A stretch of DNA of 64,000 bases from Paenibacillus sp. FSL R7-0273 (GTDB taxonomy: Bacteria; Bacillota; Bacilli; Paenibacillales; Paenibacillaceae), in the NCBI RefSeq assembly GCF_000758625.1, contig NZ_CP009283.1, positions 4,661,501-4,725,500 on the forward strand, read 5' to 3'. Under the pieces are notes generated by a model that worked only from the letters and a program-made list of their open reading frames with translations, ran no database searches and had not been told where the DNA came from. This document shows positions 1 to 64,000 of this stretch, piece after piece (position 1 is the first letter of the stretch; every line of letters starts with the position of its first letter). The translations under genes and the position numbers were made by a program.

Positions 1-920
1 ACTACAATACGCAGGCCTTCCCGTCCGCTCTCATCGCGGACCTCCGCGATACCGTCAATCTTTTTCTCCAGCCGGATGTTCTCCATCGAGGTGACAAGCC
101 GCGATTTGACAATCTGGAACGGAACCTCGGTAATCACAATCTGCTGCTTGCCGCCGCGCAGATTCTCTATCTCGGTCTTTGAACGCAGGTAGATCCGGCC
201 TTTGCCGGTGCGGTAGGCATCCATAATGCCGTCGCCGCCCATAATAGTACCGCCGGTCGGGAAATCCGGGCCCTTAATAAAGGTCATGATGTCTTCCAGG
301 GAGATCTCCGGCTTCTGCATCACAGCGATGCAGGCGTCGATCACCTCACGCAGGTTGTGCGGCGGAATTTCGGTCGCGAAGCCGGCGGAGATCCCGCTTG
401 TGCCGTTAACCAGCAGGTTAGGGAACCGTGAAGGTACAACTACCGGCTCCTTCGCCGTGTTGTCAAAGTTGTCCTTGAACAGCACGGTGCGCTTCTCAAT
501 GTCACGCATCATTTCCATTGCGATCGGTGACAGGCGGGCTTCGGTATAACGCATCGCTGCAGCCGGGTCATCGTCCATCGAGCCCCAGTTGCCGTGTCCG
601 TCTACGAGCACATGCCCCATTTTCCACGGCTGGGCCATACGGACCATACCGTCATAGATGGAGGAGTCGCCGTGGGGATGATAGTTACCCATAACGTCCC
701 CGACGGTTTTGGCTGATTTGCGGTACGGCTTGTCCGGGGTATTGCCCGAGTCGTACATCGCATACAGAATACGGCGCTGCACGGGCTTCAGCCCGTCCCG
801 CACATCGGGAATCGCCCGGTCCTGAATAATATATTTGGAATACCGGCCAAAGCGGTCACCGACGACCTCTTCCAGAAAAGCCGGCGAAAATTGTTCTGAT
901 AAACTGCTCACTTGGCTCAC
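1..920 (-). CDS. parC: DNA topoisomerase IV subunit A (ParC), 3' end cut by window edge
   Basis: This is the N-terminal 306 residues of ParC, the DNA-cleaving subunit that decatenates daughter chromosomes together with ParE. The start is a GTG at 920 preceded by GAGGAA at a good distance; the protein begins [11 protein letters not shown]. The winged-helix segment carries the active-site tyrosine in [11 protein letters not shown] (about Tyr125). The quinolone-determining region [10 protein letters not shown] (residues 81-90) has the usual Ser pair, so no classical resistance substitution is seen. The choice of ParC over GyrA rests on similarity to Bacillus ParC and on parE lying upstream on the same strand. 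It is separated from parE by 574 bases, unlike the tight parEC pairs of many Firmicutes. Confidence 0.93.
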
Positions 921-983
921 CTTCTGTTCCTCAATCTATCCCGTTAAAAAAAGTCTGATGATTATCGTCATTCCGCAGAAAGT

Positions 984-1016
984 CTGGACTTGCAACCGCT
1001 GTTATTCTCGAATCCA
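984..1016 (+). repeat. Relic of structured intergenic element (family A)
   Basis: The segment starts TGGACTT, then has CCGCTGTT and a TTCTCGAAT tract, matching the 5' third of the full family A copies (closest to the 32-kb copy). The second stem arm and the 3' conserved block are missing, so it looks like a decayed or truncated copy lying directly upstream of a full one. Confidence 0.45.
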
Positions 1017-1085
1017 CATTATTGTCCGCTATACAGATTAACTTATAGATTTCTTATTTGGGCTTTGCCGTGACTCCAGAGAATG

Positions 1086-1250
1086 TTTGGACTTCCGGCC
1101 GCTGTTGTCTGCAGATTTCCTGATTTTATCCGCTGTTCGCGGTTGAAATCCGCAGACAGCATATGCTTCCGTAGCTAGCTTTTCTGCGAAAAGCTTTCAG
1201 ACGGTCGCAGTCGCTCCTACAGTTCCAAAATTCCCTTCCGCCACTTCTCC
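1086..1250 (+). repeat. Structured intergenic element, family A copy 1
   Basis: The conserved 5' block TTTGGACTTCCGGCCGCTG leads into stem arm GTCTGCAGATTTC (1107-1119), a loop holding a small CCGC/GCGG hairpin, and arm GAAATCCGCAGAC (1145-1157). The conserved 3' block ends in AGTTCCAAAA (1221-1230), whose TCCAAA can pair with the TTTGGA at the start. Twelve of the 13 stem pairs form. Compared with the other copies it carries about 35 extra bases between the second arm and the 3' block. The same element occurs at 10987-11120 and, reversed, at 31902-32027. Confidence 0.75.
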
Positions 1251-1494
1251 TAATAAAAGTATAAAAGTTGAATCTTTATAGCAAGGTTGAAATTCAAGAA
1301 TAAAGGCGAACGTTGCCGCCTTGCAGGCTTTACTCTGCTCCGTTCCTCTAATCATCAAGCTTTTAGAAACCGGAAGCAATCGTCACTTCCGCTAAGACCA
1401 TGCCGTCAGAATCTGCGGCATGGCTAAAGCAAAGGCGGGTTATTGAGCATCCCGCCGTAAACTGCAGAGCTGAATGACCACCAATTGGCCATTC

Positions 1495-3477
1495 CTACTC
1501 AATTATTTCCGTAAAATCAACATTCTCAACGATCCAGCGCTTGCGCGGGTCGACCTTGTCGCCCATCAGCGTGGAGACGCGGCGTTCCGCCTTGGCGGCA
1601 TCCTCAATCTGCACCTGGAGCAGGGTACGGGTATCCTGATTCATCGTGGTTTCCCACAGCTGGTCAGGGTTCATCTCACCAAGCCCCTTATAGCGCTGAA
1701 GCTCAAAGTTCTTGCCGAACTCCTTCAGGTAATTCTGCAGCTCTTCATCGCTCCACGCGTAGCGCACCGTCTCCAGCTTGCCCGATTTGCGGGTCAGCTT
1801 GTACAGCGGCGGCTGGGCAATAAAGACCTTACCGGCATCAATCAGCGGCTTCATGTAACGGTAGAAGAAGGTCAGCAGAAGGACCTGGATATGTGCACCG
1901 TCAGTATCGGCATCAGTCATAATAATGATTTTGGAATAATTGCTGTCTTCTACGGCAAAATCCGGGCCAATCCCTGCACCGATTGCAGAAATAATAGCTT
2001 TGTACTCATCATTCTTCAGAATATCGAGCAGCTTGGCCTTCTCCGGATTCATCGGCTTGCCCTTCAGCGGCAGAATCGCCTGAATCTTGGAATCACGGCC
2101 CTGCTTGGCCGAGCCGCCGGCGGAATCCCCTTCGACGATGAACAGCTCAGTGCGGGTTACATCCTTCGACTGTGCCGGTGAGAGCTTGCCGCCCAGATTG
2201 GAGCTCTCGCTGCGCTTCTTGCCGCTGCGGATCTCATCCCTGGCCTTGCGCGCCGCTTCGCGTGCCTTAGAGGCCTGAATCGATTTCTTCAGCAGGCTCT
2301 GCGCCACCTGCGGATTCTCTTCGAGGAACCGCGCCATGTTCTCAGCCACGATATAATCGACAGCACTGCGGGCAGAGGCGCTGCCAAGCTGGTCCTTGGT
2401 CTGGCCGACAAACTCAACCTCTGACATCTTGACACTGATGACAGCCATCATGCCCTCGCGAAGATCATTCCCTTCCAGGTTCTTGTCTTTTTCCTTCAGC
2501 AGCTGTGTACGGCGGGCGTAATCATTCATCACACGGGTGTAAGCCGTTTTGAACCCGGTCTCATGGGTTCCGCCGCTGCGGGTCGGAATGGAATTGACGA
2601 ATGAGGCAAGTGTCTCTGTATAACCGGCGTTATACTGCAGCGCTACTTCAACCTCAATGTCGTCCTTCTCCGAACTGAAATGAATCACATCATGCAGCGT
2701 ATCCTTGCCTTCATTCAGGAACTGGACAAACTGGCTGGCTCCGCCCTCATAGAAGTATTCGTCCTGGCGTCCGCTCCGTTCGTCGCTAAGCGTGATCCGC
2801 AGTCCCGAGTTCAGGAACGCAATCTCCTGCACCCGCTCTGCAAGCGTATCGTAGCTCAGGGATATGCCGTTTGCAAAGACGCGAATATCCGGCTTGAAGG
2901 TGATCTTCGTACCGGTCTTGTTCGTATTTCCAAGAACCTCGAGGCCGGTCACAGGCTCGCCGACATGCTCCTTGCCGCTCTTGTCCACCCAGTATTCGAA
3001 CCGCTGGCGGTGGGTTTTGCCTTCACGGTAAATTTCGACCTCCAGCCACTCAGACAGGGCGTTGGTGACAGAAGCGCCAACGCCGTGCAGTCCGCCTGAT
3101 TTTTTGTAGCCGGAACCGCCGAATTTACCGCCTGCATGCAGAATCGTAAACACAACCTGCGGCGTCGGCACTCCTGTCTTGTGCATTCCGGTCGGGATGC
3201 CCCGGCCGTTATCGATGACGGTTACCGAACCGTCCTTACGTAATGAAATATCAATTTTGGAACAAAATTTGGCTAAATGCTCATCAACGGCGTTATCCAC
3301 GATTTCCCATACAAGATGGTGCAGTCCCGATGAACTCGTACTGCCGATATACATGCCGGGCCGTTTGCGGACCGCAACCAGACCTTCGAGCACCTGAATG
3401 TCGTCAGCATCGTATCCGGTCGGGCCGGCTAAGCCGTCCTTGGAGACTTTTGCAAACATATCGATCTGTTCGAGCAT
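1495..3477 (-). CDS. parE: DNA topoisomerase IV subunit B (ParE)
   Basis: This is the ATPase subunit of topoisomerase IV, 660 residues, a normal length. The GHKL ATP site shows EIVDNAVDEH near the N-terminus, followed by a GyrB-type transducer domain. The TOPRIM domain has EGDSAGGSAKQGRD and DADTDGAHI (Mg2+-binding acidic residues), and the C-terminus has the GyrB-type RYKGLGEM block. The ATG at 3477 follows an AAGGGGGAG site. It runs in the same direction as parC downstream, but terminator-like hairpins and repeats fill the gap. GyrB is the alternative; the adjacency to parC and the start MLEQIDMFAK favour ParE. Confidence 0.94.
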   Translation of the reverse strand: MLEQIDMFAKVSKDGLAGPTGYDADDIQVLEGLVAVRKRPGMYIGSTSSSGLHHLVWEIVDNAVDEHLAKFCSKIDISLRKDGSVTVIDNGRGIPTGMHKTGVPTPQVVFTILHAGGKFGGSGYKKSGGLHGVGASVTNALSEWLEVEIYREGKTHRQRFEYWVDKSGKEHVGEPVTGLEVLGNTNKTGTKITFKPDIRVFANGISLSYDTLAERVQEIAFLNSGLRITLSDERSGRQDEYFYEGGASQFVQFLNEGKDTLHDVIHFSSEKDDIEVEVALQYNAGYTETLASFVNSIPTRSGGTHETGFKTAYTRVMNDYARRTQLLKEKDKNLEGNDLREGMMAVISVKMSEVEFVGQTKDQLGSASARSAVDYIVAENMARFLEENPQVAQSLLKKSIQASKAREAARKARDEIRSGKKRSESSNLGGKLSPAQSKDVTRTELFIVEGDSAGGSAKQGRDSKIQAILPLKGKPMNPEKAKLLDILKNDEYKAIISAIGAGIGPDFAVEDSNYSKIIIMTDADTDGAHIQVLLLTFFYRYMKPLIDAGKVFIAQPPLYKLTRKSGKLETVRYAWSDEELQNYLKEFGKNFELQRYKGLGEMNPDQLWETTMNQDTRTLLQVQIEDAAKAERRVSTLMGDKVDPRKRWIVENVDFTEIIE

Positions 3478-3548
3478 TCATGCTCCCCCTTATCTCACTT
3501 ACTCATACTCTGAAATGCAAACAAACGTTTTCGTTCACTTTGTACATT

Positions 3549-4538
3549 CTAATTCAAAATATCCCTTTTCGTAAAGACGGCGAATGAAATGATTATCGCG
3601 GCCAGCCCCCAGACAGACAGTACTGCCAGTGAAAAAGGCAGCGTCATCCCCTCAATCGGCGCAGGCGTGCCGGCTAAATACCCCGTAAGCCCCAGGTTCA
3701 CCATAAATAAATACTTTGCGGTCGACCAGGCTGCAGCCATATTCGTCAGGATGGATCCGGCGATCAGTGCGGCCATCATCACAACAATGCTCGCGGCAGT
3801 ACTGCGTACCAGCACCGATACCATAAAAGCAAGCAGTGCGACAACGACGCTAACGAACCAGATCAGCCCTCCCTGCATCAGCAGGTATTGCCACTGCGGC
3901 ACAGAATGCACGCCTGACATGTCCACCGTATCCCCGCTGAGCTGGAAGCCGGTAAACACCGGAATATTAAAGCCCTTATATCCAAAGGCAAGCCCTGAAA
4001 CCAGGTAGCTGATCAGGAATACGGACAGCACAATTAAAGAGACGAACATAAGCAGCGCCGCCAGCTTGCTGAACAGCACCTTCCAGCGTTTTACAGGCCG
4101 GGTCAGCAGCATCTTGATGGTGCCTGTCGTCCGCTCGCCGGACACGAGATCCGAAGCAACCGCCATAATCAGCAGCGGAATGAACAGGGAGACTGAGTTA
4201 TCCAGAAATTCACGGGTAAACGTTACACCGCTGGGCTCATTGGGATTCACATCATGGTCCAGATAATACTGCAGCTGCTGGATAAAAATCCGCCGGTACG
4301 ACTTCCATTCCTCAGGAATGCGGTCACTGCTCAGTGAGTTCTGGTTATCAGTGATCCGCTGCTGGATTTCCAGCCTCCAGTCCGAATTGAACTTGTCCCG
4401 GCTCCGTTCAGCGGCGCGCATCTGCGCGTAGGTAAACATAGGCACAAGCACAAGCAGAATCAGCAGTATAACATAAAAGCGCTTCTTTTTGATAATTTTT
4501 GTACACTCATTACGGATGAGCGGAAGCAGATTAGTCAA
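3549..4538 (-). CDS. ABC-2 type transporter permease
   Basis: This is an integral membrane permease of an ABC exporter (ABC-2/NatB-like), about 329 residues. The first transmembrane helix (KKKRFYVILLILLVLVPMF) is followed by a soluble segment of roughly 90 residues and then five hydrophobic segments, with SGERTTGTIKMLLTRP, a signature-like block of this family, between the first two. A TTG start at 4538 is chosen because GGAAGGTG lies about 6 bases ahead; a GTG at 4547 is in frame but too close to that site. The start overlaps the stop of the ATPase gene upstream, so the two are translationally coupled. The substrate cannot be told from the sequence. Confidence 0.85.
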   Translation of the reverse strand: MTNLLPLIRNECTKIIKKKRFYVILLILLVLVPMFTYAQMRAAERSRDKFNSDWRLEIQQRITDNQNSLSSDRIPEEWKSYRRIFIQQLQYYLDHDVNPNEPSGVTFTREFLDNSVSLFIPLLIMAVASDLVSGERTTGTIKMLLTRPVKRWKVLFSKLAALLMFVSLIVLSVFLISYLVSGLAFGYKGFNIPVFTGFQLSGDTVDMSGVHSVPQWQYLLMQGGLIWFVSVVVALLAFMVSVLVRSTAASIVVMMAALIAGSILTNMAAAWSTAKYLFMVNLGLTGYLAGTPAPIEGMTLPFSLAVLSVWGLAAIIISFAVFTKRDILN

Positions 4539-5511
4539 TAGATTCACCTTCCGTTAGCTTCAAGAATAGCTGTTCCAGTGTGGGGCTGATTTTATGCACG
4601 GCTTTTACCTTAACTCCCGCTTTAACCATGTCAGCAACAATGCCGGGAATCAGGGTCTCGTCCATCAGCGTGATGACAGAGCCTCCGCCCATTCCGGCAA
4701 TTACAGAATCGTCGAGGGTAACCTCCTCAAGCTTAAGCAGCGTAACGCCGGGAAGCTTTTCCAGGATAGCCCTCCCTGCCGGAACAGGAGCAAGGTCCCA
4801 GAGCACATAAGGGGAATTGCGTGCAACAAGCTCGTCTACACCGCCGACAGCCAGCACACGCCCTTTGCTGATAATCGCCACCCGGTCGCACAGCAGCTGG
4901 ATTTCACTAAGCAGATGGCTGGAGACGAACACGGCCAGACCGCCTTCGGCAAGGTTGCGGATGAATTCACGCAGCTCCTTGATCCCTTTGGGGTCCAGTC
5001 CGTTTGTCGGCTCATCCAGAATGAGCAGCCGCGGACGCCCCAGCAGCGCCTGGGCAATGCCAAGCCGCTGCCGCATGCCGAGCGAATAGGTGCTTACCTT
5101 GTCATGAATCCGCTGATCGAGCCGGACAATATCAACCACCTCAGTAATCCGCTGCTCGTCCACTCCGGGCTGCATCCGTGCAAAATGCTGCAGATTTTCC
5201 CAGCCGGTCAGATAGGTATATACCTCCGGATTCTCAACGATCGATCCGACGAATTGGAGCGCTTTTTCCGGATTACGGTTGACATTATAGCCGCAGACCG
5301 TAATCGTCCCCTCTGTCGGACGGATCAGATCCACGAGCATCCGGATGGTTGTTGTTTTGCCGGCTCCGTTAGGACCCAGAAAACCGAAGATTTCCCCCTG
5401 CTTCACATCAAACGTAACATCATCAATGATCCATTTGCGGCTTATTTTCTTGCGGACGCCTTTAACGGACAATACAACCTCTCCGGTCTCCGCCGCCTTT
5501 TCTTTTTCCAT
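4531..5511 (-). CDS. ABC transporter ATP-binding protein (partner of the ABC-2 permease)
   Basis: This is a single-domain ATPase of about 326 residues. It has Walker A GPNGAGKTTT, signature YSLGMRQRLGIAQ, Walker B LLILDEPTNGLDP and the switch SSHLL, followed by a C-terminal extension of about 100 residues typical of DrrA/NatA-like drug or antibiotic exporters. The start MEKEKAAETG (ATG 5511) follows AAGGAG at 10 bases. A longer frame begins at 5535 but has no ribosome site. It forms an operon with the downstream permease, with overlapping genes. The role is probably export of, or resistance to, an amphiphilic compound; this is inference from the family only. Confidence 0.87.
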   Translation of the reverse strand: MEKEKAAETGEVVLSVKGVRKKISRKWIIDDVTFDVKQGEIFGFLGPNGAGKTTTIRMLVDLIRPTEGTITVCGYNVNRNPEKALQFVGSIVENPEVYTYLTGWENLQHFARMQPGVDEQRITEVVDIVRLDQRIHDKVSTYSLGMRQRLGIAQALLGRPRLLILDEPTNGLDPKGIKELREFIRNLAEGGLAVFVSSHLLSEIQLLCDRVAIISKGRVLAVGGVDELVARNSPYVLWDLAPVPAGRAILEKLPGVTLLKLEEVTLDDSVIAGMGGGSVITLMDETLIPGIVADMVKAGVKVKAVHKISPTLEQLFLKLTEGESID

Positions 5512-5569
5512 ATCCCCACAGCTCCTTGCTGACATTCATATCTGGTTCGGGTTCATTCACATTTAATGA

Positions 5570-6514
5570 TTAACGTATCGCCTGCACAATCCGTTCGCTG
5601 ATCCGCTGGTAGCCGTCGCCGTTCGGGTGAAAATGATCACTTGAAAGGTACTTGTCCAGATGGCGGTTGAACAGATCAAAGGTCGGCACCAGGGTCATAT
5701 TGCTGTGCGTATTGATGATATCCATCGCCGCATTGTTCCAGGCTGTAACTGCCTGATTCCCCGGTACAAGCAGATCCTCAATATCGCCGAAGGGGTTATA
5801 CAGACCTACATAGTAAACCTGTGCCTGCGGATTGATCTCCGCAACTGTCTCCAGAATCTCACTCAGCCGCTTGGCAGCCTCAGGCAAAGCTGATAACAGT
5901 GCCTCCGGGGTCAGTTCGTCCTCACCCGGCTTTGGAGTGGAGGTCACAAGCGCACCCGGCTTCCCGTCCAGAATACCGGTTGACTGTACAGAAGCCCCGT
6001 CTGCTGCCGCATTGTCTGCCGGAGCTTCAACACTTCCTGCTCCCTCTTCAGCCTGAACGCCGGTCCCGTTGCCCAAAATATCAGAGCCCCTGAACAGGTC
6101 ATTGCCGCCGATGGATATAAGCACGACATTTGCCTGCCGCAGCGCGTACTGCACGCCCTCCTCCTGCAGCTTCGTCTGCAGCCCGGAGGTGGTCAGTCCA
6201 TTGATTCCCATGTTCCCGATCAGCCCGGCTGTACCGCCGGCTCCGCTCAGCCCGTCCAGCGCCCGTCTGACAAACCCGCTGCCGCTGTTGTCACCTGTAC
6301 CCTTGGCCAGGGAATCACCCAGCGCCAGAATCCGCAATTCGCCTTCAGCAGCGGCTTCAGGCGCTTCTGTCACCTGCGGCAGGGAGCTGGTCAGCGCTTC
6401 ACCCTGCGGGTTGATAATATCGCCCACTGCATATACAAAGCCCACGATTAAAAGAAGTGTAGCCGCTATGGAAATCACGCTTACGCTGCGCCAGGTCCAT
6501 TTTGCATCCTTCAA
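5570..6514 (-). CDS. Membrane-anchored SGNH/GDSL esterase-lipase
   Basis: This is an SGNH-fold hydrolase of 314 residues tethered outside the membrane by one N-terminal helix (about residues 10-30). Block I is ILALGDSLAKG with nucleophile Ser about 68, block III is SIGGND, and block V is SSDHFHPNGDGY with the catalytic Asp and His. A low-complexity Gly/Ala/Asp insert (around residues 150-195) follows GGND. A TTG start at 6514 is chosen because GGAGGG lies 6-7 bases upstream; the longer ATG frame to 6553 would place that site inside the gene. The family includes YpmR-like lipases; the substrate is unknown. The gene after it (3') is the unrelated ABC pair, 58 bases away. Confidence 0.85.
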   Translation of the reverse strand: MKDAKWTWRSVSVISIAATLLLIVGFVYAVGDIINPQGEALTSSLPQVTEAPEAAAEGELRILALGDSLAKGTGDNSGSGFVRRALDGLSGAGGTAGLIGNMGINGLTTSGLQTKLQEEGVQYALRQANVVLISIGGNDLFRGSDILGNGTGVQAEEGAGSVEAPADNAAADGASVQSTGILDGKPGALVTSTPKPGEDELTPEALLSALPEAAKRLSEILETVAEINPQAQVYYVGLYNPFGDIEDLLVPGNQAVTAWNNAAMDIINTHSNMTLVPTFDLFNRHLDKYLSSDHFHPNGDGYQRISERIVQAIR

Positions 6515-6712
6515 AGCAATCCCTCCATATGCCTCTATTCTCCATTGTTCCACATTTTACAAACTTCTTAACGTATGTAAATAAACATAATTCTTCTATA
6601 CACAATTTGCAAATGAGCAGCAGGTATTACAATGCCGGCAAGCCCATTTCACTTTCTTTTAATATTGGGGAGGTATGCTGGAGAAAACTACGTGACTGAG
6701 GGGTGGACCGGA

Positions 6713-7690
6713 ATGCCAAACATTTGGATGCATCTGGAGTACGGACAGCAGCTCGCCGGGGAGCTTCAAGGGGAATTTGCTTGTCTAGCTGACGTTAAGA
6801 CCCGTCCCGAGCTGTATCAGCTGGGCTGCCAGGGACCTGACATCCTGCTGTATCACAGCTTTCTTCCCTGGCAGAAGGAAGCAAGGGCACTCCGGCTCGG
6901 CGATGATATGCATACAGAGAGCTGCGGCCCGGTGCTGACCGAGTTCTGGGAGCGGACGCTTGCCCTGCCTGACGGAGAGCGTCTGGAAGCCCAGCAATAT
7001 TTTCTCGGGTTCATCACCCACCACCTGCTTGACCGCAATCTTCATCCCTATATCAACTGGAAAGCAGGCTACCAGCACCGGAACCACCAGCGTTTTGAAA
7101 TAGTGCTCGATACTTTGTTCATGAAGTCGCTGAAACAGATCAATACCTGGCAGCATGCAGCCTGGAAGCAGATTAATGTGGGCTCTCACCTGCCCTTCAC
7201 CGTCCACAGCATTCTGCATGAAACAGCTTCCCGCTGGTATCCGGAGACCGGCCGGCTGCCTGCCGAAATATGGGATGAGGCTTATCTGGATATGCTGCTT
7301 GCCCATAAGCTCCTGTTCGATCCGAAGGGCTGGAAAAAATCCCTGCTGCGCGGCAAAGCCCTCCGTCTTTTCTCTCAGCCGCTCTCTCCTGCTGAGGAGC
7401 AGCTAGACTATCTGAACGAAAAACACGGCGAATGGCGGCATTCCGCCCTCTATTCCGAGGTGCGGACTAAAAGTGTATGGGATCTGTGGGAGCAGGCACT
7501 GGCTGAAGGCCGCACCGTTCTCCGGGCGCTTGCAGCCTGGCTGAACAGCACGTCACCGGCAGAGGCCGCCAGAGCGCTGGAGCATTTCCGGCTGGTGCTG
7601 GGTGACCGTTCCTATGATACAGGCAAGGATTGCAGCAGCCGGCTGAAGAACCTCTATGCCGAGCCAATCTGGGAGGCGGGCATTTCCTGA
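6713..7690 (+). CDS. Zinc-dependent phospholipase C-like protein
   Basis: This is a 325-residue member of the Zn-dependent phospholipase C/S1-P1 nuclease fold (Zn_dep_PLPC). It opens with the family's characteristic MPNIWMHLEYG, then LGCQGPDILLYH with HSFLPW, and FLGFITHHLLDRNLHPYI. The His and Asp residues of these blocks are the expected zinc ligands. No signal peptide is seen, as in many Bacillota homologues annotated as zinc dependent phospholipase C, so a cytosolic or membrane-surface role is possible. ATG 6713 follows GAGGGG; the frame extends to 6632, but that region lacks a site and family similarity. It ends at a strong bidirectional terminator. Confidence 0.82.
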   Translation: MPNIWMHLEYGQQLAGELQGEFACLADVKTRPELYQLGCQGPDILLYHSFLPWQKEARALRLGDDMHTESCGPVLTEFWERTLALPDGERLEAQQYFLGFITHHLLDRNLHPYINWKAGYQHRNHQRFEIVLDTLFMKSLKQINTWQHAAWKQINVGSHLPFTVHSILHETASRWYPETGRLPAEIWDEAYLDMLLAHKLLFDPKGWKKSLLRGKALRLFSQPLSPAEEQLDYLNEKHGEWRHSALYSEVRTKSVWDLWEQALAEGRTVLRALAAWLNSTSPAEAARALEHFRLVLGDRSYDTGKDCSSRLKNLYAEPIWEAGIS

Positions 7691-7710
7691 AGCTCCTGGA
7701 TTTCTGCAAA

Positions 7711-7766
7711 AAAAAGGACTGCACTGGAACGGGCCGCTTTCGCGGCTTGTCCAGGCAGTCCTTTTA
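7711..7766. terminator. Bidirectional intrinsic terminator
   Basis: AAAAGGACTGC (7712-7722) pairs with GCAGTCCTTTT (7755-7765), with a nested GCCGC-TTTC-GCGGC hairpin. There are A and T tracts on the two sides. It serves the phospholipase-like gene from the left and the CAP-protein gene from the right. Confidence 0.85.
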
Positions 7767-7795
7767 TATATGAGCTGCAGAGAGTGTTGTACGGT

Positions 7796-8554
7796 TTATT
7801 TACCGATAAACTCCTGCACCCAGTAGTTATTATCAAATCCTACCCCGATATAGTTAAAGTTCGCGCTAAGAATGTTGGCACGGTGACCCGCACTGTTCAT
7901 CCAGGCTGTCATAACCTCCTGCGGCGTTTTCTGGCCCATGGCAATATTCTCGCCCGCTGCCCGGTAAGTTACACCAAAGGACTTCATCATATCAAAAGGT
8001 GATCCGTACGTAGGCGAAGTGTGGGAGAAATAGTTGTTGACCCGCATGTCCGCTGCCTTGGCAGCCGCCACCTTGTTCAGGCTGTCCAGCGCGGTAACCG
8101 GAGACAGCCCAGCTGCAGCGCGCTCCTTATTCACCAGGTCTACAACCTGCTTAACATAGGAAGACTGTGCAGCTGCAGTAGCGACTGGAGCTGCGGTTGC
8201 TGCAGGCTTAGCTGTTGCTACCGGCTTGGCAGTAGCTGCAGGTGTTGCTACCGGCTTAGCGGTTGCTGCAGGTGTTGCCACTGGCTTGGCTGTTGCGGCC
8301 GGTGTAGCGGCGGCTGCAGGCTTCTGTGTAACAACCGGCGGCTTGAACTTCGATACCACTACGGTCGTTCCTTTAAATGCAAAGGCTTTGTTGCTATATT
8401 GAGTGAAGTTTTGCAGGAATTGGGCAAAGCTGGCAGTGTCAGCTGCTGCTGCAGTTCCGCTGGCTGCATCTGCCTTTAGCGGCATGGAAATGCTCAGGGC
8501 CATTACTGCTGCTACGCTTCCACCTATCATTGCTTTTACTGTTTTGCTCTTCAT
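7796..8554 (-). CDS. Secreted CAP-domain (SCP/PR-1, YkwD-like) protein
   Basis: This is a 252-residue exported protein. A signal peptide (residues 1-32, cleaved near ADAASG) is followed by a short globular stretch. Next comes a Pro/Ala/Thr-rich linker with repeated ATAKPVATPA units (about 70-130), then a C-terminal CAP domain containing HTSPTYGSPFDMM, GENIAMGQ, VMTAWMNSAGHRANIL and GVGFDNNYWVQEF. The His and Glu residues form the usual CAP cleft. Bacillota homologues are spore-coat or cell-surface proteins of unclear enzymatic activity. ATG 8554 follows AAGGAG. The linker repeats make this stretch prone to length variation. Confidence 0.9.
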   Translation of the reverse strand: MKSKTVKAMIGGSVAAVMALSISMPLKADAASGTAAAADTASFAQFLQNFTQYSNKAFAFKGTTVVVSKFKPPVVTQKPAAAATPAATAKPVATPAATAKPVATPAATAKPVATAKPAATAAPVATAAAQSSYVKQVVDLVNKERAAAGLSPVTALDSLNKVAAAKAADMRVNNYFSHTSPTYGSPFDMMKSFGVTYRAAGENIAMGQKTPQEVMTAWMNSAGHRANILSANFNYIGVGFDNNYWVQEFIGK

Positions 8555-8747
8555 TATGCCATCTCCTTGTTCTTGTTGTATTTACAGTGCTGAAAGTATG
8601 CCGGCACCAAATATTACAATCTTGTCATTTCTTCCTCAGTCATTGTAGCACAAAACTATCAGCTGTGCGCTGCTAAATGTTTACAGTACTAGATTTGCAG
8701 GACGGCTTGTCCAGCAAGAGAACCGGGTAAGATGCTGTGCAGGCATT

Positions 8748-8783
8748 CAAAAAACTGCCGCCCGGTCGAGGCAGCAGTCTTTG
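8748..8783 (-). terminator. Intrinsic terminator of the WG-repeat gene
   Basis: On the minus strand CTGCTGCC pairs with GGCGGCAG around a short loop and is followed by six T residues, about 50 bases past the stop at 8834. Confidence 0.65.
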
Positions 8784-8833
8784 CTGTGTAGTAGGCTACT
8801 TATTCTATTTATCGGCCCGGCGCTTAGTTGTAT

Positions 8834-10798
8834 TTAGTGAAAAGACTGCCAGAAATCGCCTTCTGTCGAGATCAGGCCCATAATTTCAGCATATGGAATC
8901 CGGAAGGTCGGAAAGCCTGCCGCGTATGGAGCAATCTCATATGGCGCAAAATACAGATACAGTGCCTCTTCATCCACATAAAACGGCTGATCGGCGGTAA
9001 TCCCCTTATACGTATCCGGAAAAATATAAGTATACTGTGGGTCATTAGCGATCTGCTTGCCGACGATGTCGCTAAGCTTCTCGACATATCTGCTGCCCGG
9101 CTTGAACAGGTCACTTAGCGTATAAAATCTGCCGCTGCGCAGATTGACATGCTCATACAGCATCGTAGGCATACCATGGGCTGCGCCGAACGGGTAATTA
9201 TAGCCGCTGAGCTCGAGCACCAGCAGATTTTTACGGAAAAATTCAACGGCGAAGTCTCCGGTATAACTGAAATCCTGCGCTGCTCCTCCGCTTCCCACGC
9301 CCTCTGCCTTGGAGAGGCTGCGCAGCCTGCTGTTGACGGTTTTGGATACTTCGATATCGGCAATGCCCTCAATCACCGGATAGTAGACGAGGTAGTCCCG
9401 GTTCGGCTTGTATTTCTTCTCCAGTACGGAGTAAGGCGGACGGAGCGGAATAACGCCGTTCTGACGCCATACCTGCTTGCCCCTGCGGTCGTAGTAAGCG
9501 GTACGCTGATCAATATCCGCACGGATCAGGCTGCCGCTGAAGGATAATGTGCCGGAGCCGGCAATCACGGGCGGCTGGGATGCTTTTTTACCGCTTTTGT
9601 CGATAAAATAGGTGTCCTTGGCATCAAAAACCGAAGCCAGCCCATGCTGATAGTTATTCACTCCGAGCAGCGGATGATTGCTGAGAACCCTGCCCGTTAC
9701 GGCATCTACTATTACATAACGCGATCCCCGGTACGGCTGGTCGGCATAGAGCGGAGTTCCCAGCGCAACGCGGTTTTCTCCCAGCTGCTGCACCTCATAA
9801 TAGGTGGCCGGAATGATCTGCTTCCCCTGCTTATCGATCAGCCCGTAGGCGTTCCCGTAATCCTCCGCTGTATTGATTACCGCCCGGCCCTCCGAAAATG
9901 GCAGCGCCGACGTAAATTGCGGCTTGATTGCCACAGTGCCGTCCAGGTTAAGATAACCGTATTTGCCGTTCTCTGTCTCCTGGTAGGCCAGCAGCCCGTC
10001 GCCCGGATTTCCGACAAACGGATGTTTGTACGTATGCAGCACCTTTCCATCCGGATCAATCAGCGCATATTCGCCTTCGGCGATTTTGACCAAAGCTGTC
10101 CCGTTCATGAAATCGCCCGCATCCAGATAGACCGGAGGCAGCACTTCCTTGCCCTGCGCATCGATATAGCCGTAGCGGGAGCCGCCTGCTGTAGTACTTT
10201 GCTTGGAAAAGAGCGCCCGCCCCTCATGCAGCGAATTCAGATAATCATAGCGCGCCGCAGTGACTTCCTTACCTTTTTCATCGATCAGTGTGTACCCCTT
10301 AGCATCCGACACTACCGCCCGGCCTTCCGCAAAAGGGGCAATGAAGGAGTAGATTGGCTTTACTTTTTCACGGCCGCTGCTGTCAATCAGCCCGCTGCTG
10401 TTCTTACGCTGCACGATTGCCAGCCCGTTCTCCTGAAAATCCTCGGCATACTCATACCTCGGTTCAATTGCGGTCCGCCCTTCATTGTTGATATAGCCCC
10501 ACAGCGTCCCTTCCTTGGTCTTAAAAGGCGCCGGATGCAGCACTTCCGCCCGCAGACCGTTCACATCCGCAGCCTCGAGGAACTGGAGCGGTTCCAGCGG
10601 CTTAATATAATAATCAACACGGTACAGTCCCGCCTCTGCGGGGATCGTCACGAACAGATCATCATCGGCACGGATGAAATCCTCCTCCTGCTGAGCCACA
10701 TATTCATTCCACCCGATCCCGTCCCATTTCCACACTTCCGTCTGCAGCAGACCGTTGTCATTCCCTTTTGCCAGCTCATTCAGCCTAATTCTCAGCAT
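8834..10798 (-). CDS. WG (KWG-leptospira) repeat protein with C-terminal DUF3298 domain
   Basis: This is a 654-residue protein with no signal peptide, so probably cytosolic. About residues 95-430 hold at least eight WG-type beta repeats: units ending in patterns such as GYINNEGRTAIEPRYEYAED, GLIDSSGREKVKPIYSFIAP and GYLNLDGTVAIKPQFTSALP. The C-terminal 200 residues match DUF3298/RsiV-like proteins, ending in YLYFAPYEIAPYAAG. The N-terminal 70 residues are not recognised. WG repeats are thought to mediate protein interactions; no enzymatic function can be assigned. ATG 10798 follows AAGGGAG. It appears monocistronic with its own terminator. Confidence 0.85.
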   Translation of the reverse strand: MLRIRLNELAKGNDNGLLQTEVWKWDGIGWNEYVAQQEEDFIRADDDLFVTIPAEAGLYRVDYYIKPLEPLQFLEAADVNGLRAEVLHPAPFKTKEGTLWGYINNEGRTAIEPRYEYAEDFQENGLAIVQRKNSSGLIDSSGREKVKPIYSFIAPFAEGRAVVSDAKGYTLIDEKGKEVTAARYDYLNSLHEGRALFSKQSTTAGGSRYGYIDAQGKEVLPPVYLDAGDFMNGTALVKIAEGEYALIDPDGKVLHTYKHPFVGNPGDGLLAYQETENGKYGYLNLDGTVAIKPQFTSALPFSEGRAVINTAEDYGNAYGLIDKQGKQIIPATYYEVQQLGENRVALGTPLYADQPYRGSRYVIVDAVTGRVLSNHPLLGVNNYQHGLASVFDAKDTYFIDKSGKKASQPPVIAGSGTLSFSGSLIRADIDQRTAYYDRRGKQVWRQNGVIPLRPPYSVLEKKYKPNRDYLVYYPVIEGIADIEVSKTVNSRLRSLSKAEGVGSGGAAQDFSYTGDFAVEFFRKNLLVLELSGYNYPFGAAHGMPTMLYEHVNLRSGRFYTLSDLFKPGSRYVEKLSDIVGKQIANDPQYTYIFPDTYKGITADQPFYVDEEALYLYFAPYEIAPYAAGFPTFRIPYAEIMGLISTEGDFWQSFH

Positions 10799-10986
10799 TC
10801 CCGTCGCTCCCTTACAAAGGCATTTGCCTATAGAGTATGAAGGGGATGGGGAAAGGGTGTTTCTGTGCCCTGATTTGTAAAAGTGTGCGGGAGTGCTGGG
10901 GGGCTGTAAAACTGTGAGGATACTGGGGAGTAAGGACGTGAAACTGCGGGAGTGCGGACTGCGAGGATACTGGGGGACTTCCGCAG

Positions 10987-11120
10987 TTTTTGGACTTCCG
11001 GCCGCTGTTGTCTTCGGATTTCCTTTATTTTTACCGCTGTCAGCGGGTGAAATCCGAAGACAAAGGCGGACACTACCGTTCCTCCAGTTCCAAAATCTGC
11101 TCCGTCCCTTTCATCCTCTT
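10987..11120 (+). repeat. Structured intergenic element, family A copy 2
   Basis: It has the same 5' block (TTTTTGGACTTCCGGCCGC). The stem arm GTCTTCGGATTTC (11010-11022) pairs perfectly over 13 bp with GAAATCCGAAGAC (11049-11061). The loop carries a CCGCT/AGCGG mini-hairpin, and the 3' block ends in CAGTTCCAAAA (11085-11095). Relative to copy 1, stem position 5 changed from G:C to T:A, a paired substitution. Confidence 0.8.
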
Positions 11121-11218
11121 CGGCGGGGAAAGAAAAGCACAGAAACACCCTCTAGGAGGGTGTTGGCCGGCAGAACAAGGGCAGCTCTGCCCTGCCCTTG
11201 AAAAACATATGTGAGAAT

Positions 11219-11405
11219 AGAGCAACATGAATGAGCGCTTGAATGGGACTAGCTGAATGGGCAGATTAATGAACAATTTGAGTAAAGAACGTGAGGGACA
11301 GAATGAGTCAATACCTTGCCTTGAGTGGACTACTCGAAGACAGCTGTTCGAGCAACATTAATGAGTGCATATATACGACTACTCTAGTGGCAGATTTAAT
11401 GAACC
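11219..11405 (+). repeat. Pair of diverged 56-bp direct repeats
   Basis: Two segments (11219-11275 and 11350-11405) both run GAGCAACAT, AATGAG, GC, then GACTA and GGCAGATT(T)AATGAAC, in the same order and spacing, at roughly 75% identity by eye. No coding potential is shared. They were probably produced by an old local duplication. Confidence 0.5.
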
Positions 11406-11453
11406 AAGTTACTGGGAAGAGCAAAGCTCCCAACTCGACTGTGCCGCCCCCCG

Positions 11454-11639
11454 CTAACGGACTCAGATGACCTTATCAGCAGGATTCAGGACGCAAGGTT
11501 ACTTTAACGGACACCAGTGACCTTATTCGGCGCATTTTCGTACAAAAATGGGATCAGCAGCACAAATAACGTCATCTGGGTCCGTTAGAGAGGCAGGAAA
11601 CCAAAAAAAGCAGCTAATAAGGGCTCCTGGGTCCGATAG
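11454..11639. repeat. Four-unit dyad repeat, family B copy 1
   Basis: 23-nt units begin at 11454 and 11504 (direct) and 11566 and 11617 (inverted). Unit 1 reads CTAACGGACTCAGATGACC followed by TTAT; the inverted units end in GGGTCCGTTAG or GGGTCCGATAG. Each unit is also an imperfect palindrome (TAACGG...CCNTTAT). A second array at 29546-29730 has the same unit order and unit-to-unit distances (50, 62, 50 versus 50, 62, 51), but its spacer sequences differ. Confidence 0.75.
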
Positions 11640-11807
11640 AGACGTGCAAGCAGGGACTGGCAACACAGAGTGTGCAACCATCAGGGACACATCATGCGAT
11701 ACTGCTGAGTTCCCTATGCAAAGGGGAGTTTCGAATAAATTCTTTATAGTGGTAACCAAACCGTAACCAACCGGCAGGTTTACCCGACAAGTTATTGCCC
11801 ACAAACA

Positions 11808-11845
11808 CAAGTAAACCGTACGGATAGCCCCGTACGGTTTACTTG
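11808..11845 (-). terminator. Perfect 16-bp hairpin downstream of the MetE-like gene
   Basis: CAAGTAAACCGTACGG and CCGTACGGTTTACTTG enclose a 6-base loop, 38 bases after the stop of the minus-strand gene. The T tract is weak, so termination is likely but not certain; it could instead stabilise the 3' end of the mRNA. Confidence 0.6.
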
Positions 11846-11882
11846 AACTTATAATCATCCCGTAACAAACGGGACCCTTAGT

Positions 11883-13022
11883 CTATTTCCAAATCTCATC
11901 CGCAATTTCTTTGATATAGGCAAGCTTGTTCCACTGCTGCTCTTCGGTCAGGTGGTTGCCTTCTTCTGTAGAAGCGAAGCCGCATTGCGGGCTCAGACAG
12001 ATCCGGTTCAGGTCGACGTACTGCTTGGCTTCCTCAATCCGCTTCAGGATCTCTTCCTTGTTCTCCAGCTCCCCGAATTTGGAGGAGAACAGGCCGAGCA
12101 CCACCTGCTGGCTGTCCTTCAGGAACCGCAGCGGCTTGAAGTCTCCGGCACGGTCTGTGTCGAACTCCAGATAGTAGCCGGAATAGTTATCAATTCCGAG
12201 CAGCGCCTGCACGATCGGCTCATAGCTTCCGCCCACACCGGCATAGGTCGATACATAGTTGCCGCGGCACACATGCGTCGTAACCACAAGATCTTCCGGC
12301 AGGCCGGCTACAACGGCTGCGTTCACCTTGGCCAATTCCGCAGCATAGTCGGCTACATTCACGCCGATCTGCTCCATGATGGTGATAAACTGCTCGTCGC
12401 ACAGGGCACCCCAGGTGCAGTCGTCGAACTGGATGCTGCGGCAGCCGGCATTGTACAGATCGAGCACTGCTCCCTTGTAGGCTTTGACTGTATCCGCAAG
12501 CAGCTCTTCCCGGTTCGGGTATAGCGCAGTTGTACTCTCCTTATTCTCCGCACGGTCCAGCTCGAACAGGAACTGGGCAGCGGCCGGCACAGACTGGCGG
12601 GCTACAACGTCGTCCCCGACAATGCTTTTGAGGTAAGTGTAATGGGCAACAAACGGATGGCTGCTGTAGCTGATTTTGCCGGTCAGGCGGGCTGTCTCCG
12701 GTCTGGACTGGGCTCCGTTGAACTGGTATCCCTGGTCAATGAGGGTCTGCTCTACACCGTCAAAGCCCCAGAAGAAATCCAGATGCCACCAGGAGCGGCG
12801 GAATTCACCGTCTGTTACAGCCAGAAGACCCACTTCCTTTTGCTTGGCCACAAGCTTGACGATTTCGGCGTCTTCAACCTCTTTCAGCTGAACGGCACTA
12901 ATCTCACCGTTCTTATATTTCACTCTTGCATCCTTCAGAGCCGCAGGGCGCAGGAAGCTGCCGACAATATCATAGCGGAATGGGGTAACAGTACGTTTCA
13001 AAGGTTCAGTCTGGGTGCTCAT
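11883..13022 (-). CDS. Cobalamin-independent methionine synthase family protein (MetE C-terminal type, YxjG/YxjH-like)
   Basis: This is a 379-residue single-domain MetE-type protein that would transfer a methyl group from a methylated folate or related donor to homocysteine. The zinc site is visible: TTHVCRGNY (His, Cys) and LSPQCGFAS (second Cys), together with FDDCTWG. The N-terminal MetE half is absent, as in Bacillus YxjG and YxjH. ATG 13022 follows GGAG. No S-box riboswitch or Met T-box is seen in the 220-base upstream region shared with the divergent regulator gene. The true methyl donor is not known for this short class. Confidence 0.85.
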   Translation of the reverse strand: MSTQTEPLKRTVTPFRYDIVGSFLRPAALKDARVKYKNGEISAVQLKEVEDAEIVKLVAKQKEVGLLAVTDGEFRRSWWHLDFFWGFDGVEQTLIDQGYQFNGAQSRPETARLTGKISYSSHPFVAHYTYLKSIVGDDVVARQSVPAAAQFLFELDRAENKESTTALYPNREELLADTVKAYKGAVLDLYNAGCRSIQFDDCTWGALCDEQFITIMEQIGVNVADYAAELAKVNAAVVAGLPEDLVVTTHVCRGNYVSTYAGVGGSYEPIVQALLGIDNYSGYYLEFDTDRAGDFKPLRFLKDSQQVVLGLFSSKFGELENKEEILKRIEEAKQYVDLNRICLSPQCGFASTEEGNHLTEEQQWNKLAYIKEIADEIWK

Positions 13023-13244
13023 CGGTTTATCTCCTCTATCTGTTTAATTAGTATAGTTACTATAGCACACGCCCCCGGCCATCCCGTTCTACCAATGATC
13101 TATCGTCCGTTATAATTAATAGCTATAGCCGCATTTCTGTGGTGACTGAGCCGCAGGCGATTTATAATAGAAGCTGTGCGGCAAAAGTCTGTTCACTTTA
13201 GCAATAAGCAGTATTTTATCACCCTTAGGCTTGGAGGAATTCCT

Positions 13245-13916
13245 GTGTTTCGGATCATGATTATAGAAGATGACGTAAAAATCAGGCAAATCGTCGCAGA
13301 TACGCTGCGCAAATGGAAATACGAGGTTTCCGAAGTGACAGCCTATGAGCAGATTCTGGAGGAGTTTAACAGGGTTCAGCCCCATCTGGTGCTGCTGGAT
13401 GTGAACCTGCCCATGTATGACGGCTTTTACTGGTGCCAGCAGATCCGCTCTGTCTCCAAGGTTCCGGTCATTTTCCTGTCCTCGCGCACACAGAATATGG
13501 ATGTCATTATGGCAATCAATATGGGAGCGGATGATTATATCCAGAAGCCGTTTGATTTAAGCGTGCTGGTTGCCAAGATCAGCGCGATGCTTCGCCGCAA
13601 TTATACCTACCAGGATGAGAACCTGCAGCTTTCGCACCGGCAGCTTATTTTCAACCTGTCCAGCTCCTCTATCCAGTATGGTAATCAGACAGCAGAGCTG
13701 TCACGGAATGATTTTATTCTCTTACAGACGCTGATGCGCAGTACCGGAAAAATTGTCTCCAGGGATGAGCTGATGCAGGTGCTGTGGAATGACGAGCAGT
13801 TCGTGGACGACAACACCTTAACGGTAAATGTGAACCGGCTGCGGCGCAAAATCGCACTATTGGGCCTTGAGGATTTCATCGCTACCCGCAAAGGAATGGG
13901 GTATATTATCGAATGA
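13245..13916 (+). CDS. Bce-type response regulator (OmpR family)
   Basis: This is a 223-residue response regulator. The receiver domain has IIEDD near the start, phosphoacceptor Asp about 52 in LLDVNLP and the conserved Lys in DDYIQKPF; the C-terminal OmpR-type winged helix has VNRLRRKI. A GTG start at 13245 is chosen because TTGGAGG lies 7 bases ahead; the frame open from 13176 adds residues foreign to the family. It overlaps the sensor kinase gene by four bases (ATGA). With the convergent BceAB-type transporter it should control antimicrobial-peptide detoxification. Confidence 0.92.
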   Translation: MFRIMIIEDDVKIRQIVADTLRKWKYEVSEVTAYEQILEEFNRVQPHLVLLDVNLPMYDGFYWCQQIRSVSKVPVIFLSSRTQNMDVIMAINMGADDYIQKPFDLSVLVAKISAMLRRNYTYQDENLQLSHRQLIFNLSSSSIQYGNQTAELSRNDFILLQTLMRSTGKIVSRDELMQVLWNDEQFVDDNTLTVNVNRLRRKIALLGLEDFIATRKGMGYIIE

Positions 13917-14917
13917 GCTTCTGGCGTTTTCTGAAATATGAACGGCCGTACCTGTACCTCTGCGGGGCCTGCTTTCTGCTGACTGCCGCTGTATTCGGCA
14001 TTAATCCGAACAATGCGTGGGACTGGGAGAGCTTTTACTATTGTCTGGCCCTCGTTCTGCTGCTGATGACTTCGTTTGTCCTTTACCGCTATCTGAAAAA
14101 TGTACAGGTTATCCGCAAGCCGGACGATGAGGACGCCGAGCCCCTGTCACTGGAAGCCGAGGTATGCCGGGAGGAGATGCGCCGGCTGCGGATCAGCCAC
14201 ATCCGTTCACTCAATGCCATTCAGGACCGGCAAAAGGAAACCTATGATTTCATCGTCTCCTGGTTTCATGAGATCAAGACCCCCATCGCCGTCATGCGCC
14301 TGATGCAGCAGACCGAGATGAACCCGGCAAGCCTGGAGGAGGAGCTGTCCCGCATTGAGCATTATGTGGATCAGGCCCTCTATTACGCCAAGCTGGACAG
14401 CTTTAACAAGGATTATGAAATTGTGAACTGCAGCCTGGAGCAGCTCGCCAAAGCGGCAGTGAAGCACCATTCCAAGACCTTTATCTCCAAAAAAATAGCG
14501 GTCCGCCTCGAGGTGGACGGTACAACTGTGCAAAGTGATTCAAAGTGGCTGCTCTTCATCCTTAATCAGCTGGTCTCGAACAGCCTTAAGTACACTGCCG
14601 ATCAGGGTTTGATCGCCATTACAAGCCGGACTACACCGCAGGAGAAGCTGCTTGTGATCCGGGATAACGGCGTGGGCATCGACCGCAAGGATCTGCCGCG
14701 GATTTTTGAGCGGGGCTTTACCGGCACTAACGGGCGGACCTTCGTGAAGTCCACGGGCATGGGATTGTATCTGGCCCAGGAGCTGTCCAAAAAGCTCGGC
14801 CACTACATTACCTGCGATTCAGCTGCCGGCAGTTTCAGCGAATTCACTATTCATTTTCCCAAAAATCATGATCCTTACCTCAGCATTCTCCGGCACAACA
14901 ACGAAAAGACGCAATGA
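13913..14917 (+). CDS. Bce-type intramembrane-sensing histidine kinase
   Basis: This is a 334-residue kinase. Two transmembrane helices (about 13-30 and 42-58) are separated by a very short extracellular loop, the hallmark of intramembrane-sensing kinases that read flux through their cognate transporter. The dimerisation helix has FHEIKTPI (His about 119), and the ATPase domain has LNQLVSNSLKY, DNGVGI and GMGLYLAQEL. It is translationally coupled to the response regulator. The gene ends inside a hairpin shared with the convergent permease gene. Confidence 0.92.
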   Translation: MSFWRFLKYERPYLYLCGACFLLTAAVFGINPNNAWDWESFYYCLALVLLLMTSFVLYRYLKNVQVIRKPDDEDAEPLSLEAEVCREEMRRLRISHIRSLNAIQDRQKETYDFIVSWFHEIKTPIAVMRLMQQTEMNPASLEEELSRIEHYVDQALYYAKLDSFNKDYEIVNCSLEQLAKAAVKHHSKTFISKKIAVRLEVDGTTVQSDSKWLLFILNQLVSNSLKYTADQGLIAITSRTTPQEKLLVIRDNGVGIDRKDLPRIFERGFTGTNGRTFVKSTGMGLYLAQELSKKLGHYITCDSAAGSFSEFTIHFPKNHDPYLSILRHNNEKTQ

Positions 14918-14939
14918 CCTGTAAAAGGCCGATTGCGTC
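14908..14939. terminator. Hairpin between convergent Bce genes
   Basis: GACGCAAT (14908-14915) pairs with ATTGCGTC (14932-14939), overlapping the kinase stop codon. A second hairpin, ATGCCA/TGGCAT, follows at about 14942-14961. Both lie between the convergent 3' ends and could stop transcription from either side. Confidence 0.55.
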
Positions 14940-14965
14940 ATTATGCCATCACTGGCTGGCATGCT

Positions 14966-16939
14966 TTATGGGTTCTCGCTGACTATTTTATAGTACAGAT
15001 TCGTGGATGAATGGTACAGCAGCAGATAGATCAGAAAATAAACGCCCATGATTCCCCATACCATGGCTGTAAGGCCGGAATAGCCGGCGACGGAATCGAG
15101 AATGTAGTATTTAATGATGAACCAGCTGTAGGTGATCCCCAGCAGCAGCGGAGGCAGAAACACGAACACCAGCTGCTTGCGGATGACCTGCTTCAGCTGT
15201 CTGCTGCCGACGCCGATTTTGCGCAGAATTGAATATTGCAGCCGTTCGTCTGTCGCCTCGCGCAGCTGTTTGAAATAAATAATGCTGGCCAGGGCGAAGA
15301 CGGCGATCAGCGACAGGAAGCCGCTGGCGAAGAGCATCAGCGAGGAGCTCTCGATCTGCTTGGAGTACACATCGGCAAAGGAGGAATAATAAGCCCCCGG
15401 CGTCTGTGTCACGATAGCATGGATCTCCTTCGACAGCGCCTCTGCATTGCGGGCATTGTGCAGGCCGTATATTTCAAACGTTCGCAGCTCTGCATCTGCC
15501 CCGCCGCCTGATAATTGTCCGTAAGCCTCATCGGAGATAATCAGCACGGCAGGCTTGTAAACCATGGAGCGCACCGGGTCGGAAGCCCAGCCAAGATAAG
15601 CATAATCCTTGATTTCAGCCAGCTTGAATACAGTCTCCGCACCTGCCTGAACGGTAAATTCCGGCTGTTCACCGGCACCATACACCCTCGGGAAGTCAGA
15701 GCCCTGCGCCAGTCCGACCGCTTCATTACCCTGCAGCTCTACAACCTCATCGTCTCCCCGCTGTGCAATCAGTTCGTTATAGGTGTGCTCCGCTACCAGC
15801 AGGACATCCGCCGAATAATACTCCGGATTCTCTACGAGCGTGTGCATATCACTTACAGGGGTAACAGCCACCCCCTCCTGTGTTAAGTGAAAGCGTATCT
15901 CATGATCCGAGTCTCTGATCATCCCGTCGATGCGGCTGTTGGTCTGCTGATCCAGTGACTGAAAGGCGATATCATTGGGCAAATTTCTGCCTACTGCATC
16001 AAACTGCACCTTATAATTGATCGTCATGAAGCACATCAGCATCATAATAACGGCACTGAACAGCGTGATAAAGGTCAGATTCAGCGTATTGCCTCTGATC
16101 TGGAACCGCAGCGACGAGGTCCACAGCACCGTATTCCCCTCGTGATATTTCCTGCTGCGGCTGAGCCGCTGGAGCAGCCAGCCGGCAAACTGGCGGAAAA
16201 ACAGATACGTCCCGCCTAGAATCCCGCCCGTTACGCCAATCATGCTCCAGGCCGGATAGTCCTGCCAGAAAACCGAGCCCTTGCCGCTGCTGATCACAGC
16301 AAAGGACAGGACCAGCATCAGCACGGAGAGCAGCGCCGGGACAGCAGAGACCCGTACAGGCTTGTCTGCCTTCTGCTTGGCATGAAACAGCTCCATCAGC
16401 TGTACCCGGTTCACCATGATATGGCTCTGCACACTGATTATGACCGCCAGCAGCAGGAAGAGCCCCGCAGTGGACAGAATGGACTGGACTGGGAAGGACA
16501 GGGAAATGACCTGGTCATATTGCATCAGCCGGAGCAGCAGCATGCCGAACAGCTTGGACAGAAGGCCGCCGAGCAGCACACCAGTAACCAGCGAAATTGT
16601 GCTCAGGATTAGCGTCTCATAGAATACCATAATGGTGATTTGGCGCTCGCTGAGCCCGTGTAGCAGGTACATGCCGAACTCTTTTTTGCGCTGCTTCATG
16701 AAGAAGGAGTTGGCATACAGGATAAAGAAAATGATAAAGAGAAAAACAACCACAGACGCAATAGCCACGCCATTCCTGAAATTATCGCGGTTCTGCAGCG
16801 CATCCATAATGTCCCCGTTGTACATCAGGGAGGAAAAGGTGAACTGGATAATGACCCCTATAATCATCGAGAACAGATAAATGGAATACAGCCGGAAATT
16901 ACGTTTTACGTTGCGTACTGTCAGATCAAATAGACTCAT
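14966..16939 (-). CDS. BceB-type ABC transporter permease (FtsX superfamily)
   Basis: This is a 657-residue permease of the peptide-detoxification ABC type. It has ten predicted helices in a 1+3+ext+... arrangement: a first helix at about 18-40, then a helix bundle to about residue 310, a large extracellular domain of about 200 residues (roughly 310-510) for peptide or lipid II-complex binding, and a C-terminal FtsX core. Together with BceA it removes cell-wall-active peptides such as bacitracin from their targets and signals to the kinase. The start overlaps the BceA stop by four bases. Confidence 0.9.
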   Translation of the reverse strand: MSLFDLTVRNVKRNFRLYSIYLFSMIIGVIIQFTFSSLMYNGDIMDALQNRDNFRNGVAIASVVVFLFIIFFILYANSFFMKQRKKEFGMYLLHGLSERQITIMVFYETLILSTISLVTGVLLGGLLSKLFGMLLLRLMQYDQVISLSFPVQSILSTAGLFLLLAVIISVQSHIMVNRVQLMELFHAKQKADKPVRVSAVPALLSVLMLVLSFAVISSGKGSVFWQDYPAWSMIGVTGGILGGTYLFFRQFAGWLLQRLSRSRKYHEGNTVLWTSSLRFQIRGNTLNLTFITLFSAVIMMLMCFMTINYKVQFDAVGRNLPNDIAFQSLDQQTNSRIDGMIRDSDHEIRFHLTQEGVAVTPVSDMHTLVENPEYYSADVLLVAEHTYNELIAQRGDDEVVELQGNEAVGLAQGSDFPRVYGAGEQPEFTVQAGAETVFKLAEIKDYAYLGWASDPVRSMVYKPAVLIISDEAYGQLSGGGADAELRTFEIYGLHNARNAEALSKEIHAIVTQTPGAYYSSFADVYSKQIESSSLMLFASGFLSLIAVFALASIIYFKQLREATDERLQYSILRKIGVGSRQLKQVIRKQLVFVFLPPLLLGITYSWFIIKYYILDSVAGYSGLTAMVWGIMGVYFLIYLLLYHSSTNLYYKIVSENP

Positions 16940-17682
16940 CGCGCCTGGCCCCCCAAAAGGCTCTGCGTTTCCAGTATACGGTCGTAGAACGCTTGCTGCG
17001 GCTGGTCCCCGGCGTACAGCTCATTAACAATCATGCCGTCACGCAAAAAAATAACTCTCCGGCAGTAGCTTGCCGCATAAACATCATGTGTTACCATCAT
17101 TATGGTTGTATTGAACCGTTCATTTAAGCCGGCCAGCTGCTCCAGCAGCTGGGTAGCCGATCTTGAATCCAGCGCACCCGTCGGCTCATCGGCAAAGACA
17201 ATTGCCGGATTCGTAATAATCGCCCTGGCCGAGGCCGCCCGCTGCTTTTGTCCGCCGGAAATTTCATTCGGATACTTGTCCATGATGCCTTCAATGTTAA
17301 GCGCCTGTGCAATCGTGGACAGCCGCTCTTCCATCTCCGCCGCCCTGAATTTGCGCAGCGACAGCGGCAGCAGAATATTTTCCTTAACCGTTAAGGCCTC
17401 CAGCAGATTATAATCCTGAAAAATAAAGCCCATCCGCTCCTGGCGGAACTGCCGCAGCGCTTTCTTGTTCATATCCAGCAGTGACCTGCCTTCCAGCCAG
17501 ACCTCGCCGCCGGACAGCTGGTCTATGGTCGACAGCACATTCATCAGTGTGGACTTGCCTGATCCGGACGGGCCCATTACCGCAGTGAGCTCCCCGGCTC
17601 CGATTACGAGATCAATATTTTTGAGCACAGCGGCAGCTCCGTAATTTTTGGACACATTCCTCGTTTCAATCACCGTTGTCAT
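16936..17682 (-). CDS. BceA-type ABC transporter ATP-binding protein
   Basis: This is a 248-residue ATPase of the MacB/LolD/BceA class. It has Walker A GPSGSGKSTLMN, a Q-loop in FQDYNLLEAL, signature ISGGQKQRAA, Walker B IVFADEPTGALD and H-loop VTHDV. ATG 17682 follows AGGGGAGGT. It forms an operon with the permease. The upstream 100 bases contain a 7-bp inverted repeat that could be the response-regulator box. Confidence 0.92.
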   Translation of the reverse strand: MTTVIETRNVSKNYGAAAVLKNIDLVIGAGELTAVMGPSGSGKSTLMNVLSTIDQLSGGEVWLEGRSLLDMNKKALRQFRQERMGFIFQDYNLLEALTVKENILLPLSLRKFRAAEMEERLSTIAQALNIEGIMDKYPNEISGGQKQRAASARAIITNPAIVFADEPTGALDSRSATQLLEQLAGLNERFNTTIMMVTHDVYAASYCRRVIFLRDGMIVNELYAGDQPQQAFYDRILETQSLLGGQAR

Positions 17683-17755
17683 GCTTTATTACCTCCCCTT
17701 CTACTATTCAATATAGCCACAACGGGTAATTGCAGCCATAGATGTAGCAGAGGGT

Positions 17756-17776
17756 AAAGTGACGTTTATGTCACTT
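17756..17776. promoter_or_regulatory. Candidate Bce response-regulator operator upstream of bceA
   Basis: AAGTGAC, six bases, GTCACTT forms a perfect 7-bp inverted repeat about 75 bases upstream of the BceA start and just beyond the stop of the kinase gene at 17784. BceR-type boxes are inverted repeats with a short spacer in this position, so a regulatory role is plausible. It could instead be a weak terminator for the upstream gene; no T tract follows. Confidence 0.4.
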
Positions 17777-17783
17777 AGCGGGA

Positions 17784-19043
17784 CTAGAAGTCCGAAGGCT
17801 CAGCCGTGGCAGGGATTGTGATCATGAAGGTGGTTCCGTTTCCCTTTTCACTCTCAACCTCAATAACTCCCCTGACCTTATCCACTGTGCTGTAGACCAT
17901 GAGCATTCCAAGTCCCGTTCCTTCCTCTTTGGTGGAATAGTATGGCTTGCCGAGACGTGAAATCTCCTCCTTGCTCATACCGACCCCGGTGTCGCGGATG
18001 CTGATTACGATGTTTTGCCTCTTTTCCGAGATGTCTATCGTCAGTGTGCCGCATTCATCCTCTTTCATCGCTTCTATTCCGTTCTTGTAGAGGTTAATCA
18101 GGCACTGCTGGATCTGGTTTTTGTCATAGCTGGTGTTCAGCGTATTACTGAAATGGAATTCGACGGTTACCCTATGAATGGTGGCAAAGGGCATGATGAT
18201 ATTCTTGGTATACTCCGCTTCAGTCCGCAGGTTGGAAAACACCATATTACCGGATTGCGGCTTGGCAAAAGAAAGAAAGTCACTTACGATCTTCTCCGCC
18301 CGGTTCAGCTCCTGCAGCGACAGCTCGACGTATTCCTTTTCCTCAGGTGTAATATTCCCGGACTTGTTCAGCAGCTGTAAAAAACCGCTCGTTACCGTCA
18401 GCGGATTCCTGATTTCATGGGACACGCTGGCCGCCAGCTCACTGATGACATTCAGGCGCTCTGACTGGTTAATGCGGTCACGGTTCTTGATATTGGTAAT
18501 GATCTGTTCAATCAGAATCATGATAATGCTCATAACACCGACATGGGTCGTCAGCGCATAGAAGGTCAGAATCCAGAACTGCCTGTCCAGCGTCCCCTTC
18601 ATTACACCAAGCGTAACCAGATAGATGCCCATTGTAAGGGCAGCAATGAAGGTAGCACTAAAGATCCGGCGGTTGGCGCTCTGTCTGATAAACCATTTAC
18701 TTAAGTAAGGCACAATCAGCAGCACCGTTGTAGAGAACAGGAAGGACGGAAGAATGCCGGCCCCGCCAATGTACAACCGGTATACATTTAGGATCAGATA
18801 AAGCGGAAGGACATGCACGTAACCGCCGAATAACCCCACAAGAATGAACGGAACATAGCGCAGATCGTAAATAAAGCCCATCTCCAGCCTGATCGGCTTG
18901 GCTATGCACAGAATCATCGTAACGGCAGACATGAATACCAGAATTTTGTTATTGTAGCGGTTTGCTCTATTTTCAAAGAAAATAACAACAATCAGCACCG
19001 GAAATAAGATAAATAAAAAGTTAAGCAACAGGGTTTCAAGCAA
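17784..19043 (-). CDS. KinB-like sensor histidine kinase with five-helix membrane domain
   Basis: This is a 419-residue kinase. Five or six transmembrane helices (about residues 5-190) of the 5TM/LytS-YhcK type are followed directly by a HisKA domain with AASVSHEIRNPLT (phospho-His) and an ATPase domain with NLYKNGIEAM, DTGVGMS and GTGLGMLM. The architecture and sequence resemble Bacillus KinB, which feeds the sporulation phosphorelay. No response regulator lies beside it, as expected for a phosphorelay kinase. The start is a TTG at 19043 with AGGAAG upstream. The signal is unknown. Confidence 0.85.
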   Translation of the reverse strand: MLETLLLNFLFILFPVLIVVIFFENRANRYNNKILVFMSAVTMILCIAKPIRLEMGFIYDLRYVPFILVGLFGGYVHVLPLYLILNVYRLYIGGAGILPSFLFSTTVLLIVPYLSKWFIRQSANRRIFSATFIAALTMGIYLVTLGVMKGTLDRQFWILTFYALTTHVGVMSIIMILIEQIITNIKNRDRINQSERLNVISELAASVSHEIRNPLTVTSGFLQLLNKSGNITPEEKEYVELSLQELNRAEKIVSDFLSFAKPQSGNMVFSNLRTEAEYTKNIIMPFATIHRVTVEFHFSNTLNTSYDKNQIQQCLINLYKNGIEAMKEDECGTLTIDISEKRQNIVISIRDTGVGMSKEEISRLGKPYYSTKEEGTGLGMLMVYSTVDKVRGVIEVESEKGNGTTFMITIPATAEPSDF

Positions 19044-19351
19044 AGATTTAACTTCCTCTCAGATGTGGTAAAACTATCAATCCCTCTATTATATGAAAGT
19101 TCCGGATATTTCCCTAGAGTAATTGCTGGAAATTTATAGCCTACAGTTAAAAATTGTGTTAATTCATTGGCTGATAGACTGGACCATGTAGGGCTTTTAA
19201 GAGGGGATTGCATTAAAAGGAACGGGGGAGACGGTTGAATGTTTAGGCGGAGTTTCACTGCTTTTGCCGGTACAAATAACAGGGCGGCAGGTCCACTAAG
19301 CCTCTAAGGGACCTGCCGCCTTAATCTTTTTAAATTGTGGGCACTTATAGA
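19044..19351. other. Intergenic region with a terminator
   Basis: No gene is seen. It holds the upstream region of the KinB-like kinase and the terminator of the pectate lyase gene. Confidence 0.5.
19283..19320. terminator. Hairpin terminator downstream of the pectate lyase gene
   Basis: GGCGGCAGGTCC pairs perfectly with GGACCTGCCGCC around a 14-base loop. It lies 30 bases beyond the lyase stop. Confidence 0.75.
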
Positions 19352-20452
19352 TTAATAAGCGGTATTATTATTTTCGGTAACATGCTTGACGCCAATCCAT
19401 TTATCACCGACATCCGAATACAGCGTATTTGTCATTGTGACCGAGCTGGTTGTGCTGTCTGTACGGAAGATGGCTTCACCCATGCCCGCGATATCACAGC
19501 TGTCAATGAAGACCTTGACGTTAAAGGTCGAACCGCCCAATTGCCGGATGAATTTGCCGGCGTCACGTCCGACAAAATTGTATACGTTGAACGTGCTTGC
19601 TGCGTTAATCTGGAACATCTTATCTGAGCCGTTATAGGCAGCGCCACCGTTAAGTGTGACCGTTCCGGATTCTTTGATGGTCAGCGCATCTTCGCCGATG
19701 TCTGTCCAGACGATGTTGGACAGGTAAGCGTTACCATAAGTGTGAATACCATCGGCCGCCGGTGCTCCGAGCACTACGTTCTTCAGTGTGGCTCCGTTCT
19801 CCAGCTTGAATACTGGCTTCTGGCCTTCGGCCTGGCTGCCGTCACCAAGCGATGAACCGGCTATAAAGGTACGTCCCTTGCCGTCATATACCTCTCCGGA
19901 CTTGACCACTATCGTGGAGTTGACCGTTGTTGAGCTTGGTGAGACCTTGACCAGACTCCATTGCTGGTTAGGATTGTCGAGATCGGTCCATTGGCTTATA
20001 TTTGCACCTGCCGCTGTGGAATGAGAATAGACCTCGGCTACCTTTCCGCTGTGCCGATTTTTGAGCTGCACATAGCCCCCGCTGTCTTCCAGCTTCCAGT
20101 GCTGATTATAGCCGTTGATGTTCTGCCACTGTACAATATTGCCGCCATCGGCTGTAGAATATTGATAAACCTCCAGTGCCCGTCCGCTGTGGGCGTTGAT
20201 AATCTGATAATAGCCGCTGCCGACGCTGACAAAGCGCCACAGCTGGTTGTCCCCGCCGAGGTCGTTCCATTGTGAGACATTGGCGCCGTTCTCATGAGCC
20301 CAGTTGATCACTTCCATAGCTTGTCTGCTATTGCGGTTAATAATTTTGTACAGCCCGTTGTTCTCTGCGGAGGCAGCATCGGCTTGCGGAATGTGTCCCA
20401 GAACCAGCACTAGAATAAAAGCAGTTAACAGGGAAATGCCTTTTCTCAACAT
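19352..20452 (-). CDS. Secreted pectate lyase (PL3) with N-terminal ricin-type lectin domain
   Basis: This is a 366-residue exported enzyme. A signal peptide (cleaved near QADAAS) is followed by a ricin-B-type beta-trefoil (about 30-170) with three QxW motifs (NQLWRF, NQHWKL, NQQWSL). The C-terminal PL3 pectate lyase domain includes GIHTYGNAYLSNIVW, DIGEDALTIK, KMFQINAASTFNVYNF and GKFIRQLGG. It would cleave polygalacturonate by beta-elimination, with the lectin as a carbohydrate-binding module. An ATG at 20452 is chosen with AAGGAG nine bases ahead; the longer frame from 20470 would start inside that site. A cre-like sequence lies upstream at about 20480-20494. Confidence 0.88.
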   Translation of the reverse strand: MLRKGISLLTAFILVLVLGHIPQADAASAENNGLYKIINRNSRQAMEVINWAHENGANVSQWNDLGGDNQLWRFVSVGSGYYQIINAHSGRALEVYQYSTADGGNIVQWQNINGYNQHWKLEDSGGYVQLKNRHSGKVAEVYSHSTAAGANISQWTDLDNPNQQWSLVKVSPSSTTVNSTIVVKSGEVYDGKGRTFIAGSSLGDGSQAEGQKPVFKLENGATLKNVVLGAPAADGIHTYGNAYLSNIVWTDIGEDALTIKESGTVTLNGGAAYNGSDKMFQINAASTFNVYNFVGRDAGKFIRQLGGSTFNVKVFIDSCDIAGMGEAIFRTDSTTSSVTMTNTLYSDVGDKWIGVKHVTENNNTAY

Positions 20453-20479
20453 CACATAACACTCCTTCAATAGGATTTA

Positions 20480-20494
20480 GTTAAGCGCTTTCTT
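20480..20494. promoter_or_regulatory. cre-like/LacI-type half-symmetric site
   Basis: AAGCGCTTTC at 20483-20492 resembles the core of catabolite-responsive elements (AARCG and WWWC halves), though the outer TG and CA are not conserved. It lies 28-42 bases upstream of the pectate lyase start, where catabolite repression would make sense. Confidence 0.3.
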
Positions 20495-20767
20495 GCGATG
20501 AGCCAAAACAGAGAAGCTGGAATCCATCCACCCCCTTAACCATTAATTTCCATAATTATAGCAAGAAAAAATTTAGATTATAATGAAAATATTGAATGTT
20601 TTGTGAAATGAAATAAAAAAGATTATATAAACTGCAGCGAACTGCAATGCAGGTGATAGCCCATGGTTTGCAAAGGATTTGCACTTTTTATTTTTTTTGG
20701 ACAAATGCAGCAGTGTTTACATATCCACCTTGAAAAACGGTTGTTTATTTTAAGATAATATAAAATA

Positions 20768-20796
20768 TTGACCCATTTCTTCCGCGCAGCTAAGAT
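20768..20796 (+). promoter_or_regulatory. Sigma-A type promoter of the LytTR-DUF3021 pair
   Basis: TTGACC (20768-20773) and TAAGAT (20791-20796) are separated by 17 bases, 46 bases ahead of the LytTR start. Confidence 0.6.
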
Positions 20797-20841
20797 GTAC
20801 ATAAATCTTGAATCTGTAATCTTATTAAAGCAGGTGTTGAC

Positions 20842-21279
20842 ATGAAAATCTCGATCGAACAGATTGCCAGAGAACAGGAAGAAGAAATTATAATCCGCTG
20901 CCATGAGGAGGATGATGAAATACAAGGCATTGTACATAGGCTGCAGACAGACAGTCTCGTGCTGCTTGGTTACCAGAATGAACGGGTCCACCGGATCAGG
21001 CTTAGGGATATTTATTATTTTGAGGCTGTAGACGGAAAGGTGTTCATTTACTGCAGGAGCAGCGTGTACGAGGTCAAGCAAAAGCTCTATGAGCTGGAGG
21101 CCTTGTGCAGCAGGCTGAGCTGCTTTCGCGCATCCAAATCTACCGTACTGAACATCGCCAAAATTGACATGGTTCGTCCGACCATCAGCGGCCGGTTCGA
21201 AGCAGTGCTGGATAACGGGGAACGAGTGGTGATCTCCAGACAATACGTGCCTGTACTCAAAAATATGCTGGGATTATAG
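20842..21279 (+). CDS. LytTR-family DNA-binding transcriptional regulator
   Basis: This is a 145-residue protein. The C-terminal 95 residues form a LytTR domain, with the typical block IRLRDIYYFEAVDGKVFIY followed by FRASKSTVLNIAKI and the closing VVISRQYVPVLKNMLGL. There is no receiver domain, so it is not a classical response regulator. In Firmicutes such stand-alone LytTR proteins are usually encoded with a DUF3021 membrane protein, as here (11 bases downstream). The pair is generally thought to work as regulator plus membrane-bound inhibitor. Target genes cannot be read from the sequence. Confidence 0.88.
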   Translation: MKISIEQIAREQEEEIIIRCHEEDDEIQGIVHRLQTDSLVLLGYQNERVHRIRLRDIYYFEAVDGKVFIYCRSSVYEVKQKLYELEALCSRLSCFRASKSTVLNIAKIDMVRPTISGRFEAVLDNGERVVISRQYVPVLKNMLGL

Positions 21280-21290
21280 GGGGAAAAAGC

Positions 21291-21728
21291 ATGAAGCCGG
21301 CACAAATGATAAAAGGGCTGCTAACCGACTTTTTAATGATTTTTGCAACTGTTATTATCATCATCACGATTCTAAGATCGCTCTTTGACCCTGACGAGGC
21401 CTTTGAGCTGACAACCGTTTATATCATAATGGGCTTTTGCCTGGTAAGCACATTAATCGGAATTATCCTCTATACGCCTGAAGGGGTAAGCGAGCGGAAT
21501 ATGCGGATCAGGGTTATCATCCACTTTGCCGCTCTGGAGGTGATTCTGGTCTCCCTGGCGCTCGTGACCGGGATGTCAAAAGGGGTTGTACCCACAGCCA
21601 TTATGGCTGTGCAGATTGCCGTAGTCTATGCTATCATCCGGCTGTTATCCTGGCAGCAGGATAAAAAAGAAGCGGAGCAGATTAACGAAAAACTCCAGCA
21701 GCTGAGGACGGATAGACGGCAGGATTAA
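21291..21728 (+). CDS. DUF3021 membrane protein, partner of LytTR regulator
   Basis: This is a 145-residue protein with four hydrophobic helices (about 12-28, 40-60, 72-92, 98-118) and a short charged cytosolic tail rich in Lys, Glu and Gln. This is the standard DUF3021 layout. ATG 21291 follows GGGGGA. It is co-transcribed with the LytTR gene. The inferred role is control of that regulator at the membrane. Confidence 0.85.
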   Translation: MKPAQMIKGLLTDFLMIFATVIIIITILRSLFDPDEAFELTTVYIIMGFCLVSTLIGIILYTPEGVSERNMRIRVIIHFAALEVILVSLALVTGMSKGVVPTAIMAVQIAVVYAIIRLLSWQQDKKEAEQINEKLQQLRTDRRQD

Positions 21729-21860
21729 ACACCTATTCAACTTATTTTTACAGCTTATTGGCCTGTAGCTACAGCTTATTGAATTTCTATATACTTCCTT
21801 CCGGCGGTTTCATAAGATGAAGCCAGCATTATGATAAACACCGGAAGGGGACAACCAAAG

Positions 21861-23171
21861 ATGGAATTTGTATTATTCACAGCTGCGCTTATTGTTGAGA
21901 TTGCTATGGCTGTATATTGCATGGTAACGAAGCAGAAGCACAGGAAATTAAAGAGCCTAGTCAGAATTGCTGAATTTATCGTATTGGCAACACTAATTCT
22001 GCTCCCTGTCATTGAATGGAGCTTTTATTGGATTGTATGTACAGGCCTGCTGTTCCTTTTAGCGGTGAGAGGTGTATTTTCGCTTATCCGGCAGTCCAAA
22101 GCAGATCTGCGTGTATTCAAACGCTCTACCACTCTGGTAAAAGCAATCCTGCTGCTCATTATGCTGACATTGGCTTTTACACCTGTTCTGCTTTTTCCGC
22201 AGTATCGGTTGCCGGAGGTAACCGGTGACTATCCTGTCGCAACAGCTGTGTACACCTACACTGACAAGAGCCGGATAGAGCAATTTACGGATACAGGTGA
22301 GCACAGACAGGTAAATGTGGAGTTCTGGTACCCGGAGCAGGCTGAAGGTAATTATCCGCTGCTGGTATTTTCCCATGGGGCATACGGAATCAGGTATAGC
22401 AACACCTCAACCTTTACAGAGCTTGCCAGTCACGGCTATGTTGTCGCTTCAATCGACCACCCTTATCATTCCTTTTATACAGAATCCGAGGATGGGAAGC
22501 TGACAATGATTAGCCCGGATTATTTTCAGGAAGTCAATGATACTAACAAGGCTGGGGTGTACACGGCTCAGGAGCTTGACGGAATCATTCAAAAATGGAT
22601 GAAGCTTCGCACGGGCGACATGGGTTTGGTCATTGATACAGTGGTGGAGATGGCCGCAAAGGACGACAGCCCTGCTGTCTATCAGCTTGTTGATCCGGCC
22701 AAAATCGGGGTATTCGGCCACTCGATGGGCGGCGCAGCCAGTGTCTGGCTCGGGCGTGAGCGCGATGACATCGGTGCCGTTGTCAATCTGGACGGCCCGC
22801 TGTTCAGCGAGCTTATTTATGACCGGGCATCGGACAATTTTGCTGCAGCTAATAAAGCCTATACTACTCCGCTGCTTAACGTTTACTCCGACGATGTCTG
22901 GAAGCAGCTTGACTATGTCACTGTGTATGCCGGCAACAAAACGGCTGAACAAACTTTCGCCGAGGTTTACTCCGTGCATTTTCAGGGAGCCAATCACATG
23001 AGCCTGACCGATCTTCCGCTGTTCTCCCCTATTCTGGCTAATATGATGCCTGTTGGAAAATCGGTCATTGATAAATACTACTGCATCGAGAACATGAATC
23101 AGCTGGTGCTGCAGTTTTATGATTATACGCTGAAGGGGATTGGCGGGTTTACGCCGAAGGAGACGTACTGA
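21861..23171 (+). CDS. Membrane-anchored alpha/beta hydrolase (PAF-acetylhydrolase-like)
   Basis: This is a 436-residue protein. About 110 N-terminal residues contain four transmembrane helices, followed by an extracellular-side alpha/beta hydrolase domain. The oxyanion segment is LVFSHGAYGIRYSN, the nucleophile elbow is IGVFGHSMGGAAS, and the histidine lies in QGANHMSLTDL; ASIDHPYHSFY also matches platelet-activating-factor acetylhydrolase-like and dienelactone-like proteins. The ATG at 21861 has AAGGGG upstream; an in-frame ATG at 21831 has no site. The natural substrate is unknown, probably a lipid or ester. Confidence 0.8.
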   Translation: MEFVLFTAALIVEIAMAVYCMVTKQKHRKLKSLVRIAEFIVLATLILLPVIEWSFYWIVCTGLLFLLAVRGVFSLIRQSKADLRVFKRSTTLVKAILLLIMLTLAFTPVLLFPQYRLPEVTGDYPVATAVYTYTDKSRIEQFTDTGEHRQVNVEFWYPEQAEGNYPLLVFSHGAYGIRYSNTSTFTELASHGYVVASIDHPYHSFYTESEDGKLTMISPDYFQEVNDTNKAGVYTAQELDGIIQKWMKLRTGDMGLVIDTVVEMAAKDDSPAVYQLVDPAKIGVFGHSMGGAASVWLGRERDDIGAVVNLDGPLFSELIYDRASDNFAAANKAYTTPLLNVYSDDVWKQLDYVTVYAGNKTAEQTFAEVYSVHFQGANHMSLTDLPLFSPILANMMPVGKSVIDKYYCIENMNQLVLQFYDYTLKGIGGFTPKETY

Positions 23172-23217
23172 ATGGTGTAGGAGCAGCCCTCTCTGGATGG
23201 AAATATTGCTTCCTCAG

Positions 23218-23616
23218 TTACAGGCTGTACTGCACAACAAGCTCTCTCATATAAGGAGTTAGTTCGAATCCTTCATAATAATCTTCATCTATTAATGCCC
23301 AGTAACGGATGAGATCCCGGAACATATCGAGGTCGCTGATCAAGCAGTCTCTGATTCTGCACCAAAGTCCCGGTGTAACTCCTGTCATATTAAGAGCATC
23401 ATCAAATGAAGAAAGAATAAGATTCATTAAGGCAAACTTTTCATCCTTGTTAAGAGTACTTTTCTCATAGTAGGTGATAAATTCAGCAATTCTAGTGTGG
23501 TCTGAAATTTCAAGCTGCCAATCTTGAGAACGTTCATCTAATATGGGAAGATTAAGTTTTTCAGTGAGGGTAGCGATTGCTTCTTTGGTAACAAAATACT
23601 GTATGGGGTTGTTCAT
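23218..23616 (-). CDS. Unknown small acidic protein paired with DUF3885-like gene
   Basis: This is a 132-residue, mostly alpha-helical, acidic and cytosolic protein without cysteine-rich or catalytic motifs that I recognise. The centre reads like a small helical domain (EKFALMNLILSSFDDAL). ATG 23616 is chosen because AGGAGGG lies just upstream; the frame extends to 23643, overlapping the previous stop. It is the second gene of a two-gene unit with the DUF3885-like protein. Its size and acidity would suit an immunity or partner protein, but this is a guess from context only. Confidence 0.6.
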   Translation of the reverse strand: MNNPIQYFVTKEAIATLTEKLNLPILDERSQDWQLEISDHTRIAEFITYYEKSTLNKDEKFALMNLILSSFDDALNMTGVTPGLWCRIRDCLISDLDMFRDLIRYWALIDEDYYEGFELTPYMRELVVQYSL

Positions 23617-23639
23617 TGTAAGTCCCTCCTGTTTAGGAA

Positions 23640-24545
23640 TCAATCTGTTCTACCATAGCTCCAACCGGTATAAGCCCCATATTTCTTACCGTACATGCTC
23701 ATGAGATGGCTCTGATAATCAATTTGCGCTAATGCTTCCGTCTTGACAGCTGTAAAAGTGACCCGGTTATCTGTTTCGAAAACCCGCTCAATCTCAAACG
23801 ATGTGAACGCAAGCTCCCTTGCAAAATGATCGGCGTTCACGGAGGGAATCTCGAAATGATGTGCTATACGACAAGTATTGATTCGTCTGAGATTGATGCC
23901 GGATTCAACGACCTTCTTGTTATTACTCTTCCTGCGGGCTTTTTGTTCTTCGTCCGTTTCGATGATACCGGCGAGACCCTCACCGAAAAGATTGTCAATT
24001 TGGTAACGGTTATAGTCCAGAATCCATTTCCGGTGTTCATGATAAAGAGGCAATAGAACGTCTTTATCGGAACTGTAAACATCACAGCCGCGATCATCAT
24101 ACATATGAAACAAAACTCCTTTTGTTTTGTTGTACAGGTAAATTTGGCCGCCTGCTTCCGGTTTACGTCTGAAATCTAAATTTTCAATGGACTCCAGTAC
24201 ATACGGTATCCGGATTTCTTTGGCTTTAATTTCAGCCTTCCATTCAAAAGTGTAGAGATCTTCTTGTGATTCGTCGAATTCATATGGCAGCACACATGAG
24301 CTTACCTGCTTTAACCGGGTTTTGAAAAAGCGCTTTAATCGTACAATACTGACACGTTTTTCATTTCTGCTATAACTGGTACGATGTAAAAAAACTACAT
24401 GATCCTCAGGATCAAAAATGGAACGGCAAATCGTATTTGCGCGATGCAGACCTTCCCTGCGGTAGGCCTCATCCATTAAGCTTCCCAAACCCAGTTCAAA
24501 ACGTATGTATAGCGCATAGGCTGTCAATTCTTTTACAATACTCAC
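23640..24545 (-). CDS. DUF3885-like domain protein
   Basis: This is a 301-residue cytosolic protein. The central segment LFHMYDDRGCDVYSSDKDVLLPLYHEHRKWILDYNR matches my memory of DUF3885, a short domain with a YDDRG motif and a WILDYDR-like end. A basic stretch follows (QKARRKSNNKK). The remainder is not recognised. A GTG start at 24545 has AAAGGGAA upstream. The next gene begins a few bases after its stop, so they are co-transcribed. Function is unknown; the family is found in diverse Bacillota near contact-dependent or stress genes, but nothing here proves such a role. Confidence 0.6.
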   Translation of the reverse strand: MSIVKELTAYALYIRFELGLGSLMDEAYRREGLHRANTICRSIFDPEDHVVFLHRTSYSRNEKRVSIVRLKRFFKTRLKQVSSCVLPYEFDESQEDLYTFEWKAEIKAKEIRIPYVLESIENLDFRRKPEAGGQIYLYNKTKGVLFHMYDDRGCDVYSSDKDVLLPLYHEHRKWILDYNRYQIDNLFGEGLAGIIETDEEQKARRKSNNKKVVESGINLRRINTCRIAHHFEIPSVNADHFARELAFTSFEIERVFETDNRVTFTAVKTEALAQIDYQSHLMSMYGKKYGAYTGWSYGRTD

Positions 24546-24628
24546 TGCAGATGTTCCCTTTCTTTATATATAATACGAATTCACAAAGGCCCATCCCAGG
24601 ATGGACCTTTCTTGTTTAAATGTTCTTT

Positions 24629-25105
24629 TTACCCCTGATAATCCCTTTTGGATTCCAGCTCGGCCAGTATGTCCTTGTCTTCCGCATTGTCCCGGGTAAC
24701 CTTCTGCACGCCGATTGCACTGTACGAAATCAGCAGAATAACAGCGATGTAGTATCCTTTTACATTTAACTGAAACGGAGCGTTGTACAGGCCGATAAAG
24801 AACATGCCGTAACCGATAACCAGCCCGGCTATCGCCATCCCTGTAAAAGCTGCCGTATTTCTCATCCGGTGCTTAGGATTCTCCAGGCGGATTTCTCTGT
24901 CCTCCGTATTGTCCCGGACGACCTTCTGCATGACGATGCAGCTGATCGTAATCAGCACCATACACAGAATATAATACCCCTTCACATTCAGCTCCCAGTT
25001 GTCGTTGTAGACACCTAGGCAGAATAAGAACAGGCCCGCTGCCAAGGCAAAATAAGAGGCCAAGGTGAAGGCAGTTGTGTTACGCTTGCGGTACGTTTGA
25101 TTCAT
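24629..25105 (-). CDS. YiaA/YiaB-type inner membrane protein (duplicated two-helix domain)
   Basis: This is a 158-residue membrane protein built of two copies of the YiaAB two-helix unit. Residues 10-68 and 82-142 both run RNTxAFT, a helix, GLYN, QLNVKGYYI or ELNVKGYYI, a second helix and QKVxRDNxED. The internal duplication is plain by eye. YiaA and YiaB in enterobacteria are induced under stress, but their role is unknown. ATG 25105 follows GGGGGGAG. It is monocistronic. Confidence 0.85.
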   Translation of the reverse strand: MNQTYRKRNTTAFTLASYFALAAGLFLFCLGVYNDNWELNVKGYYILCMVLITISCIVMQKVVRDNTEDREIRLENPKHRMRNTAAFTGMAIAGLVIGYGMFFIGLYNAPFQLNVKGYYIAVILLISYSAIGVQKVTRDNAEDKDILAELESKRDYQG

Positions 25106-25354
25106 CTGCTGATTTCTCCCCCCACTGCAATATGGAATGCACTATTCCTCCTCCACTATACCGTGAACTACCGGTAAAATTCTACCAAAATTTACTGTTC
25201 TCCCGCTGTATCTCCATTTATCAACCGCATTGTGCATTTTGCCGATGCCGCAGCCGCCATTTTCTATCCGATTGGACATTCTGCGCATATACATCACCCA
25301 GCCCTGATCCTATAGTTAAGACAGGAAGCATGCGCAGAAAGGTGGAGGACAGCT

Positions 25355-27109
25355 ATGGAAGCAGTAAAGGATCACGGCAGCCGGGAGTTTTACGAAGACC
25401 TGCTCCTGTCGATGATAGAGCCCCTGAAGGAACGTTTCAGCCCGGGAAAAGCCAGGCTTCAGCTTGGCGCTGAAACAGCCGGATACGGTAACAGAGTCGC
25501 GGGAATGGAGGGTTTCTCGCGCCTGCTATGGGGACTGGTCCCGTATTGGGCCGGCGGCGGTAAAGATGTCAGCCTGCTGCCGGTTTATCTGGAGGGGCTG
25601 GCGAATGGAACCAATCCAGCTTCTCCCGAGTATTGGGGGGAGCTGCACCATAAAGACCAGCGGATGGTGGAAATGGCCGCTATCGCTTTCGGGCTGCTGA
25701 TGATTCCGGAGAAATTATGGGAGCCATTGGCGGAGCCTAGCCGTAACCATCTGGCAGCATGGCTGGGGCAGATTAATCTATACTCCCTGGCCGATAATAA
25801 CTGGCAGTATTTTAATGTGATCACCAACCTGGCTCTAAAGCATATAGGCATGCCCTACAGCAATGAGCGTTTGGAAGAAGCAATGGCTAAATATGAGTCC
25901 TTCTATTTGGGGAACGGCTGGTATTCCGACGGGCTGCGTCCTCAGAAGGATTACTATATTTCGTTTGCGATTCATTTTTATTGTCTTCTCTACGCCAAGT
26001 TTGTGGGCGCGGAGGATCCGGAAAGATCAGCGCTTTTCAAAGCGAGAGCCAGGGAGTTTGCCGGAACCTTTATCTACTGGTTTGATGATGAAGGCAAAGC
26101 CCTGCCCTTCGGAAGGTCCATGGCCTACCGGTTTGCCCAGGCAGCCTTTTGGAGTGTTAGCGCCATGCTGGAGCTTGATGTTCTGCCAATGGGCGTATTA
26201 AAAGGACTTATAGAGCGGCATATGGAGCAGTGGCTGCGGCAGCCTATTTTTGATAATGGCGGCGTGTTAACAATAGGTTACGCTTACCCCAATCTGAACA
26301 TGTCAGAAGGCTATAATGCCTCCGGCTCCCCATACTGGGCCTTCAAAAGCTTCGCGCTGCTTGCCCTTCCTGCGGACCACAAGTTCTGGACCGTGAAAAG
26401 TGAGCCTCTTCCCAAGCTGGAACAGCGGCTGGCCATCGCCGAGTGTGACATGCTTATCTGCCGCCGCAGCTATGATGTCACCGCGCTTACGGCCGGGCAA
26501 TATCCGGTTCTGCAGCTTACCCACGCAGCGGAAAAATACGCAAAGTTCGCCTATTCCACCCGCTTCGGATTCAGCTGCCCCAGATCGTACAGTCATTTGC
26601 ATGAGGCGGGAACGGACAGCATGCTGGCTTTTTACGTTCACGATATGATTTATGTGAGAAAAGCCTGCCTGGAATATAACGTCACCGGAACAGAGGTGTA
26701 TTCCAGATGGAGCCCGGTGGAAGGCATTGAGGTCGAGACTTGGCTCATTCCAACAGATGAAGGGCATATCCGGCGCCATATGATTACCAGCGAATTGGAG
26801 TGTACCGCTTATGACTGCGGCTTTGCTTATCCCGACCTGCCCGGAGAGACCCGCAGAGAGCTCAGCGGTACCTCCGCTGCTGTCATAGATACCAACGGCA
26901 GAAGCTCAGCAGCATCTGATACCGGCAGACCTATGGTGATCGCCAGCGCACCGAATACCAATCTGATCTTCCCGACTACAGCAATCCCGGCGATCGAATA
27001 CCGGATTCCAAGGGGAAGCATTCGTGTCGAAACCAGGATTGAGGCGGATTTTGCAGATGTCAAAATACAGATAGGACGTGGACATGGCTATGAGATATAC
27101 AATCAGTGA
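25355..27109 (+). CDS. DUF2264 domain protein, carbohydrate metabolism
   Basis: This is a 584-residue cytosolic protein. The N-terminal 350 residues match DUF2264 (GFSRLLWGLVPYWAGG, DNNWQYFNVITNLAL, YLGNGWYSDGLRPQKDYY, GRSMAYRFAQAAFWS), an alpha/alpha-barrel-like fold related to glycosyl hydrolases and lyases. The rest is a beta-rich domain. The ATG at 25355 has GGAGG six bases ahead. Its stop overlaps the downstream GH88 start, so both are made together. DUF2264 proteins commonly sit in clusters for rhamnogalacturonan or uronic-acid polysaccharides. The activity itself is not established. Confidence 0.85.
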   Translation: MEAVKDHGSREFYEDLLLSMIEPLKERFSPGKARLQLGAETAGYGNRVAGMEGFSRLLWGLVPYWAGGGKDVSLLPVYLEGLANGTNPASPEYWGELHHKDQRMVEMAAIAFGLLMIPEKLWEPLAEPSRNHLAAWLGQINLYSLADNNWQYFNVITNLALKHIGMPYSNERLEEAMAKYESFYLGNGWYSDGLRPQKDYYISFAIHFYCLLYAKFVGAEDPERSALFKARAREFAGTFIYWFDDEGKALPFGRSMAYRFAQAAFWSVSAMLELDVLPMGVLKGLIERHMEQWLRQPIFDNGGVLTIGYAYPNLNMSEGYNASGSPYWAFKSFALLALPADHKFWTVKSEPLPKLEQRLAIAECDMLICRRSYDVTALTAGQYPVLQLTHAAEKYAKFAYSTRFGFSCPRSYSHLHEAGTDSMLAFYVHDMIYVRKACLEYNVTGTEVYSRWSPVEGIEVETWLIPTDEGHIRRHMITSELECTAYDCGFAYPDLPGETRRELSGTSAAVIDTNGRSSAASDTGRPMVIASAPNTNLIFPTTAIPAIEYRIPRGSIRVETRIEADFADVKIQIGRGHGYEIYNQ

Positions 27110-28223
27110 AACGGACCGCCAGTGGGCGGCCCGGGTCTGGGACAAGCTTGAAGTAAAATTAAAAGCAGAATGCCGGCGCGTCGGTCCGATTATGCCCTAT
27201 ATTCCAGTCAATGGAACCTACGAGGACATGGCTGAAAAGAATCTCGTCTGGTGGACTAACGGCTTCTGGGCCGGCATTCTGTGGCAGATGTATCATGCTA
27301 CCAAGGAGGATCTATACAAAGAAACAGCTGAACAAATCGGAGCCAAACTGGATCAGGGGCTGGCTGACTATACAGGCCTTGACCATGATCTGGGATTTCT
27401 CTGGTTACATACGGCAGTGGCCGATTACCGGCTTACCGGAAATCAGCAGTCGCGTATCCGCGGGCTTCATGCAGCAGGCATTCTCGCCGGACGGTTTCAG
27501 CCGGCCGGCGAATATATCCGGGCCTGGAACGAAGGGCAGGAAGGCGTCGCCATTGTGGATTGCCTGATGAACCTCCCCCTGCTCTATTGGGCAGCGGATC
27601 AGCGCAACGATTCCGGCCTCAAGCAGATTGCCGTCAAGCATGCTGACATGGCGCTGCAGTACGTATTACGGCCGGATGGCTCCTGTAACCATCTTGTGCA
27701 ATTTGATACGGAGACCGGTGAGTATCTGGATAATCCGGGCGGGCAAGGGTATGAGAGCGGCTCTTCCTGGACCCGCGGCCAGTCCTGGGCCGTCTATGGC
27801 ATGGCGCTTTCCTACCGCTATACGCTGAAGCAGGAGTACCTGGATGCCGCCAAACGGTCAGCACATTATTTTATCGCGAATGCAGCCGTCAATGATTACG
27901 AGGTACCGATTGATTTTCGTTCGCCGGAAGAGCCTGTGTATGTTGATACAACTGCTGCCGTATGCGCTGCCTGCGGACTGCTCGAGCTATCCGAATTTGT
28001 AGGTGAGTATGAGAAAGGGCTGTATATAAAAGCTGCGGTCCGGCTCCTGAGGAAGATCGATGAGAAATTCTGTGACTGGAACCCCGGGACGGATTCCATC
28101 GTCTCCCACGGCTCCGGAAGATATCACCGGGAGTCGGACCGTGAAGTGCCGATTATTTACGGCGACTACTTTTTTCTGGAGGCCATCCTGCGGCTGTTAG
28201 ACCGGGATTTTCTGATCTGGTAG
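27084..28223 (+). CDS. Unsaturated glucuronyl hydrolase (GH88 family)
   Basis: This is a 379-residue cytosolic enzyme that removes unsaturated uronic acid residues left at oligosaccharide ends by polysaccharide lyases. The two aspartates required in GH88 are visible in GLDHDLGFLW (about Asp102) and AIVDCLMNLPLLYWA (about Asp159), along with WTRGQSWAVYG and the C-terminal IIYGDYFFLEAILRL. The ATG at 27084 has AGGA upstream and overlaps the DUF2264 gene by 26 bases. GH105 (rhamnogalacturonyl hydrolase) is the close alternative; the HD and VDC motifs suit GH88 better. Confidence 0.88.
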   Translation: MAMRYTISETDRQWAARVWDKLEVKLKAECRRVGPIMPYIPVNGTYEDMAEKNLVWWTNGFWAGILWQMYHATKEDLYKETAEQIGAKLDQGLADYTGLDHDLGFLWLHTAVADYRLTGNQQSRIRGLHAAGILAGRFQPAGEYIRAWNEGQEGVAIVDCLMNLPLLYWAADQRNDSGLKQIAVKHADMALQYVLRPDGSCNHLVQFDTETGEYLDNPGGQGYESGSSWTRGQSWAVYGMALSYRYTLKQEYLDAAKRSAHYFIANAAVNDYEVPIDFRSPEEPVYVDTTAAVCAACGLLELSEFVGEYEKGLYIKAAVRLLRKIDEKFCDWNPGTDSIVSHGSGRYHRESDREVPIIYGDYFFLEAILRLLDRDFLIW

Positions 28224-28224
28224 C

Positions 28225-29208
28225 TTATTCAATATATCGCATGGCCAGCTCTGTATGATATCTGGACAGATTCCTTGAAAACTGCTGATCCGGATATCCG
28301 CGGTGCAGCAGCTTCAGCCCGGCCGAGATTAAGGCGATGTGATGATGGAAGCGGTAAAAGCGCATTCTGTCAGGATCAAGGGAATCGTTCTGCAAATAGC
28401 GGTAATACTCGCCGAATCTGAATTCCAGAAAGCTATGCTCATGCTCGATATCAAAAAAACGCACGCCCTCAATGTCAATCAGATAAGGCTCCAGCCTCTC
28501 ATTCACCAGCAGATGGTCGGGGCCGAGTTCATCGTGGATCAGCCCGTATTCTGTCCTTGGACTGATCCTGGCTGCAAGCTCCTCCAGTTTATCCAGCAGC
28601 TTCTCTTTGTTAGTGTTAATGAGGTCGATATACTGCACTGCGTAAGCTAACTGCAGCTTTGCATTATCCTGCAGCACCAGATGACATTGGCCTGTTGTAC
28701 GTACGTTGCGATGCTGCTCAGGTGCCCCGAAGGTACTTCTTTTAATGTTATGCATTGCAGTAACCAGAGTCCCTACCTGCTGCAAAACATACTCCTTAAC
28801 CTCCGGATCAGGATGGCTGAAATAGGCTTCTGCCTTTTGCCCGTCAATATACTCAACCAGCGCGTAATCAAATGTATAATCCGTTCTGTCATTATTCAAG
28901 TCGTAAAGCGCCGGCGTGCGGATGGAATGCTCCTTCAAAAACCTGTTGCTGGATGCAAACAGGCCGCTGCCGTAGGATCCTGCATTGATCGTATTTTGTT
29001 CGATTTCCTGCTGAAAAAAATTCATGGACAGGTCCCACACATAGAGCACACTGCTGAAACCATTAGTGCAGTCCACCTTATAAACTACCTTTTGAGCACC
29101 ACCATGCATTCTGGACACACCTGAAACCACATAGGAGCTTCCAAAAACCTGGCCGATATATTCCTGCAGCGCAAGGGGGTCGAGGGGGCAGCTAACGTTA
29201 ACGTTCAT
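28225..29208 (-). CDS. Aminoglycoside phosphotransferase-fold (APH) kinase-like protein
   Basis: This is a 327-residue member of the APH/choline-kinase superfamily. The ATP-binding N-lobe includes VVYKVDC and the hinge ALVEYIDG. The catalytic loop is GLIHDELGPDHLLVN (Asp base and metal-binding residues), followed by YLIDIEG in place of DFG. These proteins phosphorylate small alcohols, sugars or antibiotics; nothing here indicates a resistance enzyme in particular. ATG 29208 has AGGAG upstream. It converges with the GH88 gene, one base between stops, with no room for a separate terminator. Confidence 0.82.
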   Translation of the reverse strand: MNVNVSCPLDPLALQEYIGQVFGSSYVVSGVSRMHGGAQKVVYKVDCTNGFSSVLYVWDLSMNFFQQEIEQNTINAGSYGSGLFASSNRFLKEHSIRTPALYDLNNDRTDYTFDYALVEYIDGQKAEAYFSHPDPEVKEYVLQQVGTLVTAMHNIKRSTFGAPEQHRNVRTTGQCHLVLQDNAKLQLAYAVQYIDLINTNKEKLLDKLEELAARISPRTEYGLIHDELGPDHLLVNERLEPYLIDIEGVRFFDIEHEHSFLEFRFGEYYRYLQNDSLDPDRMRFYRFHHHIALISAGLKLLHRGYPDQQFSRNLSRYHTELAMRYIE

Positions 29209-29273
29209 TGAACAACACTCCTGATCATTGTATTGCCGGCTAACTCACTGTATAATAATCCCTGGAAAAAATA

Positions 29274-29374
29274 TAGACTGTTTCTTTCCGTTCTGCTATG
29301 ATGTTGAATAAGGTCTTGAAAAAAATAGCCATACGCAGCAGCCCTTCGATTTGATCGAGCGGCTGCTTTTTTTG
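29274..29374 (+). ncRNA. Candidate short orphan transcript (promoter plus strong terminator, no ORF)
   Basis: TAGACT (29274-29279), 17 bases, TATGAT (29297-29302) forms a plausible sigma-A promoter. About 30 bases beyond its expected start lies a strong intrinsic terminator: AGCAGCC (29337-29343), a nested CTTCGAT/ATCGAG stem, GGCTGCT (29361-29367) and seven T. There is no plus-strand gene upstream to terminate. The predicted RNA of about 65 nt has no start codon with a ribosome site. It could be a small RNA or the remnant of a lost gene. Confidence 0.35.
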
Positions 29375-29545
29375 TTGCTGCCTGGCTGAATGAACCGGTT
29401 CAGAGAACATAGCCGATCCCTTACCCGCGTATATCCTCGCTGACCTTTTGCATGCTTTTTGCGTGTCCTTCGTGTGCGCCTGCCTTTTGTAGCCCTTCGC
29501 ATGTCCTCCAGGTCCCATCCGCGTGCCTCCACATCCTCTACCCGG

Positions 29546-29730
29546 CTAACGGACTCAGATGACCTTATCCGCGGCAAAATCCCGGGTATCACATTCTAAC
29601 GGACTCCAGCGCCGTTATTTGTCTAATTCAGCCTCAAAATAGCCTGCCCGGGGCGAAATAAGGTCATCTCGGTCCGTTAGCTCTCCCAAATGCGCCGTTT
29701 CGCAAAATTAACGGCTGTGGTGTCCGTCCC
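29546..29730. repeat. Four-unit dyad repeat, family B copy 2
   Basis: Units begin at 29546 and 29596 (direct) and 29658 and 29708 (inverted). Unit 1 is identical over 23 bases to unit 1 at 11454. Unit 2 (CTAACGGACTCCAGCGCCG then TTAT) shows clearly that each unit is itself palindromic (TAACGG/CCGTTA). The unit spacing matches the 11.5-kb array to within one base, while the intervening 27-39 base spacers are unrelated in sequence. Confidence 0.75.
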
Positions 29731-29829
29731 TCGTATTTAAGAGTTTCTCTCACAAATACTCACTCATTCGCAGGATTTCAACGTACTGGAGTAACAGGGA
29801 GTGCGAGTTAATGGTGGGGGTTGAGCTGC

Positions 29830-30095
29830 CAGGAGCGCTAGGGGCATGCAGGAACAAAAGCAGCGTATGACGTGCTTTAATCCAAGGATATCCTGCATAC
29901 TCCACTTGGCCCATGGAGGTTCACCCTCCCAGATCTCTACGGGTCTATGCCCTCACATTCCTTCGTTACACCTGTCCATGGCGTGGAGACCGATAGCGTT
30001 TAGTTAACGGGTCAAGGCCCTTCCGGACACACACACTCGGTTCTCTTATACATGCAATGTTGTAGAATCCTGCGAACAAGTCAATTCTCGTGGTT
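29830..30095 (-). ncRNA. Candidate IS-encoded bridge (seek) RNA region downstream of the transposase
   Basis: About 250 non-coding bases follow the transposase stop on its own strand. They contain GGAGG/CCTCC, CTCCA/TGGAG and further short stems in a run (for example 29925-29965). IS110-family elements encode a bridge RNA in their longer non-coding end; in the IS1111 subgroup this lies downstream of the transposase. Position and length fit, but I cannot define target- and donor-binding loops by eye. IS ends are not marked by inverted repeats in this family, so the boundaries are approximate. Confidence 0.35.
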
Positions 30096-30100
30096 CCAAT

Positions 30101-31378
30101 TTATGCGGCAACTGGGGCTGCAGATGCACTTTGGTATGATTCCCCTCGCTGGACCATACCGATCAGGATACGAGCCAGCTTGCCAATCAGTTTAAAAAGC
30201 GACGCCTGCTTCTTCATGCCCCGTTCCTGGTTGTGCGTATGCCACCGCTTAAAATCCGGGTTTTGCCGCACCAGATTCAGCATTCCCCAGTAGAAGTGCT
30301 TGCGGAGCATGCTGTCCCCCCGCTTGGAGAGCTTGATTTGCCCTTTGAACTTACCGGAGGTACACTCAGCCAGATTCAAACCGGCTCGTCGTAACAATTG
30401 CCTGCCGTGCGCATACAGGCGCAGGTCGCCCGCTGAGGCTAGAATGGCTGCCAGCGTCATCGTGCCAAGACCCGGGATACTTCGTAATTGCTCAGCCAAA
30501 GGAATTTCTTGCAGGATCCGCCCGAGGGCCTCCTCTATTTCACCGAGCATGACGGTTACCTGCTTGTAGGTTTGAATCAGGCGGTAGAGGTCTTGCCGTG
30601 CTTCTTCCGTTGCTCTCGTATCCCCAATACTGCGCGCTGCTGCTGCAAGTAACGCGCCTGCTTTCGCTCTGCCACTGACGCCGGAGGCCCGTTTCATCCC
30701 TTGCTTGCGCCAAAGTTTAATCACCTCATCCACACTCAGTCTCTTTAGATCACATGGCAAAGGACAAGCGTGGAGCGATGCTAGCGAACGAAGCACTGTC
30801 CAGTCCGGAAAGACTTGGCGGAATTCGGGGAAATAAAGGTCGATCCAGCGGACGATTCGATTGCCCAAGCTTATCGATTGCTTTACCCAGTACTCTCTGT
30901 CACTCATGAGTGTCTTTAGACGCTCAAAAGTGGCTTCCTGAGTCACATAGTCTGTGTAGTAGCCGCGACTGACCACGTCTGCAATGACAAGCGCATCCTT
31001 GGGGTCATTCTTGGATGGGCTATTGTCCCGGTTTTCCTTATTACGGTGGGTGGTCACCGGGTTCACCAACACCACCTCAATCCCTTGTTGAAGCAGCCAA
31101 TTGGCAAGGTTAAACCAGTAATGCCCCGTAGGTTCAAGTCCAATAAGAAGGGATGTTAGCCGGTGCTTGCTCTGGGCTTCTTTTACCCAACGCAAAAGCT
31201 TCTCAAAGCCTTCTAGCGTATTGGGAAAAGACAGATGGCGGGGAGTAAGCGAACGCCCGCGAAAATCGGTCATCTGCGCGGCGTGCATATCCTTAGCAAT
31301 GTCGATCCCAACCACTACATGCTGCACCGTAATTCGCTCAATACGTTGATTCGTTGTTTCGTTTCGGTTAAACTTCAT
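30101..31378 (-). CDS. IS110-family transposase (DEDD recombinase)
   Basis: This is an intact 425-residue transposase. The N-terminal RuvC-like DEDD domain has GIDIAKDMHAAQ (Asp), LIGLEPTGHYW (Glu) and DPKDALVIADV (two Asp). The C-terminal Tnp20 domain has IPGLGTMTLAAILAS (helix-hairpin-helix) and LAECTSGKFKG with LSKRGDSMLRK around the proposed catalytic serine. The ATG at 31378 is preceded by AGGAGG at eight bases, but this site lies inside a long hairpin. The element appears functional, with no frameshift. It sits in gene-free repeat DNA, so it interrupts no recognisable gene. GC content and codon use are not obviously foreign. Confidence 0.93.
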   Translation of the reverse strand: MKFNRNETTNQRIERITVQHVVVGIDIAKDMHAAQMTDFRGRSLTPRHLSFPNTLEGFEKLLRWVKEAQSKHRLTSLLIGLEPTGHYWFNLANWLLQQGIEVVLVNPVTTHRNKENRDNSPSKNDPKDALVIADVVSRGYYTDYVTQEATFERLKTLMSDREYWVKQSISLGNRIVRWIDLYFPEFRQVFPDWTVLRSLASLHACPLPCDLKRLSVDEVIKLWRKQGMKRASGVSGRAKAGALLAAAARSIGDTRATEEARQDLYRLIQTYKQVTVMLGEIEEALGRILQEIPLAEQLRSIPGLGTMTLAAILASAGDLRLYAHGRQLLRRAGLNLAECTSGKFKGQIKLSKRGDSMLRKHFYWGMLNLVRQNPDFKRWHTHNQERGMKKQASLFKLIGKLARILIGMVQRGESYQSASAAPVAA

Positions 31379-31382
31379 AGTA

Positions 31383-31467
31383 AGCGCCTCCTGATGAGTT
31401 TTTGGGCTTCCGACCCCTTATACTCTCATCATACGAGGCGCTCTTGTTTTTGTCTAAGCCAATAACT
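31383..31467 (-). promoter_or_regulatory. Transposase promoter and SD-sequestering hairpin
   Basis: On the minus strand TAGACA, 17 bases, TATGAT forms a good promoter whose -10 box lies within the stem region. The arms AGCGCCTC (plus-strand 31383-31390) and GAGGCGCT (31435-31442), extended by GATGAG/CTCATC, pair so that the AGGAGG ribosome site is buried. RNA started at this promoter would begin after the outer arm, so only read-through RNA entering from outside could form the full hairpin. Confidence 0.5.
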
Positions 31468-31606
31468 TAGCGAATACAGGAATGTTTAGCCGCCGTGAGA
31501 GTGGCCGGCGGGTAGCCTCTACAAAGTTTTTCGGTTGTGATGTGCCGGGCTTTTGCACACATGCAGGGAATTGCGGCTTGCTTGAGTTTGAACTAATGGT
31601 GAGGTT

Positions 31607-31722
31607 GGTGCGGCCAGTCGAGGTTAGACATTTGCAGTTAGTTTGCTGAGCCGAGGTTACACTAATATTGCCTTTGGTTTACTGTGCCGGGGTTTTACTA
31701 ACATTGCCGCTAGCGTGCTGGC
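31607..31722 (+). repeat. Degenerate tandem repeat, about 36-bp period
   Basis: Three successive units share a core resembling GTGCCGGGGTTTTACTAACA (other versions GAGCCGAGGTTACACTAATA and CCAGTCGAGGTTAGACATTT) and a following TTGC. Identity between the last two units is high; the first is decayed. Confidence 0.45.
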
Positions 31723-31837
31723 GGACTTTGCCCAAAAGCTGATTTGGCATTTAGGCCTTTTTTATTGGTCTTTTGTTCTTTTTCTTGGTCTATTTTTTTC
31801 TTGGCGTTTTGTTTCGGAGCGCAGCAATCGAAACACC

Positions 31838-31875
31838 AAAAAGCGTTTGCTATGCAGTGCTAGCAAACGCTTTTT
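31838..31875. terminator. Perfect 15-bp hairpin, bidirectional terminator-like
   Basis: AAAAAGCGTTTGCTA pairs with TAGCAAACGCTTTTT around an 8-base loop. A and T tails on both sides allow termination in both directions. On the minus strand it is the first strong terminator after mglC. Confidence 0.7.
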
Positions 31876-31901
31876 GCTGCTTTCCCCCACCTTGGCGAGG
31901 T

Positions 31902-32027
31902 GATGGGAGTAACGGAGGGAAAGTTTGGAGCTGGAGGAGCGGAGCGACCGCCTTTGTTCTCGAATTCCCACCGCAAAGGCGGTATGGAATCAAGGAATTC
32001 GAGAACAACAGCGGCCGGAAGCCCAAA
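31902..32027 (-). repeat. Structured intergenic element, family A copy 3 (reversed)
   Basis: Read on the minus strand it has the 5' block TTTGGGCTTCCGGCCGCTG and stem arms GTTCTCGAATTCC and GGAATTCGAGAAC (plus-strand positions 31956-31968 and 31994-32006; 13 of 13 pairs). The loop carries an ACCGC/GCGGT mini-hairpin, and the 3' block ends CCAGCTCCAAAC. Four stem positions differ from copy 2 and all four are compensated on the other arm. Confidence 0.8.
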
Positions 32028-32107
32028 GCTTTCCCGGAGTTACGCCCGAGCATTGAGCCGCCCGAGCATCGAGCCGCCCTGAGCCGCCCAATCACCGAGC
32101 ACAAGGC

Positions 32108-33115
32108 CTACTTCTTTGATGAGTACTTCCGCATATCAAACGACACCGCAGCGATGATAATTAAACCTTTAATGATCAATTGATAATAAGGGCTGATGCC
32201 GATGAAGGTCAGACCGTAGTTAATCAGGGTGAAGATGATAACCCCTACGAGGACGCCAGGAACGGTACCAATACCGCCTGTGGTGGATACGCCGCCGACT
32301 ACGCAGGCTGCGATTGCATCGAGTTCATACATGTTACCGTAGTTGTTGGTTGCGCCGCCTGTTCTTGCAGCTTCGAGTACACCAGCCAGACCATAAAGAG
32401 CACCGGCGATTGCGTAGATGTAGATCAGGTTCTTGGATACGTTGATCCCGGAAACCTTGGCGGCCTGCATGTTGCCGCCGATGGCGTACATGTTTTTGCC
32501 CAGCTTGGTTTTGTTGAACAGCACCCAGACTATCGCGGCGACGACTATCGCTATGATGACGATGTAGGGTATGGAATACTGGCCGCTGCCGATAAAGCCG
32601 GAGCCAATCTTGGTGAAGTCCTCACGCAGTCCGCCGATTGGCTGTGACTGGTTCGGGTCCATATCGAAGTACAGGGAGTTTACTCCGTATACGATAAGCA
32701 TGGTGCCCAGCGTGGCAATGAACGGCGGAACATTGAGCTTGGAAACGACGAGACCGTTGACCAGACCGCAGAGAAGACCGGCCACGATTGCGATAACAAT
32801 CGGAAGCAGCACATGCACCTGCGGGAGATCCGGGAAGAACCGGCGGGAATAATCCGGAATTTGCAGCATTGAGGCTGAGATAACGGCGGTGAAGCCGACT
32901 ACGCGGCCTGCCGACAAGTCCGTACCTGCGGTAATGAGGATAAAGGCAACCCCGAGGGCGATAATAACGCGGGTCGAGGACTGGATCAGTACATCACGCA
33001 GCGTATTAATCGACATAAAGCTTGGTTCGTATACGATAATTCCCATGATGAGAATGACAAGTACGATATAAATCGCATTTTGGGTTATAAAGGATTGTGC
33101 TTTTTTAACATCCAT
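32108..33115 (-). CDS. mglC: Galactose/methyl-galactoside ABC transporter permease (MglC)
   Basis: This is a 335-residue permease of the ribose/galactose family, with about ten transmembrane helices. Segments such as VRIIIALGVAFI-like RVIIALGVAFI, GTDLSAGRVVG, TPFIATLGTMLIVYG-like PPFIATLGTMLIVYG, GKNMYAIGGNMQAAKVSGINV and MYELDAIAACVVGGVS closely follow E. coli MglC, closer than RbsC. It is the last gene of mglBAC on the minus strand. ATG 33115 has GGAGG upstream. Downstream lie the family A element and a strong hairpin. Confidence 0.92.
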   Translation of the reverse strand: MDVKKAQSFITQNAIYIVLVILIMGIIVYEPSFMSINTLRDVLIQSSTRVIIALGVAFILITAGTDLSAGRVVGFTAVISASMLQIPDYSRRFFPDLPQVHVLLPIVIAIVAGLLCGLVNGLVVSKLNVPPFIATLGTMLIVYGVNSLYFDMDPNQSQPIGGLREDFTKIGSGFIGSGQYSIPYIVIIAIVVAAIVWVLFNKTKLGKNMYAIGGNMQAAKVSGINVSKNLIYIYAIAGALYGLAGVLEAARTGGATNNYGNMYELDAIAACVVGGVSTTGGIGTVPGVLVGVIIFTLINYGLTFIGISPYYQLIIKGLIIIAAVSFDMRKYSSKK

Positions 33116-33225
33116 GAGTAGTGTTCCTCCTTAGTTGTTACGCGAAGTTTTGCTTGTCTATCCTAAGCCGGATCAGCTTAATTGAAAGCAAATGGGTCTT
33201 CGCCGTGCTTTATGCTGCTCCTATC

Positions 33226-34737
33226 CTAATGCTGTGCGGCGAGACGCATAACTTCGGTTTCCGTAGCCTGGTCGCCTTCTAATATTCCTGTAAGCCGTCC
33301 TTCCGACATCACCATGACACGGTCAGACATGCCCAGCAGCTCCGGCATCTCGGAGGAGATCATGATAATGCTCTTCCCCTGCTTCGCCAGATCGGCGATG
33401 ATAGAATAGATTTCGAACTTGGCACCGACGTCAATTCCGCGTGTCGGCTCGTCAAGCAGCAGAACCTCCGGCTCGGTCAGCAGCCATCTGGCCAGCAGCA
33501 CCTTTTGCTGGTTACCGCCCGACAGGTTCATGATCTGTACCTTGGTGGTCGGTGTCTTCGTGCGGAGCTTCTCGATCATCCGGTCCACCTCAACCTTTTT
33601 CTTCTTGCCGTCGAGCAGAAGATAAGGCTTCCGGTAACGGTCCAGATTAGCGATCGCCCCGTTCTCATGGACAGACAGCACCGGGAAAATACCGGTCACA
33701 CGGCGTTCCTCCGTCAGCAGCGCCAGCCCGTGCTTTTTGGCATCCTGCGGAGAATTGATGTTCACCTTCTTACCCTCTATTGAAATACTGCCGGATGCAA
33801 TCGCCCGCAGTCCGAACAGAGCTTCAATAACCTCAGTACGCTGCGCGCCTACCAGTCCGCCTACTCCGAGAATTTCTCCCCGTCTGAGACTGAACGAGAC
33901 ATTCTTAAACGATCTTGGCTCCGGAGAGGTCAGCCCTTCCACCTTCATATAGACCTCGCCGGGAACATTGCTGCGTTCAGGGAAGCGGTTGGTCAGATCG
34001 CGTCCGACCATCCGGGAGATAATCAGGTCCGTCGTCAGTTCAGCAGACGGCCAGGTACCGATTTTTTTACCGTCACGCATGATCGTTACTTCATCAGAGA
34101 TTTCCAGAATCTCTTCCATCTTGTGGGATATATAGATAATAGCTACGCCTCTTTTTTGCAGGTCCCGGATAATCCGGAACAGATGCTCAACTTCCACGCT
34201 TGTCAGGGAAGAGGTCGGCTCATCCATTACAATGACGCGGGAATGAAAAGAAACGGCCTTCGCGATTTCAATGGATTGGATTTTGGATACAGACAGCTTG
34301 CCCACCAGCGTTTCGGGATTCAGATCAATATCCAGATCCTTAAACAGGCTTGCTGTATCCGCATACATTTTCTTGTGGTCTATGAATTGAATCGGCCCGA
34401 TTCCCTTAGTCGGAAAACGTCCGAGCCAGATGTTCTCCATCACGCTCCGGAACGGTACCGGATGCAGCTCCTGGTGAATCATCGAAATCCCGTGCCCGAG
34501 GGCATCGTTGGAGTTGGTAATGCTGGCTTTTTCGCCATCCAGAAAGATCTCACCGGCGTCCGGTGAATAAATACCAAAGAGACATTTCATCAGTGTTGAT
34601 TTGCCTGCCCCGTTTTCTCCCATCAGTGCATGTACCGAACCCGGTCTAACCTTGAGGCTTACTCCGTCCAGCGCTTTAACGCCGGGGAATTCTTTTGTAA
34701 TATTGTTCATTTCCAGCAAAAACTCAGCATTAGCCAT
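33226..34737 (-). CDS. mglA: Galactose/methyl-galactoside ABC transporter ATP-binding protein (MglA)
   Basis: This is a 503-residue ATPase with two fused nucleotide-binding domains, as in all sugar transporters of this class. The first domain has Walker A GENGAGKST, signature LSVSKIQSIEIAKA and Walker B VIVMDEPTSSL. The second has a degenerate Walker A (GLVGAQRTEV), signature LSGGNQQKVLLARWL and LLLDEPTRGIDVGAK. Blocks such as VHALMGENGAGKSTLMKCLF, GISMIHQEL and SVMENIWLGRFPTKG follow E. coli MglA rather than RbsA. ATG 34737 follows GGGGG. It lies between mglB and mglC in one transcription unit. Confidence 0.94.
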   Translation of the reverse strand: MANAEFLLEMNNITKEFPGVKALDGVSLKVRPGSVHALMGENGAGKSTLMKCLFGIYSPDAGEIFLDGEKASITNSNDALGHGISMIHQELHPVPFRSVMENIWLGRFPTKGIGPIQFIDHKKMYADTASLFKDLDIDLNPETLVGKLSVSKIQSIEIAKAVSFHSRVIVMDEPTSSLTSVEVEHLFRIIRDLQKRGVAIIYISHKMEEILEISDEVTIMRDGKKIGTWPSAELTTDLIISRMVGRDLTNRFPERSNVPGEVYMKVEGLTSPEPRSFKNVSFSLRRGEILGVGGLVGAQRTEVIEALFGLRAIASGSISIEGKKVNINSPQDAKKHGLALLTEERRVTGIFPVLSVHENGAIANLDRYRKPYLLLDGKKKKVEVDRMIEKLRTKTPTTKVQIMNLSGGNQQKVLLARWLLTEPEVLLLDEPTRGIDVGAKFEIYSIIADLAKQGKSIIMISSEMPELLGMSDRVMVMSEGRLTGILEGDQATETEVMRLAAQH

Positions 34738-34883
34738 GTTGTTACGCCCCCTACGCTTTTTTCTTTTTCCATGAGAGGCACAGCGGTTCTATCCTGCTCC
34801 CTACCCTTAAGGAATTCCGGGGAACGGGCGGACCCGCTCCCCGGTTATCATTTTTATCTATTTGCTCTGTGTACCAGAAGCTA

Positions 34884-35966
34884 TTATTTAGCGTCAGCTA
34901 CGTTGTCTTTTGTAATCTTTTTGTAGGAGATCCATACATATTGGTTGTCTGTGATATCAAAGCCTACGTTATCTTTAGTTGGAGTTTCGCCCTTAGCCAG
35001 CAGAGCTGCAACGGTAATCGCCGCTTTACCCTGGTTATTCGCATCGTTCAGTACCGTTCCGAGCATGGTTCCGTCCTGAAGAGCCTGAACCGCCGGAGCC
35101 GTAGCGTCAACGCCTACTACCGGCATGTATTTGTCGCCAGTGAAGTAGCCTTGTGCTTTCAGAGCTTCGATTGCGCCGAGTGCCATGTCATCGTTGTTAG
35201 CCAGAACTGCTTCGATTTTGTCGCCGTGGGAGCCAAGGAAGGCCGCCATTTTTTCCTGTCCTTTTACGCGGTCCCACATTGCAGTATCTTCAGCCAGCTT
35301 CTCTACCTTAATGCCGGCATCTTCGATAGCCTGGATGGAGAAGGTGGTACGCAGCTCAGCATCCTGGTGGCCCGGTTCGCCTTTGAGCATTACGTACTGC
35401 AGCACGCCGTCGCCGTTTTTGTCAGCTTCAGGGTGAGCTTTCCAGTAGTCAACAATCAGCTGGCCGGACATCGTGCCGGACTCTTCTGCTTTTGCCCCAA
35501 CATAGTAGACCTTATCCCATTTCTTCATATCCTCAGGCAGCGGCTCGCGGTTCAGGAATACTACCGGAATATCAGCAGCCTTTGCTTTATCGATGATTAC
35601 GCCTGCAGCGGTGCGGTCAACCGGGTTGATCAGCATGCCGTCATATTTCTTGGTAACAAACAGGTCAACCTTGTCATTCTGGGTCGGCTGTGAGTTCTGG
35701 CTATCTACGATGTCAACCGTTGCAATGCCCTTTGCCGCTGCATCAATCGCATTACGCACGCCGGTCATGAAGGTATCATCAAACTTGTAAATCGCAACAC
35801 CGACCTTCGGAGTTTCACCGCTGCCGGAGTTACCGGAGTTTGCTGCCGCGTTGCCGGCAGGAGCATTTGTTGCTGCTGTATTGTCAGAGTTGTTATTGCC
35901 GCCGCAGCCTGCCAAAGCAGCACCCAGCAATGCACTGGCTAGTAATACGGAAGTAAGCTTTTTCAT
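34884..35966 (-). CDS. mglB: Galactose/glucose-binding lipoprotein (MglB)
   Basis: This is the 360-residue substrate-binding lipoprotein of the Mgl transporter. The lipobox LAGC puts the lipid anchor at Cys21, followed by a Asn/Ala/Gly/Ser linker. The mature part aligns with E. coli MglB throughout: VGVAIYKFDDTFM, NDKVDLFV, NREPLPEDM, LKGEPGHQDAELRTT, LANNDDMALGAIEAL and VLNDANNQGKAA. The calcium loop of MglB is retained as DKNGDGVLQ with the distal Glu in KIEAV. It is the first gene of mglBAC; a cre-like sequence lies in its upstream region. Confidence 0.94.
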   Translation of the reverse strand: MKKLTSVLLASALLGAALAGCGGNNNSDNTAATNAPAGNAAANSGNSGSGETPKVGVAIYKFDDTFMTGVRNAIDAAAKGIATVDIVDSQNSQPTQNDKVDLFVTKKYDGMLINPVDRTAAGVIIDKAKAADIPVVFLNREPLPEDMKKWDKVYYVGAKAEESGTMSGQLIVDYWKAHPEADKNGDGVLQYVMLKGEPGHQDAELRTTFSIQAIEDAGIKVEKLAEDTAMWDRVKGQEKMAAFLGSHGDKIEAVLANNDDMALGAIEALKAQGYFTGDKYMPVVGVDATAPAVQALQDGTMLGTVLNDANNQGKAAITVAALLAKGETPTKDNVGFDITDNQYVWISYKKITKDNVADAK

Positions 35967-36042
35967 AATTTAATGACCTCCTGGTGATGTTTCTTTATTA
36001 GTGTGTCCGTGTGTCTCAGGCACAACCTTATTATGCCTTACG

Positions 36043-36057
36043 TGAAAACGGTTGCGA
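36043..36057. promoter_or_regulatory. Candidate cre site upstream of mglB
   Basis: TGAAAACGGTTGCG at 36043-36056 matches the catabolite-responsive consensus TGNAARCGNWWWCA except near the right end. It lies about 75-90 bases upstream of the mglB start. CcpA control of a sugar transporter is expected in Bacillota. Confidence 0.45.
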
Positions 36058-36105
36058 ATATAAAATCCTACTGTCTTTTATGAAAATTCTCATGTTATAA
36101 AAATC

Positions 36106-37131
36106 CTACTTTACGAACGGAAACAGCAGCTTCTGGTTCTCAGGGTAGAGCATATTGTCCAGATCAATCAGCTTGGTTCCTGTATCTACGCGCTCCGGCA
36201 CATCTATTCCCTGCAGCAGCTCTACTGCATATTTCACGGCGAGATAGCCGTTGCTGAACGGATTCTGGATGACGGTAGCCTGAACAGTACCGTTCTGCAG
36301 CAGCTCCAGCATGGAGGGCGAGCTGTCAAAGGCGACCATTTTAATAATATTATCTAGACCCTGGCTCTGAATAACCTTGCCTGCTCCCTGCGAGGCCGTT
36401 TCGTTCAGTGTAGCAATGCCCCGCAGTCCGGGGTGCTTCTCCAGCATTTGCCGGGTCAGCTCTTCGGCTTCGGTCGTATTGGATGAGGTATACGAAATCT
36501 GCACCACATGAATGTTCGGATAACGGGCGGCATAGTTAAGAAACCCCTTTTCCCGCTCATCCGCATCCCTTGCCCCGTAATCTATCGAACCACTCTCCTG
36601 CTGACCGTTCAGGGACGCGCTGGTAAAGTTAAGAATACCGATCTCACCGGTGCCGTTCAGCAGCGTTATCAGGCGTTCAGCAGATTTCTGGCCGGCCTCA
36701 TAGCCGTTAGAGCCTACATAGGACCGCACCTTGGCAGAGCCGACTTCGGCATCAACTGAAATAACCGGTATTTTGGAATAAGCAGCCTGGTCAACCACCT
36801 GGGCTAATCCCATATAGCTGCTCGCTGCCAGAATGATTGCATCCGCGTGCTGGCTGATCGAATCCTCGACCATGGCCACCTGCTCATCAATCATGCTCTC
36901 CGAATCCGGTGCCTTGAAGGTCAGATTGACATTGAACTCCTTGGCGGCCGCTTCCGCGCCCAGCTTGACCGTATTCCAGTAATCACCCTTGTTCATTTTG
37001 ACGATCATATGGATATTGCGCGTGTTTTTGGTGTTGATATATACAGGTGACGAATTAAAAAAGCAGGAGGTCACCGATAGCCAGACCAGCGCACACATCA
37101 GCACTGTCAGCAATATACGTGTTATTTTCAT
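36106..37131 (-). CDS. Sugar-sensing lipoprotein (periplasmic-binding-protein-like receptor of the TCS)
   Basis: This is a 341-residue type I sugar-binding protein, with lipobox SVTSC (anchor at Cys23), so it sits on the outer face of the membrane. It has the two-lobed fold of the ribose/galactose binding family (IILAASSYMGLAQVVDQA, IPVISVDAEVGS, YVGSNGYEAGQKSAERL, GIATLNETASQGAG, VAFDSSPSMLELLQNGTVQA). It is divergent from MglB and lacks its calcium loop. Its start overlaps the histidine kinase stop (ATGA), so it is made together with the kinase. It probably binds sugar and modulates the kinase rather than serving transport. Confidence 0.85.
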   Translation of the reverse strand: MKITRILLTVLMCALVWLSVTSCFFNSSPVYINTKNTRNIHMIVKMNKGDYWNTVKLGAEAAAKEFNVNLTFKAPDSESMIDEQVAMVEDSISQHADAIILAASSYMGLAQVVDQAAYSKIPVISVDAEVGSAKVRSYVGSNGYEAGQKSAERLITLLNGTGEIGILNFTSASLNGQQESGSIDYGARDADEREKGFLNYAARYPNIHVVQISYTSSNTTEAEELTRQMLEKHPGLRGIATLNETASQGAGKVIQSQGLDNIIKMVAFDSSPSMLELLQNGTVQATVIQNPFSNGYLAVKYAVELLQGIDVPERVDTGTKLIDLDNMLYPENQKLLFPFVK

Positions 37132-38957
37132 GATGATTCCTCCCCTCCTTCCTCAACTGCCCTGCTGCTGACTGCCGGAAAAACAATGGTCACGATGGTC
37201 CCTTCCTCCAGCTCACTTTCGAAGGTAAGCCCGAATTCGCGGCCGTAATAGAGGCTGATCCGTTCATTTACATTTCGTACCCCGACACCCGAGCCGCTGC
37301 CGGTTTTGCCGCTTTTAACGCCGCCGCTGAGGATAGTATTCAATGTCTCCCTGGACATGCCGATTCCGTTATCGCTGACCCTGATTACAATCAGACCATC
37401 CTGCAGCTCGGCAGTAATCAGCACCAGCCCCTCGTCCGGCGACATTTCAATCCCGTGATACAGGGCATTCTCGACAATCGGCTGCAAAATCAGCTTGATG
37501 GTCTGAAGCTGAAGCACCTCGTCCTGCGCTTTGATCTCAAAGCAGAATTTATTCTTGAAGCGGAAGCTCTGGATCACCAGATAATGGCGGATATGATCGA
37601 GCTCCTCCTGCACCGTAATGATGTTATTTCCTTTGCTCAGACTGATCCGGAAAAACTTCGAGAGTGACTGGATCATCGTGATGACCTCATCATTTTTGCC
37701 GCGCTCAGCCAGCCGGACGACAGAATTCAGCGTATTGTACAAAAAGTGGGGATTAATCTGCGATTGCAGCACCTCAAGCTCGCCTTTGCGTTTCGTCTCC
37801 TGCTCATAGATAATCTGGTCCATCAGCTGGCGGATCCGCTGCAGCATCAGATTAAAGCGCCTCGACAGCTGCTCCACCTCATAAGCGCCGCTAACGTTAA
37901 TAGGTGTATTCAGATCCCCTTCACCCACCTGCTTGACCGTGCGCTCCAGCTTCCGGATCGGACTTGCAATCAGCCAGGACAGGAAGACGGAAACAGCGAT
38001 AACACAGAGAATGACGACAGCGAGGAACCAGATCAGGAACTGGTTGAGATCCCGCTTGGTGGTTACAATCTCATCGTAGTAAGCAACACCGACGATTTTC
38101 CACCCGGTCTCCTCCACGGTACGCACCGTAATAAACCGTTTCTCCCCGGTGGATTCATCCAGATAGCTCCGGTAAGCATACTCAAGAACCGGCTCCACAT
38201 TCTCATACTTCAGGCCGGCATAGATCAGCTGCTGCTGCGGATGATAGACGATATTGCCCAGGGGGTCGAGGATATAGGCATATCCACGCTTGCCGAGCTT
38301 TACCTGGCGGCTAAGCTGGTCAATCGTCCGGAAGTTAAAATCAATCAGCAAAATACCGGACTTCAGCTCCCCGTTCTGCTTGTACTGGATCATTTTGCTG
38401 ATGGAGACGACCCATGTATATTTCCCTTTGAACAAATTCTGGATATGCGGTGCGGAATAGGAGATGTCCGGCGTTTTCTGGGCGCTGGTGAACCAGCTCT
38501 GGCTCTGGAGCTGCGTATTCAGCCGCATCTTTTGCCCGGGAGTACCAACCACATACTGGCCCTGGGGAGTAAAAACAGCCACAGACACCAGATCCTCACG
38601 GCTGCTCATCAGCGTATCCATGCGTTCATTAAGCAGAGGCGAATCAATGGATGCGCTGGTGGTAATCTGCTTCTCAGCCGTATCAAAGATATTGCCCATT
38701 CCCTTCACGTACAGCTCCAGGTTGTAATTCACCTGCTCAATAATCTGCTGCATGTTCAGGTTCGCATTCTCCTCCGCTGTCTTGGCAAATTTGCTGTACA
38801 GCATAAAAGCGACAATGACCGCTACAAGAACGGCCACTGTCGTGAAGGATAACGTTATTATCAGCTGGATGCTGCGCAGCTTAGCCGAGAGGCGCAGCCG
38901 GCCGCGCTGGCCGGGCTGCGGACGCAGCGGGAAGAAGTCCGCCTTGCTTTTGTTCAT
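37128..38957 (-). CDS. YesM-type sensor histidine kinase
   Basis: This is a 609-residue membrane kinase. An N-terminal helix (about 33-55) precedes a large extracellular Cache-type sensor domain (about 60-300), a second helix (about 305-325) and a HAMP domain. A His_kinase domain follows with the IQ/INPHFLYNTLNSV phospho-histidine motif, and an ATPase domain has IVENALYHGIE and DNGIGMSRE with GVGVRNVNERI. Three bases separate it from the response regulator gene upstream and it overlaps the receptor gene downstream. It is predicted to sense galactose or glucose together with the receptor and to phosphorylate the AraC-type regulator. Confidence 0.9.
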   Translation of the reverse strand: MNKSKADFFPLRPQPGQRGRLRLSAKLRSIQLIITLSFTTVAVLVAVIVAFMLYSKFAKTAEENANLNMQQIIEQVNYNLELYVKGMGNIFDTAEKQITTSASIDSPLLNERMDTLMSSREDLVSVAVFTPQGQYVVGTPGQKMRLNTQLQSQSWFTSAQKTPDISYSAPHIQNLFKGKYTWVVSISKMIQYKQNGELKSGILLIDFNFRTIDQLSRQVKLGKRGYAYILDPLGNIVYHPQQQLIYAGLKYENVEPVLEYAYRSYLDESTGEKRFITVRTVEETGWKIVGVAYYDEIVTTKRDLNQFLIWFLAVVILCVIAVSVFLSWLIASPIRKLERTVKQVGEGDLNTPINVSGAYEVEQLSRRFNLMLQRIRQLMDQIIYEQETKRKGELEVLQSQINPHFLYNTLNSVVRLAERGKNDEVITMIQSLSKFFRISLSKGNNIITVQEELDHIRHYLVIQSFRFKNKFCFEIKAQDEVLQLQTIKLILQPIVENALYHGIEMSPDEGLVLITAELQDGLIVIRVSDNGIGMSRETLNTILSGGVKSGKTGSGSGVGVRNVNERISLYYGREFGLTFESELEEGTIVTIVFPAVSSRAVEEGGEESS

Positions 38958-38960
38958 CGT

Positions 38961-40610
38961 TTATCCTCCCCGGGAGCTGTTCTTATACTCTTTGGGCGAC
39001 TGCCCGTATTTTTTGCGGAAGCAGAAGCTGAAGTAATTTGGATCGGAGAAGCCGATTTTTTCGGCAATTTCAAACGCCTTCAGCTCTGTGGAGCGGAGCA
39101 GCTCCTTGGCCGCCTCCAGGCGGATCTGCAGCAGATAGCTGACAAAGGTCATTTTCATTTCTTTTTTAAAAATACTGCTGAAATAGCCGGTGCTGATGTG
39201 CAGATGCTGACAGACCCGGCCGATGGAAATATCAGATTCCTCATAATGGCTGCGGATATAATCCTTGGCCTGATCCATCAGCTGCTTGTAGCTGGACTGG
39301 CGCTCCGAGGCGATGGAGTCCATCAGCCGGGTACAAATCCTGATTATCCATTCCTTGGCTTCACCCATATTGTTGAACTTATGCAATTCCGACAGCGTGG
39401 ACAAGCCGGGACCGATGAAATCAGCCGCTTCACTGCCCGACTCCCTGGCTACACGCAGGATAGACGTAATAATCTCAAGTAAAAAGATCTGATAATCCTG
39501 GGTCGAGACCTGTGCCGTATCCAGGCCGCCGAACAGCTCGTCCACCACCTGCTTCAGCTCCTGAACGGTACCCAGCTTAATCGTACGGATCAGCGACTGC
39601 TGGGTCAGCTCATCAAAGGCAGGCAGCTGGTGTGCTCTGGACTCGACATCCTCAATCCAGATTACTCTGTTATTGCCGAGTATGAGCCGGTAATCCAGCG
39701 CCTGCACCGCATCCGCAAAGGAATTGAACAGCATGCCGGCAGACCGGCAGACCGTGCCTGCCCCGGCCGTCACCGTCAGCTTGAGATAACGCTGCACGTT
39801 CTGGCGGATCTCTTCAAGAACCGTTAATGTACTGCCTGTGATTTCGGCTTCATCAGCCGCCTGACTCGCTGACAGAAGCACAACATCATCCCGGTGAATG
39901 AATACTCTGCCGAAGGCATGCTTCTGGCATATCTCCTCGGCGATATTCAGGATGGCAAACAGCTGGAGATTATGGTCCCCGGTGTCCCGCAGCGAGATAT
40001 GCCGGCCGGCTGCCGCCCCCTCCTGCTCCCCGGAATGAATATAGTCAATGCTGATGACCGAGGCCTGGAACTGCCTTCCTGCAAGATCAATGCTATACTC
40101 AGAGCTTTTATCACTGATCTCCTGCAGCGGCAGCCGGCGGGATACGAGCGAGGAGAGGAACTGCTCCCGCAGCACGGGCAGGCTTTTACGGTAATGCTCG
40201 CTGAGGACATATATATTCTCCTTCTCGGCGATTTCAGCTTCAATGGCTGTCCTTACCTTCAGCAGCACATCAATCAGCTCCTGTGATGAGAACGGTTTCA
40301 AAATATATTCATCAATCTGCAGCTTGATCGCCTTCTGGGCGTATTCAAATTCATCAAAGCCGGTCAGAATGATGATCTTCGTATTAGGGTGACGGCTGCG
40401 GATCCACTCGGCCAGCTGCAGGCCGTTCATAAACGGCATCTGGATGTCTGTTACGACTACGTCCGGCATATGGCGGTCCACTGCCTCAGCCGCTTCCCGG
40501 CCGTTCTCTGCCTGCTCAACCACCTCAAAGCCGTATTGCTCCCAGTCGATCTGGGCGATTATCCCTTCCCGTACATCCTCTTCATCTTCGGCAAGAATCA
40601 GTTTATACAT
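38961..40610 (-). CDS. YesN-type response regulator (receiver plus AraC-type HTH)
   Basis: This is a 549-residue regulator. The N-terminal receiver domain has AEDEEDVREG, phosphoacceptor Asp55 in VVTDIQMPFMNG and the Lys in DEYILKPF. A long middle region of about 300 residues is typical of this class. A C-terminal AraC-family pair of helix-turn-helices follows (ISIGRVCQHLHISTGYFSSIFK and FEIAEKIGFSDPNYFSFCFRKKYGQSPKEYK). It is the first gene of a unit with kinase and receptor, followed by mglBAC on the same strand. The most likely target is the mglB promoter. Confidence 0.9.
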   Translation of the reverse strand: MYKLILAEDEEDVREGIIAQIDWEQYGFEVVEQAENGREAAEAVDRHMPDVVVTDIQMPFMNGLQLAEWIRSRHPNTKIIILTGFDEFEYAQKAIKLQIDEYILKPFSSQELIDVLLKVRTAIEAEIAEKENIYVLSEHYRKSLPVLREQFLSSLVSRRLPLQEISDKSSEYSIDLAGRQFQASVISIDYIHSGEQEGAAAGRHISLRDTGDHNLQLFAILNIAEEICQKHAFGRVFIHRDDVVLLSASQAADEAEITGSTLTVLEEIRQNVQRYLKLTVTAGAGTVCRSAGMLFNSFADAVQALDYRLILGNNRVIWIEDVESRAHQLPAFDELTQQSLIRTIKLGTVQELKQVVDELFGGLDTAQVSTQDYQIFLLEIITSILRVARESGSEAADFIGPGLSTLSELHKFNNMGEAKEWIIRICTRLMDSIASERQSSYKQLMDQAKDYIRSHYEESDISIGRVCQHLHISTGYFSSIFKKEMKMTFVSYLLQIRLEAAKELLRSTELKAFEIAEKIGFSDPNYFSFCFRKKYGQSPKEYKNSSRGG

Positions 40611-40842
40611 GCTTCACCCTTCTTTGGTTTACCCATATAGTTTTATCCGGTTTATCGTTATATTAACATGCCTGAAACAGAGCGCCTTAGTGAAAAATGG
40701 GCACAGGCTGTTTCGTTTCCCCGCATTTTTGTTTAAAACAAATAAGTCTGCTAATATCGGCGGGATTTCACTATAATATTAGTCTGGCCGTCTGGCAAGG
40801 GTCAACTCAAATAATCCTTACAGCCGGAATAGCTGCAGAAAC

Positions 40843-40872
40843 AAAAAAAACCATCCCGTAGCTCCGGGATGG
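40843..40872 (-). terminator. Intrinsic terminator of the purT-GNAT unit
   Basis: On the minus strand CCATCCCG pairs with CGGGATGG around a 6-base loop and is followed by eight T. Confidence 0.85.
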
Positions 40873-40893
40873 GGATGATTGCACGTATAAGAT

Positions 40894-41358
40894 TTAGACC
40901 AGGGCCTTGCTGAAGCGGTAGCCTGCGCTTTTTTCGAACCCGATATGACGGTAAAACGCATGAGCCGGCGCGCGTTCCACGCGGTTGCCGCTTCTGAGAA
41001 ACAGCTGGCAGCAGCCCTTTTGGCGGGCCCAGTCCTCTGCGGCAGCGACCAGTCTTTTGCCAAGTCCGTTGCCTCTAAGCTCCTCTGATACGATCAGTGC
41101 GGTAATCTCCGTAATGCAGTCTGCCTGCTTGTAATAGGATTTCACCTGATGAAGATCAATCATACCCACAACCTCATTGTCCAGCTCAGCAACCATTGTG
41201 CAGTGGAACGGATCATGCTCCATGCCTTCCATTCTCTCTTTCATCACGCTAAGCGTTGTCGGATAGCCGAATTCACGCAAAAGAGCGGTGACTCTCTCCA
41301 GATCACATTCACTCCATTTGCGAATTTGCAGTACCTGCTCCTGAGTACTACTGTTCAT
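40894..41358 (-). CDS. GNAT-family N-acetyltransferase
   Basis: This is an acetyltransferase of about 154 residues with the GNAT fold. A central strand-loop-helix has [27 protein letters not shown], where the R/Q-x-x-G-x-G/A acetyl-CoA loop is RGNGLG, and the C-terminal [12 protein letters not shown] block is present. The substrate is unknown. The ATG at 41358 is chosen because GGAGG lies nine bases ahead; an ATG six bases earlier is only three bases from that site. The gene overlaps the end of purT by eleven bases, so translation is coupled. No functional link to purine synthesis is evident. Confidence 0.85.
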
Positions 41359-42538
41359 CCTCATATACCTCCACTTTTAGCATAGACGCCGCCTGTTTGG
41401 CTGCCGTCCGCGCGATATTCACATCTTCCGCAGCACTTAACGTTACTGCCATCCGCCGTCCGTGACGGATTTCAGGCTTACCGAATACCCTTACCTGTGT
41501 GCGCGGCAGTGCCAGCGCCTCACCGATACCGGAGATTGTAAAGGCTTGTCCTTCAGCCTCCGCTTTCAGGGTAGCCGATGCCCCCGGCGTGATAAGCGTT
41601 ACCGAGTCCAGCGGAAATCCAAGAATGGCTCTGACATGCAGAGCAAATTCCGATAAATCCTGTGTAATCATAGTGACCATCCCCGTATCATGAGGCCGCG
41701 GCGACACTTCGCTGAACAGCACTCCCTGATCCGTCAAAAACAGCTCCACTCCGAAAATGCCCAGCCCGCCAAGCTGATCGGTTACCGCAAGGGCAATGGC
41801 TTGTGCTTCAGCCAGCTGCTCCCCGCTCATCTGATGCGGCTGCCAGGATTCGACATAATCGCCGTCCTTCTGGATGTGGCCGATCGGCGGACAGAATACA
41901 GTCCCGCTTACCGTCCGCACCGTCAGCAGAGTGATTTCACTTTCAAACGTTACAAAGCCTTCAACAATGACGCGGGTTCCTTTGGCACGTGCGCCTTCAA
42001 GCGCAATGTTCCAGCAGGCTTCCGCATCCTCCGGCTGTCTGCAGATGCTCTGCCCTTTACCCGAGGAGCTCATGATCGGCTTAATGACACAAGGTGTGCC
42101 AAGCTCCTCAAGCGCTGCGCGCAGCTCTTCCAGACTGTCGGCAAAGCGGTAAGGGGCCGTCTTAAGTCCCAGCTCCTCGGCGGCAAGCCTGCGGATGCCC
42201 TCACGGTCCATCGTCAGACGGGCTGCACGGGCGGTAGGAACAACGTTGAAGCCTTCCTCCTCCAGCTCCAGCAGTGCATGTGTGGCAATCGCTTCAATCT
42301 CCGGCACAATCAGATCCGGCTGTTCCTTGCGGATCAGCGCTTTGAGCGCGTCTGCGTCCAGCATATCGATGACATACGAACGGTGGGCAACGCCCATCGC
42401 AGGAGCATCCGGATAACGGTCTACAGCTACGGTCTCTACGCCAAGGCGCTGAGCTTCAATAATGACTTCTTTACCCAATTCTCCGCTGCCCAGGAGCAGC
42501 AGCTTACGGCTTCGGGCTGAAAAGGGAGCTCCCCACAT
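41348..42538 (-). CDS. purT: Formate-dependent GAR transformylase (PurT)
   Basis: This is a 396-residue ATP-grasp enzyme that makes formyl-GAR from GAR, formate and ATP in purine synthesis, independent of folate. Strong identity to E. coli PurT is visible: [87 protein letters not shown] and [12 protein letters not shown]. No purine riboswitch or clear PurR box is seen in the 148 bases upstream. It stands apart from a pur cluster. Confidence 0.95.
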
Positions 42539-42686
42539 TGTCGGTTCAACCTCTTTCGCAAATTTGTCTGCTGATTTTCAAGGTTTCTGTAAACGGACAG
42601 CAGTTTCATTGTAAATTTCCAGGCTTCTTTATTTTCTTCCATCAGCCGTTAATTTGCAAGTGTTCTTCGACATTTTCCTACAATCT

Positions 42687-45600
42687 TCACAGAACTTTAT
42701 TTAAAAGCCCGTCGAAATTTTGCTCCAGATGCTGCAGCCGGGTGACAACTCCACTCCAGTGCTCTGCTGAATCACCTCCTTTCAGCAGCTCTGCCATAGC
42801 TTCCTCGCGTTCATGCAGCGCTTCCCGCAGCCTGTCTGCGGCCTGTGCCAGCGCGGTGTTCACAGCATTGGCGTAACAATCGAGCAGGACCTGCTGCTCC
42901 GCTTCCGCCGCCCGGGTGAGCGACTCCTTCAGCAGCGGCTCGGCAGCGGCCCGCAGCTCTGTACGGCCCGGCCCTTCAAAAAAGTGGCGCGGCGACTTAA
43001 AGCGGCTCCAGAAGCCGGGCCAGTCGAGCGGGGCCAGCACCGCCTCCAGCTTATCCGGCGCAGCCCAGCGCTCCTGCAGCTGAAGCTCACGGCCGGACAG
43101 GGCCAGCTCCTCTGCAGCTGCCAGTGCAGCCTGCCTGACCAGCCGCACTCCGGCCGCTTCCAGCCGCAGCGTGGTTGCCCACAATTCCTGCTCCAGCTCC
43201 CGCTGCAGCGTGCGTTCCAGCTCCCGGCCGCAGGCGGTGAAGATGTCCTTGAGATTACGCGCGTCCTCACGCAGCAGGGACGGGTGGAACGATTCCTGAA
43301 AATAGCTTCCCAGCGCAAACCCGATCCGCTGGCGCACATGATAGATCAGCTCTTCCCCTTCACGCCGCAGGTCGCGGGCAGGCCGTTCTTCCGCAGCCAG
43401 CAGGGCCAGACGCTGAGCGGCTGCTTCTTTGCGCGCCTGCAGCTCCTGCATGCCCGCTTCCCGCCTGCCCGCCTCCGCTGCCGCCAGCTCCTGCCATTCC
43501 TCGGCCCTTTGCCTCACTGAGGTGAGGCTGTCCCGGGCGGCATTCAGCGACAGCTGCGGCAGCTCGCCGCCGGCGAACTGCGCCAGCGCCTCCTCAAAGC
43601 TGCCAAAGCGCGAGGCTTCATACCGCTGAGGCCCCATTCCTGTTTTGCCCTCCAGGGCCAGCAGGCTGGACAGGGCAAAGATTCGCGGTGCGGTCAGCCC
43701 GCCGGCCCGCAGATTCCGGGTCACATGCCCTTTGACCTCCTCCAGCTCCTCCTCGCTGCCTGCCAGATCAGAGGCATTGATGATGAAGAACATTTTATCC
43801 AGGGCGAAGCTGTCCTTGATCCGGCCAAGCTGGGCCAGCAGGCCGCGGTCCGCCTTCGAAAACGCATGATTATAATAAGTCACGAAGCAGATGGCATCGG
43901 CATTCTTCATGTAACCAAAGGTCACGCCGGTATGGCGCGCATGCAGGGAATCTGCACCCGGCGTATCGACCAGCACGATGCCGCTTGCGGTAAGTGGACA
44001 GTCATAATACAGATCCGTCTCCTGAATGAAGCAGGCCCTCGTCTCGTCCGCGACCAGGCTGCGGTATTCCTGCAGACCGACAGTCCGGACGTTGCCGAGC
44101 AGCCCTTCCGCCTGCTGCCAGCCTGCCGCTGCCGCCCGCAGAAAGCCGATATGCGGCAGCGCCGACGGATGCAGGCCGCCGGCCTGCAGGCTGACCGCAG
44201 CAGTGGTCCATGTCTCACGCTGCGGCTGCGGGAGCTGCAGTACCCCGAAGGAATGGACAATGTCATCCCAGAATTCCTCCGGCGACTTCATGGTAATAAC
44301 GGCATCCCCGTGCCGGTACCCGCCCTCCGGCGCAAGAATGCGCCCGACGGCCGCTGTTGCGGGATGCGGAGACACAGGCAGCACGTCTTCGCCCAGCAGG
44401 GCGTTGGCGAAGGAGGACTTGCCGGCGCTGAACGCTCCGAACAGCGCCAGCGTAAAGCGGCCGCCGGAGAGGTCCTCCGCCCGCGCCGCCAGACTGCGCG
44501 CTGCCGAGGCCATCGCCGGCTCGCCGCGCAGCAGCTCCGCCGCAGCGTCCAGCACCGCTGCGGCCTGCCCCAGCCGGCGGCGCCCGCCCGCCGGCCCTTC
44601 CGCCGCCGGAGAGGCCGGGGCGGCGGAAGGGCCGGCCGCGGCGCTGTGCCGCGGCCGTGCTTCACGCGGCGCTGCCTCCGGCGCGGCCGCGTAGGCTCTG
44701 GCCCTCACCTCCGGCAGGGAGCCGGGGGTGAGGGCGCGGCGCTGCGGCAGCAGCGCCGCAAGGGCTGCCGCGCGGGCCTCCGCCGCGCGGTCAAGGGCCG
44801 CTAGCGCAGCGGCGGCCTCCGCCTGGCGCAGCAAGGCGGCTTCGCGGCGCGCGAGGGCACCGCGCCGCTCCCCGATGAGCGGCGGCAGCTTCGCCAGCAG
44901 CTCATCGCCGCCGGCGAGCGCAGCGCGGCGGTACTGCGCTTTGATTTCTGCCGCAAGGGTGCGGCAGAAATTGAGCAGCGCCTCGCCGCTGCCGGAGGTT
45001 CCCGGCTTCACCTGACCCGCGAGCCACTCGCGGCTCACCGCCGGGAGGCTGTCCTTCAGCCGGGTTTCTGCCCCGTCCTCCCAGACATCCAGGCCTTCGG
45101 CCCATTCACGCACCGCCTGCAGAAGGTGCCAGTCCAGCTGGCCGGAGATTTCCCGGCTCTGCAGCCCGTGCCAGGCATCTAGGCGCTTCTGCTGCTCCTT
45201 CTCCCGCTTGGCCGCGGTGAACAGGAGTCCGCGCCGGAATCCGGGGGCAAGGCTCTCCACATAAGCGCCGGCGGCCTCCCTGACATCCGCAGGCGTCAGA
45301 TTGCTGTTGCCAAGCAGCGCATCAACCCCGCTCCGCAGATTGTGCCTTGCCTCTTCCGGCAGCCCTGCAAGAGCCTCCTGCTCCAGCGCCAATGCCTTAA
45401 GTGCTGCCTCTACCTCTGCTACATCCGCTCCCTGCGTCACTTCCTCCAGCTGCTCCCGCTGCTCATGCTGCTCTTCCGCAAAAACGGTTACCAGTGTGTC
45501 TGCAATATGACGGGCTGACCGGGACAGGCTATATTGCAGAAGCTCCTCACGCCGGTCCAGCAGTGCTGCAATCAGCTCTAACAGCTCCTTCCACTGATTA

Positions 45601-46358
45601 AGCGGATGGTCTTCCACCTTAAGCGAGGTGAACAGCAGCCCTGCGGCCTGAATGCCCCAGGCATCGAAAGCGCTTTCCAGTTGCCGCCGGTATTCTTCCA
45701 GGGTGATTTCCCGCTCGCGGTGCTTGTCGATCTGATTGACTATGAGGTACAGGGGCTTGCCCCAGTCACTGAGATTTTTGGCAAAAGCCAGATTATTCTC
45801 TGACTGCACATGGTTATAATCCATCACATAGAACACCACATCAGCCAGATGCAGCGCCGAACGGGTCGCCGCCTGATGTCCGTCATCCGTTGAATCAACC
45901 CCCGGAGTATCCAGCAGCACACCATGCGCTCCAAGCACAGGAACCTGATCCCACACTTCGATCGACGAATACCCGCCGCCGTTACGGCAGTACTCCTGCA
46001 GCTGGTCAGGCGTAGTCTCCCGGGGAATTACCGGAATATCCTGCCGCTCTGGCACCGGATACAGCACTGCACGCGGCTCTCCGCAGCGGATCGATACCAC
46101 ATTCGCACTGGTCGGAACAGGACCGGAAGGCAGCACATCGCTGCCGCACAGCTTGTTGATCATGCTGGATTTGCCCGCAGAGAAATGCCCGCAAAAAGCC
46201 AGCGTAAGTTCCTCCTTCTGCTGCTTCACCTGTAGATCCGCAATCACCCGGGCTGTTTCCTGTTCCCCCCACTCCTCCATCAGCTTTTGTAATGAGGGTA
46301 ACGATAAATCCTTTACCTGTTTCTGTTTCTGTTCCAGCTTCGTCTGTTCTGCCCGCAC
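42687..46358 (-). CDS. Double dynamin-like GTPase (DynA-type)
   Basis: This is a 1223-residue protein with two dynamin-family GTPase modules in tandem, like Bacillus DynA (YpbR), which tethers and fuses membranes and helps resist phage and pore formation. The first module has G1 GHFSAGKSS (about 57-65), G3 LLDTPGVDS (about 150) and NQID as G4. The second has G1 GAFSAGKSS (about 642), G3 LVDTPGADS (about 795) and a G4-like NASD. Between and after them lie helical, Glu/Arg/Leu-rich stalk regions. The inter-module stretch (about residues 480-620) is extremely Ala/Arg-rich and GC-rich. GTG 46358 follows GGAGGTG. Confidence 0.9.
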   Translation of the reverse strand: MRAEQTKLEQKQKQVKDLSLPSLQKLMEEWGEQETARVIADLQVKQQKEELTLAFCGHFSAGKSSMINKLCGSDVLPSGPVPTSANVVSIRCGEPRAVLYPVPERQDIPVIPRETTPDQLQEYCRNGGGYSSIEVWDQVPVLGAHGVLLDTPGVDSTDDGHQAATRSALHLADVVFYVMDYNHVQSENNLAFAKNLSDWGKPLYLIVNQIDKHREREITLEEYRRQLESAFDAWGIQAAGLLFTSLKVEDHPLNQWKELLELIAALLDRREELLQYSLSRSARHIADTLVTVFAEEQHEQREQLEEVTQGADVAEVEAALKALALEQEALAGLPEEARHNLRSGVDALLGNSNLTPADVREAAGAYVESLAPGFRRGLLFTAAKREKEQQKRLDAWHGLQSREISGQLDWHLLQAVREWAEGLDVWEDGAETRLKDSLPAVSREWLAGQVKPGTSGSGEALLNFCRTLAAEIKAQYRRAALAGGDELLAKLPPLIGERRGALARREAALLRQAEAAAALAALDRAAEARAAALAALLPQRRALTPGSLPEVRARAYAAAPEAAPREARPRHSAAAGPSAAPASPAAEGPAGGRRRLGQAAAVLDAAAELLRGEPAMASAARSLAARAEDLSGGRFTLALFGAFSAGKSSFANALLGEDVLPVSPHPATAAVGRILAPEGGYRHGDAVITMKSPEEFWDDIVHSFGVLQLPQPQRETWTTAAVSLQAGGLHPSALPHIGFLRAAAAGWQQAEGLLGNVRTVGLQEYRSLVADETRACFIQETDLYYDCPLTASGIVLVDTPGADSLHARHTGVTFGYMKNADAICFVTYYNHAFSKADRGLLAQLGRIKDSFALDKMFFIINASDLAGSEEELEEVKGHVTRNLRAGGLTAPRIFALSSLLALEGKTGMGPQRYEASRFGSFEEALAQFAGGELPQLSLNAARDSLTSVRQRAEEWQELAAAEAGRREAGMQELQARKEAAAQRLALLAAEERPARDLRREGEELIYHVRQRIGFALGSYFQESFHPSLLREDARNLKDIFTACGRELERTLQRELEQELWATTLRLEAAGVRLVRQAALAAAEELALSGRELQLQERWAAPDKLEAVLAPLDWPGFWSRFKSPRHFFEGPGRTELRAAAEPLLKESLTRAAEAEQQVLLDCYANAVNTALAQAADRLREALHEREEAMAELLKGGDSAEHWSGVVTRLQHLEQNFDGLLNKVL

Positions 46359-46700
46359 AAGCCCACCTCCGCCGTGTCCTGGAAAATATCTTCAGCTTAT
46401 AACTAACTATGTACTTAGCACATCATATGTCCATTAAATGTAAATAACCGCTTTCAATTCCTTAGAATCCTACTCCTGCACAATGCTTTAAAATAAATTA
46501 TTTAAAATTTAACACTCCAAAGATTATTTACATTTTATCACCAGTCTGCCATAAATCAAATCATCATGTTTTACAAAATCAGCTATAATCCTCCACAAAA
46601 TCTCCTATCCCAAATACTAATTCATTAAAATACAAAAAAATACAAAGCAGCAGTGTTTCCACTTGACAATGTTATTTTATGGAATTAATGAGGTGAAGTA
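46359..46700. other. AT-rich divergent intergenic region
   Basis: No gene is seen. A perfect TTGACA lies at 46663-46668, 17 bases from a weak TAATGA, possibly the PadR promoter with a very short leader. The rest is A/T-rich, with no repeat that I recognise. Confidence 0.5.
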
Positions 46701-47051
46701 TTGTCCCGAGCTAACTCTTTAGAGACAGAGCAATTAACAGATTCGGCCTACTATATCCTTCTGGCTCTAATTGTGCCCCGGCACGGCTACGCCATTATGA
46801 AGTACATTGAAGAGCTGACAGACGGAGAAGTCAAGATCGGACCCGCTACGCTATATACCCTTATCAAAAAGATGCAGAAGAACGGTTACATTTTGCTGAA
46901 TGAAGATGACGATGAGCGGAGGAAAACTTATCAGTTGACAGCCAAAGGTGAAATGGTGATTGCCGCTGAGATTGAACGGAGATTGAGAATGGCAAGGCAC
47001 GGAAATGCTGCACTACATCAATCAAAGGAGGAAGCTTCAGATGAAAAATAA
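46701..47051 (+). CDS. PadR-family transcriptional regulator
   Basis: This is a 116-residue winged-helix repressor of the PadR family. The N-terminal helix is DSAYYILLALIVPRHGYAIMKYIEEL, the recognition segment is IGPATLYTLIKKMQKNGYI and the wing is DERRKTYQLTAKGE. A TTG start at 46701 has GAGGTG just ahead. It overlaps the following DUF2812 gene by 11 bases. Such PadR-DUF2812 pairs are frequent in Bacillota; PadR normally represses its own operon until a ligand or stress releases it. The ligand is unknown. Confidence 0.9.
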   Translation: MSRANSLETEQLTDSAYYILLALIVPRHGYAIMKYIEELTDGEVKIGPATLYTLIKKMQKNGYILLNEDDDERRKTYQLTAKGEMVIAAEIERRLRMARHGNAALHQSKEEASDEK

Positions 47052-47595
47052 CAGCAAGCAGACGAAGCATGTCCTAACGATGGGGTTGGCTTTTGCTGAA
47101 GAGGCCGAGATGAAAAAGTTAAGCAGACTGGCTGCACAAGGCTGGCTTTTGGACCGTTTATCCCCATTCGGGTTCATTGTCCGCAGAGGAACGGCGCATA
47201 AGCTGGATTACTGCCTCGATATACGGATGCTGCAGCCTGCTGAAGAGCATGAATACAGAGATCTGTTCGCAGACAGCGGTTGGAATCATGTATGCTCATC
47301 CGGGGATCTCCATATTTTCTCGGCAGAACCGGGCACCGTTCCTATCCATACCGACCGCGAGACCCTTTATGACAAATATTCCAGAGTTGTCCGCCAGAGC
47401 CGTACAGCAGCTCTTATTGCACTAATGCTGACAGCAGTAAACTTCATCTTGCTGCACTTGTCAGCAAAACTATGGGACTATGTACTGATACATAACATCT
47501 CCTTGATAGGCGTCATGCTCAGTGCCATGCTGCTTGTGCCTTCAGTCATGGTCTATTTCGGCTTCCGCCAGCGTCTGAAGGCACACTCTTCCTGA
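47041..47595 (+). CDS. DUF2812 domain membrane protein
   Basis: This is a 184-residue protein. The N-terminal half matches DUF2812 (EAEMKKLSRLAAQGWLLDRL, YRDLFADSGWNHVCSSGDLHIFSA). Two C-terminal transmembrane helices (about 118-136 and 148-170) follow. The ATG at 47041 has AAGGAGG upstream; a frame from 47005 would extend further into the PadR gene. It is co-expressed with, and presumably repressed by, the PadR protein. Its function is not known. Confidence 0.85.
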   Translation: MKNNSKQTKHVLTMGLAFAEEAEMKKLSRLAAQGWLLDRLSPFGFIVRRGTAHKLDYCLDIRMLQPAEEHEYRDLFADSGWNHVCSSGDLHIFSAEPGTVPIHTDRETLYDKYSRVVRQSRTAALIALMLTAVNFILLHLSAKLWDYVLIHNISLIGVMLSAMLLVPSVMVYFGFRQRLKAHSS

Positions 47596-47806
47596 ACGTG
47601 ATCAGCAAACGTACGTTAACTGCACTCTGTACAACTAAACCGCCCGCTTTTCATCAAAACTACCGGATAGTTGTATTTCGTACACTTATTTCTCCGTAAA
47701 AAGCGCAATTTTACCTTTTCGGCCGAATATAGCTGCACAAACTACACTTATATAGAAAAAGTCTGGTCTTTCACTGATTTTAAATGTACAAAGTGCAGTT
47801 ATACCG

Positions 47807-48202
47807 TCACTCAGGGTCTGTTGCCTGCGTTGCGGAGAGATTATCAGTCGCCTGAACAGCCTGCTTCAACGCCCGAAGCCTTCTTTCCAGCAGCGTCCTT
47901 TGCGGACTGCCGGCTTTGGATCTGGCATAGCTGTTTTCAACAGAAGAGATTAATCCAACTAGAACTTTACGGGCTTCAGCTGATTCTTCAGGGGTATAGG
48001 GATAAGGCTTGTTCTCCCATATCTTTTCAAGGACAGCTAAACCGGCGTTCACAGCCAGGAGCCGTTTTTTTACCAGAGTTGTGTTAGCACCGCTTTCGGT
48101 CATTTGGCTTAGAGCGCTTTCCAGCTTATGAATGGTTGATTGCATTGATTTTAATGATTCAAGCTGTTCTATTCTTGATGCATTCACAGATTCAGCTTCC
48201 AT
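47807..48202 (-). CDS. Unknown helical protein
   Basis: This is a 131-residue, hydrophilic, probably coiled-coil protein (EQLESLKSMQSTIHKLESAL and later heptad-like Leu). It has no membrane segment or catalytic motif. ATG 48202 follows AGGGAGG, so it is likely expressed. It lies downstream of the nth unit on the same strand but behind a strong terminator, so it is probably a separate gene. I do not recognise the family. Confidence 0.65.
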   Translation of the reverse strand: MEAESVNASRIEQLESLKSMQSTIHKLESALSQMTESGANTTLVKKRLLAVNAGLAVLEKIWENKPYPYTPEESAEARKVLVGLISSVENSYARSKAGSPQRTLLERRLRALKQAVQATDNLSATQATDPE

Positions 48203-48228
48203 ATTGGCGTCCTCCCTTTCGGATATTA

Positions 48229-48254
48229 AAAAAACCGGCCCATACGGGCCGGCT
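48229..48254 (-). terminator. Intrinsic terminator after the nth unit
   Basis: CCGGCCC pairs with GGGCCGG around ATAC; on the minus strand it is followed by seven T. It ends the nth and 88-residue-protein transcript. Confidence 0.85.
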
Positions 48255-48271
48255 CTGCATGTTAATTAATA

Positions 48272-48538
48272 TTAAGCTGTTTCCAGAACCGGAAGCAGAA
48301 TTTCGAATACTTTGCCATGCTGGAGAATAGTCAGGCCACGGGACTTGTCTCTCATAACGACAACCTCAGGCTTCTGGGACATGCGCTCCAGGTAGTGCTC
48401 AGGAACATCGCCGGAATGGCTGATCGTGATGCCTTCCACTTCCTGCTCTTCATTCTCTTCAAGCGGACTTTCAACTACGCGGTCAAAAATATCGGAAAAA
48501 GTCTCAAAATTATCGGTATACACAGAAATGCACTTCAT
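48272..48538 (-). CDS. Small unknown acidic protein downstream of nth
   Basis: This is an 88-residue cytosolic acidic protein beginning MKCISVYTDNFETFSDIFD and containing a Glu-rich stretch (EENEEQEVEGI). It starts two bases after the nth stop and ends at a strong terminator, so it is the last gene of the nth unit. No family is recognised. Its conserved position would be worth testing in other Paenibacillus genomes. Confidence 0.65.
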   Translation of the reverse strand: MKCISVYTDNFETFSDIFDRVVESPLEENEEQEVEGITISHSGDVPEHYLERMSQKPEVVVMRDKSRGLTILQHGKVFEILLPVLETA

Positions 48539-48540
48539 CT

Positions 48541-49251
48541 CTATCCCATCCTCTTCTTCATCTCTAACTTCTTGATTGCTCCCGCCTCAGTCTTAGTTTT
48601 CCTGATTGTTGCGGTTTTCATACGTTTTTTACCTTCCCGGCATACATCGAGCAGCGGACATATCTGACATGCCGGATTCTGTGCTTTACAGTGATAGCGT
48701 CCGAAAAAAATCAGCCGGTGATGCGTAAGTGTCCACTCCTCACGCGGCACCGCCTTCATCAGCTTCTTCTCCACCTCAAGCACGGAATCATCCCAGCCCG
48801 CCAGCGCCAGCCGCTTGGCTACACGCTCAACGTGAGTATCGACGGCAATGGCCGGAACTCCAAAGGCATTGGAAACTACGACATTGGCTGTCTTGCGCCC
48901 TACGCCAGGCAAAGTAACCAGCTGATCATGCGCCTCCGGCACTTCTCCGCCGTACTGCTCAATAAGGATCGAGCAGAGCTTCTGAATATGCTTGGCTTTG
49001 TTACGGAACAATCCGATACGCCGGATATCATTCTCCAGCTCCTCTAGAGGAACTGAAACATAATCCAGCGGAGATTGATACTTTTGAAACAGGTCCACTG
49101 TCACTTTATTTACTGTTGCGTCCGTACATTGGGCTGACAGCAATACCGCAATCGTCAGCTCGAAGGCGTTCTTGTGGTTCAGCTCGCAATGTGCATCAGG
49201 AAACAAGTCTCCAATAGTATCCAGAATGTGGCGGACCTCTGCAGCTTTCAT
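48541..49251 (-). CDS. nth: Endonuclease III (DNA glycosylase/AP lyase)
   Basis: This is a 236-residue base-excision-repair enzyme that removes oxidised pyrimidines and nicks AP sites. The helix-hairpin-helix LPGVGRKTANVV carries the catalytic Lys, VDTHVERVAKRL the catalytic Asp, and CKAQNPACQICPLLDVC the four 4Fe-4S ligands (C-x6-C-x2-C-x5-C). A Lys/Arg-rich C-terminal tail of about 25 residues follows the cluster. ATG 49251 has GAGGGG upstream. It is the first gene of a short unit with the 88-residue protein. Confidence 0.95.
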   Translation of the reverse strand: MKAAEVRHILDTIGDLFPDAHCELNHKNAFELTIAVLLSAQCTDATVNKVTVDLFQKYQSPLDYVSVPLEELENDIRRIGLFRNKAKHIQKLCSILIEQYGGEVPEAHDQLVTLPGVGRKTANVVVSNAFGVPAIAVDTHVERVAKRLALAGWDDSVLEVEKKLMKAVPREEWTLTHHRLIFFGRYHCKAQNPACQICPLLDVCREGKKRMKTATIRKTKTEAGAIKKLEMKKRMG

Positions 49252-49320
49252 AGCGTCCCCTCCACGGAGTGTTTACACCCGGAGTTACTTATGCGGGCGT
49301 GCTACCTCTTCTTATATTTC

Positions 49321-49366
49321 AAAAAAAACGTCCTGACGCAGTCAGTCTTACCTCTGCGTCAAGACG
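49321..49366 (-). terminator. Intrinsic terminator of the SLH surface protein gene
   Basis: On the minus strand CGTC-T-TGACGCAG pairs with CTGCGTCA-G-GACG and is followed by eight T, 28 bases after the stop. Confidence 0.88.
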
Positions 49367-49394
49367 GTGTTTCACACGGAAATCCACCATAACA

Positions 49395-52145
49395 TTATTG
49401 TTTCACAATTTCAACTATAAAATCGTTGTTAAAATACAATATAATATTATCATTTTCTTTGAGAGATTGCACGGATAAAGTCGTGTCACCTTGATGAATA
49501 TATGCATTGGCTGCAAGTGAATAGCGGTAAGGATCATTAAGATTGGAACGTTTGACCTGCAGCTCGTTAGTGGCGGTATCTACCCTTGAGAACACTTTGT
49601 TGAGCTGGGTCAGCACACGGACCAGAATGACGCCGTCCGCATCCTTACGTACCTCTACGCGGTCAGTAGTTGTTACATTAGCCAGCGAAGTTGTCGTAAC
49701 ACCGTCACGGACCACTCTGACACCGCTGCCTGCCGCAAAGGTCTGGGTGGTTCCGTTATAATCCTTGACTGTAAGTGTAGCCGCTGCCGCATCAACAGCA
49801 GTTACCTGACCGCTGCTTACCCTAACCGCCTGTATGGAGGTTGGTGAGCTTCCGTCAAATTTAACATTGATAAAGCCGCCGACCTTCAGGTCGCTGATTG
49901 TAATCGTCTGGCCCGCATCATTGGTCATCGGCATAGTCAAAGTGTACAGCTCAGTCGTGCCGCCAGCCCATTTTACCCCCAGCTTGTTGGTGGTGCTGTT
50001 AAGATTGGTAATTTCAAGCTGCGCTGCAGTATGGACACGCAATACAGAAATGATATCCTGGTTACCGGACAGAACAGCTGTAACCTGACTGTTGACTGCC
50101 ACATCCGCCATACTGGCAGCTTGTTTACCGAAATAATCTACAGCCTGAGGATAAGGAAGTGTCAGCGACTGGCCGTTTGTCAGCTTCAAGACAAGTGTCC
50201 GGGCGGTAGCATTCAGCGAAGCCACGGTCCCGCTGTATTTGCTTGTGCTTTCCACAGACAGCGCACGGTCCCCTACAGAGTTAACATCCACCTTGCGGCC
50301 TTCAGTCAATCTTGAGGCAATGCCGGCCAGTGTAGGTGAAGCTACACCTTCATAGGCAAGCTTCGTGCTGGCATTCAGCTGCACAACATGAGCCTTATTG
50401 CTGCTGTCTGTAAAGGTGAGCAGCTGTGTTTTGCTATTATAGGCAACAACGGTTGCCCCGCTGTATTGCTCGATCTGGCGGCTGGTCACTTCAATCTTTG
50501 TCACCTGATCGCTGCTGTTCAGTGTAAGCTGGACATTGTCGCCTCCGACGGCATCGGCAATCAGATCAGCTGCAGCCGGATTCGTTAGGTTAGGAATAAC
50601 AATGGCTGGTGATGCGGCAAGCAGCTTGACTTCGCGTGTGCCGTCAGATTTTTTGTAGACAATCGTTGTGCCTGTAAGCTCTACAATATAACCCTGTACA
50701 ATCCGTTCAGTAGCTGAAGTGACCTCAACCGCTGTAAGGATGTTATTTCTTACCGTATAATTCACTGCGGAATTGGTTCTGAGATCAGCCGGCTGCAATA
50801 CAGCGTTCTGCGAGCTGAACAATGTGCTGTTATCCTCCCAGCTGAAGCTCTCAACTGAACCGGCAGCATTTTTGAAGGTGATTTTTTTTCCGGCGATGTC
50901 GATGCTTTGAATTGTTCCGGCAGCTGTCTTGTTGACAATTCCGGAGGTCACCTGCAGCTTAACCACCTTATGCAGTCCGCTGTAGGTTTCACGGGTCAGC
51001 TTAATCTTGCTGCCTGCCGTAACCGCTGCAGCATTAATGGCAGCATCATTCACATCCGTAAAGACCGTGTTCTCATCATAGCTGTATTGATCATACCCTG
51101 ACGGGGAATCTACCCAGATCACGCCTGGTGTCACTTTGGCAAAGGTCCCTTCAACCGTATCAATCTGCTGTACCGGATCAGTCAGCTCTACATATGCCGC
51201 GTTGTAGGTCGCACCGATAACCGTAACCTTAGTATAAGGCTGGATATCATTCAGACTGATTCTGGATTCCGAGGTGCTTGTAAAATATGCCGTTGCAGCT
51301 GTCAAATTGTATGTGGAATTAGAGCCGCCTCTGTAAAGCGAAAGCTTACCGTCCTTCAAGGAGCTTACCGTTCCTGATACTGTATTATCGAACTGCACTG
51401 TGCTGTGAGCTTCAGCCCGGCTGAAGAAGGTCGCCAGCTGCGCGCGGGTTACCGCTCCCTGCGGATCAAAACGGTTACCGTCCAGTCCGTTGGCCAGTCC
51501 GAGATCCACCGCTGCATTAATATAACCGCGCTTGTTCGCGGATACCTTCGAATCGTCAGCGAATCCGGTTGGCTCGCCTGACACAGCTGCTGCCTGAGAG
51601 CTCTTGCCCAAGGCCCGGATCAGCAGCTCGGCGATCCATTCACGGGAGGCTTTACGCCCGCCCCAGGAGGTCTTCAGGTTGTCTGCAGCCATTTCAGCTG
51701 TCTTATCCAGCAGACCGGACTGGAATGCCAGCACTACGTAAGGCTTATAGTAATTGTTGACTTCAAAATTGGTTGGCAGCACTACATCTGTTGCACTGTC
51801 CACATTGTCCTGTAATTTCATGAAGCGCAGTGCCATCAGGACAGCTTCCTGCTGGGTAACAGAGTCTCCCGGACGGAACAGTCCGTTGTTGCCGACTACG
51901 ATTCCCTGGGAAGCCAGCTTGTAGATATGCTTTTCGGCCCAAAAGCCGGTCTTCACATCGCTGAAAATGCCGCTTGCCGCTGCCGCGGTTTGCGTTGCTG
52001 CAGTTGAAGTAGCCGATGGAGTAACAGCAGTTTCGGCAAATGCCGCCCCTGCCCCGCCAAACGCAATGGCGCCGGCCAGAACGGCGGAAGCCGCCTGGGT
52101 AGAATAAGCTCTAAGAGTATGTTTTGATCTTTTTTGACCGGACAA
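49395..52145 (-). CDS. Surface protein with three N-terminal SLH domains
   Basis: This is a 916-residue exported protein. The signal peptide ends near AAFAETA. Three S-layer homology domains (about residues 60-240) follow, with FSDVKTGFWAEKHIYKLASQG, a degenerate second unit (PYVVLAFQSGLLD), and FDPQGAVTRAQLATFFSRA; these bind pyruvylated secondary cell-wall polymer. The remaining 670 residues are beta-rich, Thr/Ser/Val-rich repeats of about 100 residues (motifs like GTVSSLKDGKLSL, GTIQSIDIAGKKITF, GTVASLNATARTLVL), probably OB- or Ig-like modules. A TTG start at 52145 is chosen with GAGGGG nine bases ahead; an upstream in-frame TTG at 52172 has none. Confidence 0.87.
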   Translation of the reverse strand: MSGQKRSKHTLRAYSTQAASAVLAGAIAFGGAGAAFAETAVTPSATSTAATQTAAAASGIFSDVKTGFWAEKHIYKLASQGIVVGNNGLFRPGDSVTQQEAVLMALRFMKLQDNVDSATDVVLPTNFEVNNYYKPYVVLAFQSGLLDKTAEMAADNLKTSWGGRKASREWIAELLIRALGKSSQAAAVSGEPTGFADDSKVSANKRGYINAAVDLGLANGLDGNRFDPQGAVTRAQLATFFSRAEAHSTVQFDNTVSGTVSSLKDGKLSLYRGGSNSTYNLTAATAYFTSTSESRISLNDIQPYTKVTVIGATYNAAYVELTDPVQQIDTVEGTFAKVTPGVIWVDSPSGYDQYSYDENTVFTDVNDAAINAAAVTAGSKIKLTRETYSGLHKVVKLQVTSGIVNKTAAGTIQSIDIAGKKITFKNAAGSVESFSWEDNSTLFSSQNAVLQPADLRTNSAVNYTVRNNILTAVEVTSATERIVQGYIVELTGTTIVYKKSDGTREVKLLAASPAIVIPNLTNPAAADLIADAVGGDNVQLTLNSSDQVTKIEVTSRQIEQYSGATVVAYNSKTQLLTFTDSSNKAHVVQLNASTKLAYEGVASPTLAGIASRLTEGRKVDVNSVGDRALSVESTSKYSGTVASLNATARTLVLKLTNGQSLTLPYPQAVDYFGKQAASMADVAVNSQVTAVLSGNQDIISVLRVHTAAQLEITNLNSTTNKLGVKWAGGTTELYTLTMPMTNDAGQTITISDLKVGGFINVKFDGSSPTSIQAVRVSSGQVTAVDAAAATLTVKDYNGTTQTFAAGSGVRVVRDGVTTTSLANVTTTDRVEVRKDADGVILVRVLTQLNKVFSRVDTATNELQVKRSNLNDPYRYSLAANAYIHQGDTTLSVQSLKENDNIILYFNNDFIVEIVKQ

Positions 52146-52226
52146 TGCGTTATTCCCCTCTCTATTTCCCAAATATTATTCAGTTAGTGATTCGCCAGCT
52201 CTTGCCTTCATTCCTGCTTACAAGCC

Positions 52227-52886
52227 TTATAGCCCGCTGTTCTCTCTGGTTATCGGATGCTCCAGATCCACATGCCCCATCAGGCTCTCCACCTGCTCAC
52301 CGTCAACGAGAAGCTCGATGGAGCTCACTTCAGTGAACTGGAAGAAGGTCTTCGCCAGGGAGCTGATAGCCATTGCTTCGCCGCCGGCGCCCAGCTGAGC
52401 TTCATCCGGCTTATGAATATCCAGTGTAATCTGCCCGTCTTTGAACTCAAGCGATTTGAGCTCAATGCCGCCCCAGAGAGTTACCTGCTCCGCTTTGCTG
52501 CTGGTTTGCAGCGCCTTGAAGCTTTCTGTGTACTTCTCAGTCTCATTGCCGAAGCTGATCGTAACGGCCGCAGGGGTCAGGTCCAGCTGCTGCGGATCGG
52601 TAAAATACACCTCAATGCTCTGGCTCTGCTCCTGCGGCTTAGCCGGTTCAGCGGTTGCAGACGGAGTAGGACTTGGATCTGCCTGTGGTGCAGCTGATGG
52701 TGTAACGGCTTCCTCTGCACCGTCCGCTCCGTTACCCGGGGTTCCTTCAGCTCCGCTTACAGCTGCAGTACTGCTCGGCGCAGCCTCAGCAGCCGGTGGT
52801 GCTGCAGTCGGTTTATCTCCGCAGCCGGCAATAACCATCAGAAGTACAGCCGAAACGGCTGTATACATTAATTTTTTGTTCAACAT
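52227..52886 (-). CDS. GerMN-domain lipoprotein
   Basis: This is a lipoprotein of about 219 residues. The lipobox IAGC is at residue 22, followed by a long Ala/Pro/Ser/Glu linker (about 25-95). The C-terminal GerMN domain has IEVYFTDPQQLDLTP, ITLDIHKPDEAQLG, LAKTFFQFTEVSSIELLVDGEQ and GHVDL. GerMN domains occur in GerM (sporulation and germination cortex) and in envelope regulators such as LpqB; no catalytic residue is known. Two adjacent ATGs exist; the second (52886) has the better distance to GGGGG. It lies between the SLH protein and an amidase on the same strand. Confidence 0.85.
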   Translation of the reverse strand: MLNKKLMYTAVSAVLLMVIAGCGDKPTAAPPAAEAAPSSTAAVSGAEGTPGNGADGAEEAVTPSAAPQADPSPTPSATAEPAKPQEQSQSIEVYFTDPQQLDLTPAAVTISFGNETEKYTESFKALQTSSKAEQVTLWGGIELKSLEFKDGQITLDIHKPDEAQLGAGGEAMAISSLAKTFFQFTEVSSIELLVDGEQVESLMGHVDLEHPITRENSGL

Positions 52887-52990
52887 CATTACCCCCTTTA
52901 GATGAATAGGGGCAGACAGGACAGCAAAGCCTGTCTGCCCGCCACTTCAGGCCGGACAAGGCTTTGCGGCCCGTATCTGCCGCTTAGCTG

Positions 52991-54433
52991 CTATTTCAAT
53001 CCGAGATATTCCTTAATTCCGCTGACAATTCCCTCTGCTATCTTGTTCTGTACATCATCCTTAAAGAGCACTGACTCATCGCCTTTATTGCTCAGATAGC
53101 CTGCTTCAAGAAGAACTGCCGGCATCTTTGTTTCACGGATGACGTGGAAATTACCATACCGCACGCCACGGTTGCTGAGTCCTGTGGACTGCACAAGATA
53201 CTTCTGCATTACGTTGGCAAGCGCCTTGCTGGACTCCCGCTGGTAATACGTTTCTGTGCCGCTTGCCGCCGAAGAGCTGCTGCTGTTCGCGTGCACGGAG
53301 ATAAACAGATCCGCATTCAGGTTATTGGCGATCGCCGCACGGTCCTTAAGCTCAAGGAAGGTATCATCGCTGCGGGTTAGTACAACATCGACGTTATTTT
53401 CCTTTTTGAGCAGCTCAGCCGTTTTAAGCACAATTGCCAGATTGAAATTTTTCTCATATTTGCCGGTAACGCCTACAGCACCTGAATCCTTGGCTCCGTG
53501 ACCGGCGTCCAGCACAACCAGCTTACGCCCGTTGTTGCCCGGCTGGGTTGACGGATTGTCCGTGGTGACTGCATTCAGATCTACCACCACCAGCCTTGAG
53601 GTATCGCCTGAAACCTCAACAGAATAATTCTTGGAGCTGGTCGTATCAATCACAAAGCGCACTGTATAAGGGCTGGTACTGTACAGCGAATAACGCACTG
53701 CAGTAACATCCGGGTAGCCTGTTACTGCAAGGCTGCCGTTAAGGTTCGGATCAAGCACCTGCCCGGATCCGAACAGATCGGAGAAGGTCGCATTCTCCAG
53801 ATCAATCACAATCCGGTCCGGTCCGCTCACCTTGGATACCTTTGGTACCGCATTTCCCTCCATGGCAATGGTCAGCCGGTTTTCATTGAAGCTGATTCCG
53901 TTCACCATTGTCAGGTCCTTCGCAGGCTCAGCCGGAGGAACGACTACGGTTGAGCCGCCGTCAGCGGACCCACTCCCAGAGCCGGTGTTACTTCCGCCGG
54001 TTTCCGGGGTAATAAGGGTTACAATCTTCTGTGTGTTGTCCCAGCTTACAGTCAGCCCGAACTGCTCACTGATGAACCGGATTGGCACCAGAGTGGTTCC
54101 GTTACGGTTGATGGGCGCGTTGGTGAGAATTACAGTCTTGTCGTCTACAGAAGCTGCAGTCTGGTCTACAACCAGCTTGACCGTTGTCAGCTGCTGTGCA
54201 ATCGTGACCGTCTTGCTGGGCTGATCCCAGTCCACCTTGTAGCCGAGGTTCTCCGAGATCATTCTCAGCGGCACCATTACGGAACCGCCCACATTCTCGA
54301 CTGGAGCGCTCTGACCTGCCGTCAGTTCCTTCCCGTCGAGAAAAATCTTGTTGTTGGCGGCAGCAGCCTGTCCATGCTCCGGCAACACCAGTACAAAGAG
54401 CATCAGCAACAGCGTAAAAGCAAATTTCTTCAT
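52991..54433 (-). CDS. N-acetylmuramoyl-L-alanine amidase with stalk and AMIN domains (copy 1)
   Basis: This is a 480-residue exported peptidoglycan hydrolase. The signal peptide (cleaved after GQAAAA) is followed by a copper amine oxidase-like N-terminal domain (about 30-140), which here has two MVPLRMISENLGY/LVPIRFISEQFGL units. Then come a Gly/Ser/Asp linker and an AMIN domain (about 180-290), which targets septal or envelope polymer. The Amidase_3 domain (about 305-480) has zinc ligands in VLDAGHGAKDSG, in YEKNFN and in FISVHANS, and the catalytic Glu in AVLLEAGYLSN. The next gene upstream encodes the same architecture, so this is a tandem duplication. Confidence 0.92.
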   Translation of the reverse strand: MKKFAFTLLLMLFVLVLPEHGQAAAANNKIFLDGKELTAGQSAPVENVGGSVMVPLRMISENLGYKVDWDQPSKTVTIAQQLTTVKLVVDQTAASVDDKTVILTNAPINRNGTTLVPIRFISEQFGLTVSWDNTQKIVTLITPETGGSNTGSGSGSADGGSTVVVPPAEPAKDLTMVNGISFNENRLTIAMEGNAVPKVSKVSGPDRIVIDLENATFSDLFGSGQVLDPNLNGSLAVTGYPDVTAVRYSLYSTSPYTVRFVIDTTSSKNYSVEVSGDTSRLVVVDLNAVTTDNPSTQPGNNGRKLVVLDAGHGAKDSGAVGVTGKYEKNFNLAIVLKTAELLKKENNVDVVLTRSDDTFLELKDRAAIANNLNADLFISVHANSSSSSAASGTETYYQRESSKALANVMQKYLVQSTGLSNRGVRYGNFHVIRETKMPAVLLEAGYLSNKGDESVLFKDDVQNKIAEGIVSGIKEYLGLK

Positions 54434-54595
54434 CCTTCACCTCTAAGAATCTAGTATTCCGCCAGATAATGGCGTTCATGATGACCATGCCACTGACAAC
54501 CTTCGACATTGGTTAGACGCCCCTGCAGCTTAAAAGTTGCGAATTAATTCCAGATTACGTCCTTTTTCCTCCCAAAATGCTAAGCAAAGCTCCCT

Positions 54596-56188
54596 TTACA
54601 GCCCGAGATATTCATAGATTCCGGCAACAAGCTCATTTGCCAGATTATTTTGCAGTGTTTCAGTGAACATGGCAGCTTCATTTCCGGGATTAGTCAGATA
54701 GCCGATCTCCAGCAGTACTGCCGGCATGCTCGTCTCACGGGTAACATGGAGACTTTTGCTGCGGACTCCGTTATCCTTAAAGCCGGTGCCTGCTACCAGA
54801 TGCTTATGCAGAACCTGGGCCAGCGGCAGACTCTCCGTGCGCGAATAATAGGTTTCACTTCCGTTAATCTTATCCCGGTTAGGATAGGTTACATCAAGAG
54901 AATTTCCGTGAATGGATATGAACAGATTAGCCTTGGCTGCCTCGGCAATCTTCACTCTGTCCGCTAGTCCAAGTGTGAGGTCAGTAGTCCGTGTATATAC
55001 AACCTCTACTTTACCGTCCTGTGCGAGCAGTGCACCTACTTTGCCGGCAACGGCAAAGTTCACATCCTTCTCCAGCTTGCCGTTTGGACTGACAGCCCCC
55101 GGCTGCTTGCCGCCGTGTCCGGCATCCAGTACCACCACAGGCTTGCCTGAGCCTCCCGTACCGGCAGCAGGAGCGCTTCCGTTATTAACTGCGTTTAGAT
55201 CAATGGTCACAAGCCCCGTACTCTCGTCTGTACTGAGCTGATAAGGCTGGTTGCCAACCGTCTGGATCACAAACCGGACGGTAGAGGGGCTTGTACTGAA
55301 CAGCGCATATCTTACTTCAGTAACCAGCGGATACCCGGTGACCTCAAGCTTGCCCTGCGGCGTACCGTTTGGTGCAACACCCGGCAGACTGCCTACGAAA
55401 TCCGAAGCAAACGATGCACCTGCAAAATCAACAATAATTCTGTCAGGGCTGCTGAGCCTTGACACCGCAGGCTTGGCGCCTCCAGCTGCCGCAACAATGA
55501 GCCGGTTCTCGCTGAACACGGCTCCCAATACCTGCGGAGTAACCGCTACATTCCCGGCACTGCCGGGAATTGGTGTTGAGGCCGGACCTGCAGCAATGTC
55601 ATCATCCTGGCCTGTTACCGCTGTCTGGACAGGTGTAGCTGACGGTACTGCTGCTGGCTGAGGTGTTGCCGTTGCCACAGGCTGCGGGGATGGGGTCGCC
55701 GCCGGGAGCGGATCTGCGGACGGCATAGTACCGCCGGCTTGTCCGCCGCTCAGATAGACGGTCTTGTCGCTGTTATCCCAGCCGACCTTCAGGCCGAATT
55801 GCTCGCTGACGAAGCGGATCGGAACGAGCACCGTTCCCCCGTTCTGCTTGGGGGCCGCATTAAGCATCAGCGTTACGCCGTCAGCCTCTGCGGTCTTGCT
55901 GCCGACCGCCAGCTGAACGGTCTTTCCGTCCTGCTGTACAGTCACCTTCTTCGTGGTCTGCTCCCACAGCACCTCGAAGCCCAGATTCTCTACGACGACC
56001 CGGATGGGTATCATAACGCTTCCATTTACATTTTCAAGTCTGATTCCCTGGGGCAGCGACAGCTCCTGATTGTCCATAATGATCCTGCCGGCTCCGCTTC
56101 CGGCTGCGGCAGCTTCCCGGCCGGCGAAGGACAGCAGAAGCAGCGGCAGCAGCAATAGTAATAACACCCGTTGTCCGGCTTTTCTCAT
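54596..56188 (-). CDS. N-acetylmuramoyl-L-alanine amidase with stalk and AMIN domains (copy 2)
   Basis: This is a 530-residue paralogue of the downstream amidase, with the same order: signal peptide, copper amine oxidase-like domain (MIPIRVVVENLGFEV and LVPIRFVSEQFGLKV), a longer Pro/Ala/Thr linker (about 155-215), an AMIN domain and Amidase_3. Zinc ligands are in VLDAGHGGKQPG, KLEKDVN and FISIHGNS; the catalytic Glu is in AVLLEIGYLTN. It differs from copy 1 in the linker and in a YPNRDKINGSETYY insertion. ATG 56188 has AAGGG upstream. The 162-base gap to copy 1 holds a structured stretch. Confidence 0.92.
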   Translation of the reverse strand: MRKAGQRVLLLLLLPLLLLSFAGREAAAAGSGAGRIIMDNQELSLPQGIRLENVNGSVMIPIRVVVENLGFEVLWEQTTKKVTVQQDGKTVQLAVGSKTAEADGVTLMLNAAPKQNGGTVLVPIRFVSEQFGLKVGWDNSDKTVYLSGGQAGGTMPSADPLPAATPSPQPVATATPQPAAVPSATPVQTAVTGQDDDIAAGPASTPIPGSAGNVAVTPQVLGAVFSENRLIVAAAGGAKPAVSRLSSPDRIIVDFAGASFASDFVGSLPGVAPNGTPQGKLEVTGYPLVTEVRYALFSTSPSTVRFVIQTVGNQPYQLSTDESTGLVTIDLNAVNNGSAPAAGTGGSGKPVVVLDAGHGGKQPGAVSPNGKLEKDVNFAVAGKVGALLAQDGKVEVVYTRTTDLTLGLADRVKIAEAAKANLFISIHGNSLDVTYPNRDKINGSETYYSRTESLPLAQVLHKHLVAGTGFKDNGVRSKSLHVTRETSMPAVLLEIGYLTNPGNEAAMFTETLQNNLANELVAGIYEYLGL

Positions 56189-56301
56189 CCCTTACTCTCC
56201 CTTTTGGCAAATAATAGTTACTACTAAAAACACAGATAATGATTAGACGACAGAAATCCCCAAAAGTTGCCTGCAAAGGCAATGAATATATCGATTATAG
56301 C

Positions 56302-56341
56302 AAAAAAACTTCTATCTCCGGTACACGGAAATAGAAGTTTT
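56302..56341 (-). terminator. Intrinsic terminator of leuCD
   Basis: AAAACTTCTAT pairs with ATAGAAGTTTT, with an inner CCG/CGG; on the minus strand a T7 tract follows. It ends the leuC-leuD unit. Confidence 0.85.
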
Positions 56342-56377
56342 GTGTAAAATTTGTAAAGTTTAAGGTTACTCTTGTCT

Positions 56378-56983
56378 TTATCTGGCGAACAGCTTCGCAG
56401 CATGACGCTCTTCATAGGCTGCAATCTCATCTGCATGCTTGAGGGTAAGACCGATATCGTCCAGACCCTGCAGCAGGAACTGGCGGCGGTGCTCATCCAG
56501 CTCGAAGCTGATGCTCAGCCCGTAATCATCGCTCAGCGTGTTAGCTTCCAGATCCACATTCAGCTTATAGCCTTCGTGCTCTGCTGTGCGGTTAAAGAGC
56601 TCATCCACCTGGGCTTCCGACAGCTTAATCGGCAGAATGCCGTTCTTGAAGCAGTTATTATAGAAAATGTCGGCATAAGACGGTGCAATAACCACTCTGA
56701 AGCCGTAATCCATAATCGCCCATGGCGCATGCTCCCGGGAGGAGCCGCAGCCGAAGTTGGCACGGGAGATCAGCACGGAGGCTCCCTCATAACGCGGCTT
56801 ATTCATTTCAAAGGCAGGATTGTCGTTGCCTTCTTCATCAAAACGCCATTCGTAGAAGAGGAACTGGCCGAAGCCGGTCCGTTCAATCCGCTTCAGGAAC
56901 TGCTTTGGAATAATAGCATCCGTATCTACATTTACCCGGTCAACCGGGGCAACGATTCCGTTTATTTTTTTGAAAGCTTCCAT
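56378..56983 (-). CDS. leuD: 3-isopropylmalate dehydratase small subunit (LeuD)
   Basis: This is a 201-residue swivelling domain subunit of isopropylmalate isomerase in leucine biosynthesis. Conserved blocks are [23 protein letters not shown], the [22 protein letters not shown] [37 protein letters not shown] and the C-terminal YEERHA. ATG 56983 follows GGGAGG. It is 33 bases after leuC in one unit ending at a strong terminator. Confidence 0.96.
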
Positions 56984-57016
56984 ATTGTTATTTCCTCCCG
57001 CTCTCTCTCAAAGTTT

Positions 57017-58441
<1,425 letters not shown>

Positions 58442-58564
58442 GATTTCACCTCATTAGTAGAATCGTTCATTGGAAGAGAGTGTGGAGTCTCTCTTGAATG
58501 CTCTAAATATAACACCGCCGTGTTTATAATTCCAAGATATGATTTCTATAAAACTAATAGCCAG

Positions 58565-58576
58565 TGCTTATAAGCA
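58565..58576. promoter_or_regulatory. Palindrome TGCTTATAAGCA upstream of leuC
   Basis: This is a perfect 12-bp palindrome with core CTTATAAG, the same core as the operator-like repeats in front of the LysR gene 0.7 kb away. It could be a LysR binding site controlling leuC, or the divergent gene at 58678. Confidence 0.4.
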
Positions 58577-58677
58577 GCTTAGGCTGGTTAAGCTGGTTAG
58601 AGGCTGTTTTTGTATTCACTCTCAAGTCTGATAGAATCAGTTAGACCCTATTATTAGACAGATCAGGAGGAAGACTT

Positions 58678-59241
58678 ATGAAGAAACCATTTTATAAAAG
58701 CTGGCTGTTCTGGGTAGCTGTAGTTGTGCTGGGCAGTATCATCGGGCAGATTGCCGCAAGGAATCAGCCGGATGGCCAGGCAGATCCTGCTGCCACGCAG
58801 CAAGCACAGCAAACGGCACCTGCAGGCACTTCTGCTGCAGAACCGGCGGCCGGGAATCCCTCCGTCAGCTGGGAATCTGCAATCAAGCAAATCGCCCAGT
58901 CTGATACAGAGCCTGCTCAAAAGGCTGACGCTGTGGAAGTTTTGGCCAAGTCCTACTCTCCTTCTCCTGAAGAACTGACGGACTTTGAATCGCAAGTGGT
59001 TGAAGAGTACAATGCCGGGAATTATCTGGCCCATATCGAGGACGCGGAGTACATGCTGACCAATCTCTTCAAGGCTGTTGTTGTTGAGGGCAAGCATACG
59101 GACGGGGAGCCGATTAAGGAATTCGCTTTTGATTTCTACCAAAATACCAAGAATACCTACCGCGGTGCTGATGCTGTTGACGGTGACTCTGTCAAAGCGA
59201 ACGAAGCGCAGATGGATAAGGCACTTGCCGAAATGAAATAA
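58678..59241 (+). CDS. Membrane-anchored unknown protein
   Basis: This is a 187-residue protein with a single N-terminal transmembrane helix (about 8-25), an Ala/Gln/Pro linker (about 30-62) and a helical C-terminal domain on the outside. That domain is acidic and rich in Asp, Glu and Lys (YNAGNYLAHIEDAEYMLTNLF is the most distinctive part). ATG 58678 follows AGGAGG. I do not recognise the family; lengths and layout resemble several Paenibacillus proteins of unknown role. Its neighbours are leuC (divergent) and lysR (same strand), with no clear functional link. Confidence 0.7.
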   Translation: MKKPFYKSWLFWVAVVVLGSIIGQIAARNQPDGQADPAATQQAQQTAPAGTSAAEPAAGNPSVSWESAIKQIAQSDTEPAQKADAVEVLAKSYSPSPEELTDFESQVVEEYNAGNYLAHIEDAEYMLTNLFKAVVVEGKHTDGEPIKEFAFDFYQNTKNTYRGADAVDGDSVKANEAQMDKALAEMK

Positions 59242-59276
59242 GAGGACCCTACGGGGTTCTCTATATTAAAAAGACC

Positions 59277-59312
59277 ACTTATAGGCTATACTTATAAGTA
59301 TTATAAGTATAC
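59277..59312 (+). promoter_or_regulatory. Operator-like palindromes ahead of the lysR gene
   Basis: A perfect 14-bp palindrome ATACTTATAAGTAT (59288-59301) is followed by an overlapping TTATAAGTATAC and preceded by a half-site ACTTATAGG. The cluster ends about 12 bases before the LysR start, so it probably mediates autoregulation. Confidence 0.5.
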
Positions 59313-59324
59313 AAGGGGTACATT

Positions 59325-60236
59325 ATGGAATTAAGACAATTGCAATACGCGCTGCAAATAGCGGCAGAACGCAACTTCTCGCGGGCTGCCGAGAAATTGC
59401 ACGTGGCCCAGCCCTCGCTCAGCCAGCAGCTGTCCAAGCTGGAGAAGGAGCTTGGCGTAATGCTGTTTCAGCGCAATACCAGCTCCGTAGAGCTTACGCA
59501 TGCCGGAGAACGGTTCGTAGAGCAGGCAGAAGTGATTCTGGGTGCGGTTGAGCTGCTGCGCCAGGAAATGTCGGATATTTCACAGCTGCGAACCGGACGT
59601 GTCGTTGTGGGCAGCATGCCGATTACCGGCGCGCATCTTCTGCCCCACGTGCTGCCTGTATTCAAACAGAACTATGCAGAGGTTGAGATTTCATTGCTTG
59701 AGGATTCTTCAATGAATCTTGAAAAGCTGACCGCCAGCGGCCAGACAGACTTAAGCCTGCTATCACTTCCGCTGGAGATTCCGACCCTGGCGTATGAGGT
59801 GCTCGGGGAGGAACGGATCGATCTGGCTGTTCCTCCGGACCATCCGCTGGCCCTGCGCAAAAAGGAAGGGATACGGACCTCGCTTGAGGAGCTGAAGGAC
59901 GAGCCGTTCATCGTGCTCAAGGAAGGCCAGGGCTTCCGCAAAATGACTATGGAGCTCTGCCGCAAAGCCGGCTTTGAGCCGCGGGTCGTCTTTCAGAGCA
60001 ACAATATGGAGACAATTCAGTCACTGGTTGCTACCGGGATGGGCGTTACCCTGGTGCCGCATTTCATCGCCCGTGCACCGCGCAGTGAATTTGTTCCCGT
60101 CTACCTGCCCTTGGCTGAGCCGGTGCCGAGCCGTACGCTGGTCATCGCCTACCGCAGGGGCCGCTATTTATCCAAGGCTGCAGAGGTGTTTATTGAAACG
60201 TTCAAGAACACCGTTGCCGGACTGGCGGAAGCGTAA
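59325..60236 (+). CDS. LysR-family transcriptional regulator
   Basis: This is a 303-residue LysR regulator. The N-terminal winged helix is MELRQLQYALQIAAERNFS with VAQPSLSQQLSKLEKELGVMLFQR, and the C-terminal substrate-binding fold is LRTGRVVVGSMPITGAHLLP and SNNMETIQSLVATGMGVTLVP. It resembles the CysL/GltC/YwbI group; the inducer is unknown. It is preceded by operator-like palindromes and followed by a strong terminator, so it is monocistronic. The shared CTTATAAG core upstream of leuC makes leucine biosynthesis a candidate target (inference). Confidence 0.9.
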   Translation: MELRQLQYALQIAAERNFSRAAEKLHVAQPSLSQQLSKLEKELGVMLFQRNTSSVELTHAGERFVEQAEVILGAVELLRQEMSDISQLRTGRVVVGSMPITGAHLLPHVLPVFKQNYAEVEISLLEDSSMNLEKLTASGQTDLSLLSLPLEIPTLAYEVLGEERIDLAVPPDHPLALRKKEGIRTSLEELKDEPFIVLKEGQGFRKMTMELCRKAGFEPRVVFQSNNMETIQSLVATGMGVTLVPHFIARAPRSEFVPVYLPLAEPVPSRTLVIAYRRGRYLSKAAEVFIETFKNTVAGLAEA

Positions 60237-60265
60237 AACTGTTCGTTCAACAAAGCCCGACACAA

Positions 60266-60314
60266 AGAAAGGCTGCCGGACCTTCGCTTATCAGCGGAAG
60301 TCCGGCAGCCTTTT
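60266..60314. terminator. Strong bidirectional terminator after lysR
   Basis: AAAGGCTGCCGGA pairs with TCCGGCAGCCTTTTG, with an inner TTCGC/GCGGAA stem. Serves the LysR gene and possibly the convergent small gene. Confidence 0.88.
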
Positions 60315-60385
60315 GTGCTCTTTATATTCTTTTGGCAAACTCATATCATCCGGGTATTATTGTATAAGCTCCACCTGCATCATCA

Positions 60386-60583
60386 CTACATCTGCCGGTT
60401 ATGCTGAGTAATCATCCTGTTCTGGTTATCCGGCATTCGGGCTGTGCTCTCATCAACCGGTCCCTTGGTTCTAACGTCAGCTGCGCGTTCCTCCACAAAA
60501 TCCCGGATAGCCTGATTCTGAAATTCCGCCGCCTCTTTGGCATTTTCGCTCTGCTCCTGCGCGGATTTGTTGTCTTTACTCAA
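60386..60583 (-). CDS. Small hydrophilic unknown protein
   Basis: This is a 65-residue, highly charged protein (MSKDNKSAQEQSENAKEAAE...), probably disordered or helical, with Asn/Gln-rich ends and no hydrophobic segment. A TTG start at 60583 has GGAGGT eight bases ahead. Composition is like small stress- or spore-associated Bacillota proteins, but I recognise no family. It faces away from the T-box and proB. Confidence 0.6.
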   Translation of the reverse strand: MSKDNKSAQEQSENAKEAAEFQNQAIRDFVEERAADVRTKGPVDESTARMPDNQNRMITQHNRQM

Positions 60584-60694
60584 GTGGATGCACCTCCTGG
60601 TAACAGATTATAAATACTTTACCCGATCCCCCCGGGGATAAACATCATATTCCGCTAATGCTGCAACGCATAAAAATATTCCTGACAACTCCCT

Positions 60695-60723
60695 TTGCAA
60701 ACCGCACACCGCCATGGTATTCT
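60695..60723 (+). promoter_or_regulatory. Promoter of the pro operon T-box
   Basis: TTGCAA (60695-60700), 17 bases, TATTCT (60718-60723), directly ahead of the T-box leader. Confidence 0.5.
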
Positions 60724-60729
60724 AATTGT

Positions 60730-60980
60730 CAAATAGTGAAACGTGCAGACGGGACCAGTAAGAAATGCTATAGCCGTGAGCAGAGAGTAAATTCCGGAAG
60801 GCTGAGAGAATTTACCGCGGTTGATATTTCTGAAGCCTACCCCCGAGCGGCCTGCCCCTGCAGGACGGATACTCCCGTTACGAGAATGAAGTCGGATGAT
60901 CCCTCATCAATGAAGGTGGTACCGCGGAAGTTAACCATGCTTTCGTCCTTTGCGCAAGTCTTAGGATGGGGGCTTTTTGT
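60730..60980 (+). ncRNA. T-box leader (proline) of proBAC
   Basis: The antiterminator bulge sequence AAGGTGGTACCGCGGAAG (60913-60930) is the T-box signature, where uncharged tRNA's 3' NCCA end pairs. Stem I features are present upstream (GAGAGTAA near 60783 and GCTGAGAG near 60801). In the expected specifier loop position the sequence TGAAGCCTAC (60831-60840) offers CCU, a proline codon, at 60836-60838. This fits the proline genes downstream. The competing terminator is at 60939-60978. Confidence 0.9.
60939..60978 (+). terminator. T-box regulated terminator
   Basis: GCTTTCGTCCT (60939-60949) pairs, partly by G-T, with AGGATGGGGGC (60963-60973), followed by five T. It forms when tRNA-Pro is charged. 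Confidence 0.85.
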
Positions 60981-61021
60981 CGTTTTCAGATGTTCAATTC
61001 TAAAGGGGAAGTGAAGATAAA

Positions 61022-62125
61022 GTGGCAACACGTATTGTAGTCAAAATCGGCAGCAGCTCGCTGACCGGACCTGAGGGCGGCTTAAACCGCGAAGCCGTAG
61101 CGTTCTTTGCCGCCGAGCTTGCCGCACTGCGGCAGGCCGGCTGTGAGGTGCTGCTGGTAACCTCCGGGGCAGTGGCTGCCGGATTCCGCGGCATTGGGTA
61201 TATAGCCCGGCCGAAGCTGCTGCATGAGAAGCAGGCTGCAGCCGCGGTCGGACAGGTGATGCTGATGCAGGCATACCAGGAGGCTTTTGCACAGCATGGT
61301 CTGCCGACCGCACAGATCCTGCTGACCCGCACAGATTTCTGCAGCCGCCGGGCGATGAACAATGCCATGATGACGGTAGAGGAACTGCTCAGACAGGGTG
61401 CAATCCCTATTTTTAATGAAAATGACACCGTATCAGTGGATGAGCTCAAATTCGGGGATAATGATACCCTGTCGGCGCTCGTCGCCAATCTGCTCAAGGC
61501 CTCGCACCTGCTGCTGCTCACCGACATGGACGGACTGTACAGCGGAGATCCGCGCAAGACCCCTGATGCAATCCGCTTCAGCCGGGTGCAGGAGATCACA
61601 CCTGAAATCTATGCTTATGCGGGCGGAGCCGGCTCCAGTGTCGGCACAGGCGGAATGCGCTCCAAAATTGACGCTGCCAAAATCGCCACCCGGGGAGGCG
61701 TGCCGGTGTTCATCGGACGGGCATCCGAACCAGGCGATCTGGCCCTGGCCGCGGCCGGAGACGGCAGAGGAACTTATTTTGATACTACCCTTTCCTCCCT
61801 GCCGGTCAAAAAGCAATGGTTAGGATTTATGTCAACACCGCTCGGCTCCCTGTATGTGGATGACGGAGCGGTAGAGGCCCTGCTGCACGGCGGGCATAGC
61901 CTGCTGCCGGTTGGCGTTAGACGGATTGAAGGCAGCTTCCACTCGGGGGATGTTGTTGAGGTTCTTGGACCGGATGCAACCCTGTTGGGCCGGGGCATTG
62001 TCAACTATGATGATACCCAGCTCCGCAGTATTCAGGGCTTGCCCAGCCGGGAGATTGTTCCAAAGCTCGGTGAAGTTCATCGGCTTGAGGTTATACACCG
62101 GGATGAATGGATAACGCTGCGTTAA
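61022..62125 (+). CDS. proB: Glutamate 5-kinase
   Basis: This is a 367-residue first enzyme of proline synthesis. The N-terminal amino-acid kinase domain has VVKIGSSSLTGPEGG, LVTSGAVAAGF, FNENDTVSVDELKFGDNDTLSA, LTDMDGLYSGDPR and GTGGMRSKIDAAKIAT. The C-terminal PUA domain (about 280-360) has KGILLVD-like GSLYVDDGAVEALLHGG and RGIVNY. A GTG start at 61022 has GGGGAAG upstream. It is the first gene of the T-box-controlled proBAC operon. The PUA domain is linked to feedback inhibition by proline in the family. Confidence 0.95.
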   Translation: MATRIVVKIGSSSLTGPEGGLNREAVAFFAAELAALRQAGCEVLLVTSGAVAAGFRGIGYIARPKLLHEKQAAAAVGQVMLMQAYQEAFAQHGLPTAQILLTRTDFCSRRAMNNAMMTVEELLRQGAIPIFNENDTVSVDELKFGDNDTLSALVANLLKASHLLLLTDMDGLYSGDPRKTPDAIRFSRVQEITPEIYAYAGGAGSSVGTGGMRSKIDAAKIATRGGVPVFIGRASEPGDLALAAAGDGRGTYFDTTLSSLPVKKQWLGFMSTPLGSLYVDDGAVEALLHGGHSLLPVGVRRIEGSFHSGDVVEVLGPDATLLGRGIVNYDDTQLRSIQGLPSREIVPKLGEVHRLEVIHRDEWITLR

Positions 62126-62207
62126 GAGAGCTAACAGCAGACTCATAGAGCTGTCATCCGAATTGAGAAGATTATTTAACATAGACCACTATCCAGGAGG
62201 GAACGTT

Positions 62208-63455
62208 ATGAGTGAAGTTGTAAACAAGGCATCCCGGGCTAAAGAAACTACGGGAGTACTGGCAGGACTAACCACCGGCCAGAAAAATGAGGCGCTGCTT
62301 GTCATGGCCGACGCACTGCGGCAGGAGGCACAGTCCATTATTGCTGCTAACGCGGAGGATCTGGAGCGCGGTCGTCAAGCCGGAACTCCGGAGTCTATGC
62401 TCGACCGCCTGGCACTGGATATCAGCCGGATCGATGCCATTGCAGAAGGCCTGCAGCAAATTGCTGTTCTGCCTGATCCGGTCGGAGATACACTTGAGAC
62501 CTTTGAGCGTCCGAACGGCCTTTCGATCGAAAAAATCCGTGTACCGCTCGGCGTAATAGGCATTATCTATGAAGCCCGCCCGAATGTAACGGTAGATGCT
62601 GCCGGTCTTTGCCTGAAGACAGGCAATGCCGTAGTTTTACGCGGGGGCTCTTCTGCCCTCTCCTCAAACCGGCGGATTGTTGAAGTGCTGCATACTGCTC
62701 TGGCGAAAACGTCCCTGCCTCCCGGCGCCCTCCAGCTGATCGAGGATCCGAACCGTTCTTCCGTTGACGAGATGCTCAAGCTTAACGGCCTGCTGGATGT
62801 AATCATTCCGCGCGGGGGCAGCTCGCTGATCCAGAATGTTGTAATGAATGCCACTGTGCCTGTAATTGAAACGGGGGCAGGCATATGCCATACTTATCTG
62901 GATGCTGGATGTCAGCCGGAAATGGCCGAGCGTATCAGCCTCAATGCCAAAGCCCAGCGTCCGTCCGTCTGCAACTCTATGGAAACTCTGCTCATTCACC
63001 GTGAATACGCCGCTGAGCATCTGCCTGCGCTTGCTGAAGCCTTCCGCAAGGCGAAGGTTGAGCTGCGCGGCTGTCAGGAAACGTTAGCTCTAGTTCCATG
63101 GGCGGTACCGGTCACTGCAGCGGATTACGCAACCGAATATAATGACTATATTCTTAACATCCGGATTGTCAGCGGACTGGATGAAGCATTGGGTCACATT
63201 GCGGAGTACAGCACCAAGCATTCAGAATGTATTGTTACCGAAAATGCAGAGCACGCTGTCCGGTTCATGCAGGAGGTGGATGCCGCAGCTGTATACCATA
63301 ACGCCTCAACCCGGTTCACTGACGGCTTTGAATTCGGCTTTGGCGCCGAGATCGGCATCAGCACCCAAAAGCTGCATGCGCGCGGACCGATGGGCCTGCC
63401 TGCGCTTACTTCCTGCAAATACAAAATTTACGGGACCGGCCAAATCCGGGGATAA
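62208..63455 (+). CDS. proA: Gamma-glutamyl phosphate reductase
   Basis: This is a 415-residue NADPH-dependent reductase and the second proline enzyme. It has an aldehyde dehydrogenase-like fold with PLGVIGIIYEARPNVTVDAAGLCLKTGNAV, RGGSSLIQNV, the catalytic Cys in VIETGAGICHTYLD and the C-terminal FTDGFEFGFGAEIGISTQKLHARGPMGLPALTS-type block. ATG 62208 follows GGAGGG; an open frame from 62163 has no such site. 82 bases separate it from proB and 110 from proC; the latter gap contains a duplicated hairpin. Confidence 0.95.
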   Translation: MSEVVNKASRAKETTGVLAGLTTGQKNEALLVMADALRQEAQSIIAANAEDLERGRQAGTPESMLDRLALDISRIDAIAEGLQQIAVLPDPVGDTLETFERPNGLSIEKIRVPLGVIGIIYEARPNVTVDAAGLCLKTGNAVVLRGGSSALSSNRRIVEVLHTALAKTSLPPGALQLIEDPNRSSVDEMLKLNGLLDVIIPRGGSSLIQNVVMNATVPVIETGAGICHTYLDAGCQPEMAERISLNAKAQRPSVCNSMETLLIHREYAAEHLPALAEAFRKAKVELRGCQETLALVPWAVPVTAADYATEYNDYILNIRIVSGLDEALGHIAEYSTKHSECIVTENAEHAVRFMQEVDAAAVYHNASTRFTDGFEFGFGAEIGISTQKLHARGPMGLPALTSCKYKIYGTGQIRG

Positions 63456-63457
63456 CC

Positions 63458-63549
63458 TTCAGTGAGGTTAAGCTCACAAAACTTAGGTCTATGCTTACGA
63501 AGTGAGTTTTGTACGCAGATCATTCAGTGAGGTTAAGCTCACAAAACTT
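63458..63549 (+). repeat. Exact 27-bp direct repeat with hairpin between proA and proC
   Basis: TTCAGTGAGGTTAAGCTCAC followed by AAAACTT occurs identically at 63458-63484 and 63523-63549. Each copy forms GTGAG/CTCAC with a 6-base loop. Between them a GTGAGTTTTGT can pair with the first copy's ACAAAACT. The second copy ends three bases before the proC ribosome site (AGGGGGA). Confidence 0.8.
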
Positions 63550-63565
63550 TTAGGGGGACTCATAC

Positions 63566-64000
63566 ATGTGTCAGCAACCTTCTGCTCCGCTTATTAAGGA
63601 GCGCATTGTCTTTTACGGTGCAGGCTCGATGGCTGAGGCCATCGTACGGGGCATGATTGCCCGCAGCGTTATTGCATCAGACAGCATCACTATGCTCAAC
63701 CGCAGCAGCAGCGAGCGGCTCGCCGAGCTGCGCAGCCGTTACGGCGTACAGGCCAGCAACGATCCGCAGCAAAAAACAGAAATCCTTAAGCAGGCCCAGG
63801 TCATCGTCCTGGCAATGAAACCGAAGGATGCTGCTGAAGCACTGCGCGGCCTTGCCCCGCTGCTGTCCCCGGGACAGATTATCGTCTCTGTGATTGCCGG
63901 AATTACAATCCGCACGATTCAGGGGCTGCTCGGCACACAACAGCCGGTTGTACGCACCATGCCGAACACCTCCAGCACGATCGGGCTTGGTGCAACCGGC
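63566..64000 (+). CDS. proC: Pyrroline-5-carboxylate reductase, 3' end beyond window
   Basis: This is the first 145 residues of ProC, the last enzyme of proline synthesis. The Rossmann start FYGAGSMAEAIVRGMI binds NAD(P)H, and VIVLAMKPKDAAEAL, QIIVSVIAGITIRTIQ and VVRTMPNTSSTIGLGATG are family blocks. ATG 63566 has AGGGGGA upstream. It runs in the same direction as proB and proA, making a complete proline operon behind the T-box. The frame is open to the window end. Confidence 0.95.
   Translation, partial: MCQQPSAPLIKERIVFYGAGSMAEAIVRGMIARSVIASDSITMLNRSSSERLAELRSRYGVQASNDPQQKTEILKQAQVIVLAMKPKDAAEALRGLAPLLSPGQIIVSVIAGITIRTIQGLLGTQQPVVRTMPNTSSTIGLGATG

Follow-up and report, generated by a model that had tools for sequence, protein, structure and literature searches.

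We found that the structured element seen in three intergenic copies in the window (the whole 64,000-nucleotide stretch of Paenibacillus sp. FSL R7-0273 DNA analyzed here) belongs to a genus-wide family of non-autonomous IS630-type MITEs, and we consider it rather probable that its hairpin now acts in transcribed intergenic RNA. Sequence comparisons show a MITE anatomy, a transposon with the same ends, covariation, an orientation bias, conserved positions and replacement of hairpins; from these we infer transposition in trans, gene conversion as the mechanism and any function in RNA. The first-pass annotation had described three copies with a covarying stem: this observation holds and all three copies are real, but the family is far larger, since the 21-nt 5' block (at most 3 mismatches) matched the own genome 47 times, versus 3 times for a reversed control pattern. 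In the window, an 18-nt 5' block (at most 3 mismatches) occurred four times, versus 0.05 expected.

Matches to a sequence-only model were found in 60 of the 60 other genomes of the genus that were searched, and exact matches in 68 of 100 genomes, part of these matches being listed and judged by eye. A 216-bp element without a transposase gene of its own was present as near-identical copies at unrelated sites (L005-L009, L015 and L017), and tandem arrays and internal deletions were seen at copies. One locus, L040, was without the 3' block. No phage sequence matched, and a single weak plasmid match, in Paenibacillus guangzhouensis, covered 79% of the query at 74.5%. An Rfam search of the window gave no match at the gathering score, four copy loci gave sub-threshold miRNA or snoRNA matches only, and no description of the family was found in the literature searched (Paenibacillus and general topics, most subscription journals being outside coverage). 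The search of other genomes provided at least 120 stretches, of which the first 80 were used for the gene-orientation, alignment, TIR and TIR-versus-stem tests, while another 40 entered only a later recount (the "40 further named loci"). Copies were gathered via conserved blocks, so that badly decayed ones are under-represented; the two genome sets overlap (L066/L184 and L065/L204, for example, look like the same stretches); and p-values are indicative only, since copies were treated as independent although nested, tandem and orthologous copies are not. The own-genome alignment comprised 31 of 41 located copies, with 7 insert-bearing copies and 3 near-duplicates left out.

Copy 1 lies on the forward strand between two reverse-strand genes: parE (topoisomerase IV subunit B, 1495..3477), upstream by direction of transcription, and parC (topoisomerase IV subunit A, 1..920, truncated by the window end and matching Pfam DNA_topoisoIV), downstream. 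Its extent, initially given as 1086-1250, proved too short: the core (1086-1229) is part of a full 251-bp element at 1030..1280 that ends in IS630-type TIRs (TATACAGATTAACT ... AGTTGAATCTTTATA). The 13-bp stem, read from the sequence and also returned by an inverted-repeat search, pairs GTCTGCAGATTTC (1107..1119) with GAAATCCGCAGAC (1145..1157) with one A-C mismatch. An optional module of about 40 nt (41 nt in copy 1, 1159..1199, forward strand) carries its own hairpin (AGCTTTTCTGCGAAAAGCT); it is absent from copies 2 and 3, and orthologues vary in its presence or absence. The whole element is nested in the loop of an older decayed copy of the same orientation, the 5' half of which is at 986..1029 (stem arm 997-1013) and the 3' half at 1281..1320 (stem arm 1292-1308).

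Copies 2 and 3 have no recognisable TIRs. The core of copy 2 (10989..11094, forward strand) has a stem formed by GTCTTCGGATTTC (11010-11022) and GAAATCCGAAGAC (11049-11061), again read from the sequence, and a gene for a WG-repeat/DUF3298 protein (8834..10798, reverse strand) is found downstream. Copy 3, on the reverse strand, extends from 31909 to 32043 with its core and an extended stem; its arms, read in the same way, are GTTCTCGAATTCC (32006-31994) and GGAATTCGAGAAC (31968-31956), and its pairing reaches outward to GTAAC (32043-32039) and GTTAC (31913-31909). An mglC-like sugar ABC transporter permease gene (32108..33115, reverse strand) lies upstream, and past the copy is an intrinsic-terminator-like hairpin (AGCGTTTGCT...AGCAAACGCTTTTT, 31836..31875, reverse strand), with similar hairpins in aligned relatives. 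Fold z values were -5.3, -6.7 and -8.5 for copies 1, 2 and 3.

The assignment of the element to the IS630-type MITEs is well supported, because it has TIRs and because a 1,168-bp IS630-family transposon of the own genome has the same ends. In the own genome, copy 1 and a further 14 copies measure 214-256 bp and have TIRs near TATATAGATTGAACT. Complementarity of at least 12/15 at a fixed offset was found in 49 of 137 copies, versus 2 of 137 at a control offset, and among the 40 further named loci in 17 of 33 measurable copies, versus none at the control. A handful of the 49, such as L030, L090 and L148, have ends other than the TATA type, and the remaining 88 of the 137 are below the threshold, their family membership resting on the core. 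The transposon (L276, G000:C1:2362557-2363724) ends in TATATAAGTTGAACT...AGTTCAATCTATATA and encodes a transposase in two overlapping frames that matches Pfam DDE_3 and NCBIfam transpos_IS630, the first frame alone reaching 99.5 bits, just under the transpos_IS630 cut-off of 100. Three full-length copies, 88% identical to L276, are present in another genome (G028). Since only 7 of 60 genomes, own included, contain the transposon, some of them partially, it cannot be the sole mobiliser. Element ends are mostly TA...TA (CG...CG in L010) and compatible with TA targeting. A mobile repeat, one of the options initially considered, is well supported by the TIRs, the same-ended transposon, the nested insertion and the near-identical dispersed copies. 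Neither of the two candidates examined gave a clean empty site showing a TA duplication: L015, a young copy, has a neighbour without a clear orthologue in 10 relatives, and L240 is actually a deletion that took out copy 1 together with part of the older one.

Covariation, proposed at first from three copies, was positive on four of five measures in a set of 66 copies, 65 of them from other genomes, that were gathered regardless of pairing. These 65 are the near-full-length ones among 108 matches, the rest being partial, insert-bearing, opposite-strand or low-scoring, and the alignment includes five tandem copies from L151. Stem cells with double changes numbered 165 versus 44 in shuffles, pairs with double changes 17 versus 8.4, and the covariation score was 0.224 versus 0.078, with 0 of 500 shuffles as high in each case; further pair types showed no excess over shuffles (33 versus 30.9, 101/500). 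Among 17 orthologues of copy 3, covariation was also beyond shuffles on four of five measures, with further pair types below shuffles (22 versus 27.4), and the outer arms likewise varied in matched pairs. The individual changes were as first described: four stem positions, each compensated, separate copies 2 and 3, and between copies 1 and 2 there is one compensated change besides the A-C mismatch. The outer TTTGGA/TCCAAA pairing and the loop hairpin are indeed kept, the outer helix (TTTGGA and neighbours) being 97.5% paired and the loop hairpin 96.9% paired over the 66 copies, and a one-sided internal loop is conserved.

In the variable stem, wobble pairs were rare on either strand (4 G.T and 6 A.C in 791 cells outside columns 45/94), which is not what is usual when an RNA helix evolves through point mutations. 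Mismatches persisted: 34 of the 66 copies hold an A-C at one position of the stem, and 31 of 31 aligned own-genome copies a G-A (columns 33/93). The stem is equally well kept in TIR-bearing copies and in those lacking recognisable TIRs, which is unusual too: Watson-Crick pairs, out of 13, averaged 11.76 with poor and 11.96 with good TIRs (p = 0.51), or 11.62 and 11.94 when copy 3 orthologue loci were left out (p = 0.78).

We then considered where copies lie relative to genes. The sense strand was the reverse complement of the strand first read in 73 of 83 co-directional regions when the copy 3 orthologue loci L072-L090 were left out, and in 75 of 92 with them. Sense copies outnumbered antisense ones in the own genome (34 to 2, with copy 3, antisense, among the 4 outside the count), among the 40 further loci (24 to 5) and among TIR-bearing copies (31 to 2). 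The copy 3 lineage goes against this rule, with 7 antisense versus 2 sense in L072-L090, the 2 being possibly other copies. An apparently weaker bias in TIR-less copies (27:12) was discarded since it mostly reflects this one lineage counted many times, the ratio becoming 26:5 without L072-L090. Convergent gene pairs held 16 copies and divergent ones 6. Reading the RNA strand from wobble pairs failed: over all 31 pairs, A.C exceeded G.T by 52 to 6, with 34 of the 52 in one column pair, 18 to 6 remaining without it and 6 to 4 in the 13-bp stem alone. No significant difference at the A-C site separated sense from antisense copies (p = 0.10), so the choice of strand rests mainly on gene orientation. 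Stem type did not depend significantly on orientation either (p = 0.08). A role as a terminator or as a strictly 3' UTR element was rejected, a simple terminator scan giving no clear rule (of 61 sense regions, 10 had a terminator-like site ahead of the element, 2 had one behind it and 49 had none; of 12 convergent regions, 5 had one ahead and 0 behind), and distances to ORF starts were left aside because starts were assigned mechanically.

Comparison of orthologous intergenic regions showed that all three window copies recur: copy 1 was at the orthologous place in 17 of 18 relatives, copy 2 in 13 of 18 by its 5' block (10 with both blocks) and copy 3 in 16 of 19, for which 20 loci out of 84 matching genomes were examined. 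The copy 1 core without its module was 91-93% identical where non-TIR flanks were 28-59% identical (L239, L241 and L242, three of four relatives). Since copies are fixed at the same intergenic places across many species, they may serve in messenger RNA, and a structured RNA, another option of the first-pass annotation, is a possibility that the bias towards the sense strand and the conservation of positions favour. At one orthologous place in two species (L071 and L075), the arms were 98% identical but the hairpins 54%, and L090 holds two oppositely oriented copies about 0.7 kb apart with 50 of 51 hairpin bases in common, counted by eye. An identical 8-nt arm was shared by 16 of 105 pairs within an organism versus 96 of 1975 between organisms (65 of the first 80 named loci). 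Hairpins are thus swapped en bloc, probably by conversion between copies. The earlier claim that structure rather than sequence is kept stands as a pattern, but at the one orthologous place compared in this way much of the signal stems from replacement of whole hairpins and not from stepwise compensation.

Our favoured model is that an IS630 transposase acting in trans would mobilise elements that measure ~214-256 bp in their complete form and carry a long, imperfect hairpin flanked by the TIRs; judging from their ends, they probably insert into TA sites. After landing in a transcribed intergenic region, the TIRs would decay while the hairpin core stays, its sequence being swapped en bloc for another well-paired one, most likely by gene conversion. 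Sense-oriented copies would be co-transcribed, and their RNA hairpin may mark a boundary between cistrons or at the 3' end, either as a site of RNase III processing or by shielding the transcript from 3' exonucleases; such a role would be the most likely reason why the paired form outlasts the TIRs. A more specific version, which we put forward only tentatively, is a domesticated genus-wide MITE offering an exchangeable RNA hairpin in fixed intergenic sockets (e.g. parE-parC), selected for mRNA processing or stability, with gene conversion swapping the hairpin and the optional module; if true, covariation would record cassette exchange and not stepwise compensatory mutation.

The rival that survives best, although we find it the less plausible one, is a purely selfish MITE, whose hairpin would have no host function, pairing being upheld only because a few paired copies constantly convert the others, and the sense bias reflecting removal of harmful antisense insertions. 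The en bloc replacement between L071 and L075, the near-identical L090 hairpins and the arms shared within organisms all fit this idea, as does the sense bias already present in TIR-bearing copies, and convergent enrichment is taken as a parasite sign in the available part of Croucher et al. (PMC3049150). Conversion from other copies could indeed maintain pairing without host function, which counts against an RNA role. However, the copy 1 core is conserved where the adjoining intergenic DNA has turned over, pairing is kept without recognisable TIRs, and the copy 3 outer arms vary in matched pairs. Correction of palindromes at the DNA level, with replication template switching copying one arm onto the other, would match arms without selection on structure; we judge it improbable. 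It agrees with the great scarcity of wobbles and half-changed states among the variable stem pairs, with the strong palindromes and with the tandem arrays and internal deletions at copies, but it should erase the persistent A-C and G-A mismatches, and replacements carry arms and loop jointly and resemble other copies. A cis-regulatory RNA (a riboswitch or leader for downstream genes) and not a mobile repeat is very unlikely: strong covariation, the one-sided internal loop and intergenic placement suit it, whereas the TIRs and same-ended transposon, the unrelated neighbours of the window copies (parE/parC, a WG-repeat protein and mglC), the copies between convergent genes and the Rfam results speak against it. 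The last option of the first-pass annotation, a DNA hairpin recognised by a protein, is disfavoured in the form of a hairpin handled by a Y1 transposase. Such mobilisation of the hairpin as single-stranded DNA (REP/RAYT or IS200/IS605 type) would account for 40 of 47 own-genome matches having their reverse complement on the leading strand (taking position 1 as the origin and the midpoint as the terminus, with dnaA at position 87 and the GC skew of loci agreeing), but we regard it as scarcely credible, as this bias, like any replication-strand function, is confounded with gene direction, the sole own-genome copies between co-directional genes running against replication (L017 and L038) both follow genes, complete elements share their ends with a DDE transposon, and Y1 transposase (PF01797) was not found in the own genome by a search whose control was positive in 5 of 14 genomes, including E. 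coli.

REP and BIME sequences are high-copy intergenic palindromes found in tandem clusters, and in this they and the REP/RAYT system resemble our family. In the text available, REPs are 20-40 bp long with GTAG and CGTC tags (PMC3733652), unlike the 214-256-bp Paenibacillus elements with their IS630-type TIRs and a genome in which Y1 transposase was not found. Closer by description, not sequence, is RUP of pneumococcus, a 107-bp MITE whose TIRs resemble those of IS630-Spn1: both are non-autonomous, intergenic and tightly folded, have IS630-type ends of a same-host transposon and are over-represented between convergent genes, according to the accessible portion of PMC3049150. This portion also reports that the repeats of pneumococcus are less common in S. 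mitis and very scarce elsewhere among streptococci, whereas the Paenibacillus family is genus-wide and occupies orthologous positions in many species, its inner stem covaries and its hairpins are replaced en bloc. The bcr1-bcr18 repeats are alike, again by description only, in having many intergenic copies in a Gram-positive group; the sections available of PMC3446304 call bcr1-3 of the Bacillus cereus group MITE-like and often in UTRs or between operon genes, and correlate bcr3 in a transcript with decay rate (3.6 versus 2.5 in a table, taken here as half-lives). Correia elements, ERIC and BOX are reported, in what is available of PMC3049150, to change expression or act as RNase sites once transcribed. 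Their hosts differ from Paenibacillus, and they are set beside our family by description, not by sequence.

Covariation is widely taken as evidence of a conserved RNA, and our results suggest that repeat exchange can create a strong signal at an orthologous site, which calls for caution in RNA discovery. The dozens of natural copies per genome could be used for testing how intercistronic hairpins affect mRNA. Bacterial MITEs are commonly viewed as decaying parasites; the Paenibacillus family combines genus-wide persistence and fixed gene neighbourhoods with block replacement and a hairpin that outlasts recognisable transposition ends.

Re-reading the sequence bore out the three copies of the repeat, with their stem arms, that the first-pass annotation had described: copy 1 (1030..1280, forward strand; core 1086-1229) lies in the parE-parC intergenic region, copy 2 (10989..11094, forward strand) stands before a WG-repeat/DUF3298 gene and copy 3 (31909..32043, reverse strand) follows an mglC-like gene and precedes a terminator-like hairpin. 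There are four occurrences of the 18-nt 5' block in the window, where chance would give 0.05, and each copy folds much more stably than its shuffles, with z values of -5.3, -6.7 and -8.5 for copies 1, 2 and 3, respectively. A total of three copies turned out to be a product of the window size: the genome itself has dozens of matches, with 49 found by BLAST using copy 2 as query and 47 sites carrying the 21-nt 5' block with at most 3 mismatches, versus 3 for a reversed control pattern. Some copies form tandem arrays, with three copies at 5005171-5005759 of the chromosome (spacing ~215 bp), three at 6156613-6157273 (spacing 271 bp) and five in another fetched locus (L151:4512-5384; spacing ~199 bp). 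Near copy 3 is also a gene for an IS110-family (RNA-guided) transposase (30101-31378), and the sequence next to it (31400-31492) recurs without change at chromosome positions 1384690 and 935509.

The repeat is spread throughout the genus. A sequence-only model without base pairs, built from 31 copies of this genome, matched 75 of 100 genomes (its own, all 60 others in the genus and, outside the genus but within the order, 14 of 39). A pattern of the two blocks, each required exactly and with any sequence allowed between them, was found in 68 of 100 genomes of the genus. Scanning named genomes gave at least 120 stretches with the element; among those listed, all were labelled Paenibacillus except two ('Bacillus sp. 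FJAT-27264'). There was no match in the phage sequences searched and a single weak one in the plasmid sequences searched.

The named-genome loci were chosen by their conserved blocks, with no constraint on stem or loop. The first 80 of the at least 120 loci contained 82 distinct cores with 39 different 8-nt arms, and 962 of 1066 stem cells were Watson-Crick pairs; 40 further loci contained 40 cores with 21 arms, and 478 of 520 cells were such pairs. When 66 copies (65 from named-genome loci) were aligned and given the structure seen in copies of the present genome, 95.5% of cells were paired, 17 pairs had double changes versus 8.4 in shuffles, double-changed cells numbered 165 versus 44, and the covariation score was 0.224 versus 0.078 when shuffled and at most 0.056 with slid partners. 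Stem covariation in these copies exceeded shuffles on most measures, except for further pair types, which did not exceed them (33 versus 30.9). Wobble intermediates were scarce. The CCGGCCGCTGTT and AAAGGCG..CGC blocks are invariant in this set because the search required both.

Ends within 4 errors of TATATAGATTGAACT and its complement were found in copy 1 and 14 others among 41 copies scanned in this genome, and copies with both such ends are 214-256 bp long. Across many genomes, inverted repeats matching at 12 or more of 15 positions, ~53-58 nt from the core, were detected in 49 of 137 copies, versus 2 when a control distance was used. The 49 are mostly of the TATA type, with a handful otherwise. 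Searched alone, the terminal sequence revealed one pair of ends 1,168 bp apart in this genome; between them lie two overlapping frames, each matching a different half of an IS630-family transposase. Full-length copies of this transposon, with closely similar ends, are present in three other genomes (three copies in G028, and in G032 and G083), and 7 of 60 genomes, including the present one, have a match, in some cases partial. A second, diverged IS630-family copy (2674741-2675730 of the chromosome) is 69% identical, its terminal regions lying outside the match. A 111-bp terminal-repeat element (1561358-1561468) has its hairpin core deleted, and copy 1 sits inside the loop of an older copy, the arms of which are still found on both sides. 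As read from these sequences, the anatomy is that of an IS630-type MITE, a known kind of element, which would be transposed in trans by an IS630 transposase and would duplicate a TA target upon insertion. The closest known system by mechanism is RUP of pneumococcus.

Copies appear at orthologous sites in relatives: copy 1 in 17 of 18 and copy 3 in 16 of 19 (17 of 20 loci with this genome), with partial remains in 2 of the 3 relatives lacking it, while at the copy 2 site the 5' block is found in 13 of 18 and both blocks in 10. Comparing copy 1 part by part in four near relatives, the core minus the module was 91-93% identical versus 28-68% for flanks and terminal inverted repeat (TIR) arms in three of them, and every part was 95-100% identical in the nearest. 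The 40-nt module is variably present among orthologues at all three window loci. In two copy 2 orthologues (L258 and L259), from two species, it is interrupted at roughly the same position by an IS-end-like sequence (GGGGTCCCATAAG / GGGCTGTCCCATAAG), which we take to be IS1182-like.

At such sites the hairpin can be replaced en bloc. Among 17 copy 3 orthologues, 47 of 136 pairs had arms at least 88% identical, with hairpin identities of 48-56% (21 pairs), 65-75% (7) or 90-100% (19); in one pair (L071 and L075), arms were 98% identical and hairpins 54%. At the copy 3 site the outer arms, too, differ in ways that preserve pairing, as in GTAAC/GTTAC, GTACC/GGTAC and GTGGC/GCCAC. At the copy 2 site, three relatives (L268, L269 and L270) have common outer arms and different hairpins. 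Locus L090 has two copies ~0.7 kb apart in opposite orientation that have 50 of 51 hairpin bases in common (counted by eye) despite different outer arms. Over 65 of the initial 80 named loci, an identical 8-nt arm was commoner within an organism (16 of 105 pairs) than between organisms (96 of 1975). Gene conversion between copies would be the simplest account.

Orientation relative to genes, for which ORFs were called mechanically with a codon-usage score, was biased towards the sense direction, corresponding to the reverse complement of the strand initially read. Among 141 copies, 75 were sense versus 17 antisense in co-directional regions, and 16 had convergent versus 6 divergent neighbours, the remainder being unassigned. 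Seven of the 17 antisense copies belonged to the copy 3 orthologue loci (L072-L090), and leaving these loci out gave 73 versus 10 (126 copies). In this genome, 34 were sense versus 2 antisense, with 4 unassigned including copy 3, antisense by this convention; the 40 further named loci gave 24 versus 5. A replichore bias (40 of 47 matches in this genome, with dnaA at position 87) is confounded with gene direction, and element orientation follows the genes at both loci informative on gene direction versus replication.

Why the hairpin persists has two surviving explanations. We slightly favour that the hairpin, once transcribed, would have a role at the host level. The analogy is with other repeats for which effects on the fate of mRNA are reported, namely bcr3 (PMC3446304) and the elements ERIC and Correia (summary in PMC3049150); the few wobble pairs are a point against such a role. 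Slightly less favoured is that conversion between copies homogenises hairpins without any host function. These two remain because the others are disfavoured. Stem pairing is not simply a by-product of recent mobility, since copies without recognisable TIRs keep 11.76 of 13 pairs versus 11.96 with TIRs (p = 0.51; 11.62 versus 11.94, p = 0.78, without L072-L090), in a comparison of copies gathered via conserved blocks, from which badly decayed ones are missing. Conserved mismatches speak against automatic palindrome correction, and no Y1 transposase was found in this genome.

The literature searched, both Paenibacillus-directed and general, gave no description of this repeat family. What is new is the combination of a genus-wide spread with copies fixed in place, a covarying stem in copies lacking recognisable TIRs and en bloc replacement of the hairpin.
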